Positions 1 through 64,000 of a DNA stretch of 64,000 nt are shown here, piece after piece. This stretch comes from Actinomadura barringtoniae. Lineage in GTDB: Bacteria; Actinomycetota; Actinomycetes; Streptosporangiales; Streptosporangiaceae. Every line of letters begins with the position of its first letter. The stretch's first letter is position 1. The position numbers and the translations under genes are program-made. Location of the stretch: positions 1 to 64,000 of the forward strand of contig NZ_JAGEOJ010000018.1 in assembly GCF_017573505.1 (NCBI RefSeq), read 5' to 3'. Below the pieces are notes generated by a model. The model was not told the DNA's origin, made no database searches, and saw only the letters and a program-made list of their open reading frames with translations.

Positions 1-296
1 GAACGGCCTCAGCCTGCGGAACGGCCTCAGCCTGCGGAACGGCCTCAGCCTGCGGAACGGCCTCGGCGGGCGGGTCGGCATAAGAGGGCAGGGTCGGCTT
101 CAGCGGACGGCACGGCTTCAGTGTCCGGTCGCCTTCAGCGGGCGAGGTGGCCTGAGTAGGCGGGACGGCCTGAGCGGTCGGCACTGTTTGAACGCACGGC
201 GCGGCCTCAGCGAACGGCTCTGCCTCAGCGAACGGCTCTGCATCAGCAAGCGGCTCGGCTCCGGCGCGCGAGTCGACTTCAGGACCCGGCCTGGCT
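1..296. repeat. Degenerate tandem repeats, 18-bp units, no gene seen
   Basis: Four near-identical 18-bp units built on GAACGGCCTCAGCCTGCG occupy about 1-72. A second cluster at about 205-260 is built on CTCAGCGAACGGCTCTGC. The stretch between them is made of looser relatives such as CCTGAGCGG. The block lies 3' of the leftward gene that ends at 297. Any open frames here are translations of the repeats, and no coding gene is supported. The window edge cuts the array, so its true length is unknown. Confidence 0.75.
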
Positions 297-1133
297 TTAG
301 CGGACGGGGTCGAAGGCGCTGTTGCAGGCGGCTACCAGGGCGCGGCGTACGGCGCCGTCGAGGAGGCGGAGCGCCTCGGTGCGACGGCGGATCTGGTCGG
401 CGGTGAGCCCGCGGGCGTCCAGTTGCCTCGCCAGGTCGACGACCACGGCGAGGCGGCCTGCGAGGGCGGCGACGCGGTGGGCGCGCGCCGGGTATCCGGG
501 GGCGAGCGGGTGGTCGCCGCGCCCGGACTCGCGGAGGTCGGCGAGCGCGTCGGCGATCTCGGGTGGGATGCCGGCGACGTCGTCGACGGTCAGCAGGGCC
601 TCGGTGGCGTCGCGCATGGCGAGGGTCAGCTGGTGGTCGGCGTCGGCCAGCGACGGAACGTCGGGCTCACCGGGAGTGGCGTCGTGGGCGTCCCAGCGGA
701 TGCCGACGTACGACGAGCCGCGCCGGTCCTCGACGGGCACCAGCCCGATGGCACGGTCCGAAAGTGTGGCGATAACGGCGGACTCGGCCTCCACTGCCGC
801 GCGATTGAACAGTGGCGGACCGGTCAGCCCGAGCGGATCGCCGGGCGCGGGCAGCGCAAGCCGGAGGGCGGTCATCCCGGCCACGCGAAGGTCGCCTAGG
901 CCGCGCCGGAGCGTCGTCTCGGCCGAGAGGACGGTGCCCGTGGAGTCGCCTGTGACCAGGCGGTCGGCCGGTACGGCGCCGAGGATCTGCGGTCCCGCGA
1001 CCTTCTCGACGGCGTCGACGGCCTCGTCCAGACCGACGTGTCCGGTCAGCCAGGCGTTGCCCCATGCGACCAGCGCGGTCGCCGCTTCTGCGCCAACGTG
1101 CATGCAGACCACCATAAGTGCTCGGAATCGCAT
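297..1133 (-). CDS. Conserved hypothetical protein, 278 aa
   Basis: I do not recognise the family. The ATG at 1133 follows an AGGAAAG ribosome-binding site about five bases away. The protein is mostly soluble-looking and rich in Ala, Leu, Asp and Arg. It has a short hydrophobic N-terminus (about residues 5-28) that could be a weak signal or membrane anchor but lacks a clear signal-peptide cleavage site. The C-terminal half is predicted largely helical. Codon usage matches neighbouring genes, which supports a real gene. It is transcribed divergently from the ABC ATPase at 1193, with about 59 bp between the starts. The overlapping frames on the plus strand are shadows. Function is unknown. Confidence 0.6.
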   Translation of the reverse strand: MRFRALMVVCMHVGAEAATALVAWGNAWLTGHVGLDEAVDAVEKVAGPQILGAVPADRLVTGDSTGTVLSAETTLRRGLGDLRVAGMTALRLALPAPGDPLGLTGPPLFNRAAVEAESAVIATLSDRAIGLVPVEDRRGSSYVGIRWDAHDATPGEPDVPSLADADHQLTLAMRDATEALLTVDDVAGIPPEIADALADLRESGRGDHPLAPGYPARAHRVAALAGRLAVVVDLARQLDARGLTADQIRRRTEALRLLDGAVRRALVAACNSAFDPVR

Positions 1134-1192
1134 AGGTTCTTTCCTGAGGATGGATCACTCGGGCAGGGCTAGATAGGGGACTTGGGCGCGCG

Positions 1193-1981
1193 ATGGCCGG
1201 CGAGGTACTGCAACTGCGTGGGGTCGGGATCAAACGCGAGGGTGCCACCCTGCTGCGCGACGTCACGTGGACGGTGAACGAGAACGAGCGCTGGGTGATC
1301 GTCGGGCCGAACGGGGCGGGCAAGACCACCCTGCTTCAGGTCGCCGCGGCACTCCTGCACCCCACCGAGGGAACGGTGGAGATCCTGGAGGAGGAACTCG
1401 GCCGTACCGACGTCTTCGAGCTCCGGCCGCGCATCGGCATCGCCAGCGCGGCGGTGGCCGAGAAGGTGCCGACGAACGAGAAGGTCATCGACCTCGTGCT
1501 GACCGCGTCGTACGCGATCCTCGGCCGCTGGCAGGAGGAGTACGACTCGACCGACGTGACGCGCGCCGTCGAGCTGCTGGACGCGCTGGGCTGCGCCGAC
1601 CTCATCCGCCGCAAGTTCTCCACGCTGTCCGAGGGCGAACGCAAGCGCGTACAGATCGCGCGGGCTCTCATGCCCGACCCCGAACTGCTCCTCCTGGACG
1701 AGCCCGCGGCCGGCCTGGACCTGGGTGGACGCGAGGACCTCGTCCGCCGCATCGCCCGCCTGGCCGACGACCCGGCCGCCCCCACCACCGTGATGGTCAC
1801 CCACCACGTGGAGGAGGTCCCCGAGGGCTTCACCCACGCCCTCCTGCTCCGCCGCGGCGGCGTCGTCGCGCAGGGCAAGGTCGACGAGGTCTTCACCCAG
1901 GAGCACCTCACCCGCTGCTTCGGCGTCCCGCTCGGCGTAGAACGCCAGAACGGCCGCTGGTACGCCCGCTCCCACGGCTGA
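1193..1981 (+). CDS. ABC transporter ATP-binding protein, stand-alone
   Basis: This 262-residue nucleotide-binding subunit would hydrolyse ATP at the inner face of the membrane. It has the Walker A motif GPNGAGKTT (about residues 38-46), the ABC signature LSEGERKR (about 145-152), the Walker B motif LLLLDEP (about 166-172) and a switch His in VTHHVEE. It resembles single ATPase subunits related to the molybdate/iron type and the ModF/YlmA group. No permease or binding protein lies beside it, so its partner is not shown and it could act with a permease encoded elsewhere. The ATG at 1193 is the natural start just after the divergent promoter. A long repeat tract follows its stop codon. Confidence 0.88.
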   Translation: MAGEVLQLRGVGIKREGATLLRDVTWTVNENERWVIVGPNGAGKTTLLQVAAALLHPTEGTVEILEEELGRTDVFELRPRIGIASAAVAEKVPTNEKVIDLVLTASYAILGRWQEEYDSTDVTRAVELLDALGCADLIRRKFSTLSEGERKRVQIARALMPDPELLLLDEPAAGLDLGGREDLVRRIARLADDPAAPTTVMVTHHVEEVPEGFTHALLLRRGGVVAQGKVDEVFTQEHLTRCFGVPLGVERQNGRWYARSHG

Positions 1982-2909
1982 CCAACCGCCCGGATTGAGC
2001 CGCGACCGGCCAGAGCGGTGACCGGCCTGAGCCGCGGCTAGCCTGTGCCGCGACACTCCTGCGGCCGCGACCGGAGCCTGCGTCACGGCTGGCCAAACCA
2101 CGATCGGCCCGCGCCACGATCGGCCCGCGCCACGATCGGCCCGCGCCACGATCGGCCCGCGCCACGATCGGCCCGCGCCACGACCGGGCCTGCGTCATGA
2201 TCGGCCTGCGCCGCGACCGGGCCGCGCCACGATCGGCCCGCGCCACGACCGGGCCTGCGTCATGATCGGCCCGCGCCGCGATCGGGCCTGCGTCATGATC
2301 GGCCTGCGCCGCGACCGGGCCGCGCCGCGACCGGGCCGCGCCGCGATCGGCCTGCGCCACGATCGGCCCTGCGCCACGATCGGCCCTGCGCCACGATCGG
2401 CCCTGCGCCACGATCGGCCCTGCGCCACGATCGGCCCTGCGCCGCGACCGGCCCTGCGCCGCGACCGGCCCCTGCGCCACGACTGCCCGGAGCTACATTC
2501 AGCCTGCGCCGTGACAGTTCTGCGCCGTGTTCGTGCCTGGGCCACGGCCTGCCTGGGCCGCGGGCGAGCTGAGCGACGACTGGCTTGAGCTATGGCCGCC
2601 CTGCGCTGCGACTGCCTTGCGCTGCGTTCGGCGTGCGGGGCGTTCGGGCCTGGGCCATGACCAGCCCTGTGCCGGGACCGGCCAGCGCGGCGACCGGCTC
2701 GCGCCATGATCGCCTGCGTTGCAGGCGAGATGAACGGCGACCGGCTTGAGTCACGGACGGCCTGAGTTAGGCCGGCCTGCGGGCGGGCGGTGGCGGGGCT
2801 GGGGCTGGTTGGTCTCAGCTGGCCTCTGACCGGGCCTCTGTTCACCTCACCTGCTGCGGGTGAGAAATGGAGTCTGTCCCAAAAAGGCAGGTCGATTTAC
2901 GATCCAGGA
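1982..2909. repeat. 928-bp intergenic region dominated by 16-17 bp tandem repeats
   Basis: Five exact copies of the 16-mer CGATCGGCCCGCGCCA run from 2101 to 2180. A mixed zone follows, then the 17-mer CGATCGGCCCTGCGCCA repeats from 2360 to about 2444, four exact copies and one variant. Decayed relatives extend toward 1982 and toward about 2790. More than twenty units are recognisable. No spacers separate them, so this is not a CRISPR array. Open frames across it only translate the repeats (Arg/Pro/Ala-rich) and are not supported as genes. Confidence 0.85.
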
Positions 2910-2910
2910 G
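2898..2910 (+). promoter_or_regulatory. Possible -10 element giving a leaderless transcript
   Basis: The hexamer TACGAT at 2898-2903 lies seven bases before the GTG at 2910, the spacing expected if transcription starts on the start codon itself. The -35 region (about 2875-2880) is weak. An AGGAG overlaps the start codon and is too close to serve as a normal ribosome-binding site. Confidence 0.3.
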
Positions 2911-4406
2911 TGACCCCCACGCTGATCCTGGTCATCATCGTCATCGCGGTCGGCGCACTGGTGCTCTATCGCGCCGTACGGATCGTGCCGCAGGCCACCG
3001 CCGACATCATCGAGCGGTTCGGCCGGTACCACCGGACGCTGAACGCGGGACTCAGCCTCGTGGTCCCGTTCGTCGACCAGGTCCGCAGCCGGATCGACCT
3101 GCGCGAACAGGTGGTGCCGTTCGCGCCGCAGCCGGTGATCACCTCGGAGAACCTGGTGGTCAGCATCGACACGGTGATCTACTACCAGGTCACCGACACC
3201 AAGGCCGCGACGTACGAGGTGGCCAACTTCCTGACCGCGATCGAGCAGCTGACCGTGACGACGCTGCGCAACATCATCGGCGGGATGGATCTGGAACGGA
3301 CCCTCACCTCGCGCGAGGAGATCAACACCGAGCTGCGCGGCGTACTGGACGAGGCGACGGGCAAGTGGGGCATCCGCGTGAACCGGGTCGAGTTGAAGGC
3401 TGTCGACCCGCCCGACTCCATCAAGGACGCGATGGAGAAGCAGACGCGGGCGGACCGGGACAAGCGCGCCTCGATCCTCACGGCCGAGGGCCAGAAGCAG
3501 TCGGCGATCCTGACGGCCGAGGGCGAGCGTACGTCCGCCGTACTGCGCGCTCGCGGCGAGGCCGAGGCGGCCGTGCTGTCGGCTGAGGCCGATGCCAAGG
3601 CGCAGGCCGCGCGGGCACGTGGGCAGGCGCAGGCCATCGCGACCGTGTTCAAGGCGATCCACGAGGGCAATCCCGATCAGCGGCTGCTCGCGTACCAGTA
3701 CCTGCAGACCTTGCCGCGGATCGCGCAGGGCGACGCCAACAAGGTGTGGATTGTGCCCAGCGAGATGGGCAAGGCACTTGAGGGATTGGGTGGCTTCTTC
3801 GGCGCTATGCAGGGCAACGACCGCGCGGTCGGAGGTCGTGCGGCCGCCGAGAGTGTGATGTCAGGAGAGGGCGTTCCGAACGTAGCGCCAGGCGCGCCGT
3901 CGGGTGTCGCACCGGGAGCGGTGTCGAACGTGGCGCCCGGCGTGGGCCCGAACCTTGCGCCCGGCATGGGCCCGAACGTCGCGCCGAGCGTGGTGCCTGG
4001 TCCGGTGGCTGGTGTGGCGCCGAACGTTGCTCCTGGTGTGGCGTCTGGCGCGGTACCCGGTGGGGCGTCGAACGTGGGGCCTGGTGTGGTGGGCGCGGTG
4101 CCGGGTGGGGGGCCGAACGTGGTTCCCGGGGTGGCCTCGGGTGCGGGTCCAGGTGAGGCGCATGGTGCGGCTCCGGGCGGGGCGCATGGCGCGGGTCCAG
4201 GTGGGGCGCATGGCGCAGTGCCGGGTGGGGTGCATGGGGGCGTTCCGGGTGGGGCGGCTGGTGTGGGGCCTGGGTTGGCGGCGGGTTCGGCGGATGGGGG
4301 CTCGGGAAGCCCGGCTGTTCCGCCGCAGCGGGGGGAGGGCGAGGGTGAGCTGGACGGGCCTTCTCGTCCTCGGGACGATGACGACTACCGTCCGTACGCG
4401 CCCTGA
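2910..4406 (+). CDS. SPFH/band-7 membrane protein with elastin-like C-terminal tail
   Basis: This is a stomatin/flotillin-like scaffold expected to oligomerise on the membrane. With the GTG start at 2910 it has 498 residues. One N-terminal membrane segment (TLILVIIVIAVGALVLY) is followed by a band-7 domain of about 250 residues (IVPQATADIIERFGRY onward) and a helical Ala/Glu-rich region (ILTAEGERTSAVL). The last 170 or so residues are unusual: Gly/Pro/Val/Ala-rich low-complexity repeats such as NVAPGV, GAVPGG and GGAHGA, ending in a short acidic tail. An upstream in-frame start at 2790 would put 40 repeat-derived residues before the membrane helix, so GTG 2910 is preferred. A second SPFH gene lies at 10414, but this copy has no NfeD partner. 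Confidence 0.88.
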   Translation: MTPTLILVIIVIAVGALVLYRAVRIVPQATADIIERFGRYHRTLNAGLSLVVPFVDQVRSRIDLREQVVPFAPQPVITSENLVVSIDTVIYYQVTDTKAATYEVANFLTAIEQLTVTTLRNIIGGMDLERTLTSREEINTELRGVLDEATGKWGIRVNRVELKAVDPPDSIKDAMEKQTRADRDKRASILTAEGQKQSAILTAEGERTSAVLRARGEAEAAVLSAEADAKAQAARARGQAQAIATVFKAIHEGNPDQRLLAYQYLQTLPRIAQGDANKVWIVPSEMGKALEGLGGFFGAMQGNDRAVGGRAAAESVMSGEGVPNVAPGAPSGVAPGAVSNVAPGVGPNLAPGMGPNVAPSVVPGPVAGVAPNVAPGVASGAVPGGASNVGPGVVGAVPGGGPNVVPGVASGAGPGEAHGAAPGGAHGAGPGGAHGAVPGGVHGGVPGGAAGVGPGLAAGSADGGSGSPAVPPQRGEGEGELDGPSRPRDDDDYRPYAP

Positions 4407-4494
4407 TCCACGCGGTATCATCACCCACCCCGACGCCCGGTGGTGAGCTGGGCGTTCTCTACGATCGTGGGGCGTAAAGAGCGCGCTAACCGGG

Positions 4495-5274
4495 ATGGGT
4501 CGGATTTTGAATTTGCTCGACGCGGCTGCCGTCTTCGGGGCGGGGGTCGCCGCGGGAGGCATCAACACGATCGTGGGCTCCGGCTCGCTGATCACGTTCC
4601 CGACGCTGGTCGCTCTGGGCTATCCGCCGGTCGTGGCGAACGTGTCCAACAACATCGGGCTGGTGCCCGGGTCGGTGAGCGGCGCGTACGGCTACCGGGT
4701 GGAGCTCAAGGGCCAGCGCGAACGGCTGATGCGGCTCGGGAGCGCTTCGCTGATCGGGGCGTTGCTCGGGGGCGCCCTGTTGCTCGGGCTGCCGGAATCC
4801 GCGTTCAAGGTCATCGTCCCGGGACTGATCATCATCGCGCTGGTGCTGGTGGTCGTTCAGCCGCGGCTGCAGAAGTGGCTGCTGGCGCGGCGCGAGCACC
4901 ATTCGCCGCACGGCGGTCCGTGGCTGTGGGCGGGGGTGCTGGCCGCCGGGGTGTACGGCGGGTACTTCGGGGCCGCGCAGGGCATCGTGCTGATCGCCAT
5001 GCTGGGCATCGCGCTGGACGATGACCTGCAGCGCATCAACGCGGCCAAGAACGTGCTGTCGGGCGTCGTGAACGGCTCGGCGGCGGTGCTGTTCATCGGG
5101 ATGTCGATCTTCTCCGACACCAAGATCGAGTGGCCGGTGGTGCTGCTGATCGCGGTCGGGTCGGCGGCCGGCGGGCAGCTCGGGGCCAAGGTCGGCCGGA
5201 GGATCCCGCCGCTGGCGTTGCGCGCCGTCATCGTGGTCGTCGGCCTCGTCGCGATCGTCAATTTGCTTCGCTGA
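4495..5274 (+). CDS. TauE/SafE-family sulfite/organosulfonate exporter-like permease
   Basis: This 259-residue integral membrane protein has about eight hydrophobic segments in two similar halves, as in the TSUP (TauE/SafE, formerly DUF81) family. Both halves carry family-like motifs: AAGGINTIVGSGSLITFPTL near residues 20-40 and GVYGGYFGAAQGIVLIAMLG near 150-170. The family moves small sulfur-containing anions or other organic anions across the cytoplasmic membrane. The substrate cannot be read from the sequence and no sulfur-metabolism genes are adjacent. It starts at ATG 4495, 88 bp after the SPFH gene, so co-transcription is possible. Confidence 0.85.
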   Translation: MGRILNLLDAAAVFGAGVAAGGINTIVGSGSLITFPTLVALGYPPVVANVSNNIGLVPGSVSGAYGYRVELKGQRERLMRLGSASLIGALLGGALLLGLPESAFKVIVPGLIIIALVLVVVQPRLQKWLLARREHHSPHGGPWLWAGVLAAGVYGGYFGAAQGIVLIAMLGIALDDDLQRINAAKNVLSGVVNGSAAVLFIGMSIFSDTKIEWPVVLLIAVGSAAGGQLGAKVGRRIPPLALRAVIVVVGLVAIVNLLR

Positions 5275-5355
5275 CCAGCGGATACCCGGGGTTGGCGCCC
5301 CTTATGTCTGGGTACAAGTCGAATATATGTTCGACAAGGTGAGGGGTCGCGTTCG

Positions 5356-5622
5356 ATGAAGGGCGACAGGGTCGAGATCATGATCGACGCGGGTGGCGAG
5401 GGCACCCGTACCTACGAGGTCACCGCCACCCGGGCCGGACGCCGGGTCGAGATCACCAACCGGCGCGGCGTCGTCGAGGTCAGCGAGGTCACGCGCACGG
5501 GCAGCCCCGTACGGACGGCAAGGTTCATGGCCAGCAGGGTGCTGGCCCTGGTCGAGTATCCGATGGCCGATGGTCAGGCCGACCCCGGTGAGCAGCCCAG
5601 GGGGCTCCCGGATACGGCCTGA
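5356..5622 (+). CDS. Small conserved hypothetical protein, 88 aa
   Basis: This small soluble protein has alternating charged and beta-strand-like segments (VEIMIDAGGEGTRTYEV, RRVEITNRRGVVEV). Its codon bias is actinobacterial, which supports a real gene. It begins at ATG 5356 after a GAGGGG sequence. No family is recognised. Its stop codon is the first element of a 23-bp tandem repeat. It is transcribed toward the convergent Rieske gene. Confidence 0.5.
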   Translation: MKGDRVEIMIDAGGEGTRTYEVTATRAGRRVEITNRRGVVEVSEVTRTGSPVRTARFMASRVLALVEYPMADGQADPGEQPRGLPDTA

Positions 5623-5674
5623 GCGGATTCCCCTACATGGTCTGAACGGAATCCCCGACGCGGGCTGAACGGCC
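5619..5674 (+). repeat. 23-bp tandem repeat starting at a stop codon
   Basis: Two 23-bp units begin CTGAGCGGATTCCCC (5619) and CTGAACGGAATCCCC (5642), and a partial third begins CTGAACGG (5665). The TGA inside the first unit is the stop codon of the preceding gene. Confidence 0.7.
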
Positions 5675-5678
5675 GGGT

Positions 5679-6605
5679 CTAGCCCATGGGGCGGACCTGG
5701 ACCATGCCGTCTTCCTGGACGCGGGACTCGAAGGCGGGCTGGCGGCCGGTGGCCGGGCCGTGCACGACGGAGCCGTCGCGGACGCGGAACGTGCTGCCGT
5801 GCCAGGGGCAGACCACGCAGGGGTCGTCTTCGTCGTCGACGGTGACCATGCGGCCCTGGTGGAGCGGTCCGGCGAGGTGGCTGCAGCGGTCGGCGAGAAC
5901 GTGGATCTCGTCGCCGCTGCGCAGGACGAAGAGGCTGATGTAGCCGAGGCGGCGGTGGACCGGCCAGCCGTCGGGGAGTTCGGACGCCTGGCACAGGTCG
6001 TGCCACCCCAGCGGGACCAGGTGCGCGACCTGGTCGGCGTGGCTGGCCCCGGCGGCCTGCCGGAACGCCAGGTGCCCGCCCAGGTAGCCGCCCGCCAGCA
6101 GCGCCGTCAGGCCCGCGTAGCCGAGCGCGCGGCCCGTGCCGTCGCGGCCCTGGGTGCGGGCGACGAGGGAGGCGGTGTAGAGGAGGCTGGCGCTCGCCGT
6201 TCCCATCGCGTGAACGAGGCCGACGCGCTGCTGCTCGCGGTGCAGGGCCGACCAGTCGGCGATGCCCGTCAGCGCGGTCGGGACGGCGCCCGCCAGGCCG
6301 GCGGCGACCAGCGTTCGCGAGGCCTTCTGGGTGCCGGGCAGGAGGTCCAGGACCGCGGCCGAGATCCAGCAGCCCATGGGCAGGTCGGTCAGCGGCGGAT
6401 GGGCGGGATGGCCGCCCGGAACGCCGTGCAGCACGTCCTTGACCGGTCCGGGGCGCAGCACGCGCTGCACGGTCACCGAGATCGTACGGATCGCGCGGTC
6501 CAGCCCGCGGGCCTGTTCGAGGTCCTCGGCCAGGTCCACGGGGCGCGGCCGGGTCAGCAGCGGCCGGGGGCCGCGCCGGAAGATCCTGCTCGCCCGTCGG
6601 TTCAT
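5679..6605 (-). CDS. DUF2231 membrane domain fused to a Rieske [2Fe-2S] domain
   Basis: This 308-residue protein has a DUF2231 region (about residues 55-190, HPAHPPLTDLPMGCW then four hydrophobic segments). A C-terminal Rieske domain (about 200-305) carries the two cluster-binding motifs CSH and CPWHGS. Rieske domains bind a [2Fe-2S] cluster through two Cys and two His, all present here. The arrangement fits a membrane-anchored electron-transfer protein. No oxygenase or cytochrome partner is adjacent. It starts at ATG 6605 and is convergent with the small hypothetical gene. Confidence 0.88.
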   Translation of the reverse strand: MNRRASRIFRRGPRPLLTRPRPVDLAEDLEQARGLDRAIRTISVTVQRVLRPGPVKDVLHGVPGGHPAHPPLTDLPMGCWISAAVLDLLPGTQKASRTLVAAGLAGAVPTALTGIADWSALHREQQRVGLVHAMGTASASLLYTASLVARTQGRDGTGRALGYAGLTALLAGGYLGGHLAFRQAAGASHADQVAHLVPLGWHDLCQASELPDGWPVHRRLGYISLFVLRSGDEIHVLADRCSHLAGPLHQGRMVTVDDEDDPCVVCPWHGSTFRVRDGSVVHGPATGRQPAFESRVQEDGMVQVRPMG

Positions 6606-6912
6606 GCCCCTCCTCGGGTGCGCATTCCGGTGTCGAAAAAGACGGCCGTAATGGGGACGCTCAGTGCGAGATTAGTATCCGCCTTCATCTCGGGCCACCC
6701 GGGGGGAATGGTTACCGGCCGTCCGTCGGCGGCCCGTGAAGGCCCGCGACGTCCCGCGAGACCGCAGCGCGCACCCGCGGTGATGGTTACCTACCAGCAG
6801 GTAGGGAGGCCTAAACCCGGGGTTCCGGATGGCCGCCGGGCGCACCTTCCTGGAAACCGGTCAATCGCCTAAAGTTGGGACGATTGCCCGTGAATCGGAC
6901 GGGACGACTTCC
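6606..6912. other. Intergenic region, no gene seen
   Basis: These 307 bases separate the divergent Rieske gene and the small protein at 6913. The clear structure is a palindrome at 6790-6805. The rest looks like promoter DNA with no open frame of convincing codon use. Confidence 0.5.
6790..6805. promoter_or_regulatory. Palindrome CCTACC-N4-GGTAGG, candidate operator
   Basis: Six-base perfect arms flank AGCA, about 107 bp before the start of the downstream small protein. Inverted GGTAGG-type arms are common in TetR-family operators, but no cognate regulator is adjacent. The hairpin is too short and lacks a T tract to be a convincing terminator. Confidence 0.4.
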
Positions 6913-7197
6913 ATGGACGTTCCACCGCACCCCGAAACGGTCCCGGCACCCTCCACCCGCCCCGACGACCGGCCCGTGATCGGCCAGATCGAGGCGGAAT
7001 TTCCAGGCTGGAGCGCCTGGCGCAGCGACACAGACCGCTGGTGGGCGTTCCGTACCGCCGCCAACCCGCTCACCATCGAGCAGTTGCGCGCCGGGCACCG
7101 GCTGATCGTCCAGGCCGACACCGTCGCCGCGTTGCGCGCCGAGATCCGCGCCGAGATCGAGTCCGAACCCCCCGTCGACGAGCCCTCAGACCACTGA
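6913..7197 (+). CDS. Small hypothetical protein, 94 aa
   Basis: The start chosen is the ATG at 6913 (MDVPPHPETVP). The upstream in-frame extension to 6829 crosses the probable promoter region and is less likely. The protein has a Pro-rich N-terminus, a Trp-rich core (FPGWSAWRSDTDRWWAF) and a helical C-terminus (ALRAEIRAEIESE). The compact Trp-rich core resembles small actinobacterial proteins of unknown function. It contains no catalytic motif I recognise. It is convergent with the molybdopterin oxidoreductase gene. Confidence 0.55.
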   Translation: MDVPPHPETVPAPSTRPDDRPVIGQIEAEFPGWSAWRSDTDRWWAFRTAANPLTIEQLRAGHRLIVQADTVAALRAEIRAEIESEPPVDEPSDH

Positions 7198-7305
7198 CCG
7201 TCGGTCGTGGCCGAGTTTTCCACAGAATCCAATTCGCCTTCCGGGGCCTGACCTAGGCGTTCGACAATCGAAGTGGGGTCGCCCCCCAGGGCGGCCGGGG
7301 GCGGG

Positions 7306-9753
7306 TTAGGGGGTGGGTTCGAGGGTTACGGGGACGCCGTTGAAGACGGCGTTGCCGGAGAGGGGGTCGATCTCGCGTTCGTCGGTGACGGCGTTGACGT
7401 TGACGCCGGGGTTGCCCTGGGCGACTCGGGTGCGGGTGCCGGGGCGGTCGTGGCCCCAGCCGTGCGGGAGGCTGACGACGCCCGCCATCACGGTGTCGGT
7501 GGGCTCGGCGACGGCCTCGATCGTGCCGGTACGCGAGGTCACCCGGACGGTGGCTCCGGCGGCGATGCCCAGGCGGTCGGCGTCGGACGGGTTGAGCTGG
7601 AGGGTGCAGGTGTTGGAGCCGCGCACCAGCTCAGGGAGGTTGTGCAGCCAGCTGTTGTTGGAACGCAGGTGACGCCGGCCGATCAGGACCAGGCCTTCGG
7701 GTGCGGCGTCGAGTGAGGCGCGGAGCCGGGTCACGTCGGCGGCGAAGGAAGGCGGGCACAGTTCGATCTGGCCGGACGCCGTGCAGAGGACCTCGTCCAG
7801 GCGCGGCTTGAGGGCGCCGAGGTCGAGGCCGTGCGGGTGCTCGTCACGCAGGCGGGTGAGGGTGAGGCCCTCGGGGTCCGCGCCGAAGCCGTCGCCGTAC
7901 GGGCCGAGCCGCAGCATCATGTCCAGGCGCTGCTCGGTCGAGGTCATGGTGGCGTCCAGCGTCTTGCGGAGCTCGTCGGGCTCGCGGCCGAAGACCGGGG
8001 AGCCCTCGACGGTGGTCGCCTTCTTCAGGGTGCTCGTGATGATCATCTCGTCGAGTCCGAGGGCGGCCTCGCGGGCGGACGGCGGCGCCATGCCGGACGC
8101 GATGACGGCGAGGGCGGCGAGGATCTCGGCCTCGCTCGGACGGCCCTCGGGGCGCGGCACGATCGGCGGCGAGTAGCGGGCGTAGTCGCGCACGGCGAGG
8201 CCCAGCAGGGCGAGGTCGTAGTGCGGCGTCTGGGCCGGGCGCGGCGGCGGCAGGATGACGTGCGCGTGCCGGGTGGTCTCGTTGAGGTACGGATCGACGC
8301 TCACCATGAACTCGAGCCCGGCGAACGCCTTGTCGAGGCGAGTGGCGTTCGGCGCCGAGAGGGCGGGGTTGCCGCCGATCGTGATGAGCGCGCGGATCTG
8401 CCCCTCGCCGGGTGCCTCGATCTCGTCGGCGAGCGTGGCGACGGGCAGCTCGCCGTTCACCTCGGGGAGGCCGCGCACGCGGCTGGTCCAGCGGCCAGTG
8501 GTGAACGGACGCTTCTTCCGGTAGACGGGCGCGTGCGCGGGACGCGGGAACATCGCGCCGCCGGGCCGGTCGAGGTTGCCGGTCAGCACGTTCAGGACGT
8601 CGACGAGCCAGCTGTTGAGCGTGCCGTACGCCTGCGTGCAGGTGCCGATCCGGCCGTAGACGGCGGCGCGTTCGGCGGCGGCCAGCTCGCGCGCCATCCG
8701 CCGGGTGGTCGCCGCCGGAACGCCGGTGACGGGCGCGACCCGTTCCGGGGCGAAGTCGGCGGTGAGGGTGCGCAGGTCATCGAGGCTCCGAACGAGCCCA
8801 GCGAACCCGCTCAAGTCCGCTACCAGGTCTTCGGCGAACAGGGTGTGGACGAGCGCCATGAGGAGGTACGCGTCGGTGCCGGGGCGGATGAAGACGTGCT
8901 CGTCGGCGAGGTCGGCGGTGCGCGTACGGCGCGGATCGACGACGGTGACCTTGCCGCCGCGCGCGCCGATCGCCTTGAGCCGGCCGGGGAAGTCGGGCGC
9001 CGAGCAGAGGCTGCCGTTGGACTCGAGCGGGTTGGCGCCCAGCATGAGCAGATGGTCGGTGCGGTCGAGATCGGGCACCGGGATGGCCAGCGGGTCGCCG
9101 AACAGGTGGCCGCTGCTGACGTGCTTGGGCATCTGGTCGGCGGTGCTCGCGGTGTAGACGTTGCGCGTGCCGATCGCCTTGATGATCGCGGCGCCGTACA
9201 GCGGGCCCGCGACCGAATGGGCGGTCGGGTTGCCGATGTAGACCGCGACCGCGTCCTTGCCGTACCGCTCGATGACCTTGGCCAGCTCGCGGTGAACGGT
9301 CTGGAACGCCTCGTCCCAGTCGCCGGAGACGTGACCACCGGGCGCATGGTCACCGGGCGCATGGTCACCGGGCGCATGGTCACCGGGCGCATGGTCACCG
9401 GGCACATGACCGCCGGGCGCATGGTCACCGGGCACATGACCGCCGGGCACATGACCGCCGGGCGCATGGTCATCGGGCACTTGACCAGCCGGCTCATGGC
9501 CGTCGGCTGCAGGGGCGTCGGTGGCATCGCGGCGCAGCATGGGGGTGGTCAGGCGGTCCGGGTCGCCGTCCAGGCGTCCCAGGGTCGCGCCCTTCGGGCA
9601 GATGAAGCCCTTGCTCAGCGGGTCCTGCTTGTCGCCGCGCACGCCGGTGACCGTGCCCGCCTCGTCGAGGGTCAGCTCCAGGCCACAGAGAGCCTCGCAG
9701 AGCGGACAGGTGCGGTGGGCCTTACGGCTACTGCTGCTGCGGCTGCTGGTCAT
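7306..9753 (-). CDS. Molybdopterin-dependent oxidoreductase with His-rich repeat insertion
   Basis: This enzyme of the DMSO-reductase superfamily uses a bis-pyranopterin guanine dinucleotide Mo (or W) cofactor. The N-terminus has a [4Fe-4S] ligand set, CPLCEALC followed by a Cys in FICPKG. Superfamily core motifs such as YIGNPTAHS, MLGANPLES, VVDPRRT and GGNPALS follow, with a C-terminal molydopterin-dinucleotide-binding domain (GRRHLRSNNSWLHN). ATG 9753 is preferred over upstream starts because a GAGGAG site sits seven bases before it. Length is 815 residues. Between the Fe-S domain and the core lies an insertion of about a dozen (D/G)H(A/V)PG repeats, the result of tandem 15-bp DNA duplication. 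No chaperone or other subunit gene is adjacent and the substrate is unknown. Confidence 0.87.
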   Translation of the reverse strand: MTSSRSSSSRKAHRTCPLCEALCGLELTLDEAGTVTGVRGDKQDPLSKGFICPKGATLGRLDGDPDRLTTPMLRRDATDAPAADGHEPAGQVPDDHAPGGHVPGGHVPGDHAPGGHVPGDHAPGDHAPGDHAPGDHAPGGHVSGDWDEAFQTVHRELAKVIERYGKDAVAVYIGNPTAHSVAGPLYGAAIIKAIGTRNVYTASTADQMPKHVSSGHLFGDPLAIPVPDLDRTDHLLMLGANPLESNGSLCSAPDFPGRLKAIGARGGKVTVVDPRRTRTADLADEHVFIRPGTDAYLLMALVHTLFAEDLVADLSGFAGLVRSLDDLRTLTADFAPERVAPVTGVPAATTRRMARELAAAERAAVYGRIGTCTQAYGTLNSWLVDVLNVLTGNLDRPGGAMFPRPAHAPVYRKKRPFTTGRWTSRVRGLPEVNGELPVATLADEIEAPGEGQIRALITIGGNPALSAPNATRLDKAFAGLEFMVSVDPYLNETTRHAHVILPPPRPAQTPHYDLALLGLAVRDYARYSPPIVPRPEGRPSEAEILAALAVIASGMAPPSAREAALGLDEMIITSTLKKATTVEGSPVFGREPDELRKTLDATMTSTEQRLDMMLRLGPYGDGFGADPEGLTLTRLRDEHPHGLDLGALKPRLDEVLCTASGQIELCPPSFAADVTRLRASLDAAPEGLVLIGRRHLRSNNSWLHNLPELVRGSNTCTLQLNPSDADRLGIAAGATVRVTSRTGTIEAVAEPTDTVMAGVVSLPHGWGHDRPGTRTRVAQGNPGVNVNAVTDEREIDPLSGNAVFNGVPVTLEPTP
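9328..9486 (-). repeat. 15-bp tandem repeat inside the molybdopterin oxidoreductase gene
   Basis: Units of the type CATGGTCACCGGGCG on the plus strand recur about ten times, in frame on the minus strand, encoding repeated H-A/V-P-G-D/G. Neighbouring units are identical or differ by one or two bases, which indicates recent slippage expansion. Confidence 0.85.
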
Positions 9754-9899
9754 CTGCTCGCTCCTCAGGGCAGGAAACCCACCAATCATGACGTGTACCG
9801 CCGATCCCACGCCATTACCCCCTAAGTAGGGCATGGTCATGGTCGCTTTCACGGAGTTACCTTGAGTTCAAGGACTACGGCCGCCTCTAAGGAGTTGTC

Positions 9900-10379
9900 A
9901 TGGAGGCGTGGGTCGCCTGGTTGATCGTGGCCGCGCTGCTCGGGATCGCCGAGCTGCTCACCCTGACGCTGGCGCTCGGCCTGCTCGCCGTCGCCGCGCT
10001 GCTCGCGGGGCTGACGGGCGCCGCGGGGCTTCCGGTGGGGCTCCAGCTCGGGGTGTTCGCGGCGAGTTCGGTCGCGGGCCTGGGGTTCGTACGGCCGATC
10101 GCGCACCGGCACATCAAGCAGCCGCCGCCGCTCCGTTCGGGCACGGCCGCGCTGGTCGGGCGCGAGGCGCTCACGCTCACCGAGGTGAACCGGATCGGCG
10201 GCCGCGCGCGGATCGGCGGCGAGGAGTGGACGGCCAGGCCGTACGACCCGGACGTCGTCATCCCTGCAGGCGCGATGGCCGACGTTCTCGCCATCGAGGG
10301 CGCCACCGCCCTGCTCTACCCGCTGGCGGCGGGCCCCGCCGGGGACCATGAGTCCGCCGGGGAACCCGAACCGGACTGA
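9900..10379 (+). CDS. NfeD-like membrane protein
   Basis: This 159-residue protein has two or three N-terminal membrane segments (VAWLIVAALLGIAELLTLTLALGLLA and a Gly/Ala-rich second region) and a C-terminal OB-fold-like domain (about residues 80-145) typical of short NfeD proteins. NfeD proteins pair with SPFH proteins in membrane microdomains. It starts at ATG 9900, six bases after AAGGAG. The SPFH gene begins 34 bases downstream of its stop, so the two form a classic NfeD-SPFH operon. Confidence 0.85.
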   Translation: MEAWVAWLIVAALLGIAELLTLTLALGLLAVAALLAGLTGAAGLPVGLQLGVFAASSVAGLGFVRPIAHRHIKQPPPLRSGTAALVGREALTLTEVNRIGGRARIGGEEWTARPYDPDVVIPAGAMADVLAIEGATALLYPLAAGPAGDHESAGEPEPD

Positions 10380-10413
10380 CCGGTCTGCGGACCGACCGGG
10401 CTGAGGAGTGATC

Positions 10414-11535
10414 ATGACCGACATCGCCATCGCCGTTCTCGTCGCGCTGATCGGCTGCGTGATCGTGCTGGCCACCGCGGTGGTGCGGTCGGTCTGGATC
10501 GTTCCGCAGGCCAAGGCGCGCAACGTCGAGCGGTTCGGCCGCTACAGCCGTACCCTCCAGCCGGGGATCAGCTTCATCGTGCCGTTCGTGGAACGGGTCA
10601 AGCCGCTGATCGATCTGCGCGAGCAGGTGGTCTCGTTCCAGAAGTCCCCGGTCATCACCGAGGACAACGTCGTGGTGCACATCGACACCGTGCTGTTCTT
10701 CCAGGTGACCGACCCGCGCGCCGCCGACTACGAGATCGTCAACTACATCAAGGCGATCGAGCAGCTCACCGCGACGCAGCTGCGGAACGTGATCGGGACG
10801 CTCGACCTGGAGGCCACGCTCACCTCGCGGGACCGCATCAACACCGCGCTCCGCGGAGTCCTGGACGACGCGTCGGGCAAGTGGGGGATCCGCGTCACCC
10901 GGGTCGAGATCAAGGCGATCGATCCGCCGGCGTCCATCAAGGACGCGATGGAGAAGCAGATGCGCGCCGAGCGGGAGAAGCGGGCGGCGATCCTGACGGC
11001 GGAGGGCGTGCGGCAGTCGAAGATCCTCACCGCCGAGGGCGAGAAGCAGTCGGCGATCCTGCAGGCCGAGGGCGCCAAGCAGGCCGCGATCCTGGAGGCC
11101 GAGGGGCAGTCGATCGCGATCGAACGGGTCTTCACGACCATTCACGCCAACGACCCGGACCCGAAGCTGCTCGCCTACCAGTACCTCCAGACGCTGCCGA
11201 AGCTCGCCGAGGGCAAGGGCAGCACGTTCTGGGTGATCCCCAGCGAGGTCACCTCGGCGCTGCAGGCCGTGTCGCAGGCGTTCGGCGGTTCGATCGACCA
11301 GGCCGTCGCGCCGATGAGGAACGCCCAGGCGGGACTGCCCCGCGAGCCCAGGTCAATTCCCGAGGCGAGGCCGGCTCAGGACGCGGTGCCGCCGCCGCAC
11401 GAGGCGCTGTCGTCGCATGAGGCGACGCCGCCGTACGAGTTGGCGCCCGGCGATGATGACGCGCGGCCGGGCCTGCCCGCGCCGCGCGAGGAGCGCGAGG
11501 AGCGCGAGGAGCGCGAGGAGGCGGTCGGCCGCTGA
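10414..11535 (+). CDS. SPFH/band-7 (stomatin/paraslipin-like) protein
   Basis: This 373-residue protein has an N-terminal membrane anchor (IAIAVLVALIGCVIVLATAVV) and a band-7 domain (VWIVPQAKARNVERFGRY to about residue 250). An Ala/Glu/Lys-rich helical coiled region (ILTAEGEKQSAILQAEG) and a Pro-rich acidic tail with an EERE repeat follow. It starts at ATG 10414 rather than the in-frame GTG at 10408, because GAGGAG at 10403-10408 would overlap the earlier codon. It lies directly downstream of nfeD-like 9900-10379. Compared with the SPFH protein at 2910, its band-7 region is clearly paralogous but its tail is unrelated. Confidence 0.9.
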   Translation: MTDIAIAVLVALIGCVIVLATAVVRSVWIVPQAKARNVERFGRYSRTLQPGISFIVPFVERVKPLIDLREQVVSFQKSPVITEDNVVVHIDTVLFFQVTDPRAADYEIVNYIKAIEQLTATQLRNVIGTLDLEATLTSRDRINTALRGVLDDASGKWGIRVTRVEIKAIDPPASIKDAMEKQMRAEREKRAAILTAEGVRQSKILTAEGEKQSAILQAEGAKQAAILEAEGQSIAIERVFTTIHANDPDPKLLAYQYLQTLPKLAEGKGSTFWVIPSEVTSALQAVSQAFGGSIDQAVAPMRNAQAGLPREPRSIPEARPAQDAVPPPHEALSSHEATPPYELAPGDDDARPGLPAPREEREEREEREEAVGR

Positions 11536-11568
11536 ACGAACCCGTCACTATTGTCATCCGCTCCAATA

Positions 11569-11582
11569 GAGAACGTGTTCTC
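11569..11582. promoter_or_regulatory. 14-bp perfect palindrome GAGAACGTGTTCTC
   Basis: The palindrome is perfect and lies in the 266-bp region between the SPFH stop and the secreted esterase start, about 220 bp before the latter. AAC-N2-GTT cores are typical of TetR-family operators such as KstR, but the flanking bases do not match the full KstR consensus. The regulator is unknown. Confidence 0.4.
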
Positions 11583-11801
11583 AGCCAGACGCACACGTTT
11601 AGTGATCATGAGAACACCCAGGTGGTAGCGGGAATGCGCCCCCGGTGACGGATCGTTCCGCCCCGCTTACTTTTGTAACGGGTTTCACAATTTTCGCAGC
11701 CGAATTGTGTCGCGTCTCGCAGTGTCGTCCCGATGATCGTCTCCGCTAGCGTCTCGGACACTCATCGGTGTGCCAATCGGGGCCTGACAGCGGAGCTGAC
11801 C

Positions 11802-12839
11802 ATGACACGTGAACGGTCCCGACTACGCCTGGCGGTGGCCGCGGCGACCGGAGCCGTCCTCGTGGGCACGGCGCTCTTCGCGCCCTCCACGGCGTACGGT
11901 TCCAGCGCGCTGCGCAAGGCCGACACCGGCGCCGCCATCACCGGCCAGAAGCGCATCGGCCCGCACATGTTCGACCTCACCGTGCGCTCCCCGTCGCTGC
12001 ACCAGACCGTGAAGGTCCGCGTCATCACGCCCACGGGCTGGTCGCGTACGGCGGCGCGGCGCTGGCCGGTGGTGTACGCCTACCACGGCGGCAACGACAA
12101 CTACCTCTCCTGGACGCGCAGCACCGACATCGAGGGTCTCGCGGCGCGCTGGAAGACGATGGTGGTGCTGCCCGAGGGCGGTACGAACGGGTCCTACACG
12201 GACTGGTTCAACTACGGCAAGGGCGGGACGCCCAGGTGGGAGACCTTCCACACCAAGGAGGTCATCCAGCTCATGGAGCGCAACTACCGCGCGGGCACCA
12301 ACCGTGCGGCCATGGGCATCTCCTCGGGCGCTCAGGGGGCCATCACCTATGCCGCACGCCACCGCGGCCTGTTCAAGTACGCGGCGTCCTTCAGCGGCAT
12401 CGTTCACCTGACCAAGCCGGGCATTCCCGCGATCCTCATGGCCGAGGGCCTGGCGTTCAACCCGACGCAGGACCCGTTCCGCATCTGGGGCAAGCCCGAC
12501 GACAACCTGCGCAACTGGGAGACCCACGACCCGTACGTCCTGGCGAAGAACCTGCGCGGCACCGGCCTCTACCTGTCGGCCGGAACGACGGGCAACCCGG
12601 GCCCGCTGGACCCGCCGTTCGTCGGCTGGGACTTCGTGAAGGCCCGCCTGGTCGGCGGCATCAGCGAGTCGGTCGCCGGTTCGACGAACGTCTCCCTCAT
12701 CGCGCGCCTCAAGCAGCTCAAGATCCCGGTGACCACGCACATCTACAAGAATGGCTGGCACCAGTGGGGCTACTGGATCCGCGAGATGCAGCGCGCCTGG
12801 CCGCTCATGATGAAGTCCATCGGAGCCAAGCGCGTCTGA
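11802..12839 (+). CDS. Secreted antigen-85/esterase-D-like alpha/beta hydrolase, copy 1
   Basis: This 345-residue protein has a signal peptide (MTRERSRLRLAVAAATGAV to about TAYGS). The hydrolase fold carries a GISSGAQGA nucleophile elbow (GxSxG) and a C-terminal His in NGWHQWGYW (about residue 320), arranged as in the antigen 85 family, where the equivalent His motif is HSWEYW. Ag85 proteins are extracytoplasmic acyltransferases, and relatives outside mycobacteria act as esterases. ATG 11802, preceded by CGGAG, is preferred over an upstream in-frame ATG because the signal peptide then begins correctly. It is paralogous to the protein at 39401. Substrate is not known. Confidence 0.85.
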   Translation: MTRERSRLRLAVAAATGAVLVGTALFAPSTAYGSSALRKADTGAAITGQKRIGPHMFDLTVRSPSLHQTVKVRVITPTGWSRTAARRWPVVYAYHGGNDNYLSWTRSTDIEGLAARWKTMVVLPEGGTNGSYTDWFNYGKGGTPRWETFHTKEVIQLMERNYRAGTNRAAMGISSGAQGAITYAARHRGLFKYAASFSGIVHLTKPGIPAILMAEGLAFNPTQDPFRIWGKPDDNLRNWETHDPYVLAKNLRGTGLYLSAGTTGNPGPLDPPFVGWDFVKARLVGGISESVAGSTNVSLIARLKQLKIPVTTHIYKNGWHQWGYWIREMQRAWPLMMKSIGAKRV

Positions 12840-12856
12840 CGCCCCAAAGACGTATC

Positions 12857-12886
12857 AGGGGCCCGGTCCACCAGGACCGGGCCCCT
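12857..12886. terminator. Bidirectional hairpin terminator
   Basis: A perfect 13-bp GC-rich stem (AGGGGCCCGGTCC with its complement) and ACCA loop lie between the convergent esterase and catalase genes. Confidence 0.8.
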
Positions 12887-12900
12887 ACTCATCTACAAGG

Positions 12901-14361
12901 TCAGGAGCCGTTGATGCCCAGGCCCTTGGCGACGCGGTCGCCCAGGTCCTTGTGGACGTTCCGCCAGTACTCCACGACGCGCGGCTTCATCTCCGCGGTG
13001 ACCTCCGGCGAGCTCGCGTGGCCGACGATGTTGGTCACCATGTGCTCGCGGTCGGTGTCGGACAGGACCTTCTCCCACAGGGCGCGGGGCTGGCCGTAGT
13101 CGTCGTCGTCCTTGTGCAGGATGTACGCGCTGCGGACGATCTCACCGGCGACCTCGTAGCTGTCGCCCTTCCACAGCTCGGGGTCGGCGACCGGCCCGCC
13201 CATCGTGTTGGGCGCGTACACCGGGTCCGGTGAGTTCCGGTAGGCCATGGCGCCGTCCTTGTTGTAGGAGTGCACCTCGGCGATCGGGCTGTTGACCGGC
13301 AGTTGCAGGTAGTTGGGCCCGATCCGGTAGCGGTGGGTGTCGGGGTAGGAGAACAGCCTGCCCTGCAGCATCTTGTCCGGCGAGGCGCCGATGCCGGGCA
13401 CGAGGTTGGCGGGCTCGAACGCGGCCTGCTCGATCTCGGCGAAGTAGTTCTCCGGGTTGGTGTGCAGGGTCCACTTGCCGATGGTGATCGGCGGGTAGTC
13501 GCCGTGCGGCCACACCTTGGTGAGGTCGAACGGGTTGAACCGGTAGTCCGCGGCCTCCTCGAACGGCATGACCTGCACCTGGACGGTCCACGACGGGTTG
13601 TCCCCGCGCCGGATCGCGTCCTGGAGGTCGCGCATGTGGACGTCGGAGTCCTTGCCCTTCCACTCGTCGGCCTCGGCGTCGGTGAAGTTCTTGATGCCCT
13701 GGTCGGTCTTGAAGTGGTACTTCACCCAGAACTTCTCACCTGCGGCGTTGTACCAGAGGAAGGTGTGCGAGCCGTAGCCGTTCATGTGCCGCCACGACGA
13801 GGGCGTGCCGCGGTCGGTCATCAGGAGCGAGACCTGGTGCGCCGACTCCGGCGAGCCGGTCCAGAAGTCCCACTGCATGTTGTTGTCGCGCAGGTTGGTG
13901 TCGGCGCGGCGCTTCTGCGAGTGGATGAAGTCGGAGAACTTCTGCGGGTCGCGGATGAAGAAGATCGGCGTGTTGTTGCCGACCAGGTCGTAGTTGCCGT
14001 CCTCGGTGTAGAACTTCATCGCGAAGCCGCGCGGGTCGCGGTTGCTGTCGGGGCTGCCGAGCTCGCCCGCGACCGTGCTGAAGCGGACCAGCGACTTGGT
14101 CTGGGCGCCCTTCTGGAACAGCTTGGCCTTGGTGTACTGGCCGACGTCCTCGGTGATCTCCAGCGTGCCGTACGCGCCGCCGCCCTTCGCGTGCACCACA
14201 CGCTCGGGTACTCGCTCGCGGTTGAAGTGCGCCATCTTCTGGATCAGGTAGTGATCCTGCAGCAGCAGCGGCCCGTTCGGGCCGATGGACTGCGAGTGCT
14301 CGTCGCTCGGTGCGGCGATGCCGGCGTCGGTGGTCGTCGTCGGTGTCCCGGAAGTACTCAT
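12901..14361 (-). CDS. katA: Monofunctional heme catalase
   Basis: This clade-3-type small-subunit catalase of 486 residues dismutates hydrogen peroxide in the cytoplasm. Visible features are the distal His motif (RVVHAKGGGAYG), the distal Asn region, the proximal heme Tyr motif (RLFSYPDTHRYRIG) and overall family length. The start used is ATG 14361 (MSTSGTPTT). A further in-frame ATG at 14397 would place the candidate operator inside the coding region, so it is less likely. No good ribosome-binding site precedes 14361, so a leaderless or short-leader mRNA is possible. The palindrome at 14386-14396 suggests peroxide-responsive control, by analogy with Fur-family CatR/FurA systems, although no such gene is adjacent. 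Confidence 0.95.
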   Translation of the reverse strand: MSTSGTPTTTTDAGIAAPSDEHSQSIGPNGPLLLQDHYLIQKMAHFNRERVPERVVHAKGGGAYGTLEITEDVGQYTKAKLFQKGAQTKSLVRFSTVAGELGSPDSNRDPRGFAMKFYTEDGNYDLVGNNTPIFFIRDPQKFSDFIHSQKRRADTNLRDNNMQWDFWTGSPESAHQVSLLMTDRGTPSSWRHMNGYGSHTFLWYNAAGEKFWVKYHFKTDQGIKNFTDAEADEWKGKDSDVHMRDLQDAIRRGDNPSWTVQVQVMPFEEAADYRFNPFDLTKVWPHGDYPPITIGKWTLHTNPENYFAEIEQAAFEPANLVPGIGASPDKMLQGRLFSYPDTHRYRIGPNYLQLPVNSPIAEVHSYNKDGAMAYRNSPDPVYAPNTMGGPVADPELWKGDSYEVAGEIVRSAYILHKDDDDYGQPRALWEKVLSDTDREHMVTNIVGHASSPEVTAEMKPRVVEYWRNVHKDLGDRVAKGLGINGS

Positions 14362-14385
14362 ATCGCCAACGTAGGCACCTAAAGA

Positions 14386-14396
14386 TGAATCATTCA
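14386..14396. promoter_or_regulatory. Palindrome TGAATCATTCA upstream of catalase
   Basis: This 11-bp perfect palindrome centred on C lies 25 bases upstream of the catalase start. AT-rich dyads of this type are bound by Fur-family regulators in front of actinobacterial catalase genes. That assignment is by analogy only. Confidence 0.45.
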
Positions 14397-14655
14397 AGAC
14401 AATGAATTACCCAACTTTGGTCAACGGCGGGCAAGCTTCCCCCAAGGTGGGCCGCTGACCAGCGACGTTTCGCCGTTAACCCACCCCCCGATGTTTCACG
14501 TGGATCTTTCCGGAGACCCCTCCCGGCTCACGTGAGCGCCCACCCCGAGTCCCTCTACGGGCCGGTATCGCCCGTCCCGGGTGGTCTGGACTCTGGGGCT
14601 CAGCGGCGTACGTTCGCAGAGGAAGAGAACCCCCAACGGCGAGCAGGTGAGCGCG

Positions 14656-16494
14656 ATGCGGGATCACCGGGTGAGGTCGGGCGAGGTCGAACTGGCCGTA
14701 CGCGAGCGGGGAGAGGGGCATCGACCGACCGTGGTCCTGGTGCACGGCTACCCCGACACCAGCGCGGTCTGGGACGAGGTGGCCGAACGGCTCGCCGGCC
14801 GCTTCCGGGTGATCGCCTACGACGTGCGCGGCGCCGGGGCCTCCACGACCCCCGACGATCCGCTCGACTACGGGCTGGACGCGCTGATGGGCGATCTCAA
14901 GGCCGTGCTGGACGCGGCCGGCGCCGCCGAGCCGGTCCATCTGGTCGGGCACGACTGGGGCTCGGTCCAGGGCTGGGAGGCGGTGACGGGCAGCCGGCTG
15001 ACCGGCCGGATCGCCTCGTTCACCTCGATCTCCGGCCCGGCCAGGCAGCACGTCGGGCTCTGGACCCGCGAGACCGCACGGAGCGGCCCGCGCGGCGTCG
15101 CCGAGGTCATGGGCCAGGCGCGGCGCAGCGCGTACATGCCTGTCCTGAGGACGCCGCGCGCCGGTGAGATGCTCGCCCGCGCGATGCCGATGGCGTTCGA
15201 ACGCGGCATGCGGCTGATGGAGGGCGCCGAGCCGCGGCCAGGCCACCCCGCCCCGACGCTGTCCCGCGACGCGATCAACGGCCTCGGGCTCTACCGGGCC
15301 AACATGGGCCGGGGCAAGCGGCCGGAGGGCGAGGGCCGCACGGACGTGCCGGTCCAGCTGATCGTGCCGACCCGGGACCGATACGCGACCGAGGGCATGC
15401 TGCTGTCGGCGCGCGGCCGGGCGAGCCGCCTGTACGTGCGGCGCGCGCCGGGCGGGCACTGGATCGCGCGCAGCCACCCCGACCTGATCGCACGGTGGAT
15501 CGGCGAGTTCGTCGACTACGTCGAGAGCGGCGAGGAGACCCAGGAGCTCACGCGGGCCAGGGCCGCCGGCGAGGCGGGCAAGGACTTCGGCGGGCAGCTG
15601 GTCGTGGTGACGGGCGCGGGCAGCGGGATCGGCAGCGCCACCGCGCAGGCCTTCGCCAAGGCCGGGGCCCGGGTCGTCGTGGCCGACATCGACGAGGGCG
15701 CGGCCAAGCACACCGCCGACGAGATCGCGGCGCAGGGCGGCGACGCGCAGGTCTACCGGGTGGACGTGACCGACGCCGACGGGATGGATCGCTTCGCCGA
15801 GTACGTGCGCGACACGTTCGGCGTCCCGGACGTGGTGGTCAACAACGCCGGGATCGGCGTGGGCGGACCGCTGCTGGACACCGACGAGGAGGTCTGGGGC
15901 CGCATCCGTTCGACCAACCTGGACGGCGTCTACCGGGGCTGCAGGCTGTTCGGGCGGCAGATGGTCGAACGCGGCGAGGGCGGCCAGCTGGTCAACATCG
16001 CCTCGATGGCCGCGTTCACCACCAGCGCCGGTCTCTCCGCCTACTCGGCCACCAAGGCCGCGGTCCTGCAGCTCAGCGAGTGTCTGCGGGTCGAGCTGGA
16101 GCCGGCCGGGGTCGGTGTCACGGCGATCTGCCCGGGTGTGATCAACACCCCGATCGTGCGGAACACCCAGTTCGTCGGCGTACCGCCGGGCGTCGCCGAC
16201 CTCGTCCGGCGCCAGGCGATCCGGCTGTTCGAGCGGCGCGGCTACCCGCCCGAACGCGTCGCCGACGCGATCCTGCGGGCCGTACGGAACGACCGCGCGG
16301 TCGTGGTGGTCTCCCCGGAGGCACGCATCGGCCGGACGATCGCGCGGATCTCCCCGGCCACCGGCCGCGCCCTGGCGAGGTTCGGCCGCATGGCGGGCGA
16401 ACGCATGCAGCAGCAGAACGGGCGAGGCGACCCCGATGCGCAGCCCGCCGCCGCCCCGCCCACGCCGCCGACACCTTTGCCGCCTACGAGCTGA
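14656..16494 (+). CDS. EphD-like fusion: epoxide hydrolase domain plus SDR domain
   Basis: This 612-residue two-domain protein has an N-terminal alpha/beta hydrolase (about residues 1-295). It carries the HGYPDT oxyanion motif, an Asp nucleophile in GHDWGS as in epoxide hydrolases, an acidic residue in VPTRDRYA and a His in GGHWIARS. The C-terminal SDR (about 305-560) has TGAGSGIG for NAD(P), NNAG, the Ser in NIASMAA and a YSATK catalytic YxxxK. A Pro-rich tail follows. The same fusion order occurs in mycobacterial EphD (Rv2214c), which is linked to mycolic acid metabolism. ATG 14656 follows AGGTGAG. Its end overlaps the convergent kinase gene by 11 bp. Confidence 0.85.
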   Translation: MRDHRVRSGEVELAVRERGEGHRPTVVLVHGYPDTSAVWDEVAERLAGRFRVIAYDVRGAGASTTPDDPLDYGLDALMGDLKAVLDAAGAAEPVHLVGHDWGSVQGWEAVTGSRLTGRIASFTSISGPARQHVGLWTRETARSGPRGVAEVMGQARRSAYMPVLRTPRAGEMLARAMPMAFERGMRLMEGAEPRPGHPAPTLSRDAINGLGLYRANMGRGKRPEGEGRTDVPVQLIVPTRDRYATEGMLLSARGRASRLYVRRAPGGHWIARSHPDLIARWIGEFVDYVESGEETQELTRARAAGEAGKDFGGQLVVVTGAGSGIGSATAQAFAKAGARVVVADIDEGAAKHTADEIAAQGGDAQVYRVDVTDADGMDRFAEYVRDTFGVPDVVVNNAGIGVGGPLLDTDEEVWGRIRSTNLDGVYRGCRLFGRQMVERGEGGQLVNIASMAAFTTSAGLSAYSATKAAVLQLSECLRVELEPAGVGVTAICPGVINTPIVRNTQFVGVPPGVADLVRRQAIRLFERRGYPPERVADAILRAVRNDRAVVVVSPEARIGRTIARISPATGRALARFGRMAGERMQQQNGRGDPDAQPAAAPPTPPTPLPPTS

Positions 16495-17875
16495 GGCCGG
16501 GGCTGAGGTCGAGGCTGATCAGCGTGCCGCCGCCGTCCGGGCGTACGGCACGCACCTCGGCATGGTGCTCGCGGGCGACCTGGGCGACGATGGCGAGCCC
16601 CAGGCCGGAGCCGGGCAGCCCGCGAGCGCCGGTCGAACGGTAGAAGCGGTCGAAGACGTACGGCAGGTCGGCGGGATCGATCCCCGGCCCGTGATCGCGC
16701 ACGCTCAACCGCCAGCCGTCCGGCGGCGTCGGGGCCAGGCCGACCTCGACGGGACCGCTCGTGCCGCCGAACTTGGCCGCGTTGTCCAGCAGGTTGGCGA
16801 CGGCTCGGGTGAGGCGGCGCGGCATGCCGGGCACGACGGCCGGTTCGTGGCGATCGGCGGGCCCGCCGGCGACGTCGATGGTGAACGTGACCGCGGGCCA
16901 GCGGGTGCGGGCCTGCTCGACGCAGTGCTCGACGAGGCGGTCCAGCCGGACGTCCTCCACCGGGTCGGCGGGCTCGTCGCCGCGCGCCAGCTCGATCAGG
17001 TCGCCGACCAGGTCGCCCAGCCCGGCGAGCTGGCCGCGCAGGCGGGCCATCACGCGTTCGCGGCGTTCGGGCGGGAGCCGGTCGAGCAGCTCGATGTCGG
17101 AACGCAGCGCGGTCAGCGGGGTGCGCAGCTCGTGCGAGGCGTCCGCGACCAGGCGGCGCTGCGCGGTGATCGACTCGTCCAGGGCACCGAGCATGGCGTT
17201 GAAGCTGGTCGCCAGGCGCGCCAGCTCGTCCCGGCCGGTCACATTCATCCGCACGCCGGGGTCGCGGGTGGCCGCGATGCGTTCGGACGCCCTGGTCAGC
17301 CGGGCCACCGGGCGCATCGCTCCCCGGGCGACCAGGTAGCCGAGCAGGGCCGCCACACCGACGCCGACGATCGCGGTGAGCAGGAGCGCGAGCCCGGCCT
17401 GCCGCAGGCTGCGGTCCACGCCGTCCGACCGCACGCCCACCTCCAGCGCGGCGTTCGAGCCGTCGGGGAGCCTGATCGGCATGGTGTAGATCCGGATCGG
17501 CAGGCCCAGCGCGGTGGACTCGGTGAAGAAGGCCTCGGCGCGCCCGCCCGCCACCGCGACCATGCGCGGGGTGATCGGGAGCCCGGCCTTCTGGTCGGCC
17601 GTCCCGTCCGGCTGAACGATCTGCGCGCACGGCGACAGCCGCCACTCGCAGGTGCCGGTCTGGGCCCAGTCGCGCGTCTGGATCTCCCGCTTGAGCTGCG
17701 CCGACTGGCGTTGCAGCGAACGGTCGAGCTCGTTGTGCAGGGTCCTGTCGACCACGGCGTACGCGACGAGTGCGGCGCCCGCGACGGCGACGGCCACGGC
17801 GGCGGCCGCCAGCACGGCGAGGCGCGCGCGGATCGGCAGCCGCCCCCAGACCGGCAGCGGTTCGCCGCGCCTCAC
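16484..17875 (-). CDS. Sensor histidine kinase, MprB-like
   Basis: This 463-residue kinase starts at GTG 17875, overlapping the response-regulator stop as GTGA. The first membrane helix (RLAVLAAAAVAVAVAGAALVAYAV) is followed by an extracytoplasmic domain of about 110 residues with a Cys pair (CEWRLSPC). Then come the second helix (ALLLTAIVGVGVAALLGYLVA), HAMP, the dimerisation/phosphoacceptor H-box (ASHELRTPLTALRSDIELL) and an ATPase domain with NLLDNAAKF, DHGPGI and GSGLGLAIV. It is coupled to the regulator at 17872 and reads cell-envelope or external signals, as this layout usually does. Confidence 0.9.
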   Translation of the reverse strand: MRRGEPLPVWGRLPIRARLAVLAAAAVAVAVAGAALVAYAVVDRTLHNELDRSLQRQSAQLKREIQTRDWAQTGTCEWRLSPCAQIVQPDGTADQKAGLPITPRMVAVAGGRAEAFFTESTALGLPIRIYTMPIRLPDGSNAALEVGVRSDGVDRSLRQAGLALLLTAIVGVGVAALLGYLVARGAMRPVARLTRASERIAATRDPGVRMNVTGRDELARLATSFNAMLGALDESITAQRRLVADASHELRTPLTALRSDIELLDRLPPERRERVMARLRGQLAGLGDLVGDLIELARGDEPADPVEDVRLDRLVEHCVEQARTRWPAVTFTIDVAGGPADRHEPAVVPGMPRRLTRAVANLLDNAAKFGGTSGPVEVGLAPTPPDGWRLSVRDHGPGIDPADLPYVFDRFYRSTGARGLPGSGLGLAIVAQVAREHHAEVRAVRPDGGGTLISLDLSPGLSS

Positions 17876-18573
17876 TCGTTCCTCAGCATGTAGCCGACGC
17901 CGCGCACGGTGTGCAGCAGCCGGGGTTCGCCGTCCGCCTCCAGCTTGCGGCGCAGGTAGCCGACGTAGACGCCGAGCGAGTTGGAGCCGGGGCCGAAGTC
18001 GTACCCCCACACCCGGTCCATGATCACCTCGCGGGTGAGGACCTGCCCGGCGTTGCGCACGAGCAGCTCCAGCAGGGCGAACTCGGTCTCGCTGAACTGG
18101 ATGAGCCGGTCGCCGCGATGGCCCTGCCGCGCCTCGGCGTCCAGCCGGAGGTCGGCGTAGACGAGCGGGTCGCCCGGGGCCTCCATCCCGGCGCGGCGCA
18201 GGAGCGCGCGGACACGGGCGCGCAGCTCGTCGGGCGCGAACGGCTTGACCAGGTAGTCGTCGGCCCCGGCGTCCAGGCCGTCGACCCGGTCGCCGACCGC
18301 GTCCCGTGCGGTCAGCATCAGGATCGGCGTGCGATCGCCTCGCCCGCGCACGGTCCGGCAGACGCTGAGGCCGTCGAGGCCGGGCATCAGCATGTCGAGG
18401 ACCACCGCGTCGGGCCGCAGCTCGGCCATCCCCTGGAGCGCGGTCACCCCGTCCGCCGCCGTACGGATGTCGTAGCCGTCGAGGCCGAGCGTGTCGCCCA
18501 CGGTCTCGCGTACGGCGGGCTCGTCGTCCACCACGAGCACCCGCAGGTCGTCCACCACGTCCACCGCCCCCAT
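17872..18573 (-). CDS. OmpR-family response regulator, MprA-like
   Basis: The receiver domain has the acidic pocket (VVDDEP), phosphoacceptor Asp (AVVLDMLMPG), conserved Thr (MLTARD) and Lys (LVKPF). A C-terminal winged helix follows (EFALLELLVRNAGQVLTRE, VGYLRRKLEADGE). ATG 18573 is used; the adjacent GTG 18576 is an equally possible start. It forms an operon with the kinase downstream. The divergent promoter region toward the MurG-like gene contains two repeated elements that could be its binding sites. Confidence 0.92.
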   Translation of the reverse strand: MGAVDVVDDLRVLVVDDEPAVRETVGDTLGLDGYDIRTAADGVTALQGMAELRPDAVVLDMLMPGLDGLSVCRTVRGRGDRTPILMLTARDAVGDRVDGLDAGADDYLVKPFAPDELRARVRALLRRAGMEAPGDPLVYADLRLDAEARQGHRGDRLIQFSETEFALLELLVRNAGQVLTREVIMDRVWGYDFGPGSNSLGVYVGYLRRKLEADGEPRLLHTVRGVGYMLRNE

Positions 18574-18628
18574 CACGTCCCCGAAGCTACCGGTGACCTG
18601 GGCGGACTCCGTCCGTCTGGCAGATCTT

Positions 18629-18695
18629 CTTAGAAAGCTCTTACGTGGTCGGCCGCTAGGCGCTCTCCGCCAGGCGCTCTCTTAGGAAGCTCTTC
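18629..18695. promoter_or_regulatory. Two copies of CTTAGRAAGCTCTT, candidate response-regulator sites
   Basis: CTTAGAAAGCTCTTA at 18629-18643 and CTTAGGAAGCTCTTC at 18681-18695 differ at two positions and are 52 bp apart. Each contains CTTA/CTCTT half-sites about 11 bp apart, the one-turn direct-repeat pattern bound by OmpR-family dimers. They lie between the divergent response-regulator gene and the MurG-like operon. Confidence 0.5.
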
Positions 18696-18707
18696 GATCC
18701 GGTTCGC

Positions 18708-19946
18708 ATGCTCGGCTCCATGCTCGAAACCAGAACGAGGACAGCGACGACGAAGACGCCGATGGCGGGGGCCGCGGGGGCGTCCCCGACCATCGTGATC
18801 GGGGCCGGAGGCACCGGCGGGCACATCTACCCGGGGCTGGCGCTCGCCGAGGCGCTCCGCGAGGCCGTGCCCGCCGCGCAGATCATCTTCACCGGTACGG
18901 AACGGGGGATGGAGCGGCGGCTGATCCCGGCGGCCGGATTCCAGCTGCGCACGTTCGACATGATCCCGTTCGCGGGCCGCAGCCGCTTTCTCATGCCCGC
19001 CGCGCTCGCCAGAGCGTCCCTGCAGGCACGGTCGATGCTGCGCTGGGTCGGCGCGGACGTGGCGATCGGGATGGGCGGCTACTCCAGCGCGCCGCTGATC
19101 GCCGGGGCCCGGCTGGCGGGCGTTCCGTCGCTGATCCACGAGTCGAACGCCGTACCGGGGCGGGCCAACCGCTTCTCTGCACGACTCACCCCGAACGTGG
19201 CGGTAGCCTTCGAAGCTTCCGTGCCGCATTTCGGCAGCGTGCGCGACTACAGAGTGGTCGGCATGCCGCTGATGCCGGGGCTGGCCGCGTTCGACCGCGC
19301 GGCCCTGCGGGACCGCGCCCGGCGGCGGCTCGGGGTGAGCGGCGACACCTGCCTGGTGATGGTGAACGGCGGCAGCCAGGGCGCGACCCGGCTGAACGAG
19401 GCCGCCGTCGCGCTGGCCGCGCGCTGGCGGAACCGCGACGACCTTCGGATCGTTGTGAAGGCAGGTCAGGAAGGTTCCGGCGAACTGAACAGGCGCCTCG
19501 CCGCGGCGGGGGCGCAGCGGATCGCCACGGCGGTCGACTACATCGAACGCATGGATCTGGCCTATGCCGCGGCCGACCTCATGGTCTGCCGCGCGGGTTC
19601 GGCGACGGTCGCCGAGCTCGGCAGGGTCGGCCTCCCGGCGGTCCTGGTGCCCTACCCCCACGCGCCCCACGATCACCAGACCCGCAACGCGCGGGTGCTG
19701 GCCGACCGTGGTGCCGCCGTACTGCTGGCGGACGCGCACCTGGACGGCGACACCGGCACCGCGCCGGACGCGCAGCCGGACACCGTGCGGGGCGGCGAGC
19801 GGCTGGGGGAGGTGCTCGGCCCGCTGATCGCCGATCCCGCGCGACGTGCCCGGATGGGCGCGGCGGCCCGGTCGACCGGGCGGGACGAGGCGGCATCGAG
19901 GCTCGCCGGATGGGTACTGGAACTGATCGACAAGGGGGATCGTTGA
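18708..19946 (+). CDS. MurG-paralogue glycosyltransferase (GT28-like)
   Basis: This 412-residue GT-B glycosyltransferase is related to MurG, which adds GlcNAc to lipid I. It has the N-terminal Gly-rich loop GAGGTGGHIYPGLALAEAL, GMGGYSSAPL and HESNAVPGRANR. The C-terminal donor-site motifs are NGGSQGATRLNEA and CRAGSATVAELGRVGLPAVLVPYP. It is about 50 residues longer than typical MurG because of an N-terminal extension and a loop near residue 350. Its setting with a sugar dehydratase and an LCP protein, not in the dcw cluster, suggests a second job in a cell-wall glycopolymer rather than peptidoglycan. The start is uncertain: ATGs at 18708, 18720 and 18762 are all in frame. Confidence 0.8.
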   Translation: MLGSMLETRTRTATTKTPMAGAAGASPTIVIGAGGTGGHIYPGLALAEALREAVPAAQIIFTGTERGMERRLIPAAGFQLRTFDMIPFAGRSRFLMPAALARASLQARSMLRWVGADVAIGMGGYSSAPLIAGARLAGVPSLIHESNAVPGRANRFSARLTPNVAVAFEASVPHFGSVRDYRVVGMPLMPGLAAFDRAALRDRARRRLGVSGDTCLVMVNGGSQGATRLNEAAVALAARWRNRDDLRIVVKAGQEGSGELNRRLAAAGAQRIATAVDYIERMDLAYAAADLMVCRAGSATVAELGRVGLPAVLVPYPHAPHDHQTRNARVLADRGAAVLLADAHLDGDTGTAPDAQPDTVRGGERLGEVLGPLIADPARRARMGAAARSTGRDEAASRLAGWVLELIDKGDR

Positions 19947-20923
19947 ACGGCTGGGAGCGACGCAAGGTGCTCGTCACCGGCGCCGAGGGTTTCATCGGGA
20001 GCACCCTCGTCGACCGGCTGACCGAGCTGGGCGCCGACGTCCGCGCGTTCACGCACTACAAGCCGTACGGCGACGGTGGCCATCTGGCCGGCCGGGAGAA
20101 CGACGTGGAGATCGTCACGGGCGACCTGCGCGACCCCGGCCGCGTGTACGACGCGGTCGACGGCTGCGAGGTGGTGTTCCACCTCGCGGCCCTGATCGGG
20201 ATCCCTTACAGCTACGAGGCGCCCAACTCCTATGTGCAGACGAACGTGATCGGCACGCAGCACGTGGCGGCCGCGAGCCTGCGGCACGCCGCCCGGCTCG
20301 TGCACACCTCCACCAGCGAGGTGTACGGCACCGCGCGGATCGTGCCGATCCCGGAGACCCACCCGCTCCAGCCGCAGTCGCCCTACTCCGCGTCCAAGAT
20401 CGGCGCGGACATGATGGCGCTGTCGTACTGGCACGCGTTCGAGCTGCCGGTCGCGGTCGTCCGCCCGTTCAACACCTACGGGCCGCGCCAGTCGGCGCGC
20501 GCGGTGATCCCGACGATCCTCGGCCAGCTGCACGCCGGGGCGCGGCAGATCGCGCTCGGCGCCACCACGCCGACCCGCGACTTCAACTACGTGACCGACA
20601 CGGTGAACGGCTTCATCGCCGCCGCCGACAACGACGCGGTGCTGGGCGAGGCCGTCAACATCGGGTCCGGCCGCGAGATCTCGGTCGGCGACCTCGCCGA
20701 GCTCCTCATCAAGATCACCGGTGCCGACGCCGAGGTCGTCACCGACCGCGAACGGCTCCGCCCGTCGGGCAGCGAGGTCGAGCGCCTCCTGGCCGACACC
20801 GCCAAGGCCCGCGAACTCCTCGGATATGAGCCACAGGTGACCCTTGAGGAGGGTCTGGCTCGTACATCCGAGTGGGTGCGGGACAACCTCGACCGGATCG
20901 GCTCCCGGAGGTACGAGAGATGA
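19943..20923 (+). CDS. NAD-dependent sugar-nucleotide 4,6-dehydratase, LegB-like
   Basis: This 326-residue extended SDR has the NAD motif TGAEGFIGS, the catalytic region HTSTSEVYGTA and a YSASK YxxxK. The RPFNTYGPRQSARAVIPTI and TPTRDFNYVTDTV segments closely resemble the LegB family of UDP-sugar 4,6-dehydratases that initiate amino-deoxysugar synthesis. It starts with TTG 19943, overlapping the preceding stop as TTGA and preceded by AAGGGGG, so translation is coupled to the MurG-like gene. It probably makes the sugar donor or modified sugar used by its neighbours. No aminotransferase lies in the operon, so the product is uncertain. Confidence 0.85.
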   Translation: MNGWERRKVLVTGAEGFIGSTLVDRLTELGADVRAFTHYKPYGDGGHLAGRENDVEIVTGDLRDPGRVYDAVDGCEVVFHLAALIGIPYSYEAPNSYVQTNVIGTQHVAAASLRHAARLVHTSTSEVYGTARIVPIPETHPLQPQSPYSASKIGADMMALSYWHAFELPVAVVRPFNTYGPRQSARAVIPTILGQLHAGARQIALGATTPTRDFNYVTDTVNGFIAAADNDAVLGEAVNIGSGREISVGDLAELLIKITGADAEVVTDRERLRPSGSEVERLLADTAKARELLGYEPQVTLEEGLARTSEWVRDNLDRIGSRRYER

Positions 20924-22233
20924 GCAAGCACCGCCGCCGGCCCGGCCGGGGCGAGACCCCCCAGCAGCCCGTGCCTGAGGCCCCCGCCAACGGCGAGAGC
21001 TGGACGGGCCCCGCCTACGGCGAGGGTTGGACCGGCACCTCCTGGCCCGGCGACGCCTCCCCCTACGGCCCCGGCTACGAGGCCGGGTCGGGCTACGAGG
21101 CGGGCTACGACCCACGCTCGGGCCATGACTCAGGCTATGACGCCGATCCCGGTTACGGCGGCGGTTCCGGCTACGACCACGGCTCCGGCTACGAGCGTGG
21201 GTTCAGCCATCAGCCTGGCTATGCGTCTGCGGTCGAGCCTGAGCCGATGACCCGCCCCGACGCGGGCGGTACGGGCTGGGATGACGATCTCGACGCGGAG
21301 CCGAGGTCGCGCAAGCGGCATCTGAAGTGGGCGATCCCGGTCGTCGCGCTGCTGGCGGCGGTCCCGGTCGGGGTGTACGCGGCGTACGCCTCGCTGAACG
21401 GCAACATCACCCACGTCAGCGCGGTCGACCTCGGGCCGCGTCCCGCCAAGCTGACCAAGTCACAGAACATCCTGGTGATCGGGTCCGACAGCCGCGCCGG
21501 GGCCAACTCCTCATACGGCCGAGAGCAGGGCGCGCGCACCGACACGATGGTCCTGTTCCACGTGCCGGCGGGCGGGGCGAACGCGCAGGGCGTGAGCCTG
21601 CCGCGCGACTCGATGGTCTCGATCCCGGCCTGCAAGGCGCCGAACGGCTCGACGATCCCCGCGCACACCGGCCAGATCAACGCCGCGTTCAACGAGGGCG
21701 GGCTCGGCTGCGCCTGGAAGACGACCGAGTCGGTCACCGGCGTTCACGTGGACCATGTCCTGGAGATCGACTTCACCGGGTTCAAGGGCATGGTGGACGC
21801 GCTCGGCGGCGTGGAGCTGACCGTTCCGCAGGCGATCAACGACCCGAAGGCGCACCTGAACCTCAAGGCCGGACGCCAGAAGCTGAACGGCGAGCAGGCG
21901 CTCGGCTACGCCCGGACCCGGTACACCGTGGGCGATGGCTCCGATATCGGACGTATCAAGCGGCAGCAGCAGCTCATGAAGGCGATGGCCGACACCGCCA
22001 AGCAGAAGTACGGCGACCCGACGAAGGCCTGGTCGTTCCTGCGGGCGGCGACCAAGTCGGTCACGACGGACCAGGGTCTCGGGCTCAAGGGGATGTTCGA
22101 CCTGGGCATGAGCGTCGGTGACACCGGCAGCGTCAAGTTCGCGACCGTTCCGATAGAGGCCTACCCGGCCGACAAGAATCGCGTCCAGTGGACCGAGCCC
22201 GCCGCCGACCGCCTCTTCGCCACCCTCAGGTGA
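20920..22233 (+). CDS. LCP (LytR-CpsA-Psr) family glycopolymer transferase
   Basis: LCP enzymes transfer undecaprenyl-linked glycopolymers to peptidoglycan outside the membrane. This 437-residue protein has a cytoplasmic N-terminus of about 125 residues with Gly/Tyr-rich degenerate repeats (GYEAG, GYDAD, GYERG). One membrane helix follows (WAIPVVALLAAVPVGVYAAYA), then an LCP domain with GSDSR, the Arg/Asp pair in GARTDTM, SLPRDSMVSIP, DHVLEIDFTGF and the YARTRYTVGDGSDIGRIKRQQ segment. ATG 20920 overlaps the dehydratase stop as ATGA. The three coupled genes form one glycopolymer operon opposite an envelope-type two-component system. Confidence 0.92.
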   Translation: MSKHRRRPGRGETPQQPVPEAPANGESWTGPAYGEGWTGTSWPGDASPYGPGYEAGSGYEAGYDPRSGHDSGYDADPGYGGGSGYDHGSGYERGFSHQPGYASAVEPEPMTRPDAGGTGWDDDLDAEPRSRKRHLKWAIPVVALLAAVPVGVYAAYASLNGNITHVSAVDLGPRPAKLTKSQNILVIGSDSRAGANSSYGREQGARTDTMVLFHVPAGGANAQGVSLPRDSMVSIPACKAPNGSTIPAHTGQINAAFNEGGLGCAWKTTESVTGVHVDHVLEIDFTGFKGMVDALGGVELTVPQAINDPKAHLNLKAGRQKLNGEQALGYARTRYTVGDGSDIGRIKRQQQLMKAMADTAKQKYGDPTKAWSFLRAATKSVTTDQGLGLKGMFDLGMSVGDTGSVKFATVPIEAYPADKNRVQWTEPAADRLFATLR

Positions 22234-22333
22234 GCCCGGGGACCGCCCGTTAGGGACCGTCCTGCGCGAGGCTGTGATGTGCGAATCGGGCCGGTGGTCA
22301 CGGGTCCCGTCCCAAAGGGGCGACAATGGGTGA

Positions 22334-22957
22334 GTGAGTGAGACCCGGACCCCATTGCGCCGCCGCCCCGCCCAGCGCCGGAGCGCCGAACGAGTTCAGC
22401 GCATGCTCGACGCCTGCGCGGAGATCCTCGACGAGGACGGCTACGACGGCCTCACCACGACGCGGATCGCGCAACGGGCCGAGGTGGCGATCGGCTCGGT
22501 CTACCAGTTCTTCCCGGACAAGCGGGCGGTCGCGCAGGCGCTCGCGCTGCGCAACCTGGAGCTGTTCGGCGAGCGGGTGTCCAAGCACCTGGCCGAGGGG
22601 ACCTTCTCCGACTGGTCCGACACGGTCGGCGTGATCATCGAGATCTTCGTCGACATGCACCGCACGGTGCCGGGCTTCCGGGTGCTGCGCTTCGGCGACG
22701 TCGCCGACATCAACCTGCTCGACTCGGGCGCCGACAACAACGCGGTGGTCGCCGACCGGCTGCGCCGCATGATCGTCAGCAACTTCTCGGTGAGCGACAC
22801 CCCGGAGCTGGCCCGCGCGCTGGCGATCGCGGTCGAGGCCGCCGACGCCGTCTTCAAGATGGCCTTCCGGGTGGCGCCCGACGGCGACCCGGCGATACTC
22901 GCCGAGGTCGAGCCGCTGATCCACGGCTACCTGTCGGCCTACGTCCAGGAGACGTAG
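22334..22957 (+). CDS. TetR-family transcriptional regulator
   Basis: This 207-residue repressor has an N-terminal helix-turn-helix (LTTTRIAQRAEVAIGSVYQFFPDKRAVAQAL, about residues 38-70) and a divergent ligand-binding C-terminus. GTG 22334 gives MSETRTPLRRR, a basic arm typical of DNA contacts. It stands between the LCP gene and the LURP-like gene on the same strand. Target and ligand are unknown. Confidence 0.88.
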   Translation: MSETRTPLRRRPAQRRSAERVQRMLDACAEILDEDGYDGLTTTRIAQRAEVAIGSVYQFFPDKRAVAQALALRNLELFGERVSKHLAEGTFSDWSDTVGVIIEIFVDMHRTVPGFRVLRFGDVADINLLDSGADNNAVVADRLRRMIVSNFSVSDTPELARALAIAVEAADAVFKMAFRVAPDGDPAILAEVEPLIHGYLSAYVQET

Positions 22958-23057
22958 GCCGGGGGCGAGCGCCCGACGCACGACCGGGCGCATCACCGGG
23001 AACGTATGGCACACTTCGCCACACGCCTCCCGGATCACAACAGAACAGGTGGGATCG

Positions 23058-23657
23058 TTGGAAATCGAGAAGCTCCAGCAGCACAGTCGCTTCCTGGTGC
23101 GTCAGCGGGTCCGCCTGATGGTCAACCAGTACGAGGTCCACGTCGAGAACACCGACGGCTCCGAGGGCGGCATGGTCGCGTTCGCTCAGCAGAAGCGGAT
23201 GGCGTTCAAGGAGCAGGTGACCCTCTACTCCGACGACAGCAAGTCGTACGCCTTCATGGGCTTCAAGGCGCGCAAGCGCATCGACCTGGCCTCCGCGTAC
23301 GACATCACCGACGCGGCGGGCCAGCCGATCGGGGTCTTCCGCAAGGACTTCAAGAAGTCGCTGCTGGCCTCCACCTGGCACCTTGAGCAGCCCGGGCTCG
23401 GCGTCGCGACCGGCAGCGAGCGCAACAAGTTCGTGGCGATCCTGCGCCGGGTGTGGGACGTCATCCCGTACGCCGAGAGCCTGCCCTTCGCCTGGCCGTA
23501 CCACTTCGACTTCTACGCGGGCGACCAGATCGTCTTCTCGGTGGAGAAGAAGTTCGGCTTCCGCGACCGCTACCTGGTCGACATCAAGGACTCGCGCCTG
23601 GACCGCCGCCTGGTGATCGCGCAGGCCGTCGGCCTGGACGCCCTCCAGTCCCGCTGA
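23058..23657 (+). CDS. LURP-one-related (Tubby-like fold) protein
   Basis: This protein of about 199 residues (TTG 23058; GTG 23049 is an alternative) belongs to the LURP-one-related/phospholipid-scramblase-like superfamily. It shows the N-terminal YLVRQRVRLMVNQYEV-type strand and repeated beta-strand segments, ending in FSVEKKFGFRDRYLVDIKDSRLDRRLVIAQAVGLDAL. An AGGTGGGA sequence about eight bases before TTG 23058 favours that start. The family is abundant in actinomycetes. Membrane or lipid association is suspected but its biochemical role is not established. Confidence 0.75.
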   Translation: MEIEKLQQHSRFLVRQRVRLMVNQYEVHVENTDGSEGGMVAFAQQKRMAFKEQVTLYSDDSKSYAFMGFKARKRIDLASAYDITDAAGQPIGVFRKDFKKSLLASTWHLEQPGLGVATGSERNKFVAILRRVWDVIPYAESLPFAWPYHFDFYAGDQIVFSVEKKFGFRDRYLVDIKDSRLDRRLVIAQAVGLDALQSR

Positions 23658-23676
23658 TCGGCAGGCCCGGGACGGG

Positions 23677-24282
23677 TCAGAGCCAGCCCTGGGCCTGGGC
23701 GGCGTGCACGGCCTCGATCCGGTTGCGCGCGCCCACCTTGTTGATCGCCGCGGACAGGTAGTTGCGCACGGTCCCCTCGGACAGGTGCAGGCGGGCGGCG
23801 ATGTCGGCGATGGTCGAGCCGTCGGCGCCCGCCGCCAGCACGTCCCGTTCGCGCTGCGACAGCGGGTTCGGGCCGGCGCTCAGGGCGGCGGCGGCCAGGG
23901 CCGGGTCGATCACCCGTTCACCGGCGACGACGCGGCGGATCGCGGCGGCCAGCTCCTGGGCGGGGCTGTCCTTGACCAGGAACGCCGAGGCCCCGGCCTC
24001 CATCGCGCGGCGCAGGTAGCCCGGCCGCCCGAACGTCGTCAGGATCATGATCTTGCAGTCCGGCGCCGCCCTGCCGATCTCGGCGGCCGCGCTGAGACCG
24101 TCCCTGCCGGGCATCTCGATGTCGAGCAGCGCGACGTCGGGCCGGACGTCGGCCGCCACGGTCACCGCCTCGTCGCCGTTCGCGGCCTCGCCGACCACCT
24201 CGAGATCGTCTTCGAGGCCGAGCAGCGTGGCCAGGGCGCCCCTGACCATTCCCTGGTCCTCGGCGAGCATCACCCGGATCAC
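23677..24282 (-). CDS. NarL/LuxR-family response regulator, DesR-like
   Basis: This 201-residue regulator has a receiver domain with AEDQ, phosphoacceptor Asp in VALLDIEMPG, TTFG and Lys in LVKDSP. A LuxR-type helix-turn-helix follows (LSQRERDVLAAGADGSTIADIAARLHLSEGTVRNYLSAAINKVGARNR). It lies 30 bp downstream of its cognate DesK-like kinase. DesR-type regulators commonly control membrane-lipid genes, and a diiron gene is divergent from the kinase. Confidence 0.92.
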   Translation of the reverse strand: MIRVMLAEDQGMVRGALATLLGLEDDLEVVGEAANGDEAVTVAADVRPDVALLDIEMPGRDGLSAAAEIGRAAPDCKIMILTTFGRPGYLRRAMEAGASAFLVKDSPAQELAAAIRRVVAGERVIDPALAAAALSAGPNPLSQRERDVLAAGADGSTIADIAARLHLSEGTVRNYLSAAINKVGARNRIEAVHAAQAQGWL

Positions 24283-24312
24283 GCGGGTGACTCTACCGGT
24301 GCGGATCTCCCG

Positions 24313-25542
24313 CTAGGCGGGGGTTTGGGCTGGCGAGACGGTCCGTGCCACCGGAACGTGGACCGACAGCCGGAACCCGCCGCCCTCGACGGGCGCTGCG
24401 GCGAAGGAGCCGCCCGCCTCGGCGATCCGCTCGCTGAGACCGGTCAGGCCGTTCCCCGGCCTGAAACCGCCGCCGGAGCCGCCCACTCCGGAGCCGCCCA
24501 CTCCGGAGCCGTCCGCCTCGGCGGCGTCGGCCGCGCCGGTGCCGTCGTCGACGACCTCCAGCGACGCGCCCTCGCCGTCGCGCGTGATCGTGATGGTGCA
24601 CCGCTTCGCGCGCGAGTGCCGTACGGCGTTGGTGACCGCCTCGCGCACCGCCCAGCCGAACAGGCCGTCGACGACGTCGGGGAGCGGCTCGTCCGGGCGG
24701 CGCACGACCGCCTGGATGCCGGCGGCGGTCAGCACCGCGCGGGCGCTCAGGATCTCCTCGGCGAGGTCGCGCTGGCGGTAGCCGGAGATCGCGGCGCGCA
24801 CGTCGGCGAGCGCCTGCCGGGCGACCGACTCGATGTCGTTGACCTCGCCGACCATCTTCTCCGGCTGCTTCTGGCCGACGCGGCGGGCGAGCTCGGACTT
24901 CAGCACGATCAGCGACAGGCTGTGGCCGAGCAGGTCGTGCAGGTCGCGCGCGATGCGCAGCCGTTCCTCCACCGCGGCGAGGCGGGCCACCTCGCCGCGC
25001 GCCGCCTGGAGCTCCTGGACCAGCGTGCGGGCGTGCCGGAACGCCCACATGAACATGCCGAGCGAGAGCGCGACGACCGAGATGGTGAGCGTGCCGGAGC
25101 CGTCCATCCCGTTCGCCCAGCATTGGAGCAGGCCCATCGCCGCCGACGCCACGACGCCCCAGGGCACCAGCCGCATCGGGAGCACCATCGCGCAGATCAT
25201 GGAGAGGTAGATGGCCGCGCCCAGCCAGTTCGGACCCAGGGCGAAGGGCAGCGTGACGCACAGGACCGCGAAGGCGGAGAAGAGGGCCCAGGTCCACCGG
25301 CTGATCTCGGTGTGCCAGCTGGCGCGGCTCAGCGCCGTCGCGATGTAGAGCGAGGCGAACGCGGCCAGGGCGATCCAGCCGATGACCAGCTTGACCCCGT
25401 GGTACTCGGTGACCCCGCCGGCCACCGGAACCATGTAGACGAGGCCGAACGCCGCCCAGAAGGCGCGGCGGCGGCGCGAGTTGTCCGCGGCCCAGTCCAG
25501 GCGGTCGCCGCACTCGGCGTTACCGCCGAACAGGAGGGTCAT
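24313..25542 (-). CDS. HisKA_3 sensor kinase, DesK-like
   Basis: This 409-residue kinase has about five to six N-terminal membrane segments (residues about 25-165) with little extracytoplasmic loop, the layout of the membrane-thickness sensor DesK. The phosphoacceptor motif ARDLHDLLGHSLSLIVLKSELA and a HATPase_c domain (EAVTNAVRHS, NGLTGLSERI) follow. A Gly/Ser repeat (GSGVGGSGVGGSGGG) is inserted in the ATP-lid loop, a low-complexity expansion not usual in the family. It is in an operon with the regulator at 23677 and faces the diiron gene across a palindromic site. Confidence 0.9.
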   Translation of the reverse strand: MTLLFGGNAECGDRLDWAADNSRRRRAFWAAFGLVYMVPVAGGVTEYHGVKLVIGWIALAAFASLYIATALSRASWHTEISRWTWALFSAFAVLCVTLPFALGPNWLGAAIYLSMICAMVLPMRLVPWGVVASAAMGLLQCWANGMDGSGTLTISVVALSLGMFMWAFRHARTLVQELQAARGEVARLAAVEERLRIARDLHDLLGHSLSLIVLKSELARRVGQKQPEKMVGEVNDIESVARQALADVRAAISGYRQRDLAEEILSARAVLTAAGIQAVVRRPDEPLPDVVDGLFGWAVREAVTNAVRHSRAKRCTITITRDGEGASLEVVDDGTGAADAAEADGSGVGGSGVGGSGGGFRPGNGLTGLSERIAEAGGSFAAAPVEGGGFRLSVHVPVARTVSPAQTPA

Positions 25543-25701
25543 GACGATCGGCCGGTGGTCCGGCGGCGAGCGGCGGTCTGCGCGTTCATGGGTCCAAGGC
25601 TAGGAAGTTTCCGCCCGGTGCGGGGAGTGAGGCATGTCGTCGGACGCCCATGACTTTTGTCATGGGGGACATGACGGGCATAGGGGGACTGGCCACATCT
25701 G

Positions 25702-25730
25702 GCTTTACATGTTACGAAGGGATGTAAAGC
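25702..25730. promoter_or_regulatory. Inverted repeat GCTTTACAT-N11-ATGTAAAGC, candidate operator
   Basis: Nine-base perfect arms flank an 11-base spacer, 44 bp before the GTG of the diiron gene and in the space divergent from the DesK-like kinase. Size and symmetry fit a dimeric regulator such as the DesR-like protein. Confidence 0.6.
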
Positions 25731-25773
25731 GGTGGGAAAGCTCACACACCCCGTGCCCGCAGGAGGTTCGCAC

Positions 25774-26883
25774 GTGAGTTCTTACGACCACTACGTCACC
25801 GCGGTACCGCAGGACACCTGGAACGTGCCGATGTCCGGCGACGCGCGCTTCACCTGGGAGTACGACGAGGGACGCGACCGGCTGCTGAACCTGTACCAGA
25901 AGGGCAAGGACAAGCAGTGGGACGCCCAGAAGCGGATCGACTGGGACCTTGAGGTCGATCCGAACAACGTCGCGGGGCTGCCGGACAACTTCAACCCGCT
26001 GTTCGGGTCCGAGATCTGGGACCGGATGACCCAGAAGGAGCGCGACGAGTTCGGGCGCCACCAGGGTTCCTGGCTGTTCAGCCAGTTCCTGCACGGCGAG
26101 CAGGGCGCGCTGAACGTGTCGGCCCGGATCGTCCAGTCGGTGCCCGACCTGGACTCCAAGTTCTATGCCGCCACGCAGACGATGGACGAGGCGCGGCACG
26201 TGGAGCTGTACGCCCGGTTCGTCCAGGAGAAGATCGGCACGCTCTACCCGATCAACCAGGACCTGGCGAAGCTGCTGGCCGAGTCGCTCGAGGACAGCCG
26301 CTGGGACCTGCCCTACCTCGGCATGCAGGTGCTCATCGAGGGCCTCGCGCTCGCGGCGTTCGGCCTCTACCGGGACATGTCCACGAACCCGCTGGTGAAG
26401 CAGCTGCTGGCGTACGTGATGCAGGACGAGGCGCGGCACGTGGCGTTCGGCCGGCTGGCGCTGAAGGACTTCTACAGCGAGCTGACCGAGAAGGAACGTG
26501 CCGAACGCGAGGAGTTCGTCGTCGAGGGCTGTTACCTGATGCGCGACCGTTTCAAGGGACGCGAGGTGTTCGAGCAGCTCGACATGCCGGTCGACAAGTG
26601 CATGGAGTACGTCGACAACTCCGACATGTACACGCTCTACCAGTCCCTCTTGTTCAGCCGCATCGTCCCTTGTGTGAAGGATGTCGGCCTCTGGGGCGAC
26701 AAGGTGCAGGCCGCCTATGAGGACATGGGCGTTCTCGATAATGCCAAGGCCGATCTCGAAGCGTTGATGCGCCAGGACGAGGAGATCGCCGAGAAGGTCG
26801 ACGAGGAACGTCACGCGCAGGAGCTCGCCGTGCGCAAGCAAGAGGTGGACGAGGCCATCGCCCTTGGTGGCGCCTCCACCTGA
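25774..26883 (+). CDS. Ferritin-like diiron-carboxylate protein
   Basis: This 369-residue, mainly helical protein has two diiron-ligand motif pairs. The first is a Glu in FLHGEQ followed about 35 residues later by DEARH; the second is a Glu in VLIEGLAL followed about 35 residues later by a second DEARH. This ExxH-type double motif defines ferritin-like oxidases, including ribonucleotide reductase R2-like proteins and acyl-ACP desaturases. The specific family is not certain. GTG 25774 is preferred to ATG 25732 because AGGAGG at 25761-25766 precedes it by seven bases. The neighbouring DesKR-like system and operator make a lipid-modifying oxidase a reasonable guess. Confidence 0.8.
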   Translation: MSSYDHYVTAVPQDTWNVPMSGDARFTWEYDEGRDRLLNLYQKGKDKQWDAQKRIDWDLEVDPNNVAGLPDNFNPLFGSEIWDRMTQKERDEFGRHQGSWLFSQFLHGEQGALNVSARIVQSVPDLDSKFYAATQTMDEARHVELYARFVQEKIGTLYPINQDLAKLLAESLEDSRWDLPYLGMQVLIEGLALAAFGLYRDMSTNPLVKQLLAYVMQDEARHVAFGRLALKDFYSELTEKERAEREEFVVEGCYLMRDRFKGREVFEQLDMPVDKCMEYVDNSDMYTLYQSLLFSRIVPCVKDVGLWGDKVQAAYEDMGVLDNAKADLEALMRQDEEIAEKVDEERHAQELAVRKQEVDEAIALGGAST

Positions 26884-27233
26884 GGAGAGGCGCGACTGCC
26901 GCCGACGGCAGGTAAAAAGCGAGGACGTCCCGCATCCGCTCCGGGGCGTCCTCGCTTTGTGCTCCGTGTAATTGCGGTGCCAGTGCCGAGCCAAATCATG
27001 GCCAGATCGCGGGTCGATGTGTCCGCAGATGTCGCCACATCTGCCCGGATCAGAATGCGTCCTGACCATTTCAGTAGATCTTTATCGCCGCGCTTAATCG
27101 ATTCGTGAATTCGCTGTGCGGTCACTGCGCTTGTACTAACGTCCCCGCTCGGTGCGGCTGAATGCCGGAGCCAAATGAGGATCACCCGGTTCCGCACGCG
27201 CAAGGGTCAAACAGCAAACCCCCGGGGGGGAAA
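26884..27233. other. Intergenic region, no gene seen apart from a terminator
   Basis: These 350 bases hold the terminator at 26916-26958 and then a long, less GC-rich leader for the secreted protein at 27234. A string like GCCGAGCCAAAT occurs near 26985 and, as GCCGGAGCCAAAT, near 27164. I could not match the leader to a known riboswitch. Confidence 0.4.
26916..26958 (+). terminator. Hairpin terminator after the diiron gene
   Basis: The stem AAAGCGAGGACG pairs with CGTCCTCGCTTT and extends three to four further pairs, with a loop of about 11 bases and a T-rich 3' edge. Confidence 0.75.
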
Positions 27234-28289
27234 ATGAATCGATCTGCCAAGAGCCTGATGAGGACGTCCGTCCTCGCGCCCGTGGCCGTCATGGTGGCCG
27301 TCACGTCCACTCCCGCGCACGCCGAGGGCCCGGCCGGGCCGATCGCCGGTCTCGCCATGAGCGCCGTCGCCGCCGTCCCGTCGCCCGCCGCCGATCTGGC
27401 GCGCCCGGTCGTCGACCTGCCCGCCACCACCGTGGACGGCATCCTGACCACGGCTCGGGGCGCCGCGACCGTCAACCGTTCCAAGGGCGGCGCGCAGGAC
27501 GCGGTCGCCAAGCTCGGCAAGGGCGTCCTGAAGACCGCGAACGGCGACGTGGCGTTCTCCGGCATCACCGCCAAGTGCACGGCGGCGGCCGACGGCACGG
27601 TCAGCGGCGCCACCCAGATCCTCAAGGGCAGCCCGCTGTCCTCGGTCGTTCCGGCCGCCCCGGCCCCGGGCCTGCGGGTCCCGACCAGCGAGCCGGGCGT
27701 CGTGCTCATGCTGAACAAGCAGGTCCGCGACCCGCTCGGCGGCATGACCGTCTCGGCGATCAGCATCGACAGCGCGCCGGGTACCGGCGGCATCACCCGC
27801 GACCTGGGCGTCGCGCGGTGCCTGCCGGCCAAGGAGCTCGCCGGCCAGGCGGGCGCCAAGGTCCGCGGACTCACCAAGGGCAAGGTCGCCCCTGCGGGCC
27901 AGCGCAAGGCCGGCGACCCCGTCAGCGACACCGTCGGTGGCCTGCTCGGCGCCCTCACCGGCACCGCGCAGAACGGCCTGCCGATCAGCGGCGGCCTCGG
28001 CAACCCGCAGGGCGCACTGCCTCAGCTGCCCACCGACCCGGCGAGCGTCTCCGGTGAGGCGGCGGGCGTGCAGGGCCGCGTGACCGACATGGTCGGCCAG
28101 GTCACCCAGGCCGCGGCCCCGGCGACCGGCGTCGCCGGCGCGCTGCCCGTCGGCGCCCAGGGCGGCCTGAGCGGCCTGCTCGGCGGCCTGCCCGGCCTCG
28201 GCGGCATCCTGCCGGTCACGGCGCTGCCCGTCCTGCCGCAGGTTCCCGTCGCCGCCCCGCAGCTTCCCGCCGCTCCCATCGGCGGCTGA
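27234..28289 (+). CDS. Secreted Ala/Gly/Pro-rich protein of unknown function
   Basis: This 351-residue protein has a signal peptide (MNRSAKSLMRTSVLAPVAV, cleavage probably after TPAHA). A compact domain of about residues 50-200 contains two Cys (AKCTAA and ARCLPA) that could form a disulfide. The low-complexity C-terminus is rich in Gly, Leu and Pro (GGLSGLLGGLPGLGGILPV). ATG 27234 follows a run of seven G residues. It has no sortase signal and no membrane anchor. The central domain recalls actinobacterial secreted proteins of unknown role, and I do not assign a function. Confidence 0.65.
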   Translation: MNRSAKSLMRTSVLAPVAVMVAVTSTPAHAEGPAGPIAGLAMSAVAAVPSPAADLARPVVDLPATTVDGILTTARGAATVNRSKGGAQDAVAKLGKGVLKTANGDVAFSGITAKCTAAADGTVSGATQILKGSPLSSVVPAAPAPGLRVPTSEPGVVLMLNKQVRDPLGGMTVSAISIDSAPGTGGITRDLGVARCLPAKELAGQAGAKVRGLTKGKVAPAGQRKAGDPVSDTVGGLLGALTGTAQNGLPISGGLGNPQGALPQLPTDPASVSGEAAGVQGRVTDMVGQVTQAAAPATGVAGALPVGAQGGLSGLLGGLPGLGGILPVTALPVLPQVPVAAPQLPAAPIGG

Positions 28290-28470
28290 CCACGCCATGC
28301 GCGGCGACCGGCGACTCCGCACCGGCGGCTGGTGCGTGAGGCTCGCGGGTCGCGCGAGGAGGGTGTGGGTGTGGAGACTGCAGCTCCACACAGGGGCAGT
28401 AGGTGCGTGTGATGAGGGTGTGAACGGAACCGGGCCGGGCGCACTCTCGATATGACGAAACGTGCGAGGA

Positions 28471-28515
28471 AACGGGGTGTCCCGGAGTGCATCGGCACTC
28501 CTGGGACGCCCCGTT
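28471..28515 (+). terminator. Hairpin terminator
   Basis: A 20-bp stem with one bulged T and one G-U pair closes an ATCG loop about 180 bp after the secreted-protein stop. Confidence 0.7.
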
Positions 28516-28963
28516 CGCGTTCGGCGAACAGGCGGAACGGACGCTTGTTATAGCGCCGAGATCGGCGAACCGTGGCGGAGTAAAGATGATCTACGTTTCC
28601 CCTTACCCGCTGCTGTCGATCCACTCCGTAGGGCCAATTTGAGGGTGACAAACCCCACAAATGGGGGCCGATTGCTTGATTCGGCTCGAAGGCAACGTAC
28701 GGTCAAGAACTTGTGTGCGGCGGGGGCCCGAACCAGCAGTGAACCAGGCCCTGTGCCGCACTGCCGGACGCCGGTTCCGCATTGAGGCGGATGCGCCAGA
28801 TAGAGCGCGAAGAGGCGGGGCCCGCGGGGTCGTTCACCCCGAACGGGAGGCCCGTGCGGCAGCCGATTCGGGGGCGATACACGACCCCTGAACTGTCGCG
28901 AATAACGGCGGTGTGATTTACGCCGGGCGTCCGGGGCTCTGTCCCCGAACAAAGGACCTCTCT
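28516..28963. other. Leader region before RlpA-like gene, no gene seen
   Basis: This stretch is more AT-rich at its left end (about 28560-28700) than neighbouring genes and probably holds a promoter and a long 5' leader. Cell-wall hydrolase genes in actinomycetes sometimes carry c-di-AMP (ydaO-type) riboswitches here. I looked for the conserved segments of that riboswitch and did not find a convincing match. Confidence 0.4.
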
Positions 28964-29551
28964 GTGGGTAGCGCTGGCAAGCATCGCCCGAAGATGCGCC
29001 TCCGTAGCATTCTGATCGCCTCAGGTGTCGCCGTCGCCGTCCTCGCGGCGGGAGGATGGGCACTCATCTCAGCCGGTGGTTCGAGCGGGTCGGCACAGGC
29101 GGCACAGTCCGCCCAGGCACCGACCGTCACCCCGCAGGCGGACCCGCCGCGGGCCACTCCCACCAGGGCCAGCCGGGGCGAGACGCGGGACCCCTCCCCG
29201 TCGCCCGTGCCGAAGACCGTCAAGCCGAAGCCGAAGAAGACCAAGCCGTCGTACCGGGTGCTCAGCTCGGGCTCGTGCGAGGCCTCCTTCTACGGTGAGG
29301 GGCAGATGACGGCGAGCGGCGAGACGTTCGATCCCAGTGAGCTCACCGCGGCGCACAAGACGCTGCCGATGGGGTCCAAGGTGCGGGTCACCAACAAGAA
29401 CAACGACCGGTCGGTGATCGTGCGGATCAACGACCGCGGCCCGTACGCGGGCGGCCGCTGCCTGGACCTGTCCACGGCGGCGATGGAGAAGGTCGGCGGT
29501 ACGGGCTCGGGTGTGATCCCGGTCCGGTACCAGGTGCTGTCGCGCGGCTGA
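28964..29551 (+). CDS. RlpA-like double-psi beta-barrel protein, membrane-anchored
   Basis: This 195-residue protein starts at GTG 28964, preceded by AAGGA seven bases upstream. An N-terminal membrane anchor/signal (ILIASGVAVAVLAAGGWALI) and a Pro/Thr/Lys-rich linker (residues about 60-105) lead to a C-terminal RlpA-like domain. That domain shows the signature ASFYGEGQMTASGETFDP, AAHKTLPMGSKVRVTN and RINDRGPYAGGRCLDLS, which includes a catalytic-type Asp. RlpA-domain proteins act on peptidoglycan glycan strands, though many actinobacterial members are uncharacterised. The linker suggests it spans the wall. Confidence 0.87.
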   Translation: MGSAGKHRPKMRLRSILIASGVAVAVLAAGGWALISAGGSSGSAQAAQSAQAPTVTPQADPPRATPTRASRGETRDPSPSPVPKTVKPKPKKTKPSYRVLSSGSCEASFYGEGQMTASGETFDPSELTAAHKTLPMGSKVRVTNKNNDRSVIVRINDRGPYAGGRCLDLSTAAMEKVGGTGSGVIPVRYQVLSRG

Positions 29552-29601
29552 CGTCGCGACTGACCCGCGGCCGACTTCTCCGCGGTTTCTCTCAACAGGC
29601 T

Positions 29602-30657
29602 CTACGGGTGATGGCTGACGGCCTGAAGACCCGAGCCTTCAAGATGCAGTGGCACCGGCCCCTGTGCGGGCCGGTGCTCTGTCATGTCCGTGTCCTTGTC
29701 CTTCTGGGCCGCGGGCTCGTGGACGGCGGGCTCCTGGACGGCGGGCTCCTGGGCGGTCGGCTTGGAGCGCGGCGGCCGGGGCGGGACGATCTCGGCGAGG
29801 CGTTCGCGGAACCAGTCGGTGAGCACGCCGTCGACCCGCACCGCCTCGGTGATCGGCGGCTTGGGCTCGGTGCCGGGCTCGGCGGCCAGGCTGTGGCCCA
29901 TCCGGAACGAGGCGGATTCCACAGCCTCCGCGCCGCACTGCCGGAGCAAATCGCGCAGCGCGGTGATCTCGTTCGGCGGTACGAGGCGGTCTTTGGCGCC
30001 GCCGACCAGCAGCAGGGCGGCACCGCGACCGGCGATGACCGCCGCGCGGGAGCCCAGGTCGAGGCGGTCGGCCAGCGCCTGCGCGCCGTCGGACCAGTTG
30101 CGCCGGCGGCCGGCGCGCTTCTCCAGGTTGCGGACGGCGCGGGCGGGTGCGAGCACGGGCGCGACGAGCGCCACCGTGCTCACCGGGACGGCGCCGAGCG
30201 CCAGGGCGAGCAGCGCCGCGGCGCCGCCGGCCGAGAAGCCCGCGAGGCCGACCGGGCCCTCGCCGACGCCGAGATCACGCCTGAGCTCGGCCAGGACGTC
30301 GGGAAGCCGCCCGGCGGCCTGCTCGACCGCCGTGCAGTACGTCTCCAGCCCTCGATCCTCCAGGAGTGCTCCTGAGGCGAGGCTCGCGTGCGGGCGGCCC
30401 GGCAGCTCCAGATAGACGCGCCAGGTCGGCACACCGGTCATCGGGACGGCTGCGGCCATCGCGGCCGCTGTACGAGGGGCGTCGAAGCCGGGCCAGGCCA
30501 CGATCAGCCGGGTGGGGCCCGCCGGGCGGGCGTCCACGGCGGTGGGCGGCAGCGCCACATAGGCGGTGCCCGCGGCCGTTCCGGAGATGGGACGGCTGAT
30601 CTCGCCGTGGATCGGCACGGTCTGGTCGGGGGGCAGGTCCTGATGGTCGCCGCTCAT
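29602..30657 (-). CDS. Alpha/beta hydrolase, cytoplasmic
   Basis: This 351-residue protein has a nucleophile elbow GFSAGGAAA (about residues 143-151), an acidic residue in GGAKDRLVPP and a His in RMGHSLA. It therefore has a complete Ser-Asp-His triad in the order of the fold. No signal peptide is visible. The C-terminus carries a short repeat (QEPAVQEPAVHEPAAQ). A hairpin at 29652-29677 near its 3' end could also terminate the convergent RlpA-like transcript. Substrate unknown. Confidence 0.75.
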   Translation of the reverse strand: MSGDHQDLPPDQTVPIHGEISRPISGTAAGTAYVALPPTAVDARPAGPTRLIVAWPGFDAPRTAAAMAAAVPMTGVPTWRVYLELPGRPHASLASGALLEDRGLETYCTAVEQAAGRLPDVLAELRRDLGVGEGPVGLAGFSAGGAAALLALALGAVPVSTVALVAPVLAPARAVRNLEKRAGRRRNWSDGAQALADRLDLGSRAAVIAGRGAALLLVGGAKDRLVPPNEITALRDLLRQCGAEAVESASFRMGHSLAAEPGTEPKPPITEAVRVDGVLTDWFRERLAEIVPPRPPRSKPTAQEPAVQEPAVHEPAAQKDKDTDMTEHRPAQGPVPLHLEGSGLQAVSHHP

Positions 30658-31005
30658 GCCTGCGTCAGCTCCCGGGTCTCGACGGTGCCGTGGCTACCTC
30701 GCGTACGGGCTCACGTACGGCTGGACACGGAAGGCGGCGCCCCTCCCGCAATGCCATGTTTCCAGCGGAGTCAGCGAAATGCGCCCGAATCCCCGCACCT
30801 CGGCAACGAGAGTGAGAAAGAACTCACCTTGGGTAACCCGAGCGGGGCGAAGAGGGTAGGCGTCGGGTCCCGCAGGTGGGGAAGCCGGGGTGTGGGCTTG
30901 ATCACTCCATGCAGGTCAAACGGGAACAACCTGGGCTTTTCCCGCGTCTTAGTTAGTCGTGGGCACCGCGGGGGCGTGCCCTTCCCGTTCGACTTAGGAG
31001 TGCCT
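30658..31005. other. Intergenic region, no gene seen
   Basis: These 348 bases separate the divergent hydrolase and DUF1232 genes. No open frame has convincing codon use, and no strong dyad was found. Confidence 0.45.
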
Positions 31006-31368
31006 GTGAACAAGAAGCGCAGCGCGGCCGCGGCCGGACAGGCCTGGCAGATATACAACGAGACCCTGAAGCCGGACGCCCCGGGCATGTGGGAGCGCGT
31101 CCGCGCCGTCCCGCGGATGCTGAAGTCGGCACTGCGCGGCGAGTACAAGGGCATGTCGTACGGCACGCTGGGCCTGCTGGCCCTCGGCCTGATCTACATC
31201 ATCTCCCCGATCGACGCGATCCCCGACCTGCTGCCGATCGTCGGAGTCGTGGACGACACCGGCGTGGCCCTGTGGCTGGCCGCCGTCCTGATCAAGGGCG
31301 CGGGCGACTTCGTCACCTGGGAGCGCGGCGGCCGCCCGACCGTGATCGTCGGCGACATCGTCGACTGA
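31006..31368 (+). CDS. DUF1232 (YkvA-like) membrane protein
   Basis: This 120-residue protein starts at GTG 31006, five bases after TAGGAG. It has the DUF1232 signature (ALGLIYIISPIDAIPDLLPIVGVVDD), a hydrophobic segment broken by the conserved SPID(A/L)IPD motif, and a second hydrophobic stretch. The family is widespread and its molecular role is not established. A strong hairpin terminator follows. Confidence 0.85.
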   Translation: MNKKRSAAAAGQAWQIYNETLKPDAPGMWERVRAVPRMLKSALRGEYKGMSYGTLGLLALGLIYIISPIDAIPDLLPIVGVVDDTGVALWLAAVLIKGAGDFVTWERGGRPTVIVGDIVD

Positions 31369-31390
31369 CCCGCCTACTGACAGACCTGAA

Positions 31391-31424
31391 CGAGATCCCG
31401 CCGGTCCTTACCGGCGGGATCTCG
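31391..31424. terminator. Bidirectional hairpin terminator
   Basis: A perfect 15-bp stem (CGAGATCCCGCCGGT with its complement) and CCTT loop lie between the convergent DUF1232 and IclR genes. T residues follow on the plus strand. Confidence 0.85.
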
Positions 31425-31458
31425 TCGTTTCCGCCCGCCCGAGGCGGGTGCGGGTGCG

Positions 31459-32202
31459 CTATGCGGGCTTGAGTTCGGCGGTGAAGCGTTCGGCGGCGGA
31501 ACGCATGAGCGGGACGACCTCGCCGACGGTCTTGGCGGTCATGCGCGCGGACGGCCCGGACACCGACAGGGCCGTCAGCGTCGGTGCTCCCGGCAGCGCG
31601 ACCGCCACGCAGCGGACGCCGATCTCCTGCTCCTCGTCGTCCAGCGCGTAGCCCTGCTCGCGGATGCGGGCGAGCTCGGCGACCAGGGAGTCGGGGTCGG
31701 TGAAGGTCTGCGGGGTCTGCGCGGCCATGCCCGTACGGGCGAGGATCTCGCGGACCTTCGGCTCGGGAAGCTGCGCCAGCAGAGCCTTGCCCACGCCCGT
31801 GCAGTGCGGCTGGACGCGCCGCCCGACCTCGGTGAACATCCGCATCGAGTGCCGCGACGGCACCTGGGCGACGTAGACGACCTCGTCGCCCTCCAGAACG
31901 GCCATGTTGGCCGTCTCCCCGATGGCGTCCACCAGCCCGGCGAGCGTGGGACGGGCCCAGTCGCCCAGCATGCGGCCCGCGCCCTCGCCGAGGCGGATCA
32001 GGCGGGGGCCCAGGGCGTAGCGCTTGGACGGCTCCTGGCGGACGTAGCCGTGGTTCACCAGCGTCCGCATCAGCCGGTAGATCGTCGGCATCGGCAGGCC
32101 CGAGGCCTCCGTCAGCTCCGACAGCGCCATCTCGCCGCCCGCGTCCGCGAGGTGCTCCAGCAGCTCGAAGGCACGTTCCAACGACCGTACGGCCTCGGCC
32201 AC
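31459..32202 (-). CDS. IclR-family transcriptional regulator
   Basis: This 247-residue regulator has an N-terminal winged helix (MALSELTEASGLPMPTIYRLMRTLVNHGYVRQ, about residues 25-57) and a C-terminal effector-binding domain (about 75-245). GTG 32202 is supported by a GAGGAG site six bases before it. IclR proteins respond to small carboxylates or aromatic compounds. No catabolic operon is adjacent, so its target is unknown. It is the nearest dedicated regulator to the lipid cluster starting at 34530, but nothing links them directly. Confidence 0.9.
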   Translation of the reverse strand: MAEAVRSLERAFELLEHLADAGGEMALSELTEASGLPMPTIYRLMRTLVNHGYVRQEPSKRYALGPRLIRLGEGAGRMLGDWARPTLAGLVDAIGETANMAVLEGDEVVYVAQVPSRHSMRMFTEVGRRVQPHCTGVGKALLAQLPEPKVREILARTGMAAQTPQTFTDPDSLVAELARIREQGYALDDEEQEIGVRCVAVALPGAPTLTALSVSGPSARMTAKTVGEVVPLMRSAAERFTAELKPA

Positions 32203-32402
32203 CGGCGTCTCCTCTCTCCAAGGTCCCGCACTGTTCTCTCCAGGCCCCGCGATGCCCAGCCGATTGTACGGAGAGTCGATTTCACTCTACGAAAGTGGGT
32301 TCCGACGTTACCGGTAGCCGTGACCTGGCAATACTGACTACGTCCGGTGCCGAACGGTGCCGTCCCCCCGAAGTGCAACGGAACGGAACGAGAGGGGACC
32401 GG

Positions 32403-33845
32403 GTGCCAACGGGGGGTCGTCGGACCAGGCGATGGGCAGCGGCCGCACTGAGCGCCGCGCTCGCCACGCCGCCCATCGTGCTGACGGAGGGCTCGGCTCA
32501 GGCCGCCGCCTCGCCGGTACGGCTGTCGGCCGCGTTCACCTCGACCGGGCGGGTGCCGGTCTCCGGCGGCCAGCAGCGCTCGTACGCCGTGGACGTCCGG
32601 CCCCAGGGCGGCGTCGCCCGGGCCGCCGCGCTGACCCTGATCGCTCAGCAGCCGCTGGAGTGGCGCGGCCACTCGTCCGAGTGCACCGCAAACCGGAACG
32701 GGCGGCGGCTTCGCTGCTCGCTCGGCGACCTGGCCCGGTCGCGCCGGATGCAGGTCGTGGTGTTCGTGCCCGGCTCGCTGCGTACGGCGCAGGGGCCGCG
32801 GATCGTCGCGGTCGCCAGCGCCCAGAACCTCACCGGCACGTCGATGATGGACGTTCGGCTGCCGAAGGCGACCGCAGGCCCGTCCTACCCGACCGGCTCG
32901 TCCAGCCCTTCCAGTGCCTCCGGGTCGTCCACCGCGTCGGTCAGCCCCAGGCCGGGTGGGACCGGAAGGCCTTCGGGCACGGACAGGCCGAGTCCCAGGC
33001 CCAGTCCCTCGAACGGGACCTCCGGGCCGTCCGAGTCGTCCGGCACGGCCTCCGCCGGGTCCACCGCCACGCCTGGCGCGACCGGGTCCAGCTCGCCCAG
33101 GAAGCCCGGCGTGAGCATCCCGCCGACGCGCAAGCCGCTGCGGACGCCGTCGCGCCGCCATGGCCGCAGGCCGCACCACCTCGGGACGCCCGGGATGCAG
33201 GCCGGGCCGCCGCCCGCGTACAACCTCGCGCCGCCCCTTCAGCAGCAACCGCCGCCCATGCAGTTGCCGCCTGTGCAGCCGCCGCAGATTCAGGCGCCGC
33301 CCGCGATGCCTCAGCCGGCCATGCCGCAGGCCCCGGCAGCGCCGCCTATGCCGGACTCGCCGGGGCAGGTGCCCGGCGCGGCAGGGGAACCGCCTGCCCA
33401 GCCGGCGCCGGTCCTGCCGCCGCTGACGGCTCCCGGCTCGGCCGGTGCTCCGTCCGGCATGGTGCTGCCGACCCCGGGCGCTCCCGGAGCCTCGGGCTCC
33501 TCGGCATCCGGAACGGCGGGCGCGGCGGCGAACGACGGCAATCAGATGACCCTGATCTCGCCCACCGGAACGGACGAGGAGGGCACGCCCTGGGCCGCGG
33601 TGCTCGGCATCGCGCTCGTGGGTGAGCTCGCGCTGCTGTGGATGGTCGCCTGCCTGGGCCTCGTCCGGCGGCGGTTCGCCCTGGCCAGTGCCGCGCGCGC
33701 CGCGGCGCTGGCCGAGGGGACCGACGGTTCGCGCCGCGTTCCGAGGGCGTTCGCCGCCGTGGCCCGCCCGTTCGCCGCGGTCGGGCGTCGCCTGAACCCC
33801 GTTCGCCCGTTCAAGGCCGCCGCCCGCAAGCTCCGCAGCCACTGA
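32403..33845 (+). CDS. Exported, Pro-rich, C-terminally membrane-anchored protein
   Basis: This 480-residue protein starts at GTG 32403. A signal peptide (RRTRRWAAAALSAALATPPI, cleavage near SAQAA) precedes an ordered domain of about 110 residues with two Cys (SECTAN and LRCSLG). A long Ser/Pro/Gly/Gln-rich stalk (about residues 150-400) follows, then one membrane helix (AAVLGIALVGELALLWMVACLGLV) and a basic cytoplasmic tail. The layout is that of a wall-spanning surface protein held in the membrane. No sortase motif was seen. I do not recognise the N-terminal domain. Confidence 0.65.
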   Translation: MPTGGRRTRRWAAAALSAALATPPIVLTEGSAQAAASPVRLSAAFTSTGRVPVSGGQQRSYAVDVRPQGGVARAAALTLIAQQPLEWRGHSSECTANRNGRRLRCSLGDLARSRRMQVVVFVPGSLRTAQGPRIVAVASAQNLTGTSMMDVRLPKATAGPSYPTGSSSPSSASGSSTASVSPRPGGTGRPSGTDRPSPRPSPSNGTSGPSESSGTASAGSTATPGATGSSSPRKPGVSIPPTRKPLRTPSRRHGRRPHHLGTPGMQAGPPPAYNLAPPLQQQPPPMQLPPVQPPQIQAPPAMPQPAMPQAPAAPPMPDSPGQVPGAAGEPPAQPAPVLPPLTAPGSAGAPSGMVLPTPGAPGASGSSASGTAGAAANDGNQMTLISPTGTDEEGTPWAAVLGIALVGELALLWMVACLGLVRRRFALASAARAAALAEGTDGSRRVPRAFAAVARPFAAVGRRLNPVRPFKAAARKLRSH

Positions 33846-33882
33846 ACGCTGCAGCCACTGAACGCTGCAGCCACCGAACGCT
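33835..33882 (+). repeat. 16-bp tandem repeat overlapping a stop codon
   Basis: Three units of GCAGCCACTGAACGCT start at 33835, 33851 and 33867, the third with one substitution. The first unit contains the last codons and TGA of the preceding gene. Because 16 is not a multiple of three, successive units put TGA in different frames. Confidence 0.85.
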
Positions 33883-34051
33883 GCGACTCCGACACCGGTC
33901 GACATATCCGGCGCGAGTCGCACCGGTCCGGCACCGGCCATCTGACATACGGATCGGTAGGCGAATGTCGCCGCACCCTGCCAAATAGGTCGTGTCCTCA
34001 CTAAGCTGACCGCCCTACAGTTAACGCTTGCGTTACGGACAGGGGATCCGG

Positions 34052-34303
34052 ATGTCAGACGTGACGATGCGGTGCCCGAAGTGTGACTCGCTGTTGGACA
34101 CCCATGAACGGCACGGAGTGGTGATCGAAGAATGCCCGGGCTGCCAAGGGGTGTTCCTCGACCGCGGTGAGCTGGAGCAGCTCATCGACGCCGAGAGCAA
34201 GTACCTCGCGGAACTGACCGACGATGACGACCCCGACACGACCTATCAAGGACGCCATCGACGTGGCATCATGCAGCAGATCTTCGCTGCTGAGGGGAGT
34301 TGA
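34052..34303 (+). CDS. TFIIB-type zinc-ribbon protein (zf-TFIIB family)
   Basis: This 83-residue protein has two Cys pairs, MRCPKCDSLL and ECPGCQGVFLDRGELEQLI, which form a zinc ribbon of the zf-TFIIB family of small bacterial proteins. An acidic linker and basic C-terminus follow. ATG 34052 is preferred over an upstream TTG because AGGGGAT precedes it. The family's function is not defined. It ends about 50 bp before the shared operator of the lipid cluster. Confidence 0.88.
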   Translation: MSDVTMRCPKCDSLLDTHERHGVVIEECPGCQGVFLDRGELEQLIDAESKYLAELTDDDDPDTTYQGRHRRGIMQQIFAAEGS

Positions 34304-34353
34304 TGAAACTGCCCGTGTACCGTCGGTGACGGGCGTTTCGGTGTGCCATTCAC

Positions 34354-34371
34354 TTGTCACCCGCGTGACAA
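34354..34371. promoter_or_regulatory. Operator TTGTCA-N6-TGACAA, copy upstream of the FAAL operon
   Basis: Six-base perfect arms (seven with the flanking C/G) flank CCCGCG, 159 bp before the FAAL start. The same palindrome with the same spacing occurs at 44066-44083 in front of the PKS. I saw no third copy in the window. The binding regulator is not identified. Confidence 0.75.
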
Positions 34372-34529
34372 AACGGGCGGCCCCTTATGTGGGCCGGAGC
34401 TAATAGCCCCTCATGCCTACCCTGCGGTAGCTTCACGCTGGCCGGGAGGCACCAGACCCTCGTCCGGCACCGCCCTCCACCTCCGCCCCTCCTGCCGCGA
34501 GGCCCCCTTCCCCCCGGGAGATTGATCAC

Positions 34530-36353
34530 ATGGCACTGGGCTCTCTGCTTCCCGAACTTCAGCCAGGCGGCACCAGCCGTACCCCGCTGATCGAGCGGGT
34601 CGCCAGGTGGGCCGCGGAGAAGCCGGAGGCGCCGGCGTTCACCTTCGTCGACTACTCCATGGACCCGTCCGGCACCAAGATCACGCTGGACTGGGCGGAG
34701 ACCGACCGGAGGGCCCGCGCGATGGCGGTGCGGCTGCGGGAGGCGGCCCAGCCCGGCGAACGGGCGGCGCTGCTGCTGCCGCAGGCGCACGAGTACATGA
34801 TGACCATGCTCGGCGCGATGTACTCGCACATCGTCGCGGTGCCGCTGTTCTCGCCGGACCAGCCGGGCCACGGCGAGCGCCTGGTCGGGGCCTACTCCGA
34901 CGCCGAGCCCGCGATCGTCGTCACGACCCGCAACTCGCTGCCGCACGTGGAGAAGTTCCTCGCCGACAACGACGTTCCGCAGCCCAAGGAGATCATCTTC
35001 GCCGAGGAGATCGACCCGGCGCTGGCGGCGTCCTGGCAGGACGAGCCGATCGACCCGGACGACCTGGCCTATCTCCAGTACACCTCCGGTTCGACGCGGC
35101 GCCCGGCCGGTGTGGAGATCACGCACGGCAACCTGGCCGTCAACGCGCGCCAGCTGTGGGCGGGCTGGGCCCCGGACAGGCCGAACCCCGAGCTGGTGAC
35201 CTGGCTGCCGCTGTTCCACGACATGGGCCTGATGTCGGCGATGGGGCTGCCGCTGGTCTACGGCGACCACGTGATCTACACCGCGCCGCTGTCGTTCCTC
35301 ATGCGGCCGCTGCGCTGGCTGCAGCTGATCTCCGAGTGCCCGAACGTCTACACCGCCGCGCCGAACTTCGCCTACGAGTACGTCGCCGAGCACGCCACCC
35401 CCGAGAAGGTCGCCGAGCTCGACCTCAGCGGGCTGGTCACCTGCCTGAACGGCGCCGAGCCGGTGCGGCCCTCGACGCTGAAGATGTTCACCGAGACGTT
35501 CGCCCCGGCCGGGTTCCGGGCGGGCGCGCACGCCCCGGCGTTCGGCCTGGCCGAGGCGACGGTGTTCGTCACCGCGGCCGCCGAGGACACGCCGCCCAGG
35601 GTCCTCATCGCCGACCGCGAGGCCCTCTCGCAGGGCGAGCTGCGCCTGGTCGACGCCCCCGCCGACGGCGCGGACGCCGCCGAGGGCGAGGCCGGCGCCC
35701 GGGTCACCAGCCTGGTCGCGTGCGGGCGGCCCGTCGGCCAGTACGTCGCGATCGTCGACACCGAGACCTCGGCGGAGCTGCCCGACGGCCAGGTCGGCGA
35801 GATCTGGGTGCACGGCCCGAACACCGCCCCCGGCTACTGGCGCAACTCCGAGCGCAGCCAGGACACCTTCGGCGGCGTGCTGGCCGAGCCCGGCGACCTC
35901 CCGGCCGGCCCGTGGATGAAGACCGGCGACTGCGGCCTGATCCACGAGGGCGAGCTGTACGTCACCGGCCGCATCAAGGACCTGATCATCGTCGACGGCC
36001 GCAACCACTACCCGCAGGACCTGGAGGTCACCACCCAGGAGGCGCACCCGGCGATCCGGCCCGACTTCGTCGCCGCGTTCGCCGTCCAGGGCGAGGAGAC
36101 CGAGCGCCTGGTCGTGGTCGCCGAGCGCAACCGGCGGGTGCCGCTCGCGCGCCTGGACCTGGACGAGGTCGAGAGCGCCGTGCGCGCCGCGGTGAACGTC
36201 GAGCACGAGATGAGCCTGCACGAGTTCCTGCTGGTCGAGCCGGGGGCGATCTCCCGTACGTCCAGCGGCAAGGTCGCCCGCGCGGCCACCCGCCAGCGCT
36301 ACGAGGTGGCGGACCTGGCGACGACGGAGGCACGCCTGGCCGGACGCAAGTAG
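34530..36353 (+). CDS. Fatty acyl-AMP ligase (FAAL), FadD32-like
   Basis: This 607-residue adenylating enzyme activates a fatty acid as acyl-AMP for transfer to a carrier protein rather than to CoA. The ATP/AMP motif YTSGSTRRPAGVEITHGN lies at about residues 184-201. WLPLFHDMGL, the AFGLAEATVF-type motif, KTGDCG, GRIKDLIIVDGRNHYPQDLE and a C-terminal SRTSSGK catalytic Lys region all match FAALs, notably FadD32 (about 630 residues). ATG 34530 follows CGGGAG. It is first in an apparent operon with MmpL and an Ag85-like esterase. Its likely partner is the N-terminal carrier domain of the PKS at 44193. Confidence 0.92.
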   Translation: MALGSLLPELQPGGTSRTPLIERVARWAAEKPEAPAFTFVDYSMDPSGTKITLDWAETDRRARAMAVRLREAAQPGERAALLLPQAHEYMMTMLGAMYSHIVAVPLFSPDQPGHGERLVGAYSDAEPAIVVTTRNSLPHVEKFLADNDVPQPKEIIFAEEIDPALAASWQDEPIDPDDLAYLQYTSGSTRRPAGVEITHGNLAVNARQLWAGWAPDRPNPELVTWLPLFHDMGLMSAMGLPLVYGDHVIYTAPLSFLMRPLRWLQLISECPNVYTAAPNFAYEYVAEHATPEKVAELDLSGLVTCLNGAEPVRPSTLKMFTETFAPAGFRAGAHAPAFGLAEATVFVTAAAEDTPPRVLIADREALSQGELRLVDAPADGADAAEGEAGARVTSLVACGRPVGQYVAIVDTETSAELPDGQVGEIWVHGPNTAPGYWRNSERSQDTFGGVLAEPGDLPAGPWMKTGDCGLIHEGELYVTGRIKDLIIVDGRNHYPQDLEVTTQEAHPAIRPDFVAAFAVQGEETERLVVVAERNRRVPLARLDLDEVESAVRAAVNVEHEMSLHEFLLVEPGAISRTSSGKVARAATRQRYEVADLATTEARLAGRK

Positions 36354-36435
36354 GGCGAAGGGCGCAAGCGGGCCCGATCGCTAGTAAGAAGGACGGGGCG
36401 GCCGCGACGGCGCGGCCGGAGGAACCAGGAGGATC

Positions 36436-39411
36436 ATGCTCGCGGGGCTGGGGCGTCTCATTCACAGACGACGCTGGATCAGCCTTGCGCTCATCCTGGT
36501 GACGACCGTGCTGGCCGGTGCCTGGGGCCTCGGCGTCTTCGCGCGGTTCAGCACCGAGGGCGGCTTCGACGACCCCAAGTCGTCCTCGTCCCTGGTGGCC
36601 CGGCTGGGCGCGACCTATTTCGGCAGCACCAACCCCGACGTCCTGGTCCTGTACCGCAGCGACACCATGACCGTGGACGACCCGCGTTACGAGCAGGCGG
36701 TCATCGGCACGGTCGCGCGGCTGCCCAAGGACAAGGTCGCCGAGCTCGCCTCCTACTGGTCGTTCGACGAGAAGGACGCCGCGCCGCTCGCCTCCCGTGA
36801 CAAGCACGCGACGTTCGTCTCGGTGAAGCTGGCGGGCAAGGACGACGCGGCCAAGGCCGAGAACTACAAGGCGATCAAGGACCGGCTGAACGCGCCGGGC
36901 CTGCAGACCAGGCTCGGCGGCAACGTCCCGCTCGGGCAGGAGTTCGCCACCCAGGTCGTCGCCGACATCGTGAACGCCGAGACGATCTCGATGCCGATCC
37001 TGCTGATCCTGCTGGTCCTGGTGTTCGGGGCGCTGACGGCGTCGGTGCTGCCGCTGATCGTGGCGCTGTTCTCGATCGTCGGCGGCCTGGCCGTGCTTCA
37101 CATGGTCACCTATCTCACCGACGTGACCTCGATGGCGCTCGAGGTCGTCACGATGATGGGCGTCGGTCTCGCGATCGACTATTCGCTCTTCATCGTCAGC
37201 AGATTCAGAGAAGAGCTGGCCAAGGGCATGGACGCCCGGGGCATCTCCCCGGGCAAACCATGGAAACAGGCGGGCACCAGACGGGATCGCAAGGCCGAGA
37301 AGCGGGCGTACCTCCGTGCGCTGAAGCCGGTCCGGCAGAGCGCGCTCGCCCACACGATGGCCACCGCCGGGCGGACGATCATGGTCTCCGGCATCACCGT
37401 CTCGGCGGCCCTGAGCGGCCTGCTGGTGTTCCCGCAGATGTTCCTGCGCACGATCGGGCTGGCCGGCATCTGCACCGTCCTCGTCGCGGTCTTCGGCGCG
37501 ATCGTGCTGCTGCCGACGATGCTCGCGCTGCTCGGCACCAAGGTCGAGTTCGGCCGGATGCCGTGGCGCCGCCCGAACTCGCGCCGCGTCCGCAAGGCCC
37601 GGCGCGACCCCGACAGCGGCTTCTGGCACGCGCTCGGGCACAGCGTCATGAAGCACCCGTTCCCCTACTTCGTCGTCGTCATCGGCATCCTCGGGGTGCT
37701 GTTCGTGCCGTTCCTGAACGTGCAGTTCGGCAGCGTCGACGCGCGCATCCTGCCGAAGGACAGCCCCACCCGGGCGGTGGTCGAGACCGTCAAGCGCGAC
37801 TTCCCGAACGGGTCGGCCGAGCCCATCGACGTGGTCATCTCCGGCGACCTCATCCCGCGCAACTGGCGGCCGGTGCGCAAGGGCGACAACATCCCGCCCT
37901 ACCTGGAGCAGTTCCGCAAGAAGCTCGCCGCGATGCCCGGCGTGACCGACGCCAAGTACACCGGCTACTCAGGCGACTACGGCGGCGTCCGCATCTCGGT
38001 CACCCACAAGTGGGAACCGATGGACGAGCACGCCCAGGATCTCGTCAAGGAGATCCGCGGGATGAGCCTCACCAAGAACGGCTACCCGATGCACATCGAC
38101 GTCGGGGGCAGTACCGCCGCGCAGATGGACCTCATGTCCAGCCTGATGCGCAGCCTGCCCAAGATGGCGGTGATCGTCGGGCTGGCCACGTTCTTCCTGC
38201 TCTTCATGTTCTTCGGCTCGATCGTGCTGCCGCTGAAGGCGATCGTGATGAACGTGCTGTCCATCGGCGCCTCGTTCGGCGTGATCGTCTGGGGGTTCCA
38301 GTACGGGCATCTGGCCGGGATCCTGAACTTCACGCCCACCGGTGGCGTCGAGGCCACCAGCATGATCCTCATCCTCGCCGTGGTGTTCGGCCTGTCGATG
38401 GACTACGAGGTCTTCCTGCTCAGCCGCATCCGCGAGGAGTGGGACAAGCACCGCGACAACCGTGCCGCCGTGGCCCGGGGCATGCAGCACACCGGCAGCA
38501 TCATCACCAGCGCCGCGCTGCTGTTCCTGGTGGTCATCGCCGCGTTCGGCATGGCCGGGATCACCTCGGTGAAGCTCATCGGCGTCGGCATGTTCGTGGC
38601 CGTCGTGGTGGACGCGGCCCTGGTGCGGTCGCTGCTCGTTCCGGCGACGATGCGGTTCATGGGCAACGCCAACTGGTGGCTGCCCGGACCGCTGGCCGGC
38701 CTGCACTCCCGCATGGACCTGCGCGAACGCGAGGACATGCCCAGCCGGCACATCATCGCGCCGAGCCGTCTGCCCGAGGAGCAGCCCTACCCGTACGCGA
38801 TGCAGTGGGAAGAGGCCGGGCCGGACGAGGAGGAAGTGCCCTCGGCGTTCCGTACGACCGCGAACGGCCGGCACGCCGCACCGGCGGCCCCAGCACCGGC
38901 GGCGCCCGCGCCCTTCGCTTCCGCTCCCACGTCGGCGTTCCCGGAGAACATCCAGTTCCAGCCGGGCGCAGCCGCTCCCGGCCCGCACCAGCGACCGTCG
39001 CAGCCGTACCCGCAGCAGGCGCAGCCGTACCCGCAGCCGCAGCCGAACGGGAACGGTGCACAGCCGGGCTTCGACCGTCGGCCGAACGACGGCCGGTTCC
39101 TTCCGACGGGTGGACACCACCCACCCGCACCGGGCGCGCCAAACGTGCCGCCCGCAACGATCTCGCAACGTTTCCCTGACCGGCCCGAGGCGCCTTCGCG
39201 GGCGCCGCGAGCCATGACCCGACCGCCTACCTCGGCGGATCACCCCATGCAGCCCTCGGCCACATCCCCTCGAGCCCCTTGGGCACCGTGGTCGAACGGG
39301 CAGCCCCAACCCAGCCCCACGCACACCACCCGTACCAAACGTGAGATAGTTCCGAATCCCGACGGTTCTGGGTGGCGCTGGAGCACTGTGGAGGACAACG
39401 ATGTCGATTGA
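36436..39411 (+). CDS. MmpL-family RND lipid transporter, MmpL3-like layout
   Basis: This 991-residue transporter has two MMPL halves, each with an extracytoplasmic loop domain and a helix bundle. The proton-relay Asp-Tyr pairs are present at D248-Y249 (VGLAIDYSLFIVSRFREE) and D656-Y657 (GLSMDYEVFLLSRIREEW). About 240 C-terminal residues form a Pro/Gln/Ala-rich cytoplasmic tail, as in MmpL3. MmpL proteins export complex lipids such as trehalose monomycolate. ATG 36436 follows CAGGAGG, 82 bp after the FAAL stop. The gene overlaps the Ag85-like gene by 11 bp, so activation, export and surface acyl transfer appear to be co-expressed. Confidence 0.92.
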   Translation: MLAGLGRLIHRRRWISLALILVTTVLAGAWGLGVFARFSTEGGFDDPKSSSSLVARLGATYFGSTNPDVLVLYRSDTMTVDDPRYEQAVIGTVARLPKDKVAELASYWSFDEKDAAPLASRDKHATFVSVKLAGKDDAAKAENYKAIKDRLNAPGLQTRLGGNVPLGQEFATQVVADIVNAETISMPILLILLVLVFGALTASVLPLIVALFSIVGGLAVLHMVTYLTDVTSMALEVVTMMGVGLAIDYSLFIVSRFREELAKGMDARGISPGKPWKQAGTRRDRKAEKRAYLRALKPVRQSALAHTMATAGRTIMVSGITVSAALSGLLVFPQMFLRTIGLAGICTVLVAVFGAIVLLPTMLALLGTKVEFGRMPWRRPNSRRVRKARRDPDSGFWHALGHSVMKHPFPYFVVVIGILGVLFVPFLNVQFGSVDARILPKDSPTRAVVETVKRDFPNGSAEPIDVVISGDLIPRNWRPVRKGDNIPPYLEQFRKKLAAMPGVTDAKYTGYSGDYGGVRISVTHKWEPMDEHAQDLVKEIRGMSLTKNGYPMHIDVGGSTAAQMDLMSSLMRSLPKMAVIVGLATFFLLFMFFGSIVLPLKAIVMNVLSIGASFGVIVWGFQYGHLAGILNFTPTGGVEATSMILILAVVFGLSMDYEVFLLSRIREEWDKHRDNRAAVARGMQHTGSIITSAALLFLVVIAAFGMAGITSVKLIGVGMFVAVVVDAALVRSLLVPATMRFMGNANWWLPGPLAGLHSRMDLREREDMPSRHIIAPSRLPEEQPYPYAMQWEEAGPDEEEVPSAFRTTANGRHAAPAAPAPAAPAPFASAPTSAFPENIQFQPGAAAPGPHQRPSQPYPQQAQPYPQPQPNGNGAQPGFDRRPNDGRFLPTGGHHPPAPGAPNVPPATISQRFPDRPEAPSRAPRAMTRPPTSADHPMQPSATSPRAPWAPWSNGQPQPSPTHTTRTKREIVPNPDGSGWRWSTVEDNDVD

Positions 39412-40435
39412 GTCACGTCGCCGCGGCGCGCGACGGGCGGGAGCCGTGCTCGGCGCGGCCGCCCTCGGGGTGACCGTGCTCCCCTTGGGCGTGGCCGCCC
39501 CGGCGGAGGCCGCCGGGTTCAAGAAAGCCGACGGCGGTGCCTATATCAAGTCGTATCGCTGGTTGAACAAGGGCAAGACCGCGTTCGACTTCGTCGTGCA
39601 GTCCAAGGCCCTCGGGTCCGCCCAGCACGTGCGCATCCTGCTTCCCAAGGGCTGGAAGAAGAACTCGCGGCAGAGCTGGCCGACCGTTTACGCCTACCAC
39701 GGCGGCAACGACAACTGGACCTCCTGGACGCGCAAGAGCAGCACCGACATCGAGGCCGTGTCCCGCAAGTGGGGCGTCATGGTGGTCATGCCCGAGGGCG
39801 CCAACGGCTCGTACACCAACTGGTACAACTACGGGAAGGGCGGCCGCCCGCGCTGGGAGGACTTCCACCTGCGCGAGGTCGTCCAGCTGGTGCAGCGCAA
39901 CTTCCACGCCGGCGGTTCCCGCGCGGCGATCGGCGTGTCCTCGGGCGCGCAGGGAGCGTGCACGTACGCCGGACGCCGTCCTGGCTTCTTCAAGTTCGCG
40001 GCCTGCTACAGCGGCATCCTGAACATGACGGCGCCCGGCATCCCGGCGCTGCTGATGTACACCAACACCGGTAACGGCAACGACCCCTACGCCATCTGGG
40101 GACGGCCGATCCTCGACGATGCCGTCTGGAGAGAGCACAACCCGATCGACCTGCTGCCCCGGATGCGCGGCACGAAGCTGTACGTGTCGTCGGGCACCAC
40201 CGGCCAGCGCGGCCCGCTCGACTCGCCGAACACCGCCCCCTGGGACATCGGCTACCTGAGCGAGAAGGCGATCGGCCCGACGGTCAAGGACTACGTGGCC
40301 CGGGCCCGCCAGCTGCACGTGCCGATCACCGCGCACATCTACGGCAACGGCCGGCACTCCTGGCCGTACTGGAAGCGCGAGATGCACACCTCCTGGCCGC
40401 TGATCATGAAGGCGATCGGCGCCCGGCGCGCCTGA
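39401..40435 (+). CDS. Secreted antigen-85-like acyltransferase/esterase, copy 2
   Basis: This 344-residue exported protein has a signal peptide (residues about 1-38, ending APAEAA). The nucleophile elbow GVSSGAQGA (Ser180) and the His in NGRHSWPYWKREM (about His319) resemble the HSWEYW segment of mycobacterial Ag85. Also conserved are AYHGGNDNW and an acid-loop candidate LYVSSGTTG. Ag85 enzymes transfer mycolate at the cell surface; here the acyl substrate is predicted, not known. Its start lies inside the end of the MmpL gene. It is a paralogue of 11802-12839, sharing AYHGGNDN, FNYGKGG-type and GISSGAQGA segments. Confidence 0.87.
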   Translation: MSIESRRRGARRAGAVLGAAALGVTVLPLGVAAPAEAAGFKKADGGAYIKSYRWLNKGKTAFDFVVQSKALGSAQHVRILLPKGWKKNSRQSWPTVYAYHGGNDNWTSWTRKSSTDIEAVSRKWGVMVVMPEGANGSYTNWYNYGKGGRPRWEDFHLREVVQLVQRNFHAGGSRAAIGVSSGAQGACTYAGRRPGFFKFAACYSGILNMTAPGIPALLMYTNTGNGNDPYAIWGRPILDDAVWREHNPIDLLPRMRGTKLYVSSGTTGQRGPLDSPNTAPWDIGYLSEKAIGPTVKDYVARARQLHVPITAHIYGNGRHSWPYWKREMHTSWPLIMKAIGARRA

Positions 40436-40472
40436 CGGCCGGCGTTCGCGCCCGATATCAACAACCTCGCAT

Positions 40473-40500
40473 GATGCCCCGGCCGATCGGCCGGGGCATC
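40473..40500. terminator. Bidirectional terminator palindrome
   Basis: A perfect 28-bp palindrome, GATGCCCCGGCCGA followed by its complement, lies between the convergent Ag85-like gene and glycosyltransferase gene and reaches into the latter's stop codon. Confidence 0.8.
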
Positions 40501-41749
40501 AGCCGTTTCGGAGGTCCTCCAGAAGGGCGCAGGCCTTGGCCACCCCGTCCTCGGCGGAGATCCGGCGCCCCACCTCGGCCGCGCGCTCGGCGATGTCCTG
40601 CGACCCGACGGCCTGCCGTACGGCCCGTGCCAGGCGCGGCACCGTCATCGACGCGAAGGGCACCGGCTTGGGCCCGGCCCCCAGGGCCGTCACACGTTCG
40701 CCCCAGTAGGGCTGATCGCCGAAGAACGGCGTGATGACCGAGGGAACTCCGGCCCGCAGCCCTGCCGCCGTGGTTCCTGCGCCGCCATGGTGAACGACCG
40801 CCGCCATGCGGGGGAACAGCCACGAGTGAGGAACGTCCCTCACCGCGAAGACACGCTCGTCAGAGGTCTCCGGGTCGCCCTGCACGATCCCGCGTACCCC
40901 TGCCAGCCTCAGGGCGGTCCGCACCACGCGGTCCGTCATCGCGGGGTCCTTGGGGCGCATGCTCCCGAAGCCCACGTACACAGGCGCCGTTCCAGCAGCC
41001 AGGAAGTTCTCAAGTTCCTTGGGCGGCTGCCAAGCAGGCTCGTCCAGGAACCAGTAGCCGGTCAGGTGCACATGTGAGGGCCAGTCCGAGGGACGTGGCA
41101 CCACGGCGGGGCTGAAGCAGGCCAGCACCGGCCGCCGCTCGTTCCGCACCCTGCGCATCGGCCCGCGCAGCGAAAAGGCCTCCAGCCCAAGCTCGTTCCG
41201 GCGCCAGGGGTTGATGAACGGCCGGGACAACTGCCACGCGACCTGGTCGATGGCCATGAACGATGCCCGGTTGGCCCACGGCCCCAGGGCACGCGCCTGC
41301 GGAACGAACGGATGCGGGAACGCTCCCGTGGGCTCGCTCGGCTGGAAGTGAATCAGCGCCCAGGGAATCCCCAGATGCTCCCCGATGTGCTGCGGCAGGA
41401 ACCCGAGCGTCGGCCCGAGTAGCAGGTCGGCGCCCTTACAGGCGTCCAGGCACTCGGCCAAGAGCCGTTCGGCCATGGGCCCGATGATCCGCCGGAACCC
41501 GCCGAGGAACTTGACCGGATTCCTTCCGCCCGCCAGCAGTTCCTGCCCGGCCTCAGAATCCAGGATCTCGGTCGGGTCCGCCGTGAGCGGCGCCAACTCC
41601 AGCCCGGCCGCACTCACCAGCCCCTCGTACCGGCTGCTGGCCACGAGCCGCACCCGGTCGCCGCGCAGGGCCAGTGCCTGCCCCAACGCGATGCAGGGCT
41701 GGATGTCGCCGCGCGACCCCGCGGCGAAGATCACGATTCTGCGGCTCAC
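40499..41749 (-). CDS. GT1-family glycosyltransferase (UGT/GPL-type)
   Basis: This 416-residue GT-B enzyme starts at GTG 41749 and overlaps the MFS stop as GTGA. The N-terminal segment RIVIFAAGSRGDIQPCIALGQAL and the C-terminal donor signature VVHHGGAGTTAAGLRAGVPSVITPFFGDQPYWGERV place it with UGT-like glycosyltransferases. These include mycobacterial glycopeptidolipid rhamnosyl- and glucosyltransferases and sterol glucosyltransferases. The acceptor is probably hydrophobic. In this cluster a hydroxyl of the predicted beta-hydroxy lipid is a plausible acceptor, which is inference. It is co-transcribed with the transporter and divergent from the PKS. Confidence 0.87.
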   Translation of the reverse strand: MSRRIVIFAAGSRGDIQPCIALGQALALRGDRVRLVASSRYEGLVSAAGLELAPLTADPTEILDSEAGQELLAGGRNPVKFLGGFRRIIGPMAERLLAECLDACKGADLLLGPTLGFLPQHIGEHLGIPWALIHFQPSEPTGAFPHPFVPQARALGPWANRASFMAIDQVAWQLSRPFINPWRRNELGLEAFSLRGPMRRVRNERRPVLACFSPAVVPRPSDWPSHVHLTGYWFLDEPAWQPPKELENFLAAGTAPVYVGFGSMRPKDPAMTDRVVRTALRLAGVRGIVQGDPETSDERVFAVRDVPHSWLFPRMAAVVHHGGAGTTAAGLRAGVPSVITPFFGDQPYWGERVTALGAGPKPVPFASMTVPRLARAVRQAVGSQDIAERAAEVGRRISAEDGVAKACALLEDLRNG

Positions 41750-43902
41750 CAGGCATCGCCTCTCTGGGGTGCGGGCCCCTCCCACGCCTCGGGCTCGGGC
41801 TCGGGCGCGTTGAGCGGGGACTCGTCCGGCACGTACGGCTGGTACCACCCGTCCGGCGGTGGCGGCGGCCACTGCTCCCGCTTGCGCTTGCGCCCACCCG
41901 CCGGCCGCGCCGGATACCGCGGCTCCACCACATGCGGCTGCGGAGGCTGAGCGTGCGGCTCGTTCGACGACACCGGCTCAGGCACGAACGGCGGCTGAGC
42001 CGGCGGCGGCTCGGCCATGGATACCGGCTCCGGCCTAAGGCCCGGCTCAGGTGTGGGGTGCTGCTCGGCGGCGGGGAGCGGCTCGGCGCGGGGGAGTGGC
42101 TCGGGCTGCCAAGGCGGCTCGGACGCCGCCACGGGCTCGGGCACCAACGGCGGTCCGGGCTGAGCGTGCGGCTCTGGCGACGGCGGCTCGGCCGGAAGCT
42201 GCGGCTCGGCCTGGTAGACCGGCTCGGGCCGGGACGGGAGGTCGGCCTGGGGGACCGCTCCAGCCGGGTGTTGCGGCTGGTTCATCGACACCGGTTCCGG
42301 CTGGAACGCAGGCTCGAGCGTGGGGTTCGGCCCAGGCGTGGGCCCCGTCTCGGGCATCGGGTCCGGCTCGGCCATGGGGCGCGGCTCGGCCGTGGGGTGT
42401 GGGCCGGGGGTGGGGAGGGGGTGGGGCTGGGCGTTGGCGGCTACCGGGGCTCCGGCGTAGGCGGGCTCGGGGAGCGGCTCGGGGGCCGGGACGACCGGGG
42501 GTTGCTTGCCGTGCTTGGGGCCGAGCCAGCCGCGGCGGCTGGGGAGGGTGACGCCGCTGATGAGGCCGCCGACCAGGACCAGGCCCGCGCCCAGGAGGAG
42601 GCCGCTGGAGGTACCGGAGCGGAAGGTCTCCAGGCTCTCGGCGCTGGCGCCCTTCTCGGGGATGTGGTGGATCAGGATGCCGACGATGGCGATGCCGAAC
42701 GCGCCGGAGACCTCGCGGATGACGTTGAGGACGCCGCTGGCGACGCCGGCCTGGGCCTCGGGGACGGCCTTCAGGACGTACATCGCCAGGGGCATGCAGA
42801 GGGCGGAGCCGATGCCGACGATCATGACGCCGGGCATCAGGTCGAGATAGGTGTCGCCGCGGTGGAGCGTGGAGAACATGACCATGCCGGCGGCCATGGC
42901 CGCCATGCCGCCGCCGATGATGGGGCGCGGGCCCAGTTTGGCGGCGAGCCAGAAACCGAGCGGGGTCATCACCAGGATGGCGATCGACGGCGGCAGCATG
43001 ACCAGGCCCGCTTTGGGCGGAGAGAAGTCGAGATACATCTGCAGGAACGTGGCCGAATAGAAGATCAGGCCGTTGAAGCCGATTCCCCAGAGCATCTGCG
43101 AGAGGATTCCGCCCACGAACACTCTGTTACGGAAGAACTGCAGATTCATCATCGGATCGGGAGCCCAGCTCTCGACCACGATGAAGCAGACCAGTGCGAT
43201 CCCCGAGAGGGCGAAGACGCTCAGCACCGAGGGGTCGGTCCAGCCCTGTTTGCGGCCCGCCTCCAGCCCGTACGCGAGCGCGAACAGCATGGTGGCCGAG
43301 ATCAGCACGCCGGGCAGGTCGACCCGGGAGTTCTTGTTCTCGCCCTTGGCGGTCAGCACCACCAGGCCGAGCAGGATCACCAGGATGCCGGGGACGATGT
43401 TGATGAGGAAGATCCAGCCCCAGTACCAGTGCTGGACGATGAAGCCGCCGACGACCGGGCCGAGCGCGGTGGCGCCGGAGGCGGCGCCGACCCAGACGAT
43501 GGTGCCGAGGGAGCGCTGCTTGTCGGTGCGGCCGACGGTGACCATGACCAGCGTCGCAGGCAGGGCGAGCGCGGCGCCGCCGCCCTGGACGACGCGGGCC
43601 AGGATCAGCACGGCGTCGTCGGGGGCCAGCCCGCAGACCGCGGAGGCGCCGGTGAAGACGGTCATGCCCGCGGTGAAGGTGACCCGGCAGCCGTAGACGT
43701 CCGTGAGCCGCCCGCCCGCGATCATGAGGCAGGAGAACATCAGGATGTAGCCGGTCGCGACCCAGTCCTTGGCGGAGTTCGACAGGTCGAGCTCGTTGAT
43801 CATTGTGGGCAGGGCGTTCGTGACCACCGTGTTGTCCATGGTGATCATGAATGCGCTGACGGCCACGACCGCCAGCGCCCACCTGTATCGGCCGCGGGTC
43901 AA
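41746..43902 (-). CDS. DHA2-family MFS transporter with long Pro/Glu-rich tail
   Basis: The N-terminal part, about 475 residues, is a 14-helix major facilitator of the drug:H+ antiporter-2 (EmrB/QacA) type. It has the motif TMDNTVVTNALPTM in helix 1, GRLTDVYGCR (motif A) and GPVVGGFI (motif C). The remaining 240 residues are a hydrophilic, Pro/Glu/Gln-rich tail with loosely repeated QPEPVSM/AEP and EPVSSNEP elements, rare for this family. The gene is divergent from the PKS across 290 bp containing the shared operator, and is coupled to the glycosyltransferase. A role in lipid or glycolipid export, or in self-protection, is plausible. Confidence 0.88.
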   Translation of the reverse strand: MTRGRYRWALAVVAVSAFMITMDNTVVTNALPTMINELDLSNSAKDWVATGYILMFSCLMIAGGRLTDVYGCRVTFTAGMTVFTGASAVCGLAPDDAVLILARVVQGGGAALALPATLVMVTVGRTDKQRSLGTIVWVGAASGATALGPVVGGFIVQHWYWGWIFLINIVPGILVILLGLVVLTAKGENKNSRVDLPGVLISATMLFALAYGLEAGRKQGWTDPSVLSVFALSGIALVCFIVVESWAPDPMMNLQFFRNRVFVGGILSQMLWGIGFNGLIFYSATFLQMYLDFSPPKAGLVMLPPSIAILVMTPLGFWLAAKLGPRPIIGGGMAAMAAGMVMFSTLHRGDTYLDLMPGVMIVGIGSALCMPLAMYVLKAVPEAQAGVASGVLNVIREVSGAFGIAIVGILIHHIPEKGASAESLETFRSGTSSGLLLGAGLVLVGGLISGVTLPSRRGWLGPKHGKQPPVVPAPEPLPEPAYAGAPVAANAQPHPLPTPGPHPTAEPRPMAEPDPMPETGPTPGPNPTLEPAFQPEPVSMNQPQHPAGAVPQADLPSRPEPVYQAEPQLPAEPPSPEPHAQPGPPLVPEPVAASEPPWQPEPLPRAEPLPAAEQHPTPEPGLRPEPVSMAEPPPAQPPFVPEPVSSNEPHAQPPQPHVVEPRYPARPAGGRKRKREQWPPPPPDGWYQPYVPDESPLNAPEPEPEAWEGPAPQRGDAW

Positions 43903-44065
43903 CTGACTGCGCGGCGAGGGCCCCGAAACCCGGGGAGAACCGCCGCTTCCCCCTATTAACGAGAGTAGATATTGTTACGATTCGTTGGCATCCAGTTACA
44001 ACCCCTGACTCGCAGCCAAGGGATCCTCAACTATCCCATCAGGCCACATTGGTTACTAGTGGGTC

Positions 44066-44083
44066 TTGTCATCACCGTGACAA
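44066..44083. promoter_or_regulatory. Operator TTGTCA-N6-TGACAA, copy in the MFS/PKS divergent promoter
   Basis: Six-base perfect arms (seven with flanking C/G) flank TCACCG, 110 bp before the PKS start and 164 bp before the MFS start. It is identical in arms and spacing to the site at 34354-34371 and could control both divergent transcripts. Confidence 0.75.
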
Positions 44084-44192
44084 GTGAGCTGCGGGAAAAT
44101 GTGGGCTGCGTGCGCATCGTGATGCGGTCACGGTAGGACAAAGTGGTCCCTCCTGCTTCGAACGATCCTGGTTCATTGGGGGAACCCCGCGT

Positions 44193-47100
44193 ATGCAGAC
44201 GAATGATCGTTCCGGAGCCGCGCTCGACGAGACGCGGATCAGCGAGGATTCGATTCGTCGGTACCTGATCGACCAGATCGCGCGTCGCTCCAGGATCACG
44301 CCGGCGGAGGTCGACCCCGACCGTCCGCTCGAAGAGTTCGGACTGGCGTCCCGCGACGCCGTCGCGATCGCGGGCGAGCTCGAGCAGCTGCTCGGCCGCG
44401 CCCTTCCCGCCACGCTCGTCTGGGAACACCCGACCATCAACAAGCTGTCGGTCGCCCTCGTCGGCGGCGGCACCAAGACGGTCGTGCCCCCGGCGCCGGT
44501 GCCGGTCGCCGAGACGCCGATGCGGCCGGACGAGCCGATCGCGGTCGTCGGGATCGGCTGCCGCTTCCCGGGCGGCGAACGCGACCTGACCGGCCCCGAG
44601 GACTACTGGCGCTTCCTCACCGGGCGCGGTGACGCGATCCGCGAGGTGCCGGACGGCCGCTGGGACCCGTTCGACGACGGTTCTCCCGAGGTCGCCGACC
44701 GGCTGGCCAAGACCACGCGCCTCGGCGGCTTCCTGGACGACGTCGCCGAGTTCGACGCCCAGTTCTTCGGCATCACCCCGCGCGAGGCCGCGGTCATGGA
44801 CCCGCAGCAGCGCCTGGTGCTGGAGGTCGCCTGGGAGGCGTTCGAGCACGCCGGCATCGGCCCCGCCTCGCTGCGCGGCAGCCGCACGGGCGTGTTCGTC
44901 GGCGTCTCGGCCCCGGAGTACGCGGCGTTCACCGCCTCCGACTTCGCCTCGCTGGAGGCGTTCACCGCGACCGGCGCGGCGCTCAGCATCATCGCCAACC
45001 GGCTGTCCTACCTGCTCGACCTGCGCGGCCCGAGCATGATCGTGGACACCGCCTGCTCGTCGTCGCTGGTCTCCACGCACCTGGCGGTCCAGGCGCTGCG
45101 CGACGGCCAGGCCGACGTGGCGCTCGCGGGCGGCGTCAACCTGCTGCTCTCGCCGACGGTCACGATGACCTTCGACATGGCGGGCGGCACGGCCGCCGAC
45201 GGGCACTGCAAGCCGTTCGACGCCTCGGCCGACGGCATGGTCCGCGCCGAGGGCTGCGGCGCCGTCGTCCTCAAGCGGCTCTCGGACGCCGAACGCGACG
45301 GCGACCGGATTCTCGCCCTGGTCAAGGGCTCGGGCGTGAACTCCGACGGCCGTTCCAACGGCCTGGTCGCGCCCAACTCCGAGGCCCAGAAGGAGCTGCT
45401 GCGCGCGGTCTACGCCTCCGCCGGCATCGACCCGCGCGAGGTCGACTACATCGAGGCGCACGGCACCGGCACGTTCCTGGGCGACCCGATCGAGGCCAAG
45501 GCGCTCGGCGAGACCCTCGGGTCGGGCGCGGGCCGGGAGAGCGGCGAGCCGCTGCTGCTCGGCTCGGCCAAGTCCAACCTCGGCCACATGGAGTCGGCGG
45601 CGGGCGTCGCCGGGCTCATCAAGACCGTGCTGGCCCTGCACCACGGCACGATCCCGCCGTCCAACCACTACAAGGAGCCGAACCCGCACATCCCGTTCGA
45701 CGACCTGCGTCTCGCGGTCGTCGCGGAGGAGACGCCGTGGCCCGACCGTGGCCACCCCGCCCGCGCGGGCGTCTCGGGGTTCGGGTTCGGCGGTACGAAC
45801 GCGCACGTGATCCTGGAGGCGCCGCCGTCCCAGGAGACCAAGACCTCGCCGACGGCCGTGCGGACGTTCCCGCTGTCGGACACCGCCGACGACCGGGTCC
45901 GCGACAACGCCGCCGCCCTCGCCGGGTGGGTGCAGGCCCGCGATGACGTGTCGCTCGCCGACCTCGCGCAGACCCTGCACCGGCGCGGCGGCCGTGGCCG
46001 TTCGCGTGCGGCCGTGGCGGCACGTGACCGCGCCGGGCTGGTGGACGCTCTGAACGCGCTCGCCGAAGGCCGTCCCCACCAGGGCGTCGTCACCGGCACC
46101 GCGCTGGGCATGCCCGGCAAGCCGGTCTGGGTCTTCTCCGGCTACGGCGCGCAGCGCGCGGGCATGGCGCAGCGGCTCCTTGAGGAGGAGCCCGCGTTCG
46201 CCGAGGCCATCGACGACATCGACGCGCTGTTCGCCGAGGAGGGCGGCCCCGAGCTGTGGGCGCTCCTTGAGGACGGCGAGAAGCCGACCGAGCTGACCGC
46301 CACGATGCCGGTCCTGTTCGCGATCCAGGTCGCGCTCGCCCGCACGTGGAAGGCGTACGGCATCACCCCCGGCGCCGTGATCGGCCACTCGATGGGCGAG
46401 GTCGCCGCGGCGGTCGTCGCGGGCGCGATCACCCTCGAGGACGGCGTCAAGATCATGTGCCGCCGGTCCCGGCTGCTCACTCGGATCGTCGGCGGCGGCG
46501 CGATGGCCGTGCTGGGCGCGTCCGCGGCCGAAGTCGAGGCGCTGGCGCACGACCTGCCCGAGGTCTACGCGGCCGTGCACTCCTCGCCGAAGCAGACCGT
46601 GGTCACCGGCGACGCCGACCAGATCGCCACACTGATGGAGCGGGCCGAGGCCGAGGGCCGGCTGGCCCGCAAGGTCCAGGCCGAGGGCGCCGGGCACTCG
46701 CCGCAGGTCGATCCGCTGCTGGACGACCTGCGCGAGCTCCTCGCCGAGGTCGGGCACGAACGCGGCACCCCGCTCGCGGGCGGCATCCGGCTCTACACGA
46801 CCGCGCTGGACGACCCGCGAGCCCTCACCGACGAGTCGCTCCTGGACGCCGGCTACTGGGTCAAGAACCTGCGCAACCCGGTGCGGCTCGCCGACACCGT
46901 CGAGGCCGCCGCCGAGGACGGGTTCCGCGCGTTCGTCGAGATCAACGCGCACCCGATCCTGTCCCACGCCGTCGGCGAGACGCTGGACGGCAGCGGCGCG
47001 CTGGTCACCCACACCCTGAAGCGCGCGCGCAAGGGCGAGGAGACCGACGACACCCTGACCTTCCACGCCCAGCTGGCCGCGCTCGCCGCGAACGGCCTGC

Positions 47101-50100
47101 CCGCCGTCGCCCCGGGCGACGGCGGCGTGATCGACGCGCCGCTGCCCGCCTGGCGGCACGAACGGCACTGGGTCGACACCTCCAGGCGCAACGCCGGCGG
47201 CCGGGACGAGCACCCGCTGCTGGGCGCGCACGTCGAGCTGCCCGGCGAGGACCGGCACGCCTGGCGCGCCGACGTCGGCACCGAGGCGCAGCGCTGGTTC
47301 GAGGGCGCCAAGGTCCACGGCCTGCCGGTCCTGCCGGTCGCCGCGTTCGCCGAGATGGCGCTCGCCGCCGGGGCCGAGGTGCTCGGCGGCGACGCCGTGC
47401 GCGTCAACAGCCTGTGGATGGAGCGGCCGCTCGCGCTCGCCGACCACACCACGGTCACCACCACGTTCACCGAGTCCGACCAGCGGGTCGAGATCCACGC
47501 GCGGACGCCCGCCGGGACCTGGACCCGGCTGGCCAGCGCCGACGTCGGCGACGATCACCGTGGCCCGGCCGTGCCGCTGGCCGGTGCCGCGACCGACGTG
47601 GCCGCCGCCGAACGCGGCAGCCGCCACTACCGGCTCCACCCCGAGGTCCTCGACCGGGCCCTGGCCGTCCTCTACGCCGACGCGGGCGAGGGGACCTGGC
47701 AGGCCGAGACGGTCGGCAGCCTGCGCGTCTACGGGCCGACGCACCGCGGCGGGCACGTCCGCACCGAGGTCGTCCGGGACGACGAGGGCACCGTGGGATC
47801 GGTCCAGATCCTCGGCCCCGACGGCGAGATCCTGCTGGACGCCACCGGCATCGTGCTGCGCCGGGTCGAGCGTTCCGAGGTGCCGGTGCCGCTCGCGGAC
47901 AAGCTCGTCGAGCTGGTCTGGGACGAGACCGAGGCGCCCGAGCCGACGCTCACCGAGAGCGGCGACTGGCTGCTGCTCGCCGATGACGACGACGCGCTCG
48001 CCGGTGCCGTCTCCGCCGACCTGGAGGGACGCGGCCACCACGTCGCCCGCCGCCGCCACACCGACCCGGCCCTCGACGAGGTGCCCACCGGCGTGGTGTT
48101 CGTCCCGTCCGCCGACCTTGTGGACGAGAGCCTGGTCCTGGCCGTCGTCGGGATCGCGAACGCGCTGCCCGACGGCACCCGGCTGTGGATCGCCACCCGC
48201 AAGGCGCTGCCCGTGCTGGACGGCGAGGCGGGCGAGGCGAGCCAGGGCTTCGTGCGGGCGCTGACCCGCGTGCTGTCGTTCGAACGGACCGTCCTGCACG
48301 CGACCCTCGTGGACGTCGACCGGCCCGCCGACCTGGTCACCGAGCTGCTCGCGAACGGCGACGCACGCGAGGTCGCCTACCGTGGCGGCGTCCGCCACGT
48401 CGCCCGCCTCGACCAGGCCGCGCTGGACATGCCCGCCAAGCCCGGCCGCATCGTGCGGCGCGGCGGCGCGTACGTGATCACCGGCGGCTACGGCGGCATC
48501 GGGCTGGTCACCGCCCGCCTGCTCGCCGAGCGCGGCGCCGGGCGGATCGTGCTGTCGGGCCGCAGCGGCCCGGACGCCGACGCCGAGAAGGTCATCGCCA
48601 GGCTCCGCGAGAACGGCGTGCACGTCGGCGTCGTCCTCGGCGACATCGCCGAGCCGGGCGTCGCCGAACGCCTCGTCGAGGTCGCCCGCGAGGGCGGCCG
48701 GCGGCTGTGCGGCGTCGTGCACGGCGCGGGCGCGATCGACGACAGGCTGATCGTCGACCTCGGCGCGGAGGATCTGCACAGGGTGTGGACGGCCAAGGTC
48801 GAGGGCGCCCGGCAGCTCAGCCAGGCCACCTGGGACATCGACCTCGACTGGTTCGTCATGCACTCCTCGGCCGCGGCCCTGGTGGGCTCGCCCGGCCAGG
48901 CCGCCTACGCCGCCGCCAACGCAGCGATCGACGCGCTGATCTCCCACCGCCGCGCGAACGGGCGGGTCGGCACCACGATCAACTGGGGCACCTGGTCGCA
49001 GGTCGGCGGCGCCGCCGACCTGAAGGTCGCGGTCATCGAGGCGATCAGCCCGGCCGAGGGCGCCGAGGCGCTGGAGGCGCTGCTGTCGGAGGGCCGCACC
49101 GCCGCCGGTGTGCTGCGGTTCGACCCGGCCGCCGCCGTGAGCCTCTTCCCCGAGATCAAGAACATGCCGTACTTCGCCTCGCTGACCGCCGCCGCGGGCG
49201 ACGCGGCGGAGGCCGACGGCGGCGACTGGCCCGGCATCGACGCGATCCGCGAGCTCGACCCGGCCGAGGCCAGGCAGCGCATCGCCGCGCAGGTGCGGTG
49301 GCGGATCGCGACCGTGCTGGGCTTCGATCCCGAACGGCTCGACCCCGCCGTCCCGCTGACCGATCTCGGCCTCGACTCGCTCGTGGCCGTGCGGATCAAG
49401 AGCGGGGTGGAACACGACCTGGGCCTGACCGTTCCGGCAGCCGTGCTGCTCAAGGGCGCCAGCGTGAACGCCTTCGAGGAGTGGGCGGCCGAGGAGCTTG
49501 GCCTGTCCGGGGCGCCCGCGCCGTCCACGGGTGTGAGCGCGGTCTCCAACGCCGAGTCCGGCTACGTGATGCCGCGCGACGCCGCCGAACGGCTCGCCGT
49601 GCGGATCATCGAGGACGTCCTCGGGCTCGACCGGGTCGGCGTCACCGCCGACTTCTTCACCGACCTCGGCGGGCACGACCATCAGGCCGACCAGGTCGTC
49701 GCGCAGGTCGCGGCCGAGCTGGGCGGTGAGGTCACGCGCAGCGAGCTGTTCGCGACGCCGACCGCCGAGCACGTCGCCGAGTTCCTGCGGGCCGCCGACG
49801 AGGAGGCCGCCCGGCAGACCGTGCGGCCGCTGAAGGCCACCGGCACCCGGCGGCCGATCTTCATCGCGCACCCGGCGGGCGGCACCACCGCCTGCTACCG
49901 GCAGCTGATCGACCTGCTCGGCGCCGACCAGCCGGTGTACGGCCTCGAACGGTTCGACGACGCGCCCTCGGTGGAGGAACGCGCCGCCCGCTACGTCGAG
50001 GAGCTGCTGGTCGCCCAGCCCGAAGGGGCCTTCCGGCTCGGCGGCTGGTCGTTCGGCGCCGTCCTGGCCTACGAGACCGCCCGCCGGCTCACCGCCGCAG

Positions 50101-50729
50101 GGCGCGAGGTCGAGTTCGTCGCGCTCTTCGACGGCGGCCTGCCGCTGCCGGTCGAGGACGAGTCCGACACCCTCGCCCGCCGCTTCTCCGCGTTCACCGA
50201 CTACATCAACCAGACCTACGGCCTGGAGATCAGACTCACTTACGAGGAGCTGTCGGGGCTGGAGGAGGAGGCCCAGTTCGCGCTGGTGATGGAACGGGCG
50301 GCGCCGCTCGCCGACCTCATCCCGCCGGCCGCGCTGCACCACCAGCTGACCTCGCACCAGGACACCCGGTCCCTTGAGGCATATCAGCCCAAAACCTACG
50401 ACGGCCGCGTGATCCTTTACTACGCTCCCGAAGAGACGCCGTGGGCCGTGAAGGACGCCCGCTACGTCCTGGACGGCACGAACGGCTTCGGGCCGCTGTG
50501 CCCCGCCCTGGAGAAGGTCACCATCCCCGGGGTGCACCACCTGAACCTGCTGGACCCGCCCGGTGTGGAGCTGCTGGCCGCGCACCTGGAGGACCAGCTC
50601 GCCGCACGTTCGCACGACGCACGTTCCGCAGCCGCACATCCCGCGGACGCACGTTCCGCGGACGAGGTACCGGAGGCCGCTGGCGCGACCGAGGCCGGCC
50701 TCTCCGTTTCCGCCCCCCAGGCCCCCTGA
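44193..50729 (+). CDS. Type I PKS, Pks13-like N-terminus: ACP-KS-AT-DH(inactive)-KR-ACP-carrier(inactive)-TE
   Basis: This 2178-residue single-module synthase starts with a carrier domain (about 15-92) whose FGLASRDAVAIA motif (Ser53) matches the Pks13 type loaded by FadD32. Next is KS (113-545; Cys288 in DTACSSS, His423, His465). AT (640-950) has Ser733 in GHSMG and selectivity motif GAGH at 832-835. DH (1005-1225) has Ala1039 where AxxxGxxxxP should begin with His, although Asp1154 is kept. KR (1240-1615) has GGYGGIG, Ser1558/1559, Tyr1572, Asn1576 and IDD, suggesting B type. ACP2 (1695-1770) has GLDSL Ser1729. A further carrier-like domain (1797-1868) has GGHDH, Asp instead of Ser. TE (1885-2135) has GWSFG Ser1953, Asp1980 and His2115/2116. 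Predicted chemistry is one condensation and one ketoreduction with no dehydration, then release. ATG 44193 gives an intact first domain. Confidence 0.95.
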   Translation: MQTNDRSGAALDETRISEDSIRRYLIDQIARRSRITPAEVDPDRPLEEFGLASRDAVAIAGELEQLLGRALPATLVWEHPTINKLSVALVGGGTKTVVPPAPVPVAETPMRPDEPIAVVGIGCRFPGGERDLTGPEDYWRFLTGRGDAIREVPDGRWDPFDDGSPEVADRLAKTTRLGGFLDDVAEFDAQFFGITPREAAVMDPQQRLVLEVAWEAFEHAGIGPASLRGSRTGVFVGVSAPEYAAFTASDFASLEAFTATGAALSIIANRLSYLLDLRGPSMIVDTACSSSLVSTHLAVQALRDGQADVALAGGVNLLLSPTVTMTFDMAGGTAADGHCKPFDASADGMVRAEGCGAVVLKRLSDAERDGDRILALVKGSGVNSDGRSNGLVAPNSEAQKELLRAVYASAGIDPREVDYIEAHGTGTFLGDPIEAKALGETLGSGAGRESGEPLLLGSAKSNLGHMESAAGVAGLIKTVLALHHGTIPPSNHYKEPNPHIPFDDLRLAVVAEETPWPDRGHPARAGVSGFGFGGTNAHVILEAPPSQETKTSPTAVRTFPLSDTADDRVRDNAAALAGWVQARDDVSLADLAQTLHRRGGRGRSRAAVAARDRAGLVDALNALAEGRPHQGVVTGTALGMPGKPVWVFSGYGAQRAGMAQRLLEEEPAFAEAIDDIDALFAEEGGPELWALLEDGEKPTELTATMPVLFAIQVALARTWKAYGITPGAVIGHSMGEVAAAVVAGAITLEDGVKIMCRRSRLLTRIVGGGAMAVLGASAAEVEALAHDLPEVYAAVHSSPKQTVVTGDADQIATLMERAEAEGRLARKVQAEGAGHSPQVDPLLDDLRELLAEVGHERGTPLAGGIRLYTTALDDPRALTDESLLDAGYWVKNLRNPVRLADTVEAAAEDGFRAFVEINAHPILSHAVGETLDGSGALVTHTLKRARKGEETDDTLTFHAQLAALAANGLPAVAPGDGGVIDAPLPAWRHERHWVDTSRRNAGGRDEHPLLGAHVELPGEDRHAWRADVGTEAQRWFEGAKVHGLPVLPVAAFAEMALAAGAEVLGGDAVRVNSLWMERPLALADHTTVTTTFTESDQRVEIHARTPAGTWTRLASADVGDDHRGPAVPLAGAATDVAAAERGSRHYRLHPEVLDRALAVLYADAGEGTWQAETVGSLRVYGPTHRGGHVRTEVVRDDEGTVGSVQILGPDGEILLDATGIVLRRVERSEVPVPLADKLVELVWDETEAPEPTLTESGDWLLLADDDDALAGAVSADLEGRGHHVARRRHTDPALDEVPTGVVFVPSADLVDESLVLAVVGIANALPDGTRLWIATRKALPVLDGEAGEASQGFVRALTRVLSFERTVLHATLVDVDRPADLVTELLANGDAREVAYRGGVRHVARLDQAALDMPAKPGRIVRRGGAYVITGGYGGIGLVTARLLAERGAGRIVLSGRSGPDADAEKVIARLRENGVHVGVVLGDIAEPGVAERLVEVAREGGRRLCGVVHGAGAIDDRLIVDLGAEDLHRVWTAKVEGARQLSQATWDIDLDWFVMHSSAAALVGSPGQAAYAAANAAIDALISHRRANGRVGTTINWGTWSQVGGAADLKVAVIEAISPAEGAEALEALLSEGRTAAGVLRFDPAAAVSLFPEIKNMPYFASLTAAAGDAAEADGGDWPGIDAIRELDPAEARQRIAAQVRWRIATVLGFDPERLDPAVPLTDLGLDSLVAVRIKSGVEHDLGLTVPAAVLLKGASVNAFEEWAAEELGLSGAPAPSTGVSAVSNAESGYVMPRDAAERLAVRIIEDVLGLDRVGVTADFFTDLGGHDHQADQVVAQVAAELGGEVTRSELFATPTAEHVAEFLRAADEEAARQTVRPLKATGTRRPIFIAHPAGGTTACYRQLIDLLGADQPVYGLERFDDAPSVEERAARYVEELLVAQPEGAFRLGGWSFGAVLAYETARRLTAAGREVEFVALFDGGLPLPVEDESDTLARRFSAFTDYINQTYGLEIRLTYEELSGLEEEAQFALVMERAAPLADLIPPAALHHQLTSHQDTRSLEAYQPKTYDGRVILYYAPEETPWAVKDARYVLDGTNGFGPLCPALEKVTIPGVHHLNLLDPPGVELLAAHLEDQLAARSHDARSAAAHPADARSADEVPEAAGATEAGLSVSAPQAP

Positions 50730-50771
50730 CCTCAGGGGCCCGTTCCACACCCCGCTCGACGGAGGAGATCA

Positions 50772-52091
50772 ATGTCCGACGACCTGCTCGAAGCCGTCCG
50801 GTCCGGCGCTACCGAGAAGGAGCTGCTGGACTGCGAACTGCCCACTAGCTATCGCGCCTCATACATCCTCAAGGACGAGGTGGGCATCTTCGAGGGCGAG
50901 ACCGACAAGGACGTGCGCCGGTCGATGCACTACGGCGAGGTCGAGATGCCCGAGCTCGCCCCCGACGAGGTCGTCGTCGCGGTCATGTCCGCCGCGATCA
51001 ACTTCAACACGGTGTGGTCGGCGATCTTCGAGCCCGTCCCGACGTTCGCGTTCCTGGAGAAGTTCGGCCGGCAGGGCTGGTACGGCGCGCGCCACAACCT
51101 GCCCTGGCACCAGCTCGGCTCGGACGGGTCCGGCGTGGTCGTGCGGGTCGGCTCCGGCGTCAAGAGCTGGAAGGTCGGCGACAAGGTCGTGCTGTCCCCG
51201 TCGTACGTCGACGAGGAGGACCACGGCTCCTACGACGACGGCATGATGAGCGAGACCCAGCTGGCCTGGGGCTTCGAGACCAACTTCGGCGCGCTCGGCG
51301 AGTACTGCATCGCCAAGGCCAACCAGCTCATCCGCAAGCCCGGGCACCTCACCTGGGAGGAGGCGGGCTCCAACACGCTGTGCGCGGCCACCGCGTACCG
51401 CATGCTGGTCGGCCCGCACGGCGCGCAGATGAAGCAGGGCGACGTCGTGCTGATCTGGGGCGCCACCGGCGGCCTCGGCTCGTACGCCACGCAGCTGGTC
51501 AAGAACGGCGGCGGCATCCCGGTCGCGGTGGTCTCCTCCGAGGAGAAGGCCGAGATCGTCCGGGCGCAGGGCTGCGACGCCGTCATCAACCGCAACGAGC
51601 TGAACCTCGGTGAGGGCGGCCTGCGGCACCCCAAGGCGGGCCGGGTCCTCGGCGAGGCGATCCGCGCGCTGGTCGGCGAGGACCCCGGGATCGTGTTCGA
51701 GTACCTGGGCCGGGAGACGTTCGGCGCCTCGGTCTACGTCGCCAAGCGCGGCGGCAAGATCATCACGTGCGGGTCGTCGACCGGCTTCAAGCACGAGTAC
51801 GACAACCGCTTCCTGTGGATGCGGCTGAAGAGCATCATCGGCTCGCACGGCTTCAACTACCACGAGGCCGTCCAGATGAACCGGCTCATCTCGCTCGGCA
51901 TGATCCACCCGACGCTGTCCACGGTGTTCCCGCTGGAGCAGGCCGGGGACGCCACCCGCGCGGTGCAGACCAACCAGCACATCGGCAAGGTCGCCGTGCT
52001 GTGCGGCGCCACCGGCGAGGGCCAGGGCATCGACGACCCGGCGCTGCGCGAGCGCATCGGCGAGGAGAAGTTCCACCTCTACCGCCGCTGA
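50772..52091 (+). CDS. ccr: Crotonyl-CoA carboxylase/reductase (CCR) family
   Basis: This 439-residue medium-chain reductase-fold enzyme reductively carboxylates 2-enoyl-CoA with NADPH and CO2 to give alkylmalonyl-CoA, such as ethylmalonyl-CoA. The NADPH motif GATGGLGSYATQL is present. CO2-pocket residues known from characterised CCRs appear kept: Asn79 in INFNTVW, Phe168-Glu169 in WGFETNFG, and a His in IIGSHGFNY (His359). These argue for a carboxylating enzyme rather than a plain enoyl reductase. It starts at ATG 50772 after GGAGGAG and lies 42 bp behind the PKS stop, so it probably supplies the PKS extender unit. Long-chain preference cannot be judged from sequence alone. Confidence 0.93.
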   Translation: MSDDLLEAVRSGATEKELLDCELPTSYRASYILKDEVGIFEGETDKDVRRSMHYGEVEMPELAPDEVVVAVMSAAINFNTVWSAIFEPVPTFAFLEKFGRQGWYGARHNLPWHQLGSDGSGVVVRVGSGVKSWKVGDKVVLSPSYVDEEDHGSYDDGMMSETQLAWGFETNFGALGEYCIAKANQLIRKPGHLTWEEAGSNTLCAATAYRMLVGPHGAQMKQGDVVLIWGATGGLGSYATQLVKNGGGIPVAVVSSEEKAEIVRAQGCDAVINRNELNLGEGGLRHPKAGRVLGEAIRALVGEDPGIVFEYLGRETFGASVYVAKRGGKIITCGSSTGFKHEYDNRFLWMRLKSIIGSHGFNYHEAVQMNRLISLGMIHPTLSTVFPLEQAGDATRAVQTNQHIGKVAVLCGATGEGQGIDDPALRERIGEEKFHLYRR

Positions 52092-52135
52092 GGCTCCTGG
52101 CTTCCTGGCTTCACCCGAGTTCTTACCGTCGAGCC

Positions 52136-52171
52136 GTGGCGGGTCCCGGCCCTGTCACCGTGACCCGCCAC
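52136..52171. terminator. Hairpin terminator between convergent genes
   Basis: GTGGCGGGTC pairs with GACCCGCCAC across a 16-base loop, between the CCR stop and the end of the leftward qcrB gene. Confidence 0.6.
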
Positions 52172-52199
52172 GACTGGACGGCCCTCGGGTGCGACCCCG

Positions 52200-53882
52200 T
52201 CAGGGCTCGATGGACCTCCGCTCGCCTGAGGTCAGCTCCGCTTCGCCATGGGCTTCACCGTCGCCGTGCCCGTTGCCGTTGCCGTGGCCCCCGTTCGGGC
52301 GCTGCGGCGGTACGAACAGGTCGGCGCGGAAGTGGCGGTTGAGGGCGCCGCGCACCCGGCCGAGGGCCTTGCGGCTCTCGGGGGCGTCGACGCCTTCGCG
52401 TTCGGGACGGCCGACCGGCAGCGCCGCCACCGGCCGCTCGTCGGTGATCGCGGCGGTGAGCCGGTCCTCGACCGGGCGCTCGACCTCGGTGTACTCGCCG
52501 GTCGGGCTGCGCCGGATGATGCCGGTCTCCAGCCCGTGCGAGATCAGCTGCAGGTCGCGGTGTTGCAGGCCGAGGGCGATGCGGTACGCGATGGCATAAC
52601 CGATCACCGGCCCGATGATCACCAGTCCCCGGAAGAACCAGGTCGTCCAGAACAGCGGGATCTCGAAGGTGTGCGCGATGACGTCGTTGCCGCCCGCCGC
52701 CCAGAGCCCGCCGTAGAAGATCACGCCGCCCACGCCGATGCCGAGGCGGGCGGGCACGTCCCGTGGCCGGTCGAGTAGATGGTGGATCTGATGATCACCC
52801 GTGACCCAGCGTTCGACGAACGGATAGACCGCCAGCCCGGTGAACAGGATGCCCGGCACCACCAGCGCCGGGACGATCACGTTCATCGGGATCGTATGGC
52901 CGACCAGGTTGATCTCCCAGGCGGGCATGATGCGCAGCGAGCCCTCCAGCCAGCCCATGTACCAGTCCGGCTGGGAGCCCGAGCTGATCGCGCCCGGGTC
53001 ATAGGGGCCGAACAGCCAGATCGGGTTGATCTGGAAGAACGTCGCCAGCAGCGCGCAGGCGGCGAAGACCCAGAGGAAGTACGCCGTGGTCTTGGCGATG
53101 AAGACCGGGAAGAACGGATAGCCGTACTGGGCCCTGTTGGTCGACTGCCGGCCGGGGAACTGGGTGTGGGTCTGGCGCCAGGTCAGCACGACGGCGTGCA
53201 ACGGCACCAGCGCCAGCAGGATCCCCGGTATCAACAGGATGTGGATGACGTACAGCCGGGGGATGATCAGATCCCCTGGGAACTCGCCGCCGAACAGGAA
53301 CATCGTCACGTACGAGCCGACCACCGGCAGCGAGAGCAGCACGCCCTCCAGGATCCGGATCCCGGTGCCCGACAGCAGGTCGTCGGGCAGCGAGTAGCCG
53401 AACAGCCCGTTCACCATGACCAGCATGAACATCGTGATGCCGAGCAGCCAGTTGAGCTCGCGCGGCTTGCGGAACGCGCCGGTGAAGAAGTTGCGCAGCA
53501 GGTGGATGACGATGGCCGCCATGAACAGGTTGGTGGCCCAGTGGTGGATCTGCCGCATGAGCAGGCCGCCGCGCACGTCGAAGCTGAGGTTCAGCGTCGA
53601 CTCGTAGGCCTCGCTCATCTTCACGCCACGCAACGGCTGGTACGAGCCGTTGTAGACGACCTCGGTCATGCTCGGTTTGAAGAACAGGGTCAGGTAGACC
53701 CCGGTCAGGATGATGATCACGAACGAGTACATCGCGATCTCGCCCAGCAGGAAGCTCCAGTGGTCGGGGAAGGCCTTCTTCATCGACTTGCGGAGGAAGT
53801 CGGTTCCGCCGAAGCGCTCGTCGATGGCCCGGTGGGCCTTCGTCAGTGCCTCTGGGGCCTGCTGGGACGTCGTCTCGGGCAC
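52200..53882 (-). CDS. qcrB: Cytochrome b subunit (QcrB) of the bcc complex, stand-alone copy
   Basis: This 560-residue protein starts at GTG 53882, seven bases after AGGAGG. Eight or nine membrane helices carry the two heme-ligand His pairs (RQIHHWATNLFMAAIVIHLLRN and YVIHILLIPGILLALVPLHAVVL). The quinol-site region is GSQPDWYMGWLEGSLRIMPAWE. Actinobacterial QcrB is normally encoded with qcrC and qcrA; here neither is adjacent, which suggests a second copy. The C-terminal cytoplasmic extension ends in a Gly/Asn/His-rich stretch (GGHGNGNGHGDGEAHGEAE). It is divergent from the PucR-type regulator at 54223. Confidence 0.92.
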   Translation of the reverse strand: MPETTSQQAPEALTKAHRAIDERFGGTDFLRKSMKKAFPDHWSFLLGEIAMYSFVIIILTGVYLTLFFKPSMTEVVYNGSYQPLRGVKMSEAYESTLNLSFDVRGGLLMRQIHHWATNLFMAAIVIHLLRNFFTGAFRKPRELNWLLGITMFMLVMVNGLFGYSLPDDLLSGTGIRILEGVLLSLPVVGSYVTMFLFGGEFPGDLIIPRLYVIHILLIPGILLALVPLHAVVLTWRQTHTQFPGRQSTNRAQYGYPFFPVFIAKTTAYFLWVFAACALLATFFQINPIWLFGPYDPGAISSGSQPDWYMGWLEGSLRIMPAWEINLVGHTIPMNVIVPALVVPGILFTGLAVYPFVERWVTGDHQIHHLLDRPRDVPARLGIGVGGVIFYGGLWAAGGNDVIAHTFEIPLFWTTWFFRGLVIIGPVIGYAIAYRIALGLQHRDLQLISHGLETGIIRRSPTGEYTEVERPVEDRLTAAITDERPVAALPVGRPEREGVDAPESRKALGRVRGALNRHFRADLFVPPQRPNGGHGNGNGHGDGEAHGEAELTSGERRSIEP

Positions 53883-54222
53883 TTCGGGACCTCCTGCACC
53901 GGTGGTCCGACGAGGACCACCTCTTGCATCGGTCGTTCGTCTAACCAATGTCGCACTACAACAGGAGACGGGCTAGACGTCAGGTTTGTGACATCGCGGC
54001 GACATCGCGGTCCGGGACCTGCCCGGCGTCGTGGTGGATGCCGAAACGGCATACCTGCCCTTGACATGGGGCGTACCGGCCGAACCTGGTCGAACCTCGA
54101 CCTAGACTTTGCGCCCGGACGCCCCTGAGGGTCATGATTTCCATCACACGGATCGCATAAGTAATGAATTACCCCTTGTGTCCGGCGTTGTACGCGGGGG
54201 AACCGAGCGTGGGGAGGCGCAC

Positions 54223-55497
54223 GTGACACAAGAAGGGCTATCGGCGCTCGGGCATCCCTGGGCGGACCTGCCCAGGGACCTCGCCGACCACATGAGACCT
54301 CATCTCGACGAGGTCGCCGACGACATGATCCAGGAGATCCAGACCCGGGTCCGCGAATACGACCGGCCCGGCGACGGCTCCTACTCGGGCACGCTGCGGC
54401 TGGCCGTCGAGCGCGTCCTGCACTATTTCGTGGACCGGGTCGCCGACCCCGAGCACGAGCAGGTCTCGGTGATCGACTTCTTCCGTGCGATCGGGCGCGG
54501 GGAGGCGGGCGAGGGCCGGAGCCTGGACGCCATGCAGACCGCGATCCGGGCCGGCGGGATGATCGCCTGGCGGCGCATCACCGAGGGCGCCGCGATGCTG
54601 GAGACCTCACCGCGCACGCTGGGCGCGGTCGGCGAGGCGCTCATGTCCTTCCAGGACGAGCTGGCCGCCGCTGCCGCCGAGGGCTACGCGCAGGCCAAGG
54701 CCGCCGTGGCCGGGGAGATGCAGCGCCGCCGCAAGCGCCTGCTCGACCTGCTGTTCGCCGATCCGCCGGCCGCCCCCGAGGCGATCGCCGACCTCGCCGC
54801 CGCCGCGCACTGGCCGGTGCCCCGCACGGTCGCCGCGGTCGCGCTCGGCCAGCCCCGGCAGGACTCGCCGCACCAGCCCGCGTTCCCGCCCGACATCCTC
54901 GCCGACCTCACCCGCCGTACGCCCAGCCTGATCGTCCCCGACCCGGACGGGCCCGGCCGCGCCAAGCTCGTCGACCGCGCGCTCAGCGGTTCGCTCGCGG
55001 TGGTCGGCCCGACCGTTCCGGTGACCGAGGCGGCCCGGTCCATCCAGTGGGCCCGCAAGACGCTCGGCCTGGCCCAGCGCGGCGTCATCGAGGCCTCGGG
55101 CGTGGTCCGCAGCGTCGAGCACATGTCGACGCTGATCCTCTTCCAGGACGAGGAGCTCATCACCTCGCTGGCCCAGTTGCGCCTCGCGCCGCTCTCGCAC
55201 CTGCGGGTCAGCCAGCAGGACCGGCTCGCCGAGACGCTGCTGGCGTGGCTGCAGTCCGGGCGGAACGCCAACGAGGTCGCGATGCGGCTGCACGTTCACC
55301 CGCAGACCGTCCGCTACCGCCTGCGCCAGCTGGAGGAGCTGTTCGGCGACCAGCTTCTGGACCCGGACCTGCGCTTCGACCTGGAGATCGTGCTGCGCGC
55401 CCGCGCGCTGCTCAGCGACCACCCGGGCGAGCAGATCATCCCGTCCAGGCGCGAGGCGGTGGGCGACTCCGCCGAGATCGTCAGCTTCCGCCGCTGA
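54223..55497 (+). CDS. PucR-type (CdaR-like) helix-turn-helix transcriptional regulator
   Basis: This 424-residue regulator starts at GTG 54223 after GGGGAGG. The N-terminal half is helical and rich in Glu/Asp/Arg, probably for sensing or dimerisation. A middle GGDEF-like region follows, then a C-terminal PucR HTH (SGRNANEVAMRLHVHPQTVRYRLRQLEELFGDQLLDPDLRFDLEIVLRARALL). In Streptomyces a protein of this family, FasR, activates fatty acid synthesis genes. Whether this protein is an orthologue cannot be settled here. It sits beside the lipid cluster and opposite the stand-alone qcrB. Tandem repeats begin at its stop codon. Confidence 0.85.
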   Translation: MTQEGLSALGHPWADLPRDLADHMRPHLDEVADDMIQEIQTRVREYDRPGDGSYSGTLRLAVERVLHYFVDRVADPEHEQVSVIDFFRAIGRGEAGEGRSLDAMQTAIRAGGMIAWRRITEGAAMLETSPRTLGAVGEALMSFQDELAAAAAEGYAQAKAAVAGEMQRRRKRLLDLLFADPPAAPEAIADLAAAAHWPVPRTVAAVALGQPRQDSPHQPAFPPDILADLTRRTPSLIVPDPDGPGRAKLVDRALSGSLAVVGPTVPVTEAARSIQWARKTLGLAQRGVIEASGVVRSVEHMSTLILFQDEELITSLAQLRLAPLSHLRVSQQDRLAETLLAWLQSGRNANEVAMRLHVHPQTVRYRLRQLEELFGDQLLDPDLRFDLEIVLRARALLSDHPGEQIIPSRREAVGDSAEIVSFRR

Positions 55498-55578
55498 CCC
55501 CGGCTGATGCCTGACCCCGGCTGATGCCTGACCCCGGCTGACGCCTGACCCCGGCCGACGCCTGACCCTGGCCGACGC
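55494..55578 (+). repeat. 17-bp tandem repeat starting at a stop codon
   Basis: Five units of CTGACCCCGGCTGATGC begin at 55494, 55511, 55528, 55545 and 55562. Units one and two are identical and the later ones drift progressively. The first TGA is the stop codon of the PucR-type gene, and units one to three also hold a second internal TGA. Confidence 0.9.
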
Positions 55579-55588
55579 CGCCGACCCG

Positions 55589-56647
55589 TCAGTCCGGGCT
55601 GGTCGGATGGGCCGACAGCTCGGGCAGTTCCACGCGGATGCGGCAGCCGCGCGGCGCGTCCACGACATAGATGTCGCCGCCGTGCAGGTCGATGGCCCAG
55701 CGTGCGATCGCCAGGCCCAGGCCCGTGCCTCCGTCCTTGGGGCGGTACGAGCTGTCGCCGCGGTTGAAGCGCTCGAAGACCCGGGCGCGCTCGCCGGGCG
55801 GGATCCCGGGCCCCTCGTCGGCCACCTCCAGCACCAGGCCGCCCGCCGCCGACCGGGCCGTGATGGCGACGGGCCGGCCCGCCGGGCTGTGCCGGGCCGC
55901 GTTGTCGAGCAGGTTCGCCAGCACCTGGCGCAGCCGGTCGCGGTCGGCCCAGGCCTTCAGATCCGGCTGGACGCCGACCTCGAACGAGGCCTCGGGATGC
56001 CCGGCGGCCACCTCCGCCGCGACGTCGGACACGAACGCGGCCACGTCGAGCCGGGTCAGGTCGAGCTCGGCGGCCCCGGCGTCGATCCGGGACAGGTCCA
56101 GGAGCTGGGTGACCAGGCGGCCGAGCCGTTCGGTCTGCTCGACCGCCGACTCCAGGACCTCGGGGGTGGCGGGGGTGACGCCGTCGGCCACGTTCTCCAG
56201 CACGGCCCGCAGCGCGCTGATCGGGGTGCGCAGCTCGTGCGACACGTTCGCCACGAACTCGCGGCGCTGCCGGTCCACCGCCGCCAGGTCCGAGGCCATC
56301 GTGTTGAACGCCTTGGCCAGCTCGCCGACCTCGTCCATCGAGGTCGCGCGGACGCGGCGGCTGTAGTCGCCGCGCGCCATGGCGCGGGCGGCGACGGTCA
56401 TCTCGCGCAGCGGCGCGGTCATGCCGTGCGCGATCAGCTGGACCACGCCGAGCGCGATCAGCACGCCGAGCGGCAGCGTCTCGCGGGCGCGGAAGCCCAG
56501 CGCGAACCCCCACAGCACGATCAGGGTGGCCGTGCAGGCCGTCACCACCGCGACGATGCCGAACTTCACCTTGATCGAACGCAGCGGGTCCAGGGGCCGC
56601 GGCAGCCGCGTGTAGAGCCATCTGAGGGGCCGCGCCGGGGCGGTCAT
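55589..56647 (-). CDS. Sensor histidine kinase (OmpR-system partner)
   Basis: This 352-residue kinase starts at ATG 56647, overlapping the regulator stop as ATGA. Two close membrane helices (VKFGIVAVVTACTATLIVLWGFALGF and LGVLIALGVVQLIAHGM) leave almost no extracytoplasmic domain. HAMP, the H-box ANVSHELRTPISALRAVLENV and an ATPase domain (NLLDNAARHS, DEGPGI, GTGLGLAIA) follow. Sensing is therefore likely intramembrane or cytoplasmic. Upstream in-frame continuation into neighbouring genes is a shadow and is not part of this gene. Confidence 0.92.
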   Translation of the reverse strand: MTAPARPLRWLYTRLPRPLDPLRSIKVKFGIVAVVTACTATLIVLWGFALGFRARETLPLGVLIALGVVQLIAHGMTAPLREMTVAARAMARGDYSRRVRATSMDEVGELAKAFNTMASDLAAVDRQRREFVANVSHELRTPISALRAVLENVADGVTPATPEVLESAVEQTERLGRLVTQLLDLSRIDAGAAELDLTRLDVAAFVSDVAAEVAAGHPEASFEVGVQPDLKAWADRDRLRQVLANLLDNAARHSPAGRPVAITARSAAGGLVLEVADEGPGIPPGERARVFERFNRGDSSYRPKDGGTGLGLAIARWAIDLHGGDIYVVDAPRGCRIRVELPELSAHPTSPD

Positions 56648-57324
56648 GCGGGTGCCTCGATCGAGTAGCCGACGCCGTGGACCGTACGGATGAGCCCGGG
56701 GCCGAGCTTGCGGCGCAGCGCCTTCACGTGGCTGTCGACGACCCGGGTGCCGGACGCGTCCACCCAGTCCCAGACCTGTTCGAGCAGCACGGCGCGGGTG
56801 AGGACGGTGCCGGGGCTGCGGACCAGGCAGCCGAGCAGGTCGAACTCGGTCGGCGTGAGGTGGACCTCCTTGCCGTCCCGCCGCACCCGGCGGCCCGCCC
56901 GGTCGATCTCCAGCGGGCCCAGGCTGAGCAGGTCGGACGCGGTCGCGATGCGTTCCGCCGTCTCGAAGCGCCGCAGCACGGTGCGGACGCGGGCGACCAG
57001 CTCGCGCATGCTGAACGGCTTGGTGACGTAGTCGTCGGCCCCCACGCCGAGCCCGACGAGCAGGTCGGTCTCGTCGTCGCGGGCCGTCAGCATCAGCACC
57101 GGGACGGGCCGTTCGGCGTGCACCCGGCGGCAGACCTCCAGGCCGTCGAAGCCGGGCAGCATCACGTCCAGCACGATCAGATCCGGCAGATACGCCCGGG
57201 CCCGCTCGACCGCCGCCGGGCCGTCGCCGGCGATCTCCACCGCGAATCCCTCGGCCGTCAGCCGGTCCGCCACCGCCCGCGCGATGGTGGGCTCGTCCTC
57301 GACCACCAGCACCTTCTTCGCCAC
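56644..57324 (-). CDS. OmpR-family response regulator
   Basis: This 226-residue regulator has a receiver domain (VVEDEP, phosphoacceptor Asp in LIVLDVMLPG, MLTARDD, TKPF) and a winged-helix domain (LTPTEFDLLGCLVRSPGTVLTRAVLLEQVWDW, SHVKALRRKLG). It starts at GTG 57324 and forms a translationally coupled operon with the kinase downstream. The targets are not evident. Confidence 0.93.
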   Translation of the reverse strand: MAKKVLVVEDEPTIARAVADRLTAEGFAVEIAGDGPAAVERARAYLPDLIVLDVMLPGFDGLEVCRRVHAERPVPVLMLTARDDETDLLVGLGVGADDYVTKPFSMRELVARVRTVLRRFETAERIATASDLLSLGPLEIDRAGRRVRRDGKEVHLTPTEFDLLGCLVRSPGTVLTRAVLLEQVWDWVDASGTRVVDSHVKALRRKLGPGLIRTVHGVGYSIEAPA

Positions 57325-57393
57325 AGGCCAGAGAGTAGGCCCAGGATGTGCGTGCTCCCGGCCCGAAATGTGGCGATCGCGTGAAGATCGAGG

Positions 57394-58875
57394 TCAGGGG
57401 CCGATGGGCCAGGTGTGGACGGGCTCGTTGGTGTTCATCAGGTCGGTGTAACTGCGGGTCATCAGCCGCAACGCCTCGTGGCGCTCGGTGCCGAAGGAGT
57501 CCTCGATGGCCTGCACGGTGTCGATCTGCCAGGCCGCGCCGGTCCGGCCGGTGACGCAGCGCCGCTCGATGATGCCGAGCAGGCGGTCGCGGCGGCTCGG
57601 GTCGACGCCCCAGCGGTCCAGTCCCTCGTACGCGAGAGGGAGCAGTTCGCGCAGCACCACCTCGGCGGCGGGCACGTCGCCGAGGCCCGGCCAGTAGAGG
57701 CGTGACTCCATGCCGTCGCGGGCGGCGCGGTGCAGGTTGTCGCGGGCCGCCGAGAACGACATCCGCGACCACACCGGCCGTTCCTCGTCGGCGAGCATCC
57801 GGATGACGCCGTAGTAGAAGGCGCCGTTGGCGACGACGTCGGCGACCGTGGGCCCGGCGGGCAGGACCCTGTTCTCCACGCGCAGGTGCGGGCGGCCGTT
57901 CACGACGGCGTAGATCGGCCGGTTCCAGCGGTAGACCGTTCCGTTGTGGAGCGAGAGCTCGCCGAGCTCGGGGATGCCGCCCGCATCGATCGTGGTGACG
58001 GGGTCCTCTTCGTCGCAGAGCGGGAGCAGCGCGGGGAAGTAACGGGTGTTCTCCTCGAAGAGGTCGAAGACCGAGGTGATCCAGCGTTCGCCGAACCACA
58101 CGCGGGGCCGTACGCCCTGGGCCTTCAGCTCGTCGGGGCGGGTGTCGGTGGCCTGCTCGAACAGGGTGATGCGGGTCTCGTGCCACAGCCGGTGGCCGAA
58201 CAGGAACGGGGAGTTCGCGCCGAGCGCCACCTGAGGTCCGGCGATCGCCTGGGCGGCGTTCCAGTGCGCGCCGAAGCGCTCTGGGCTCACCTGCAGATGG
58301 AACTGCACGCTGGTGCACGCGGCCTCGGGGAGGATGCAGTCGGCGTGCATGGACAGCGGCTCGGGGCCCTCGATGTCGATGTGGAGCTCCTCGCCGCGCG
58401 CGGCGAAGATCTGGTCGTTCAGGAGCCGGTAGCGCGCGTTCGGCGACAGCGCCTCCTCACCGATGTCGGAGCGGCGCAGCGTCGGCAGTATGCCGATCAT
58501 CACCAGGGACGCGCCGACGCCGCGGGCGGCGTGCTCAGCCTTGTTGAGGTGGTCGCGGACCTCCCGCTCCAGTTCGCCGGTGCCCTCGCCGCCGAGCTCG
58601 CGGGGCGGGATGTTGATCTCGAGGTTGAACTGGCCCAGCTCGGTCGCCCAGGCCGGGTCGGCGATGGCCTTCAGTACGTCGGCGTTGCGCATCAGCGGGT
58701 CGCCGAGCGAGTCCACCAGGTTGAGCTCGATCTCCAGTCCGATGTGGGAGCGTTCGAAGTCGAACTGCGACTCGCCGAGCATCCGCTCCAGCACGTCGAG
58801 GCAACGCAGCACCTTGTTCCTGTAACGGCGGCGGTCCTCACCGCTGATGGTGACGGCCGCCACATCCCTGCCCAC
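57394..58875 (-). CDS. Glutamate-cysteine ligase family (carboxylate-amine ligase) protein
   Basis: This 493-residue ATP-dependent ligase-fold protein has LGLEIELNLVDSLGD-type N-terminal metal/nucleotide residues, LEINIPPREL, SVQFHLQVSPE and RVENRVLPAG segments characteristic of the GCS2-related glutamate-cysteine ligases. Members form a peptide-like bond between glutamate and an amine. Actinomycetes use mycothiol rather than glutathione, so the real substrate may differ. GTG 58875 is preferred over GTG 58911 because GGAGG precedes it by seven bases. It is divergent from the orphan kinase at 59100. Confidence 0.82.
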   Translation of the reverse strand: MGRDVAAVTISGEDRRRYRNKVLRCLDVLERMLGESQFDFERSHIGLEIELNLVDSLGDPLMRNADVLKAIADPAWATELGQFNLEINIPPRELGGEGTGELEREVRDHLNKAEHAARGVGASLVMIGILPTLRRSDIGEEALSPNARYRLLNDQIFAARGEELHIDIEGPEPLSMHADCILPEAACTSVQFHLQVSPERFGAHWNAAQAIAGPQVALGANSPFLFGHRLWHETRITLFEQATDTRPDELKAQGVRPRVWFGERWITSVFDLFEENTRYFPALLPLCDEEDPVTTIDAGGIPELGELSLHNGTVYRWNRPIYAVVNGRPHLRVENRVLPAGPTVADVVANGAFYYGVIRMLADEERPVWSRMSFSAARDNLHRAARDGMESRLYWPGLGDVPAAEVVLRELLPLAYEGLDRWGVDPSRRDRLLGIIERRCVTGRTGAAWQIDTVQAIEDSFGTERHEALRLMTRSYTDLMNTNEPVHTWPIGP

Positions 58876-59099
58876 GTGTTCGCCTCCGCGAATATCCGGA
58901 CGAGCTGTCACGAAACGGATGTCCAGCGCGAGCGCGGGCGAAACCCCCGGGTCGAGTTTCGGCCGGACCGTTGCCCGGCCGACGGGCGGGACATGCCCCC
59001 GTTACCTGCCGGTACCTTGTGTCGTGCCCCAGGCGGGCGGCCTGTGGATCGTGACACTCTGTGATGGGCATTCGGAACGGCACACGAACAGGGGGACAG

Positions 59100-60443
59100 A
59101 TGCGGCTGCGGCCCCGGTCCATTCGGGGGCGGGACACGCTGGTCGCCACGGTGCTCGCGGCCGTGGCCTTCGGCGCGGTCGCCGTCGGCATCGATCTCGC
59201 CGTGCGCAACGGCACCGAGGCGCGGCTGCTCCAGGAGACGCAGCTGGCGGCCCGCCGTACCAGCGCCAGCGTCCGCGACGGGACGCTCGCCAGCCCCATC
59301 CCCGACGACTCGGGCGGCCGCATCCTGATCCAGGTCGTCGCCCCCGGCGCGCACGTGCTGGACTCCACCCCGTCCGCCGCCGGGCGCCCGCCGGTCAGCT
59401 CCATCTGGCCGTCACGGAACGAACGCGTGCAGGACCATGTCGACTGCGACGGTCCCGAGGGCGGCTGCTACCTGGTGGAGGCCATCCGCGTCACCACCGC
59501 CCCCGACTCGGTCGTCGTCCTGGCGGCCAAGCCCCTCCCGGGCTTCCTGGTCACCGGGCTGCTGGAGGTCCTGCTCGCCGCCGCGGTCCTGGCGCTGTCG
59601 GCCCTCGCGGCGTGGGTGACCTGGCGCATCGTCGGCCGTACGCTGCGCCCGGTCGAGGCCATCCGCGCGCAGCTCGCCGAGATCAGCGGCAGCGACCTCA
59701 GCCGCCGCGTGCCGCAGCCGTCCGGCGAGGACGAGATCGCCGAGCTGGCCCGTACCGCCAACCAGACGCTGGACCGGCTGGAGAGCGCCGTCGAGCGCCA
59801 GCGCCAGTTCGCCTCCGACGCCTCGCACGAGCTGCGCACCCCGATCGCGGGCCTGCGCGCCAACCTCGAGGACGCGTCGATGCACCCCGACGACACCGAC
59901 CTCGGCTCGGTGCTGACGTCGGCCCTCCGTGACACCGACCGGCTGGAGTCGATCGTCACCGACCTGCTGCTGCTGGCCCGCATCGGCACCGGCGGCTCGG
60001 TAGCGCAGGAGGAGATCGACCTCGCAGAGCTGGTCGCCGCCGAGACCGGCCAGCGTTCCTCGGAGTTGGAGATCCGCACCCACCTCGCGCCCGGCGTGGA
60101 GATCAGGGGCGTCCGCATGCAGCTGGTCCGGCTGCTGGGCAACCTGCTCGACAACGCCGAGCGCTACGCCGACTCGGCCATCGACATCGAGGTCTCCTCC
60201 GACGGCGCGCACGCCCTCCTGGCCGTCTCCGACGACGGCGTGGGCATCGCCCCCGAGGACCGCAAGCGGGTCTTCGAGCGCTTCACACGCCTCGACAGCG
60301 CCCGCAGCCGCGGCGCCGGCGGCACGGGCCTGGGCCTGGCCATCGCCCGCGAGATCGCCCAAGCGCACGGCGGCGTCCTCGACATCGAAGACGCCCCCCA
60401 AGGCGCCCGATTCGTCCTCCACCTCCCGCTCGACCAACCCTGA
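59100..60443 (+). CDS. Orphan sensor histidine kinase
   Basis: This 447-residue kinase (ATG 59100, preceded by GGGGGA) has an N-terminal helix (TLVATVLAAVAFGAVAVGIDLAV). An extracytoplasmic domain of about 115 residues has a Cys pair (VDCDGPEGGCYLV). The second helix (LLEVLLAAAVLALSALAAWVTW), HAMP, H-box ASDASHELRTPIAGLRANLED and ATPase domain (NLLDNAERY, DDGVGI, GTGLGLAIA) follow. No response regulator gene adjoins it, unlike the other kinases in this window. It is convergent with YceI across a strong hairpin. Confidence 0.88.
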   Translation: MRLRPRSIRGRDTLVATVLAAVAFGAVAVGIDLAVRNGTEARLLQETQLAARRTSASVRDGTLASPIPDDSGGRILIQVVAPGAHVLDSTPSAAGRPPVSSIWPSRNERVQDHVDCDGPEGGCYLVEAIRVTTAPDSVVVLAAKPLPGFLVTGLLEVLLAAAVLALSALAAWVTWRIVGRTLRPVEAIRAQLAEISGSDLSRRVPQPSGEDEIAELARTANQTLDRLESAVERQRQFASDASHELRTPIAGLRANLEDASMHPDDTDLGSVLTSALRDTDRLESIVTDLLLLARIGTGGSVAQEEIDLAELVAAETGQRSSELEIRTHLAPGVEIRGVRMQLVRLLGNLLDNAERYADSAIDIEVSSDGAHALLAVSDDGVGIAPEDRKRVFERFTRLDSARSRGAGGTGLGLAIAREIAQAHGGVLDIEDAPQGARFVLHLPLDQP

Positions 60444-60522
60444 CGCCCACTCCCGCCGCGCCCTACCCTCGGTGGAAACGTTTCCACCTGTCTGTGCAGT
60501 GGTTCTGAGCGGTGCGCGCGGA

Positions 60523-60565
60523 CACGCGAAGGGCCGTCCACATGGTGTGGACGGCCCTTCGCGTG
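60523..60565. terminator. Perfect 20-bp stem bidirectional terminator
   Basis: CACGCGAAGGGCCGTCCACA pairs perfectly with its complement across a TGG loop, between the convergent kinase and YceI genes. Confidence 0.9.
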
Positions 60566-60595
60566 GGTGGTGCGGGTGGTTCTGGGTGCTCCGGG

Positions 60596-61144
60596 TCAGG
60601 CGCGGACGGCCTGGACCTCGAGCTGGATGTCGACCTTGTCGCCGAGCAGGGCCTTGTCGCCGCCCAGCGGGACGTTGAACTCGATGCCCCAGTCCTTGCG
60701 GTTGATCGTGGTGCTCGCGGAGAAGCCGGCGCGCGTGCCGCCCCACGGGTCCTGGCCGATGCCGTGGAACTCCAGCTCCAGGCTGACCGGCTTGGCGACG
60801 CCCTTGATGGTGAGGTCGCCGTCGAGGAAGTAGTCCGAGCCCTCGGCGCGGACGCCCTTGGTGGCGAACGTCATGACCGGGTGGTTCTCGACGTCCAGGA
60901 CGTCGGAGGTGCGGATGTGCGCGTCGCGGTCGGCGTTGCGGGTGTCGACGGAGTCCATCTTGATCTCGGCCGTCGCGGTCGAGGCGGCGGGGTCCTCGGC
61001 GATCACGACGGCGCCGGAGAACTCGGTGAAGCTGCCGCGTACCTTGGTCATGAGATGACGGATGCTGAAGGTGACCTCGGAGTGCGCGGGGTCGATGTTC
61101 CAGGTGCCGGTGGTGAGGTCCTGGGCGACGGTGGCGAGGCTCAT
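60596..61144 (-). CDS. YceI-family lipid-binding protein
   Basis: This 182-residue protein starts at ATG 61144 after GGAGAA. It shows YceI lipocalin-like features: WNIDPAHSEVTFSIRHLMTKVRG, a beta-strand core, and GDLTIKGVAKPVSLELEF. YceI proteins bind polyisoprenoids or related lipids in a beta-barrel. No signal peptide is visible, so this one is probably cytoplasmic. Two copies of a TTGA-type dyad lie in its promoter region. Confidence 0.92.
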   Translation of the reverse strand: MSLATVAQDLTTGTWNIDPAHSEVTFSIRHLMTKVRGSFTEFSGAVVIAEDPAASTATAEIKMDSVDTRNADRDAHIRTSDVLDVENHPVMTFATKGVRAEGSDYFLDGDLTIKGVAKPVSLELEFHGIGQDPWGGTRAGFSASTTINRKDWGIEFNVPLGGDKALLGDKVDIQLEVQAVRA

Positions 61145-61170
61145 GGCGGGGTGTTCTCCAGTCGTAGTGC

Positions 61171-61213
61171 TTGAACTTTCAACCAACGAGGATCAGATTA
61201 GTTGAGACTTCAA
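61171..61213. promoter_or_regulatory. Two TTGAA-N2-TTCAA-type dyads, 31 bp apart
   Basis: TTGAACTTTCAA at 61171-61182 is a perfect dyad. TTGAGACTTCAA at 61202-61213 differs by one base from full symmetry. The centre spacing is close to three helical turns. The form fits MarR-family operators found before yceI-type genes, but no marR gene is in the window. Confidence 0.55.
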
Positions 61214-61252
61214 GCAGTGTCAAATGCCCGGGCGAAGTGCCGGAGAGTAGTA

Positions 61253-61271
61253 AGTACATACAGCGCGTACT
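61253..61271. promoter_or_regulatory. AGTAC-N9-GTACT, candidate TetR autoregulatory operator
   Basis: Five-base perfect arms flank nine bases, 27 bp before the TetR start at 61298. The position suits self-repression. Confidence 0.45.
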
Positions 61272-61297
61272 GTTTGTTTCCTGGTTAGACTGCGCTC

Positions 61298-61924
61298 ATG
61301 GCCCCGACCCAGACAACGCGGCGCACGCAGGAGGAACGCACCGCCGCGACCCGGCGCGCCCTGCTCGACGCGACGATCGACTGCCTGGTCGAGTACGGCT
61401 ACCACGGCACCACGACGACCCGCGTGGTCGAGCGGGCCGGGGTGTCGCGGGGCGCGCAGGTGCATCACTTCCCGACCAAGAACGACCTGGTCCTGGCGGC
61501 CGTCGAGCATCTGGCCCGCAAGCGCGCCGCCCAGTTCATCGAGCAGGACCTCGAACGGCTGAAGACCGCCGAGGACGGGCTCGGGGAGGCGCTCGACCGC
61601 GTCTGGGCCGTCTACCAGGGGCCCCTGTTCGAGGCCTCGATGGAGCTGTGGATCGCCGCGCGTACCGACCCCGATCTGCAGGAGCACGTCGCCTCGCTGG
61701 AACGGATGGTCACGGCGGGCATCCTCGAGGTCGGCCGGGCGCTGCTGGGCGACCGTGTCGACGACCCCGAGGTGCGCGGCGACATCTACCTGATGCTGGA
61801 GAGCGTGCGCGGGCTGCGCATGCTCCAGTTCGTTCATCCGACCGGCCCGGAACGCACCCACGAGCGCTGGCTCCGCACCAAGACCCGGCTGTTGATGATC
61901 GCCGAGCGCCACCTCGAGACGTGA
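61298..61924 (+). CDS. TetR-family transcriptional regulator
   Basis: This 208-residue repressor has a basic arm (TTRRTQEERTAATRRALLDA), a helix-turn-helix (GTTTTRVVERAGVSRGAQVHHFPTKNDLVLAAV, about residues 38-70) and a helical ligand domain. It is divergent from yceI and convergent with the thiolase-like gene. The nearby thiolase and acyl-CoA synthetase suggest control of lipid degradation, which is inference from position only. Confidence 0.9.
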   Translation: MAPTQTTRRTQEERTAATRRALLDATIDCLVEYGYHGTTTTRVVERAGVSRGAQVHHFPTKNDLVLAAVEHLARKRAAQFIEQDLERLKTAEDGLGEALDRVWAVYQGPLFEASMELWIAARTDPDLQEHVASLERMVTAGILEVGRALLGDRVDDPEVRGDIYLMLESVRGLRMLQFVHPTGPERTHERWLRTKTRLLMIAERHLET

Positions 61925-61930
61925 CGACCC

Positions 61931-61993
61931 CGCCGATCTTGCTCTCAGCGCCCCTCGGAAGGCCGAAGAAGGGCGCTGAGAGCAAGATCGGCG
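61931..61993. terminator. Perfect 23-bp stem terminator with nested loop hairpin
   Basis: CGCCGATCTTGCTCTCAGCG plus CCC (61931-61953) pairs perfectly with 61971-61993. The 17-base loop contains a further TCGG/CCGA mini-stem. It lies between convergent TetR and thiolase genes. Confidence 0.9.
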
Positions 61994-62010
61994 CGGGATC
62001 AGCGGGTGGG

Positions 62011-63201
62011 TCAGCGGGCGGGCTTGTAGACGGTGACTACGGCGGCGCCGCCGAGGCCGATGTTGTGCTGGAGCGCGCCGGTGACGTTCTCCACCTGCCG
62101 CTTGTCGGCCTGGCCGCGCAGCTGCCAGGTGAGCTCGGAGCACTGGGCGAGGCCGGTCGCGCCGAGCGGGTGGCCCTTGGAGATCAGGCCGCCGGACGGG
62201 TTCACGACCCACCGGCCGCCGTAGGTGTTGTCGCCGCTGTCAACGAGCTTGCCGCCCTCGCCCTCGGCGGCCAGGCCGAGCGCCTCGTAGGTGAGCAGCT
62301 CGTTGGTCGAGAAGCAGTCGTGCAGCTCGACCACCTGGACGTCGGAGGCGCCCATGCCGGCCTCCTCGTAGGCCTGCTCGGCGGCGAGCCTGGACATCTT
62401 GGCGCCGACGAGCGTGATGGCGCTCTTGTCGGTGAAGGTGTCCTTGGTGTCGGTGACCATGGACTGGCCCGCGATCTCGACCGCGCGGTCCCAGAGGTCG
62501 TGCTCGTCGACGAAGCGCTCGCTGGCGATGACGGCGGCGCCGGAGCCGTCGGAGGTGGGCGAGCACTGGAGCTTGGTGAGCGGCTCGTAGACCACCCGGG
62601 CCGCCTTGATGTCGTCCAGGCTGTACTCCTCCTGGAACTGGGCGTACGGGTTGTTCACCGAGTGCTTGTGGTTCTTCCAGCCGATCTTGGCGAACTGCTC
62701 GGGCGTGGTGCCGTACTTCTCCATGTGCTCGCGGCCCGCGGCGCCGAACATGTACGGCGCGACCGGCTCGCCGCCCCACTCGAACAGGGGGAACAGCTCC
62801 TTGAGGTGGTTGAGCATCGGCTGCTCACGGTCCTCGTAGGTGGAGCCGAGGGAGCCCTTCTGCATCTTCTCGAAGCCGAGGGCGAGGGCGCAGTCGACCG
62901 TGCCGGACTTCACGGCCTGGCGGGCCAGGAAGAGCGCGGTGGAGCCGGTCGAGCAGTTGTTGTTCACGTTGATCACCGGGATGCCGGTGATGCCCAGCTC
63001 GTAGACGGCGCGCTGGCCCGAGGTCGACTCGCCGTAGACGTAGCCGACGTAGGCCTGCTGAATCCTGTCGTAGGCGACCCCGGCGTCCTCCAGGGCCTTG
63101 GTCCCGGCCTCGCGGGCCATGTCCGGGTAGTCCCATTCCTTGCTGCCCGGCTTCTCGAACTTGGTCATGCCGACGCCGACGACAAAGGTCCTGATGCTCA
63201 T
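62011..63201 (-). CDS. Thiolase-superfamily lipid-transfer protein (SCP2-thiolase type)
   Basis: This 396-residue condensing-fold enzyme has an active-site Cys in NNNCSTGS (about residue 82) and the C-terminal GHPLGATG His motif. Non-canonical spacing and [17 protein letters not shown] place it with SCP2-type thiolases, often annotated lipid-transfer proteins. These take part in breakdown of sterol side chains or branched acyl-CoAs. It is divergent from the acyl-CoA synthetase at 63281, so the two likely form a fatty acid or lipid catabolic unit with the TetR gene nearby. Confidence 0.9.
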
Positions 63202-63280
63202 ACGCGCGACGCTAGGGCCTGTCTAAGAAACAGTCAAGAATGTATGTTTTTGTCCGAGCAGCTCACTTACCGGAGGACGG

Positions 63281-64000
63281 ATGACCCGCAGCTTCAACCT
63301 CGCCGACCTGTTCGAAGTCGTCGCCGACGCGGTGCCCGACAAACTCGCCCTGGTCGCGGGTGAGGTCAGGCTGACCTATCGGGAGCTGGACGAACGGGCC
63401 AACCGGGTCGCCCACCATCTCGCCGAGGCCGGCGTGCGTGCCGGGGATCACGTCTCGATCCTGTCCTACAACCGGGCTGAGTGGCTGGAGACGCAGATCG
63501 CCGCGTGGAAGATCCGCGCCGTACCCGTGAACGTCAACTACCGCTACACCGCCGACGAGCTGGCGTACGTGGTCGCCGACTCCAACTCGGTCGCGCTGGT
63601 CGGCGAGCGGTCCCTCATCGCCCGCCTCGGTGACGCCCGCGGGAAGCTGGCCGACCTGCGGCACACGGTCGTGATCGAGGACGGCTCGGACGAGGCCGTT
63701 CCGGACGCGGTGTCCTACGAGGACGCGGTGGCCAAGGTCTCGGGCGAGCGCGACTTCGCCGAACGTTCCAGCGACGACCTCTACCTGCTCTACACCGGCG
63801 GCACGACCGGGATGCCGAAGGGCGTCATGTGGCGCTGCGAGGACATCTTCATCTCCGCGATGGGCGGCGGGAACCTGCTCGGCGACCCGGTCCAGACGCC
63901 GGAGGAACTGGGCGAGAAGGCGACCGCCGGCGGCCTCGCGATGCTGATCTGCGCGCCGCTGATGCACGGCGCGGGCATGTGGGTGGCCTGGTCGGGCCTC
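63281..64000 (+). CDS. Acyl-CoA synthetase (FadD-type), 3' end outside window
   Basis: The first 240 residues are visible and the gene runs off the end of the window. ATG 63281 follows GGAGG five bases before. The reading frame shows the adenylate-forming fold start (MTRSFNLADLFEVVADAVPD), LTYRELDERANRVAHHLAEAG, and the ATP-binding motif YTGGTTGMPKGVMW near residue 180. Unlike the FAAL at 34530, this has the TGGTTGMPKG form of CoA ligases. It activates an acyl group with ATP and CoA and is divergent from the thiolase-like gene, with about 79 bp of promoter between. Confidence 0.88.
   Translation, partial: MTRSFNLADLFEVVADAVPDKLALVAGEVRLTYRELDERANRVAHHLAEAGVRAGDHVSILSYNRAEWLETQIAAWKIRAVPVNVNYRYTADELAYVVADSNSVALVGERSLIARLGDARGKLADLRHTVVIEDGSDEAVPDAVSYEDAVAKVSGERDFAERSSDDLYLLYTGGTTGMPKGVMWRCEDIFISAMGGGNLLGDPVQTPEELGEKATAGGLAMLICAPLMHGAGMWVAWSGL

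Follow-up and report, generated by a model that had tools for sequence, protein, structure and literature searches.

Gene content of the locus

The window analyzed here is a 64,000-nucleotide stretch of the genome of the soil bacterium Actinomadura barringtoniae (contig NZ_JAGEOJ010000018.1, positions 1 to 64,000), to which all positions below refer. Seven genes span positions 34530-52091, encoding a fatty-acyl-AMP ligase (FAAL), an MmpL transporter, an esterase, a GT1-type glycosyltransferase, an MFS transporter, a type I PKS and an enoyl-CoA carboxylase/reductase (CCR). All seven were long intact ORFs, in agreement with an earlier note on this DNA that had named the same set.

The FAAL (607 aa; 34530..36353, forward strand; PF00501, PF23024) had FadD32 as its best solved relative (433 bits, followed by FadD23 at 389) and shared a clade with FadD32 in the FAAL tree (SH-aLRT 95). 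On the NCBIfam FadD32 model (NF038339) it scored 543 bits, under the cut-off of 975. The MmpL transporter (991 aa; 36436..39411, forward strand; PF03176) carries its Asp-Tyr pairs at residues 248/249 and 656/657, intact as had been noted. Its best solved relative was MmpL3 (327 bits vs. 98 for MmpL5). On the NCBIfam MmpL3 model (NF052608; cut-off 1400) it scored 427 bits, close to two MmpLs that are not MmpL3 (387 and 442), whereas a genuine MmpL3 scored 1653. In the MmpL tree it fell, together with the MmpL3 clade, into a group of 21 rows (SH-aLRT 94). As the window protein was not the sister of MmpL3 in this tree and other MmpLs scored alike, MmpL3 orthology was not upheld.

The first 11 bases of the esterase gene (344 aa; 39401..40435, forward strand) also belong to the end of the MmpL gene. 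The N-terminal stretch of this member of the Ag85/mycoloyltransferase superfamily reads as a signal peptide, and its closest solved relatives were, in order, PS1/MytA, Cmt1 and Ag85C. The triad Ser180-Glu288-His319 was invariant in 21 sequences. When an AlphaFold model (pLDDT 84.2) was searched against the PDB with Foldseek, the best 25 matches were all mycoloyltransferase/Ag85 chains. By predicted structure and sequence, the protein has both the alpha/beta-hydrolase fold and the Ser-Glu-His triad of mycoloyltransferases.

Two genes lie on the reverse strand. The GT1-type glycosyltransferase was called as a 457-aa ORF (40499..41872; PF06722, PF03033), but its relatives align only from about residue 42 onward, which makes a true start around 41750 likely. 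The MFS transporter (718 aa; 41746..43902) is of DHA2/EmrB type, scored 232 bits on TIGR00711 (above the cut-off of 230.2) and has a long, proline-rich C-terminal tail.

The CCR gene (439 aa; 50772..52091, forward strand) begins downstream of the PKS gene after a gap of 42 bases. Its product scored 498.6 bits on TIGR01751, above the cut-off of 378.55, and its best solved relative was the octenoyl-CoA CCR CinF (545 bits; crotonyl CCRs, 469). The position of CinF Gly362, which we take to be the chain-length position of CCRs, was Gly in 67/67 cluster CCR ORFs (some of them counted twice), and from these sequences we infer a substrate chain longer than crotonyl. A genome search (E 1e-20) found this to be the only CCR of the source genome.

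Domain structure and kinship of the PKS

The single-module PKS (2178 aa; 44193..50729), which like all of its domains is encoded on the forward strand, was delimited from Pfam domains and family alignments. Its order, ACP-KS-AT-DH(inactive)-KR-ACP-ACP(no Ser)-TE, bears out the ACP-KS-AT-DH-KR-ACP-X-TE proposed earlier, X being a third ACP that lacks its Ser; this feature and the loss of the DH catalytic His are details beyond that proposal. The N-terminal ACP (44250..44468) has Ser53 in EFGLASRDAV, and Pks13 has a similar type of motif (e.g. ELGLSSRDAV). The C-terminal TE (49842..50600; Ser1953, Asp1980, His2116) matched the Pks13 TE best among solved structures, at 151 bits against 71 for the next kind. 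Both ends of the protein are Pks13-like, as had been suggested.

Between them lie the KS (44532..45827; Cys288, His423, His465; PF00109/PF02801) and the AT (46110..47042; Ser733), with the specificity motif GAGH at 832-835. Across 36 family rows this motif read EGAGH in 32 and EAAGH in one, with a gap in three, and the Pks13 rows shown read GASH or GAGH. A strict tie between AT motif and CCR was rejected, since GAGH also occurred in AccD-type and Pks13 rows. The DH (47199..47876) has Ala at residue 1039 in place of the catalytic His, which was found in 0/36 family rows, 0/8 rows of a second alignment and 0/57 of the CCR loci described below. It is followed by the KR (48450..49028; Lys1535, Ser1559, Tyr1572, Asn1576; PF08659), the second ACP (49275..49508; Ser1729 in DLGLDSLVA; PF00550) and the third ACP-like domain (49569..49808), which reads LGGHDH and whose Ser was absent from all 30 family rows with letters at that site. 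A passage in a recent structure paper describes Pks13 with a Ser-less ACP3 at the equivalent place (PMC9900942). No ER domain was detected in the PKS by Pfam search.

The PKS has the whole Pks13 architecture (N-terminal ACP, KS, AT, ACP, Ser-less ACP3, TE), with DH and KR as extra domains. Pks13 was also its best NCBIfam family (1271 bits, then PKS_plus_SDR at 1240 and Pks2 at 1100), but it missed the equivalog cut-off of 2100 bits (NF040607), and true Pks13 loci reached 2583-2836 bits in the same search.

In KS trees the window KS and all Pks13 rows shared one clade, separate from the modular KSs (SH-aLRT 99). For the second of two trees, 12 long-branch or odd rows of the first were omitted and the modular and Pks13 rows were thinned. 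The KS lay outside the modular clade in both, by which an ordinary macrolide module was rejected; it grouped instead with Pks13 and FAAL-loaded KSs, so that the phylogenetic outcome named by the earlier note as refuting its reading was not observed. Pks13 did not come out as the specific sister group of the family to which the window PKS belongs. The clade also holds mycobacterial N-terminal-ACP PKSs without a TE, and one FAAL-PKS fragment (L128) fell outside it. Because those TE-less PKSs share the clade, KS kinship was not accepted as proof of mycolate function.

Conservation of the locus and exchange of the carboxylating enzyme

The nearest named relatives of the locus belong to Actinomadura/Spirillospora. 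Thirteen relative loci (L039-L051) were collected around an orthologous esterase, and eight of them carried the seven genes in identical order. Of the remaining five, three (L040, L046 and L048) end at a contig or region boundary, L050 has an insertion, and in L043 the MmpL match was missed in the gene-order comparison, although a genome-level search found the MmpL of that genome. Given these loci, the seven-gene arrangement is more than chance. Across the genus, the PKS was found in 59/65 genomes, an MmpL orthologue in 59/65 and a CCR orthologue in 58/65. The one PKS-positive genome without a CCR match had a truncated TE match, and the six genomes without the PKS also lacked the MmpL and CCR orthologues. 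This co-loss may be one event, as the six may be one lineage. The locus is a conserved unit, near-core in Actinomadura and relatives; the lack of conservation that the earlier note had named as refuting its reading was not observed at either scale.

The carboxylating enzyme was compared across loci whose PKS has an N-terminal ACP, KS, AT and TE (112 loci, or 106 after removal of near-identical KSs). The count leaves aside truncated PKSs (e.g. L084, L090, L112, L113, L116, L128), the TE-less PKSs of L125 and L138, and L186, which carries AccD and in which the N-terminal ACP was not detected. Among the 106 non-redundant loci, 57 had a CCR, 38 an AccD, none had both, and 11 had neither within the DNA retrieved, which in L094 stops shortly after the PKS. 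The AccD of AccD-type relative loci grouped with AccD4 in a tree (92/85), whereas the source genome gave three AccD matches, none of them in the AccD4 clade. The DH catalytic His was missing from every CCR locus and present in all seven AccD loci that have a KR, a loss that would be expected if the beta-hydroxyl is retained. The earlier note had proposed that the CCR replaces the acyl-CoA carboxylase, and this idea gains independent support from relatives that have AccD instead and never both; the natural exchange, as read from gene content, is the strongest support for the CCR standing in for the carboxylase.

The esterase is less firmly attached. It is present in the window, as the earlier note had it, but was seen inside only 23/57 CCR loci, several of which had short flanks, and as an obligatory operon member it was not upheld. 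Further copies of the Ag85-like family occur elsewhere in the genomes, up to a dozen per genome.

Proposed pathway and relation to known systems

With some confidence, we favor reading the locus as mycolate condensation machinery in a variant that depends on CCR, with one Claisen step, KR reduction, TE release, export and Ag85-like transfer. By homology, the FAAL would adenylate a fatty acid and load it on the N-terminal ACP. The CCR, assigned by family membership, would convert a 2-enoyl-CoA, probably longer than crotonyl-CoA, to an alkylmalonyl-CoA by reductive carboxylation, and the AT would place the alkylmalonyl unit on the second ACP. A single decarboxylative Claisen condensation by the KS may follow, with the internal KR making the beta-hydroxyl, which would survive because the DH, having lost its catalytic residue, is presumably dead. 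The Pks13-type TE could then release the chain, by now an alpha-alkyl beta-hydroxy acyl group, onto a putative acceptor, either a sugar or water. The MmpL would export the product and the Ag85-like enzyme transfer the acyl group outside the membrane; least certainly, the GT1 and MFS might modify or export a glycosylated form. The cluster thus probably makes a mycolate-related branched lipid via a different carboxylation route; its product, acceptor and surface transfer are what we infer from the assigned enzymes.

Of the alternatives, a secreted specialised metabolite survives best, though we consider it unlikely: a glycosylated branched lipid exported by the MFS as a surfactant or antibiotic, decorated or masked by the GT1, with the esterase tailoring or hydrolytic. 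A GT1 and an MFS of drug-efflux type are built into the locus, and the GT1 was found in 45/57 CCR loci, 0/17 AccD loci outside mycolata and 2/11 loci with neither carboxylase. Outside the genus the distribution is patchy, most Streptomyces of the class sample being without such a locus (in that sample, 26 places outside mycolata at >=242 bits and five in mycolata were taken, the latter with 20-kb flanks). However, a specialised metabolite would rarely be as widespread as this PKS, found in 59/65 genomes of the genus, and the Ag85-like family had no match in 4/6 PKS-less genomes, compared with at least one strong match in 53/53 PKS-positive genomes of the same sample.

An iterative Mas/Pks2-like synthase, whose product would be a fatty acid with several branches destined for an acyl-glycolipid, is improbable. 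Mas was the best whole-chain match of the PKS among solved structures (958 bits, above Pks13 at 893), the NCBIfam Pks2 model gives 1100 bits, and sulfolipid-type loci likewise comprise FAAL, PKS, MmpL and esterase; against this, no ER was found, the DH His was absent in all family rows examined, and the N-terminal ACP and TE are of Pks13 type. That the CCR is a general ethylmalonyl-CoA supplier for metabolism or other polyketides, at the locus by chance, is very improbable: it is the sole CCR of its genome, but orthologues occur in 58/59 PKS-positive genus genomes and in none of the six PKS-less ones, it begins 42 bases after the PKS, relatives have AccD in its place, and it has Gly at the chain-length position.

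If the CCR-dependent variant of mycolate condensation is correct, mycolate-type envelope lipids might extend beyond the mycolic-acid order, an idea we put forward tentatively: CCR/KR-made in Actinomadura, attached by Ag85-like enzymes and missed by routine mycolate tests, with AccD versions in Streptomyces, Amycolatopsis and Frankia relatives. The locus of the tuberculosis group, whose waxy lipids mycolic acids are, would then represent a single branch within a broader family of actinobacterial loci. The loci found here open the origin of mycolic acids to comparison among intermediate forms that still exist: AccD loci with a short Pks13-like synthase, loci with a longer synthase whose DH is intact, and CCR loci in which the DH is dead. 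They also predict an unreported lipid class in a genus described as mycolic-acid-free, and they provide natural enzymes of Pks13 type that draw on another source of extender units. Among the titles and abstracts listed by searches of an open-licence PMC library, none described a locus of this kind from bacteria other than mycolic-acid producers. According to a passage in the structure paper cited above (PMC9900942), only mycolic-acid producers have the fadD32-pks13-accD4 locus; for homologues of that locus, the loci found here contradict the statement.

Judged by sequence, the locus is a distant relative of fadD32-pks13-accD4. Since its proteins score below the curated Pks13, FadD32 and MmpL3 cut-offs, it counts as a variant and not as a member. 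The earlier note had called the system parallel and self-contained; 'divergent homologue' describes it better than 'parallel', because FAAL, KS and AccD share ancestry with fadD32-pks13-accD4. Common to both are a FAAL beside a single-module PKS with N-terminal ACP, KS-AT, ACP, Ser-less ACP3 and TE, and common clades for KS, FAAL and, in AccD-type relatives, AccD. Both also have a dedicated carboxylating enzyme alongside and, when MmpL3 and Ag85 are counted with the mycolate locus, MmpL and Ag85-superfamily genes. In contrast, the window has a CCR and not AccD4, a dead DH and a KR in the PKS, and added GT1 and MFS genes. Pks13 yields an alpha-alkyl beta-ketoacyl trehalose. Unlike mycolic-acid bacteria, the host genus is without reported mycolic acids, according to a passage in one paper (PMC8631618). 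The AccD-type loci found in Streptomyces, Amycolatopsis and Frankia relatives share the FAAL, Pks13-type PKS and Ag85-like esterase, and differ in having AccD instead of CCR, an intact DH His or no DH-KR, and no GT1 (0/17). Mycobacterial Mas/Pks2 loci (mycocerosic acid, sulfolipid) have FAAL, PKS, MmpL and esterase in common with the window, whose PKS departs from theirs in having no ER, a dead DH, an ACP at the N-terminus and a TE at the C-terminus; the CCR is a further difference. That CCR resembles the medium-chain CinF type in its best solved match and its Gly at the Gly362 position, but is linked to a Pks13-type PKS and not to a modular macrolide-type PKS.

Gene content and conservation of the cluster

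The gene observation of an earlier note on this DNA was borne out, as seven genes were found at 34530-52091 of the window, all intact. Contig C10 of the 11.7-Mb genome begins with the window, whose GC content is 71%. FAAL, MmpL and the Ag85-type esterase lie on the + strand; 82 bases separate FAAL from MmpL, and MmpL overlaps the esterase by 11 bases. MFS and GT1 lie on the - strand, and the PKS and CCR, both on the + strand, are spaced 42 bases apart. The nearest named loci were those of Actinomadura and Spirillospora. Adjoining CCR is an ORF (52200-53882, -) whose translation we take to be like the cytochrome bc1 b subunit. A further Ag85-superfamily esterase with 53% identity to the cluster esterase is encoded at 11733-12839 (+), and this esterase family has 10 matches across the genome. 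A second close FAAL paralogue (53%) lies at C23:470846-472561 of the same genome, and its counterpart occurs in one more genus of the family.

The PKS was searched for with a TE profile made from 15 sequences. It scored at least 235 bits in 59/65 genomes of the genus (next best 139), and among 394 genomes sampled from the class it found 61 places at 242 bits or more (next 133), many of which are genuine Pks13 from the mycolata family. MmpL orthologues (at least 69% identity) were present in the same 59 genomes, in one as two pieces, and CCR orthologues (at least 81%) in 58 of them; the remaining genome, G044, has a truncated TE match. PKS, MmpL and CCR orthologues were all missing from the same six of the 65 genomes; in four of these the search gave a CCR at 53-58%, and in three of them an MmpL at 48-50%. 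The esterase family was matched at E 2e-92 or better in 53/53 PKS-positive genomes of the esterase-search sample; of the six PKS-less genomes, four gave no match, one a single weaker match and one four matches. Since these six may be a single lineage, the absences just described are possibly one co-loss.

Ancestry of the PKS and distribution of the neighbouring CCR and AccD genes

In a first KS tree, the window KS grouped with Pks13 rows and apart from modular KSs. This 56-row group (SH-aLRT 99) held 19/19 Pks13 rows, Thermomonosporaceae rows and 20/21 FAAL-PKS rows. When mycobacterial N-ACP PKSs were added in a second tree, the group had 57 rows (SH-aLRT 99). Pks13 forms a single long-branched group and has no special sister relationship to the window family. 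The KS group also took in three TE-less mycobacterial N-ACP PKSs, as well as loci L125 and L138, and four others fell outside; because such TE-less PKSs share the group, KS alone is insufficient to identify mycolate-type synthases. In the AccD tree, 21 rows from the clusters joined 7 AccD4 rows of the mycolata with support of 92/85, under the programme's strict mark. None of the three AccD matches in the window's own genome fell in the AccD4-containing group.

The earlier note had proposed that CCR replaces the acyl-CoA carboxylase of mycolate assembly. Amycolatopsis loci carry an AccD-type carboxyltransferase directly after the PKS, and Streptomyces cylindrosporus has one ahead of FAAL, with a PKS without DH-KR. 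Among 106 non-redundant related loci, 57 had CCR, 38 AccD (21 mycolata and 17 others), 11 neither and none both. The DH His was missing from 57/57 CCR loci, present in 7/7 AccD loci with a KR and kept in 9/11 loci with neither gene; 10 AccD loci outside the mycolata were without DH-KR. GT1 was found in 45/57 CCR loci, 0/17 AccD loci outside the mycolata and 2/11 with neither, and the esterase in 23/57, 16/17 and 9/11, respectively. In the KS tree the CCR loci are spread over three places (Thermomonosporaceae with genera of the same family, Streptomyces, and locus L189) whose branching order the tree does not settle, so there may have been one swap or several.

L189 (G354, same family) is CCR-type with a long KS branch of its own, and carries FAAL, MmpL and esterase without GT1. 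Ten Streptomyces loci (L119, L121-L123, L126, L172-L175, L185) have the gene order AccD-FAAL-PKS-esterase, and their PKS is ACP-KS-AT-ACP-TE, the same architecture as Pks13; Streptomyces is not a genus known for mycolic acids. Genome G312 carries two Pks13-type loci, one (of L183 and L184) with AccD and the other without a carboxylase in the sequence examined.

Likeness to mycolate-assembly proteins

Against solved relatives, the whole PKS scored 958 bits with Mas, 893 with Pks13 and 713 with DEBS, and against NCBIfam 1271 with Pks13, 1240 with PKS_plus_SDR and 1100 with Pks2; its TE domain matched Pks13 at 151 bits (next kind 71). Among solved relatives, FAAL was closest to FadD32 (433 bits; FadD23, 389), and in the FAAL tree the cluster FAALs, Thermomonosporaceae rows and FadD32 formed a 34-row group (SH-aLRT 95) that includes three other FAALs. 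MmpL matched MmpL3 at 327 bits and MmpL5 at 98, but with the MmpL3 model it scored 427 against 387 and 442 for two non-MmpL3 members, so that its MmpL3 likeness is unspecific among all MmpLs; in the MmpL tree the window family lies near MmpL3 (SH-aLRT 94), yet is not its sister. As they score below the respective cut-offs, the cluster proteins are not members of Pks13, FadD32 or MmpL3.

The esterase is closest by sequence to PS1/MytA, Cmt1 and Ag85C, a fold search with its structure model gave mycoloyltransferase or Ag85 chains as the top 25 matches, and Ser180, Glu288 and His319 are unchanged across 21 sequences. CCR matched CinF at 545 bits and crotonyl CCRs at 469 and below. The position of CinF Gly362, presumably the residue setting the chain length of the CCR substrate, is Gly in 67/67 cluster CCR ORFs (some counted twice) and Phe in crotonyl CCRs. 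A related change, AntE V350G, is reported to widen substrate scope (PMC6164871), and may not be in the CinF Gly362 column.

Intact PKS residues include N-ACP Ser53, KS Cys288/His423/His465, AT Ser733 and ACP2 Ser1729, and the KR Lys/Ser/Tyr/Asn and TE Ser/Asp/His are present. The AT motif GAGH is common to Pks13 rows (GASH or GAGH) and AccD-type relatives. The DH catalytic His position is Ala; across 36 family rows it is never His (A 11, L 10, gap 7, R 3, T 2, V 2, N 1). We assume the customary meanings for these DH and AT motifs. The third ACP has Ser in 0/30 rows with letters at that site. Pks13 is likewise reported to have a Ser-less ACP3 of unknown function ahead of the TE (PMC9900942). 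In Actinocorallia loci L081 and L085, the DH stretch expected to hold the catalytic His is deleted, not substituted. In the Actinomadura litoris PKS (L098, 10001-16021), the KR Tyr and Asn are His and Gly and the third ACP is absent; this copy may be decaying, or may yield a keto product.

Predicted chemistry and comparison with the mycobacterial route

The earlier interpretation survives those tests that were run, and the cluster is best regarded as a novel form of the Pks13-type condensation system. Its gene content, residue states, conservation, ancestry and swap pattern are established by the sequence comparisons above; its chemistry is predicted. FAAL would load one chain onto the N-ACP of the PKS, CCR would supply alkylmalonyl-CoA for the AT, and a single Claisen step would take place on the PKS. 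The KR would form a beta-hydroxyl, probably retained because the DH appears dead. The TE would release the product to an acceptor; MmpL would export it and the Ag85-like enzyme would then transfer it. In mycobacteria, a separate CmrA is reported to reduce the keto group after release to trehalose (PMC9900942), whereas in the Actinomadura cluster the KR, which the earlier note had placed in the role of CmrA, would reduce on the synthase itself.
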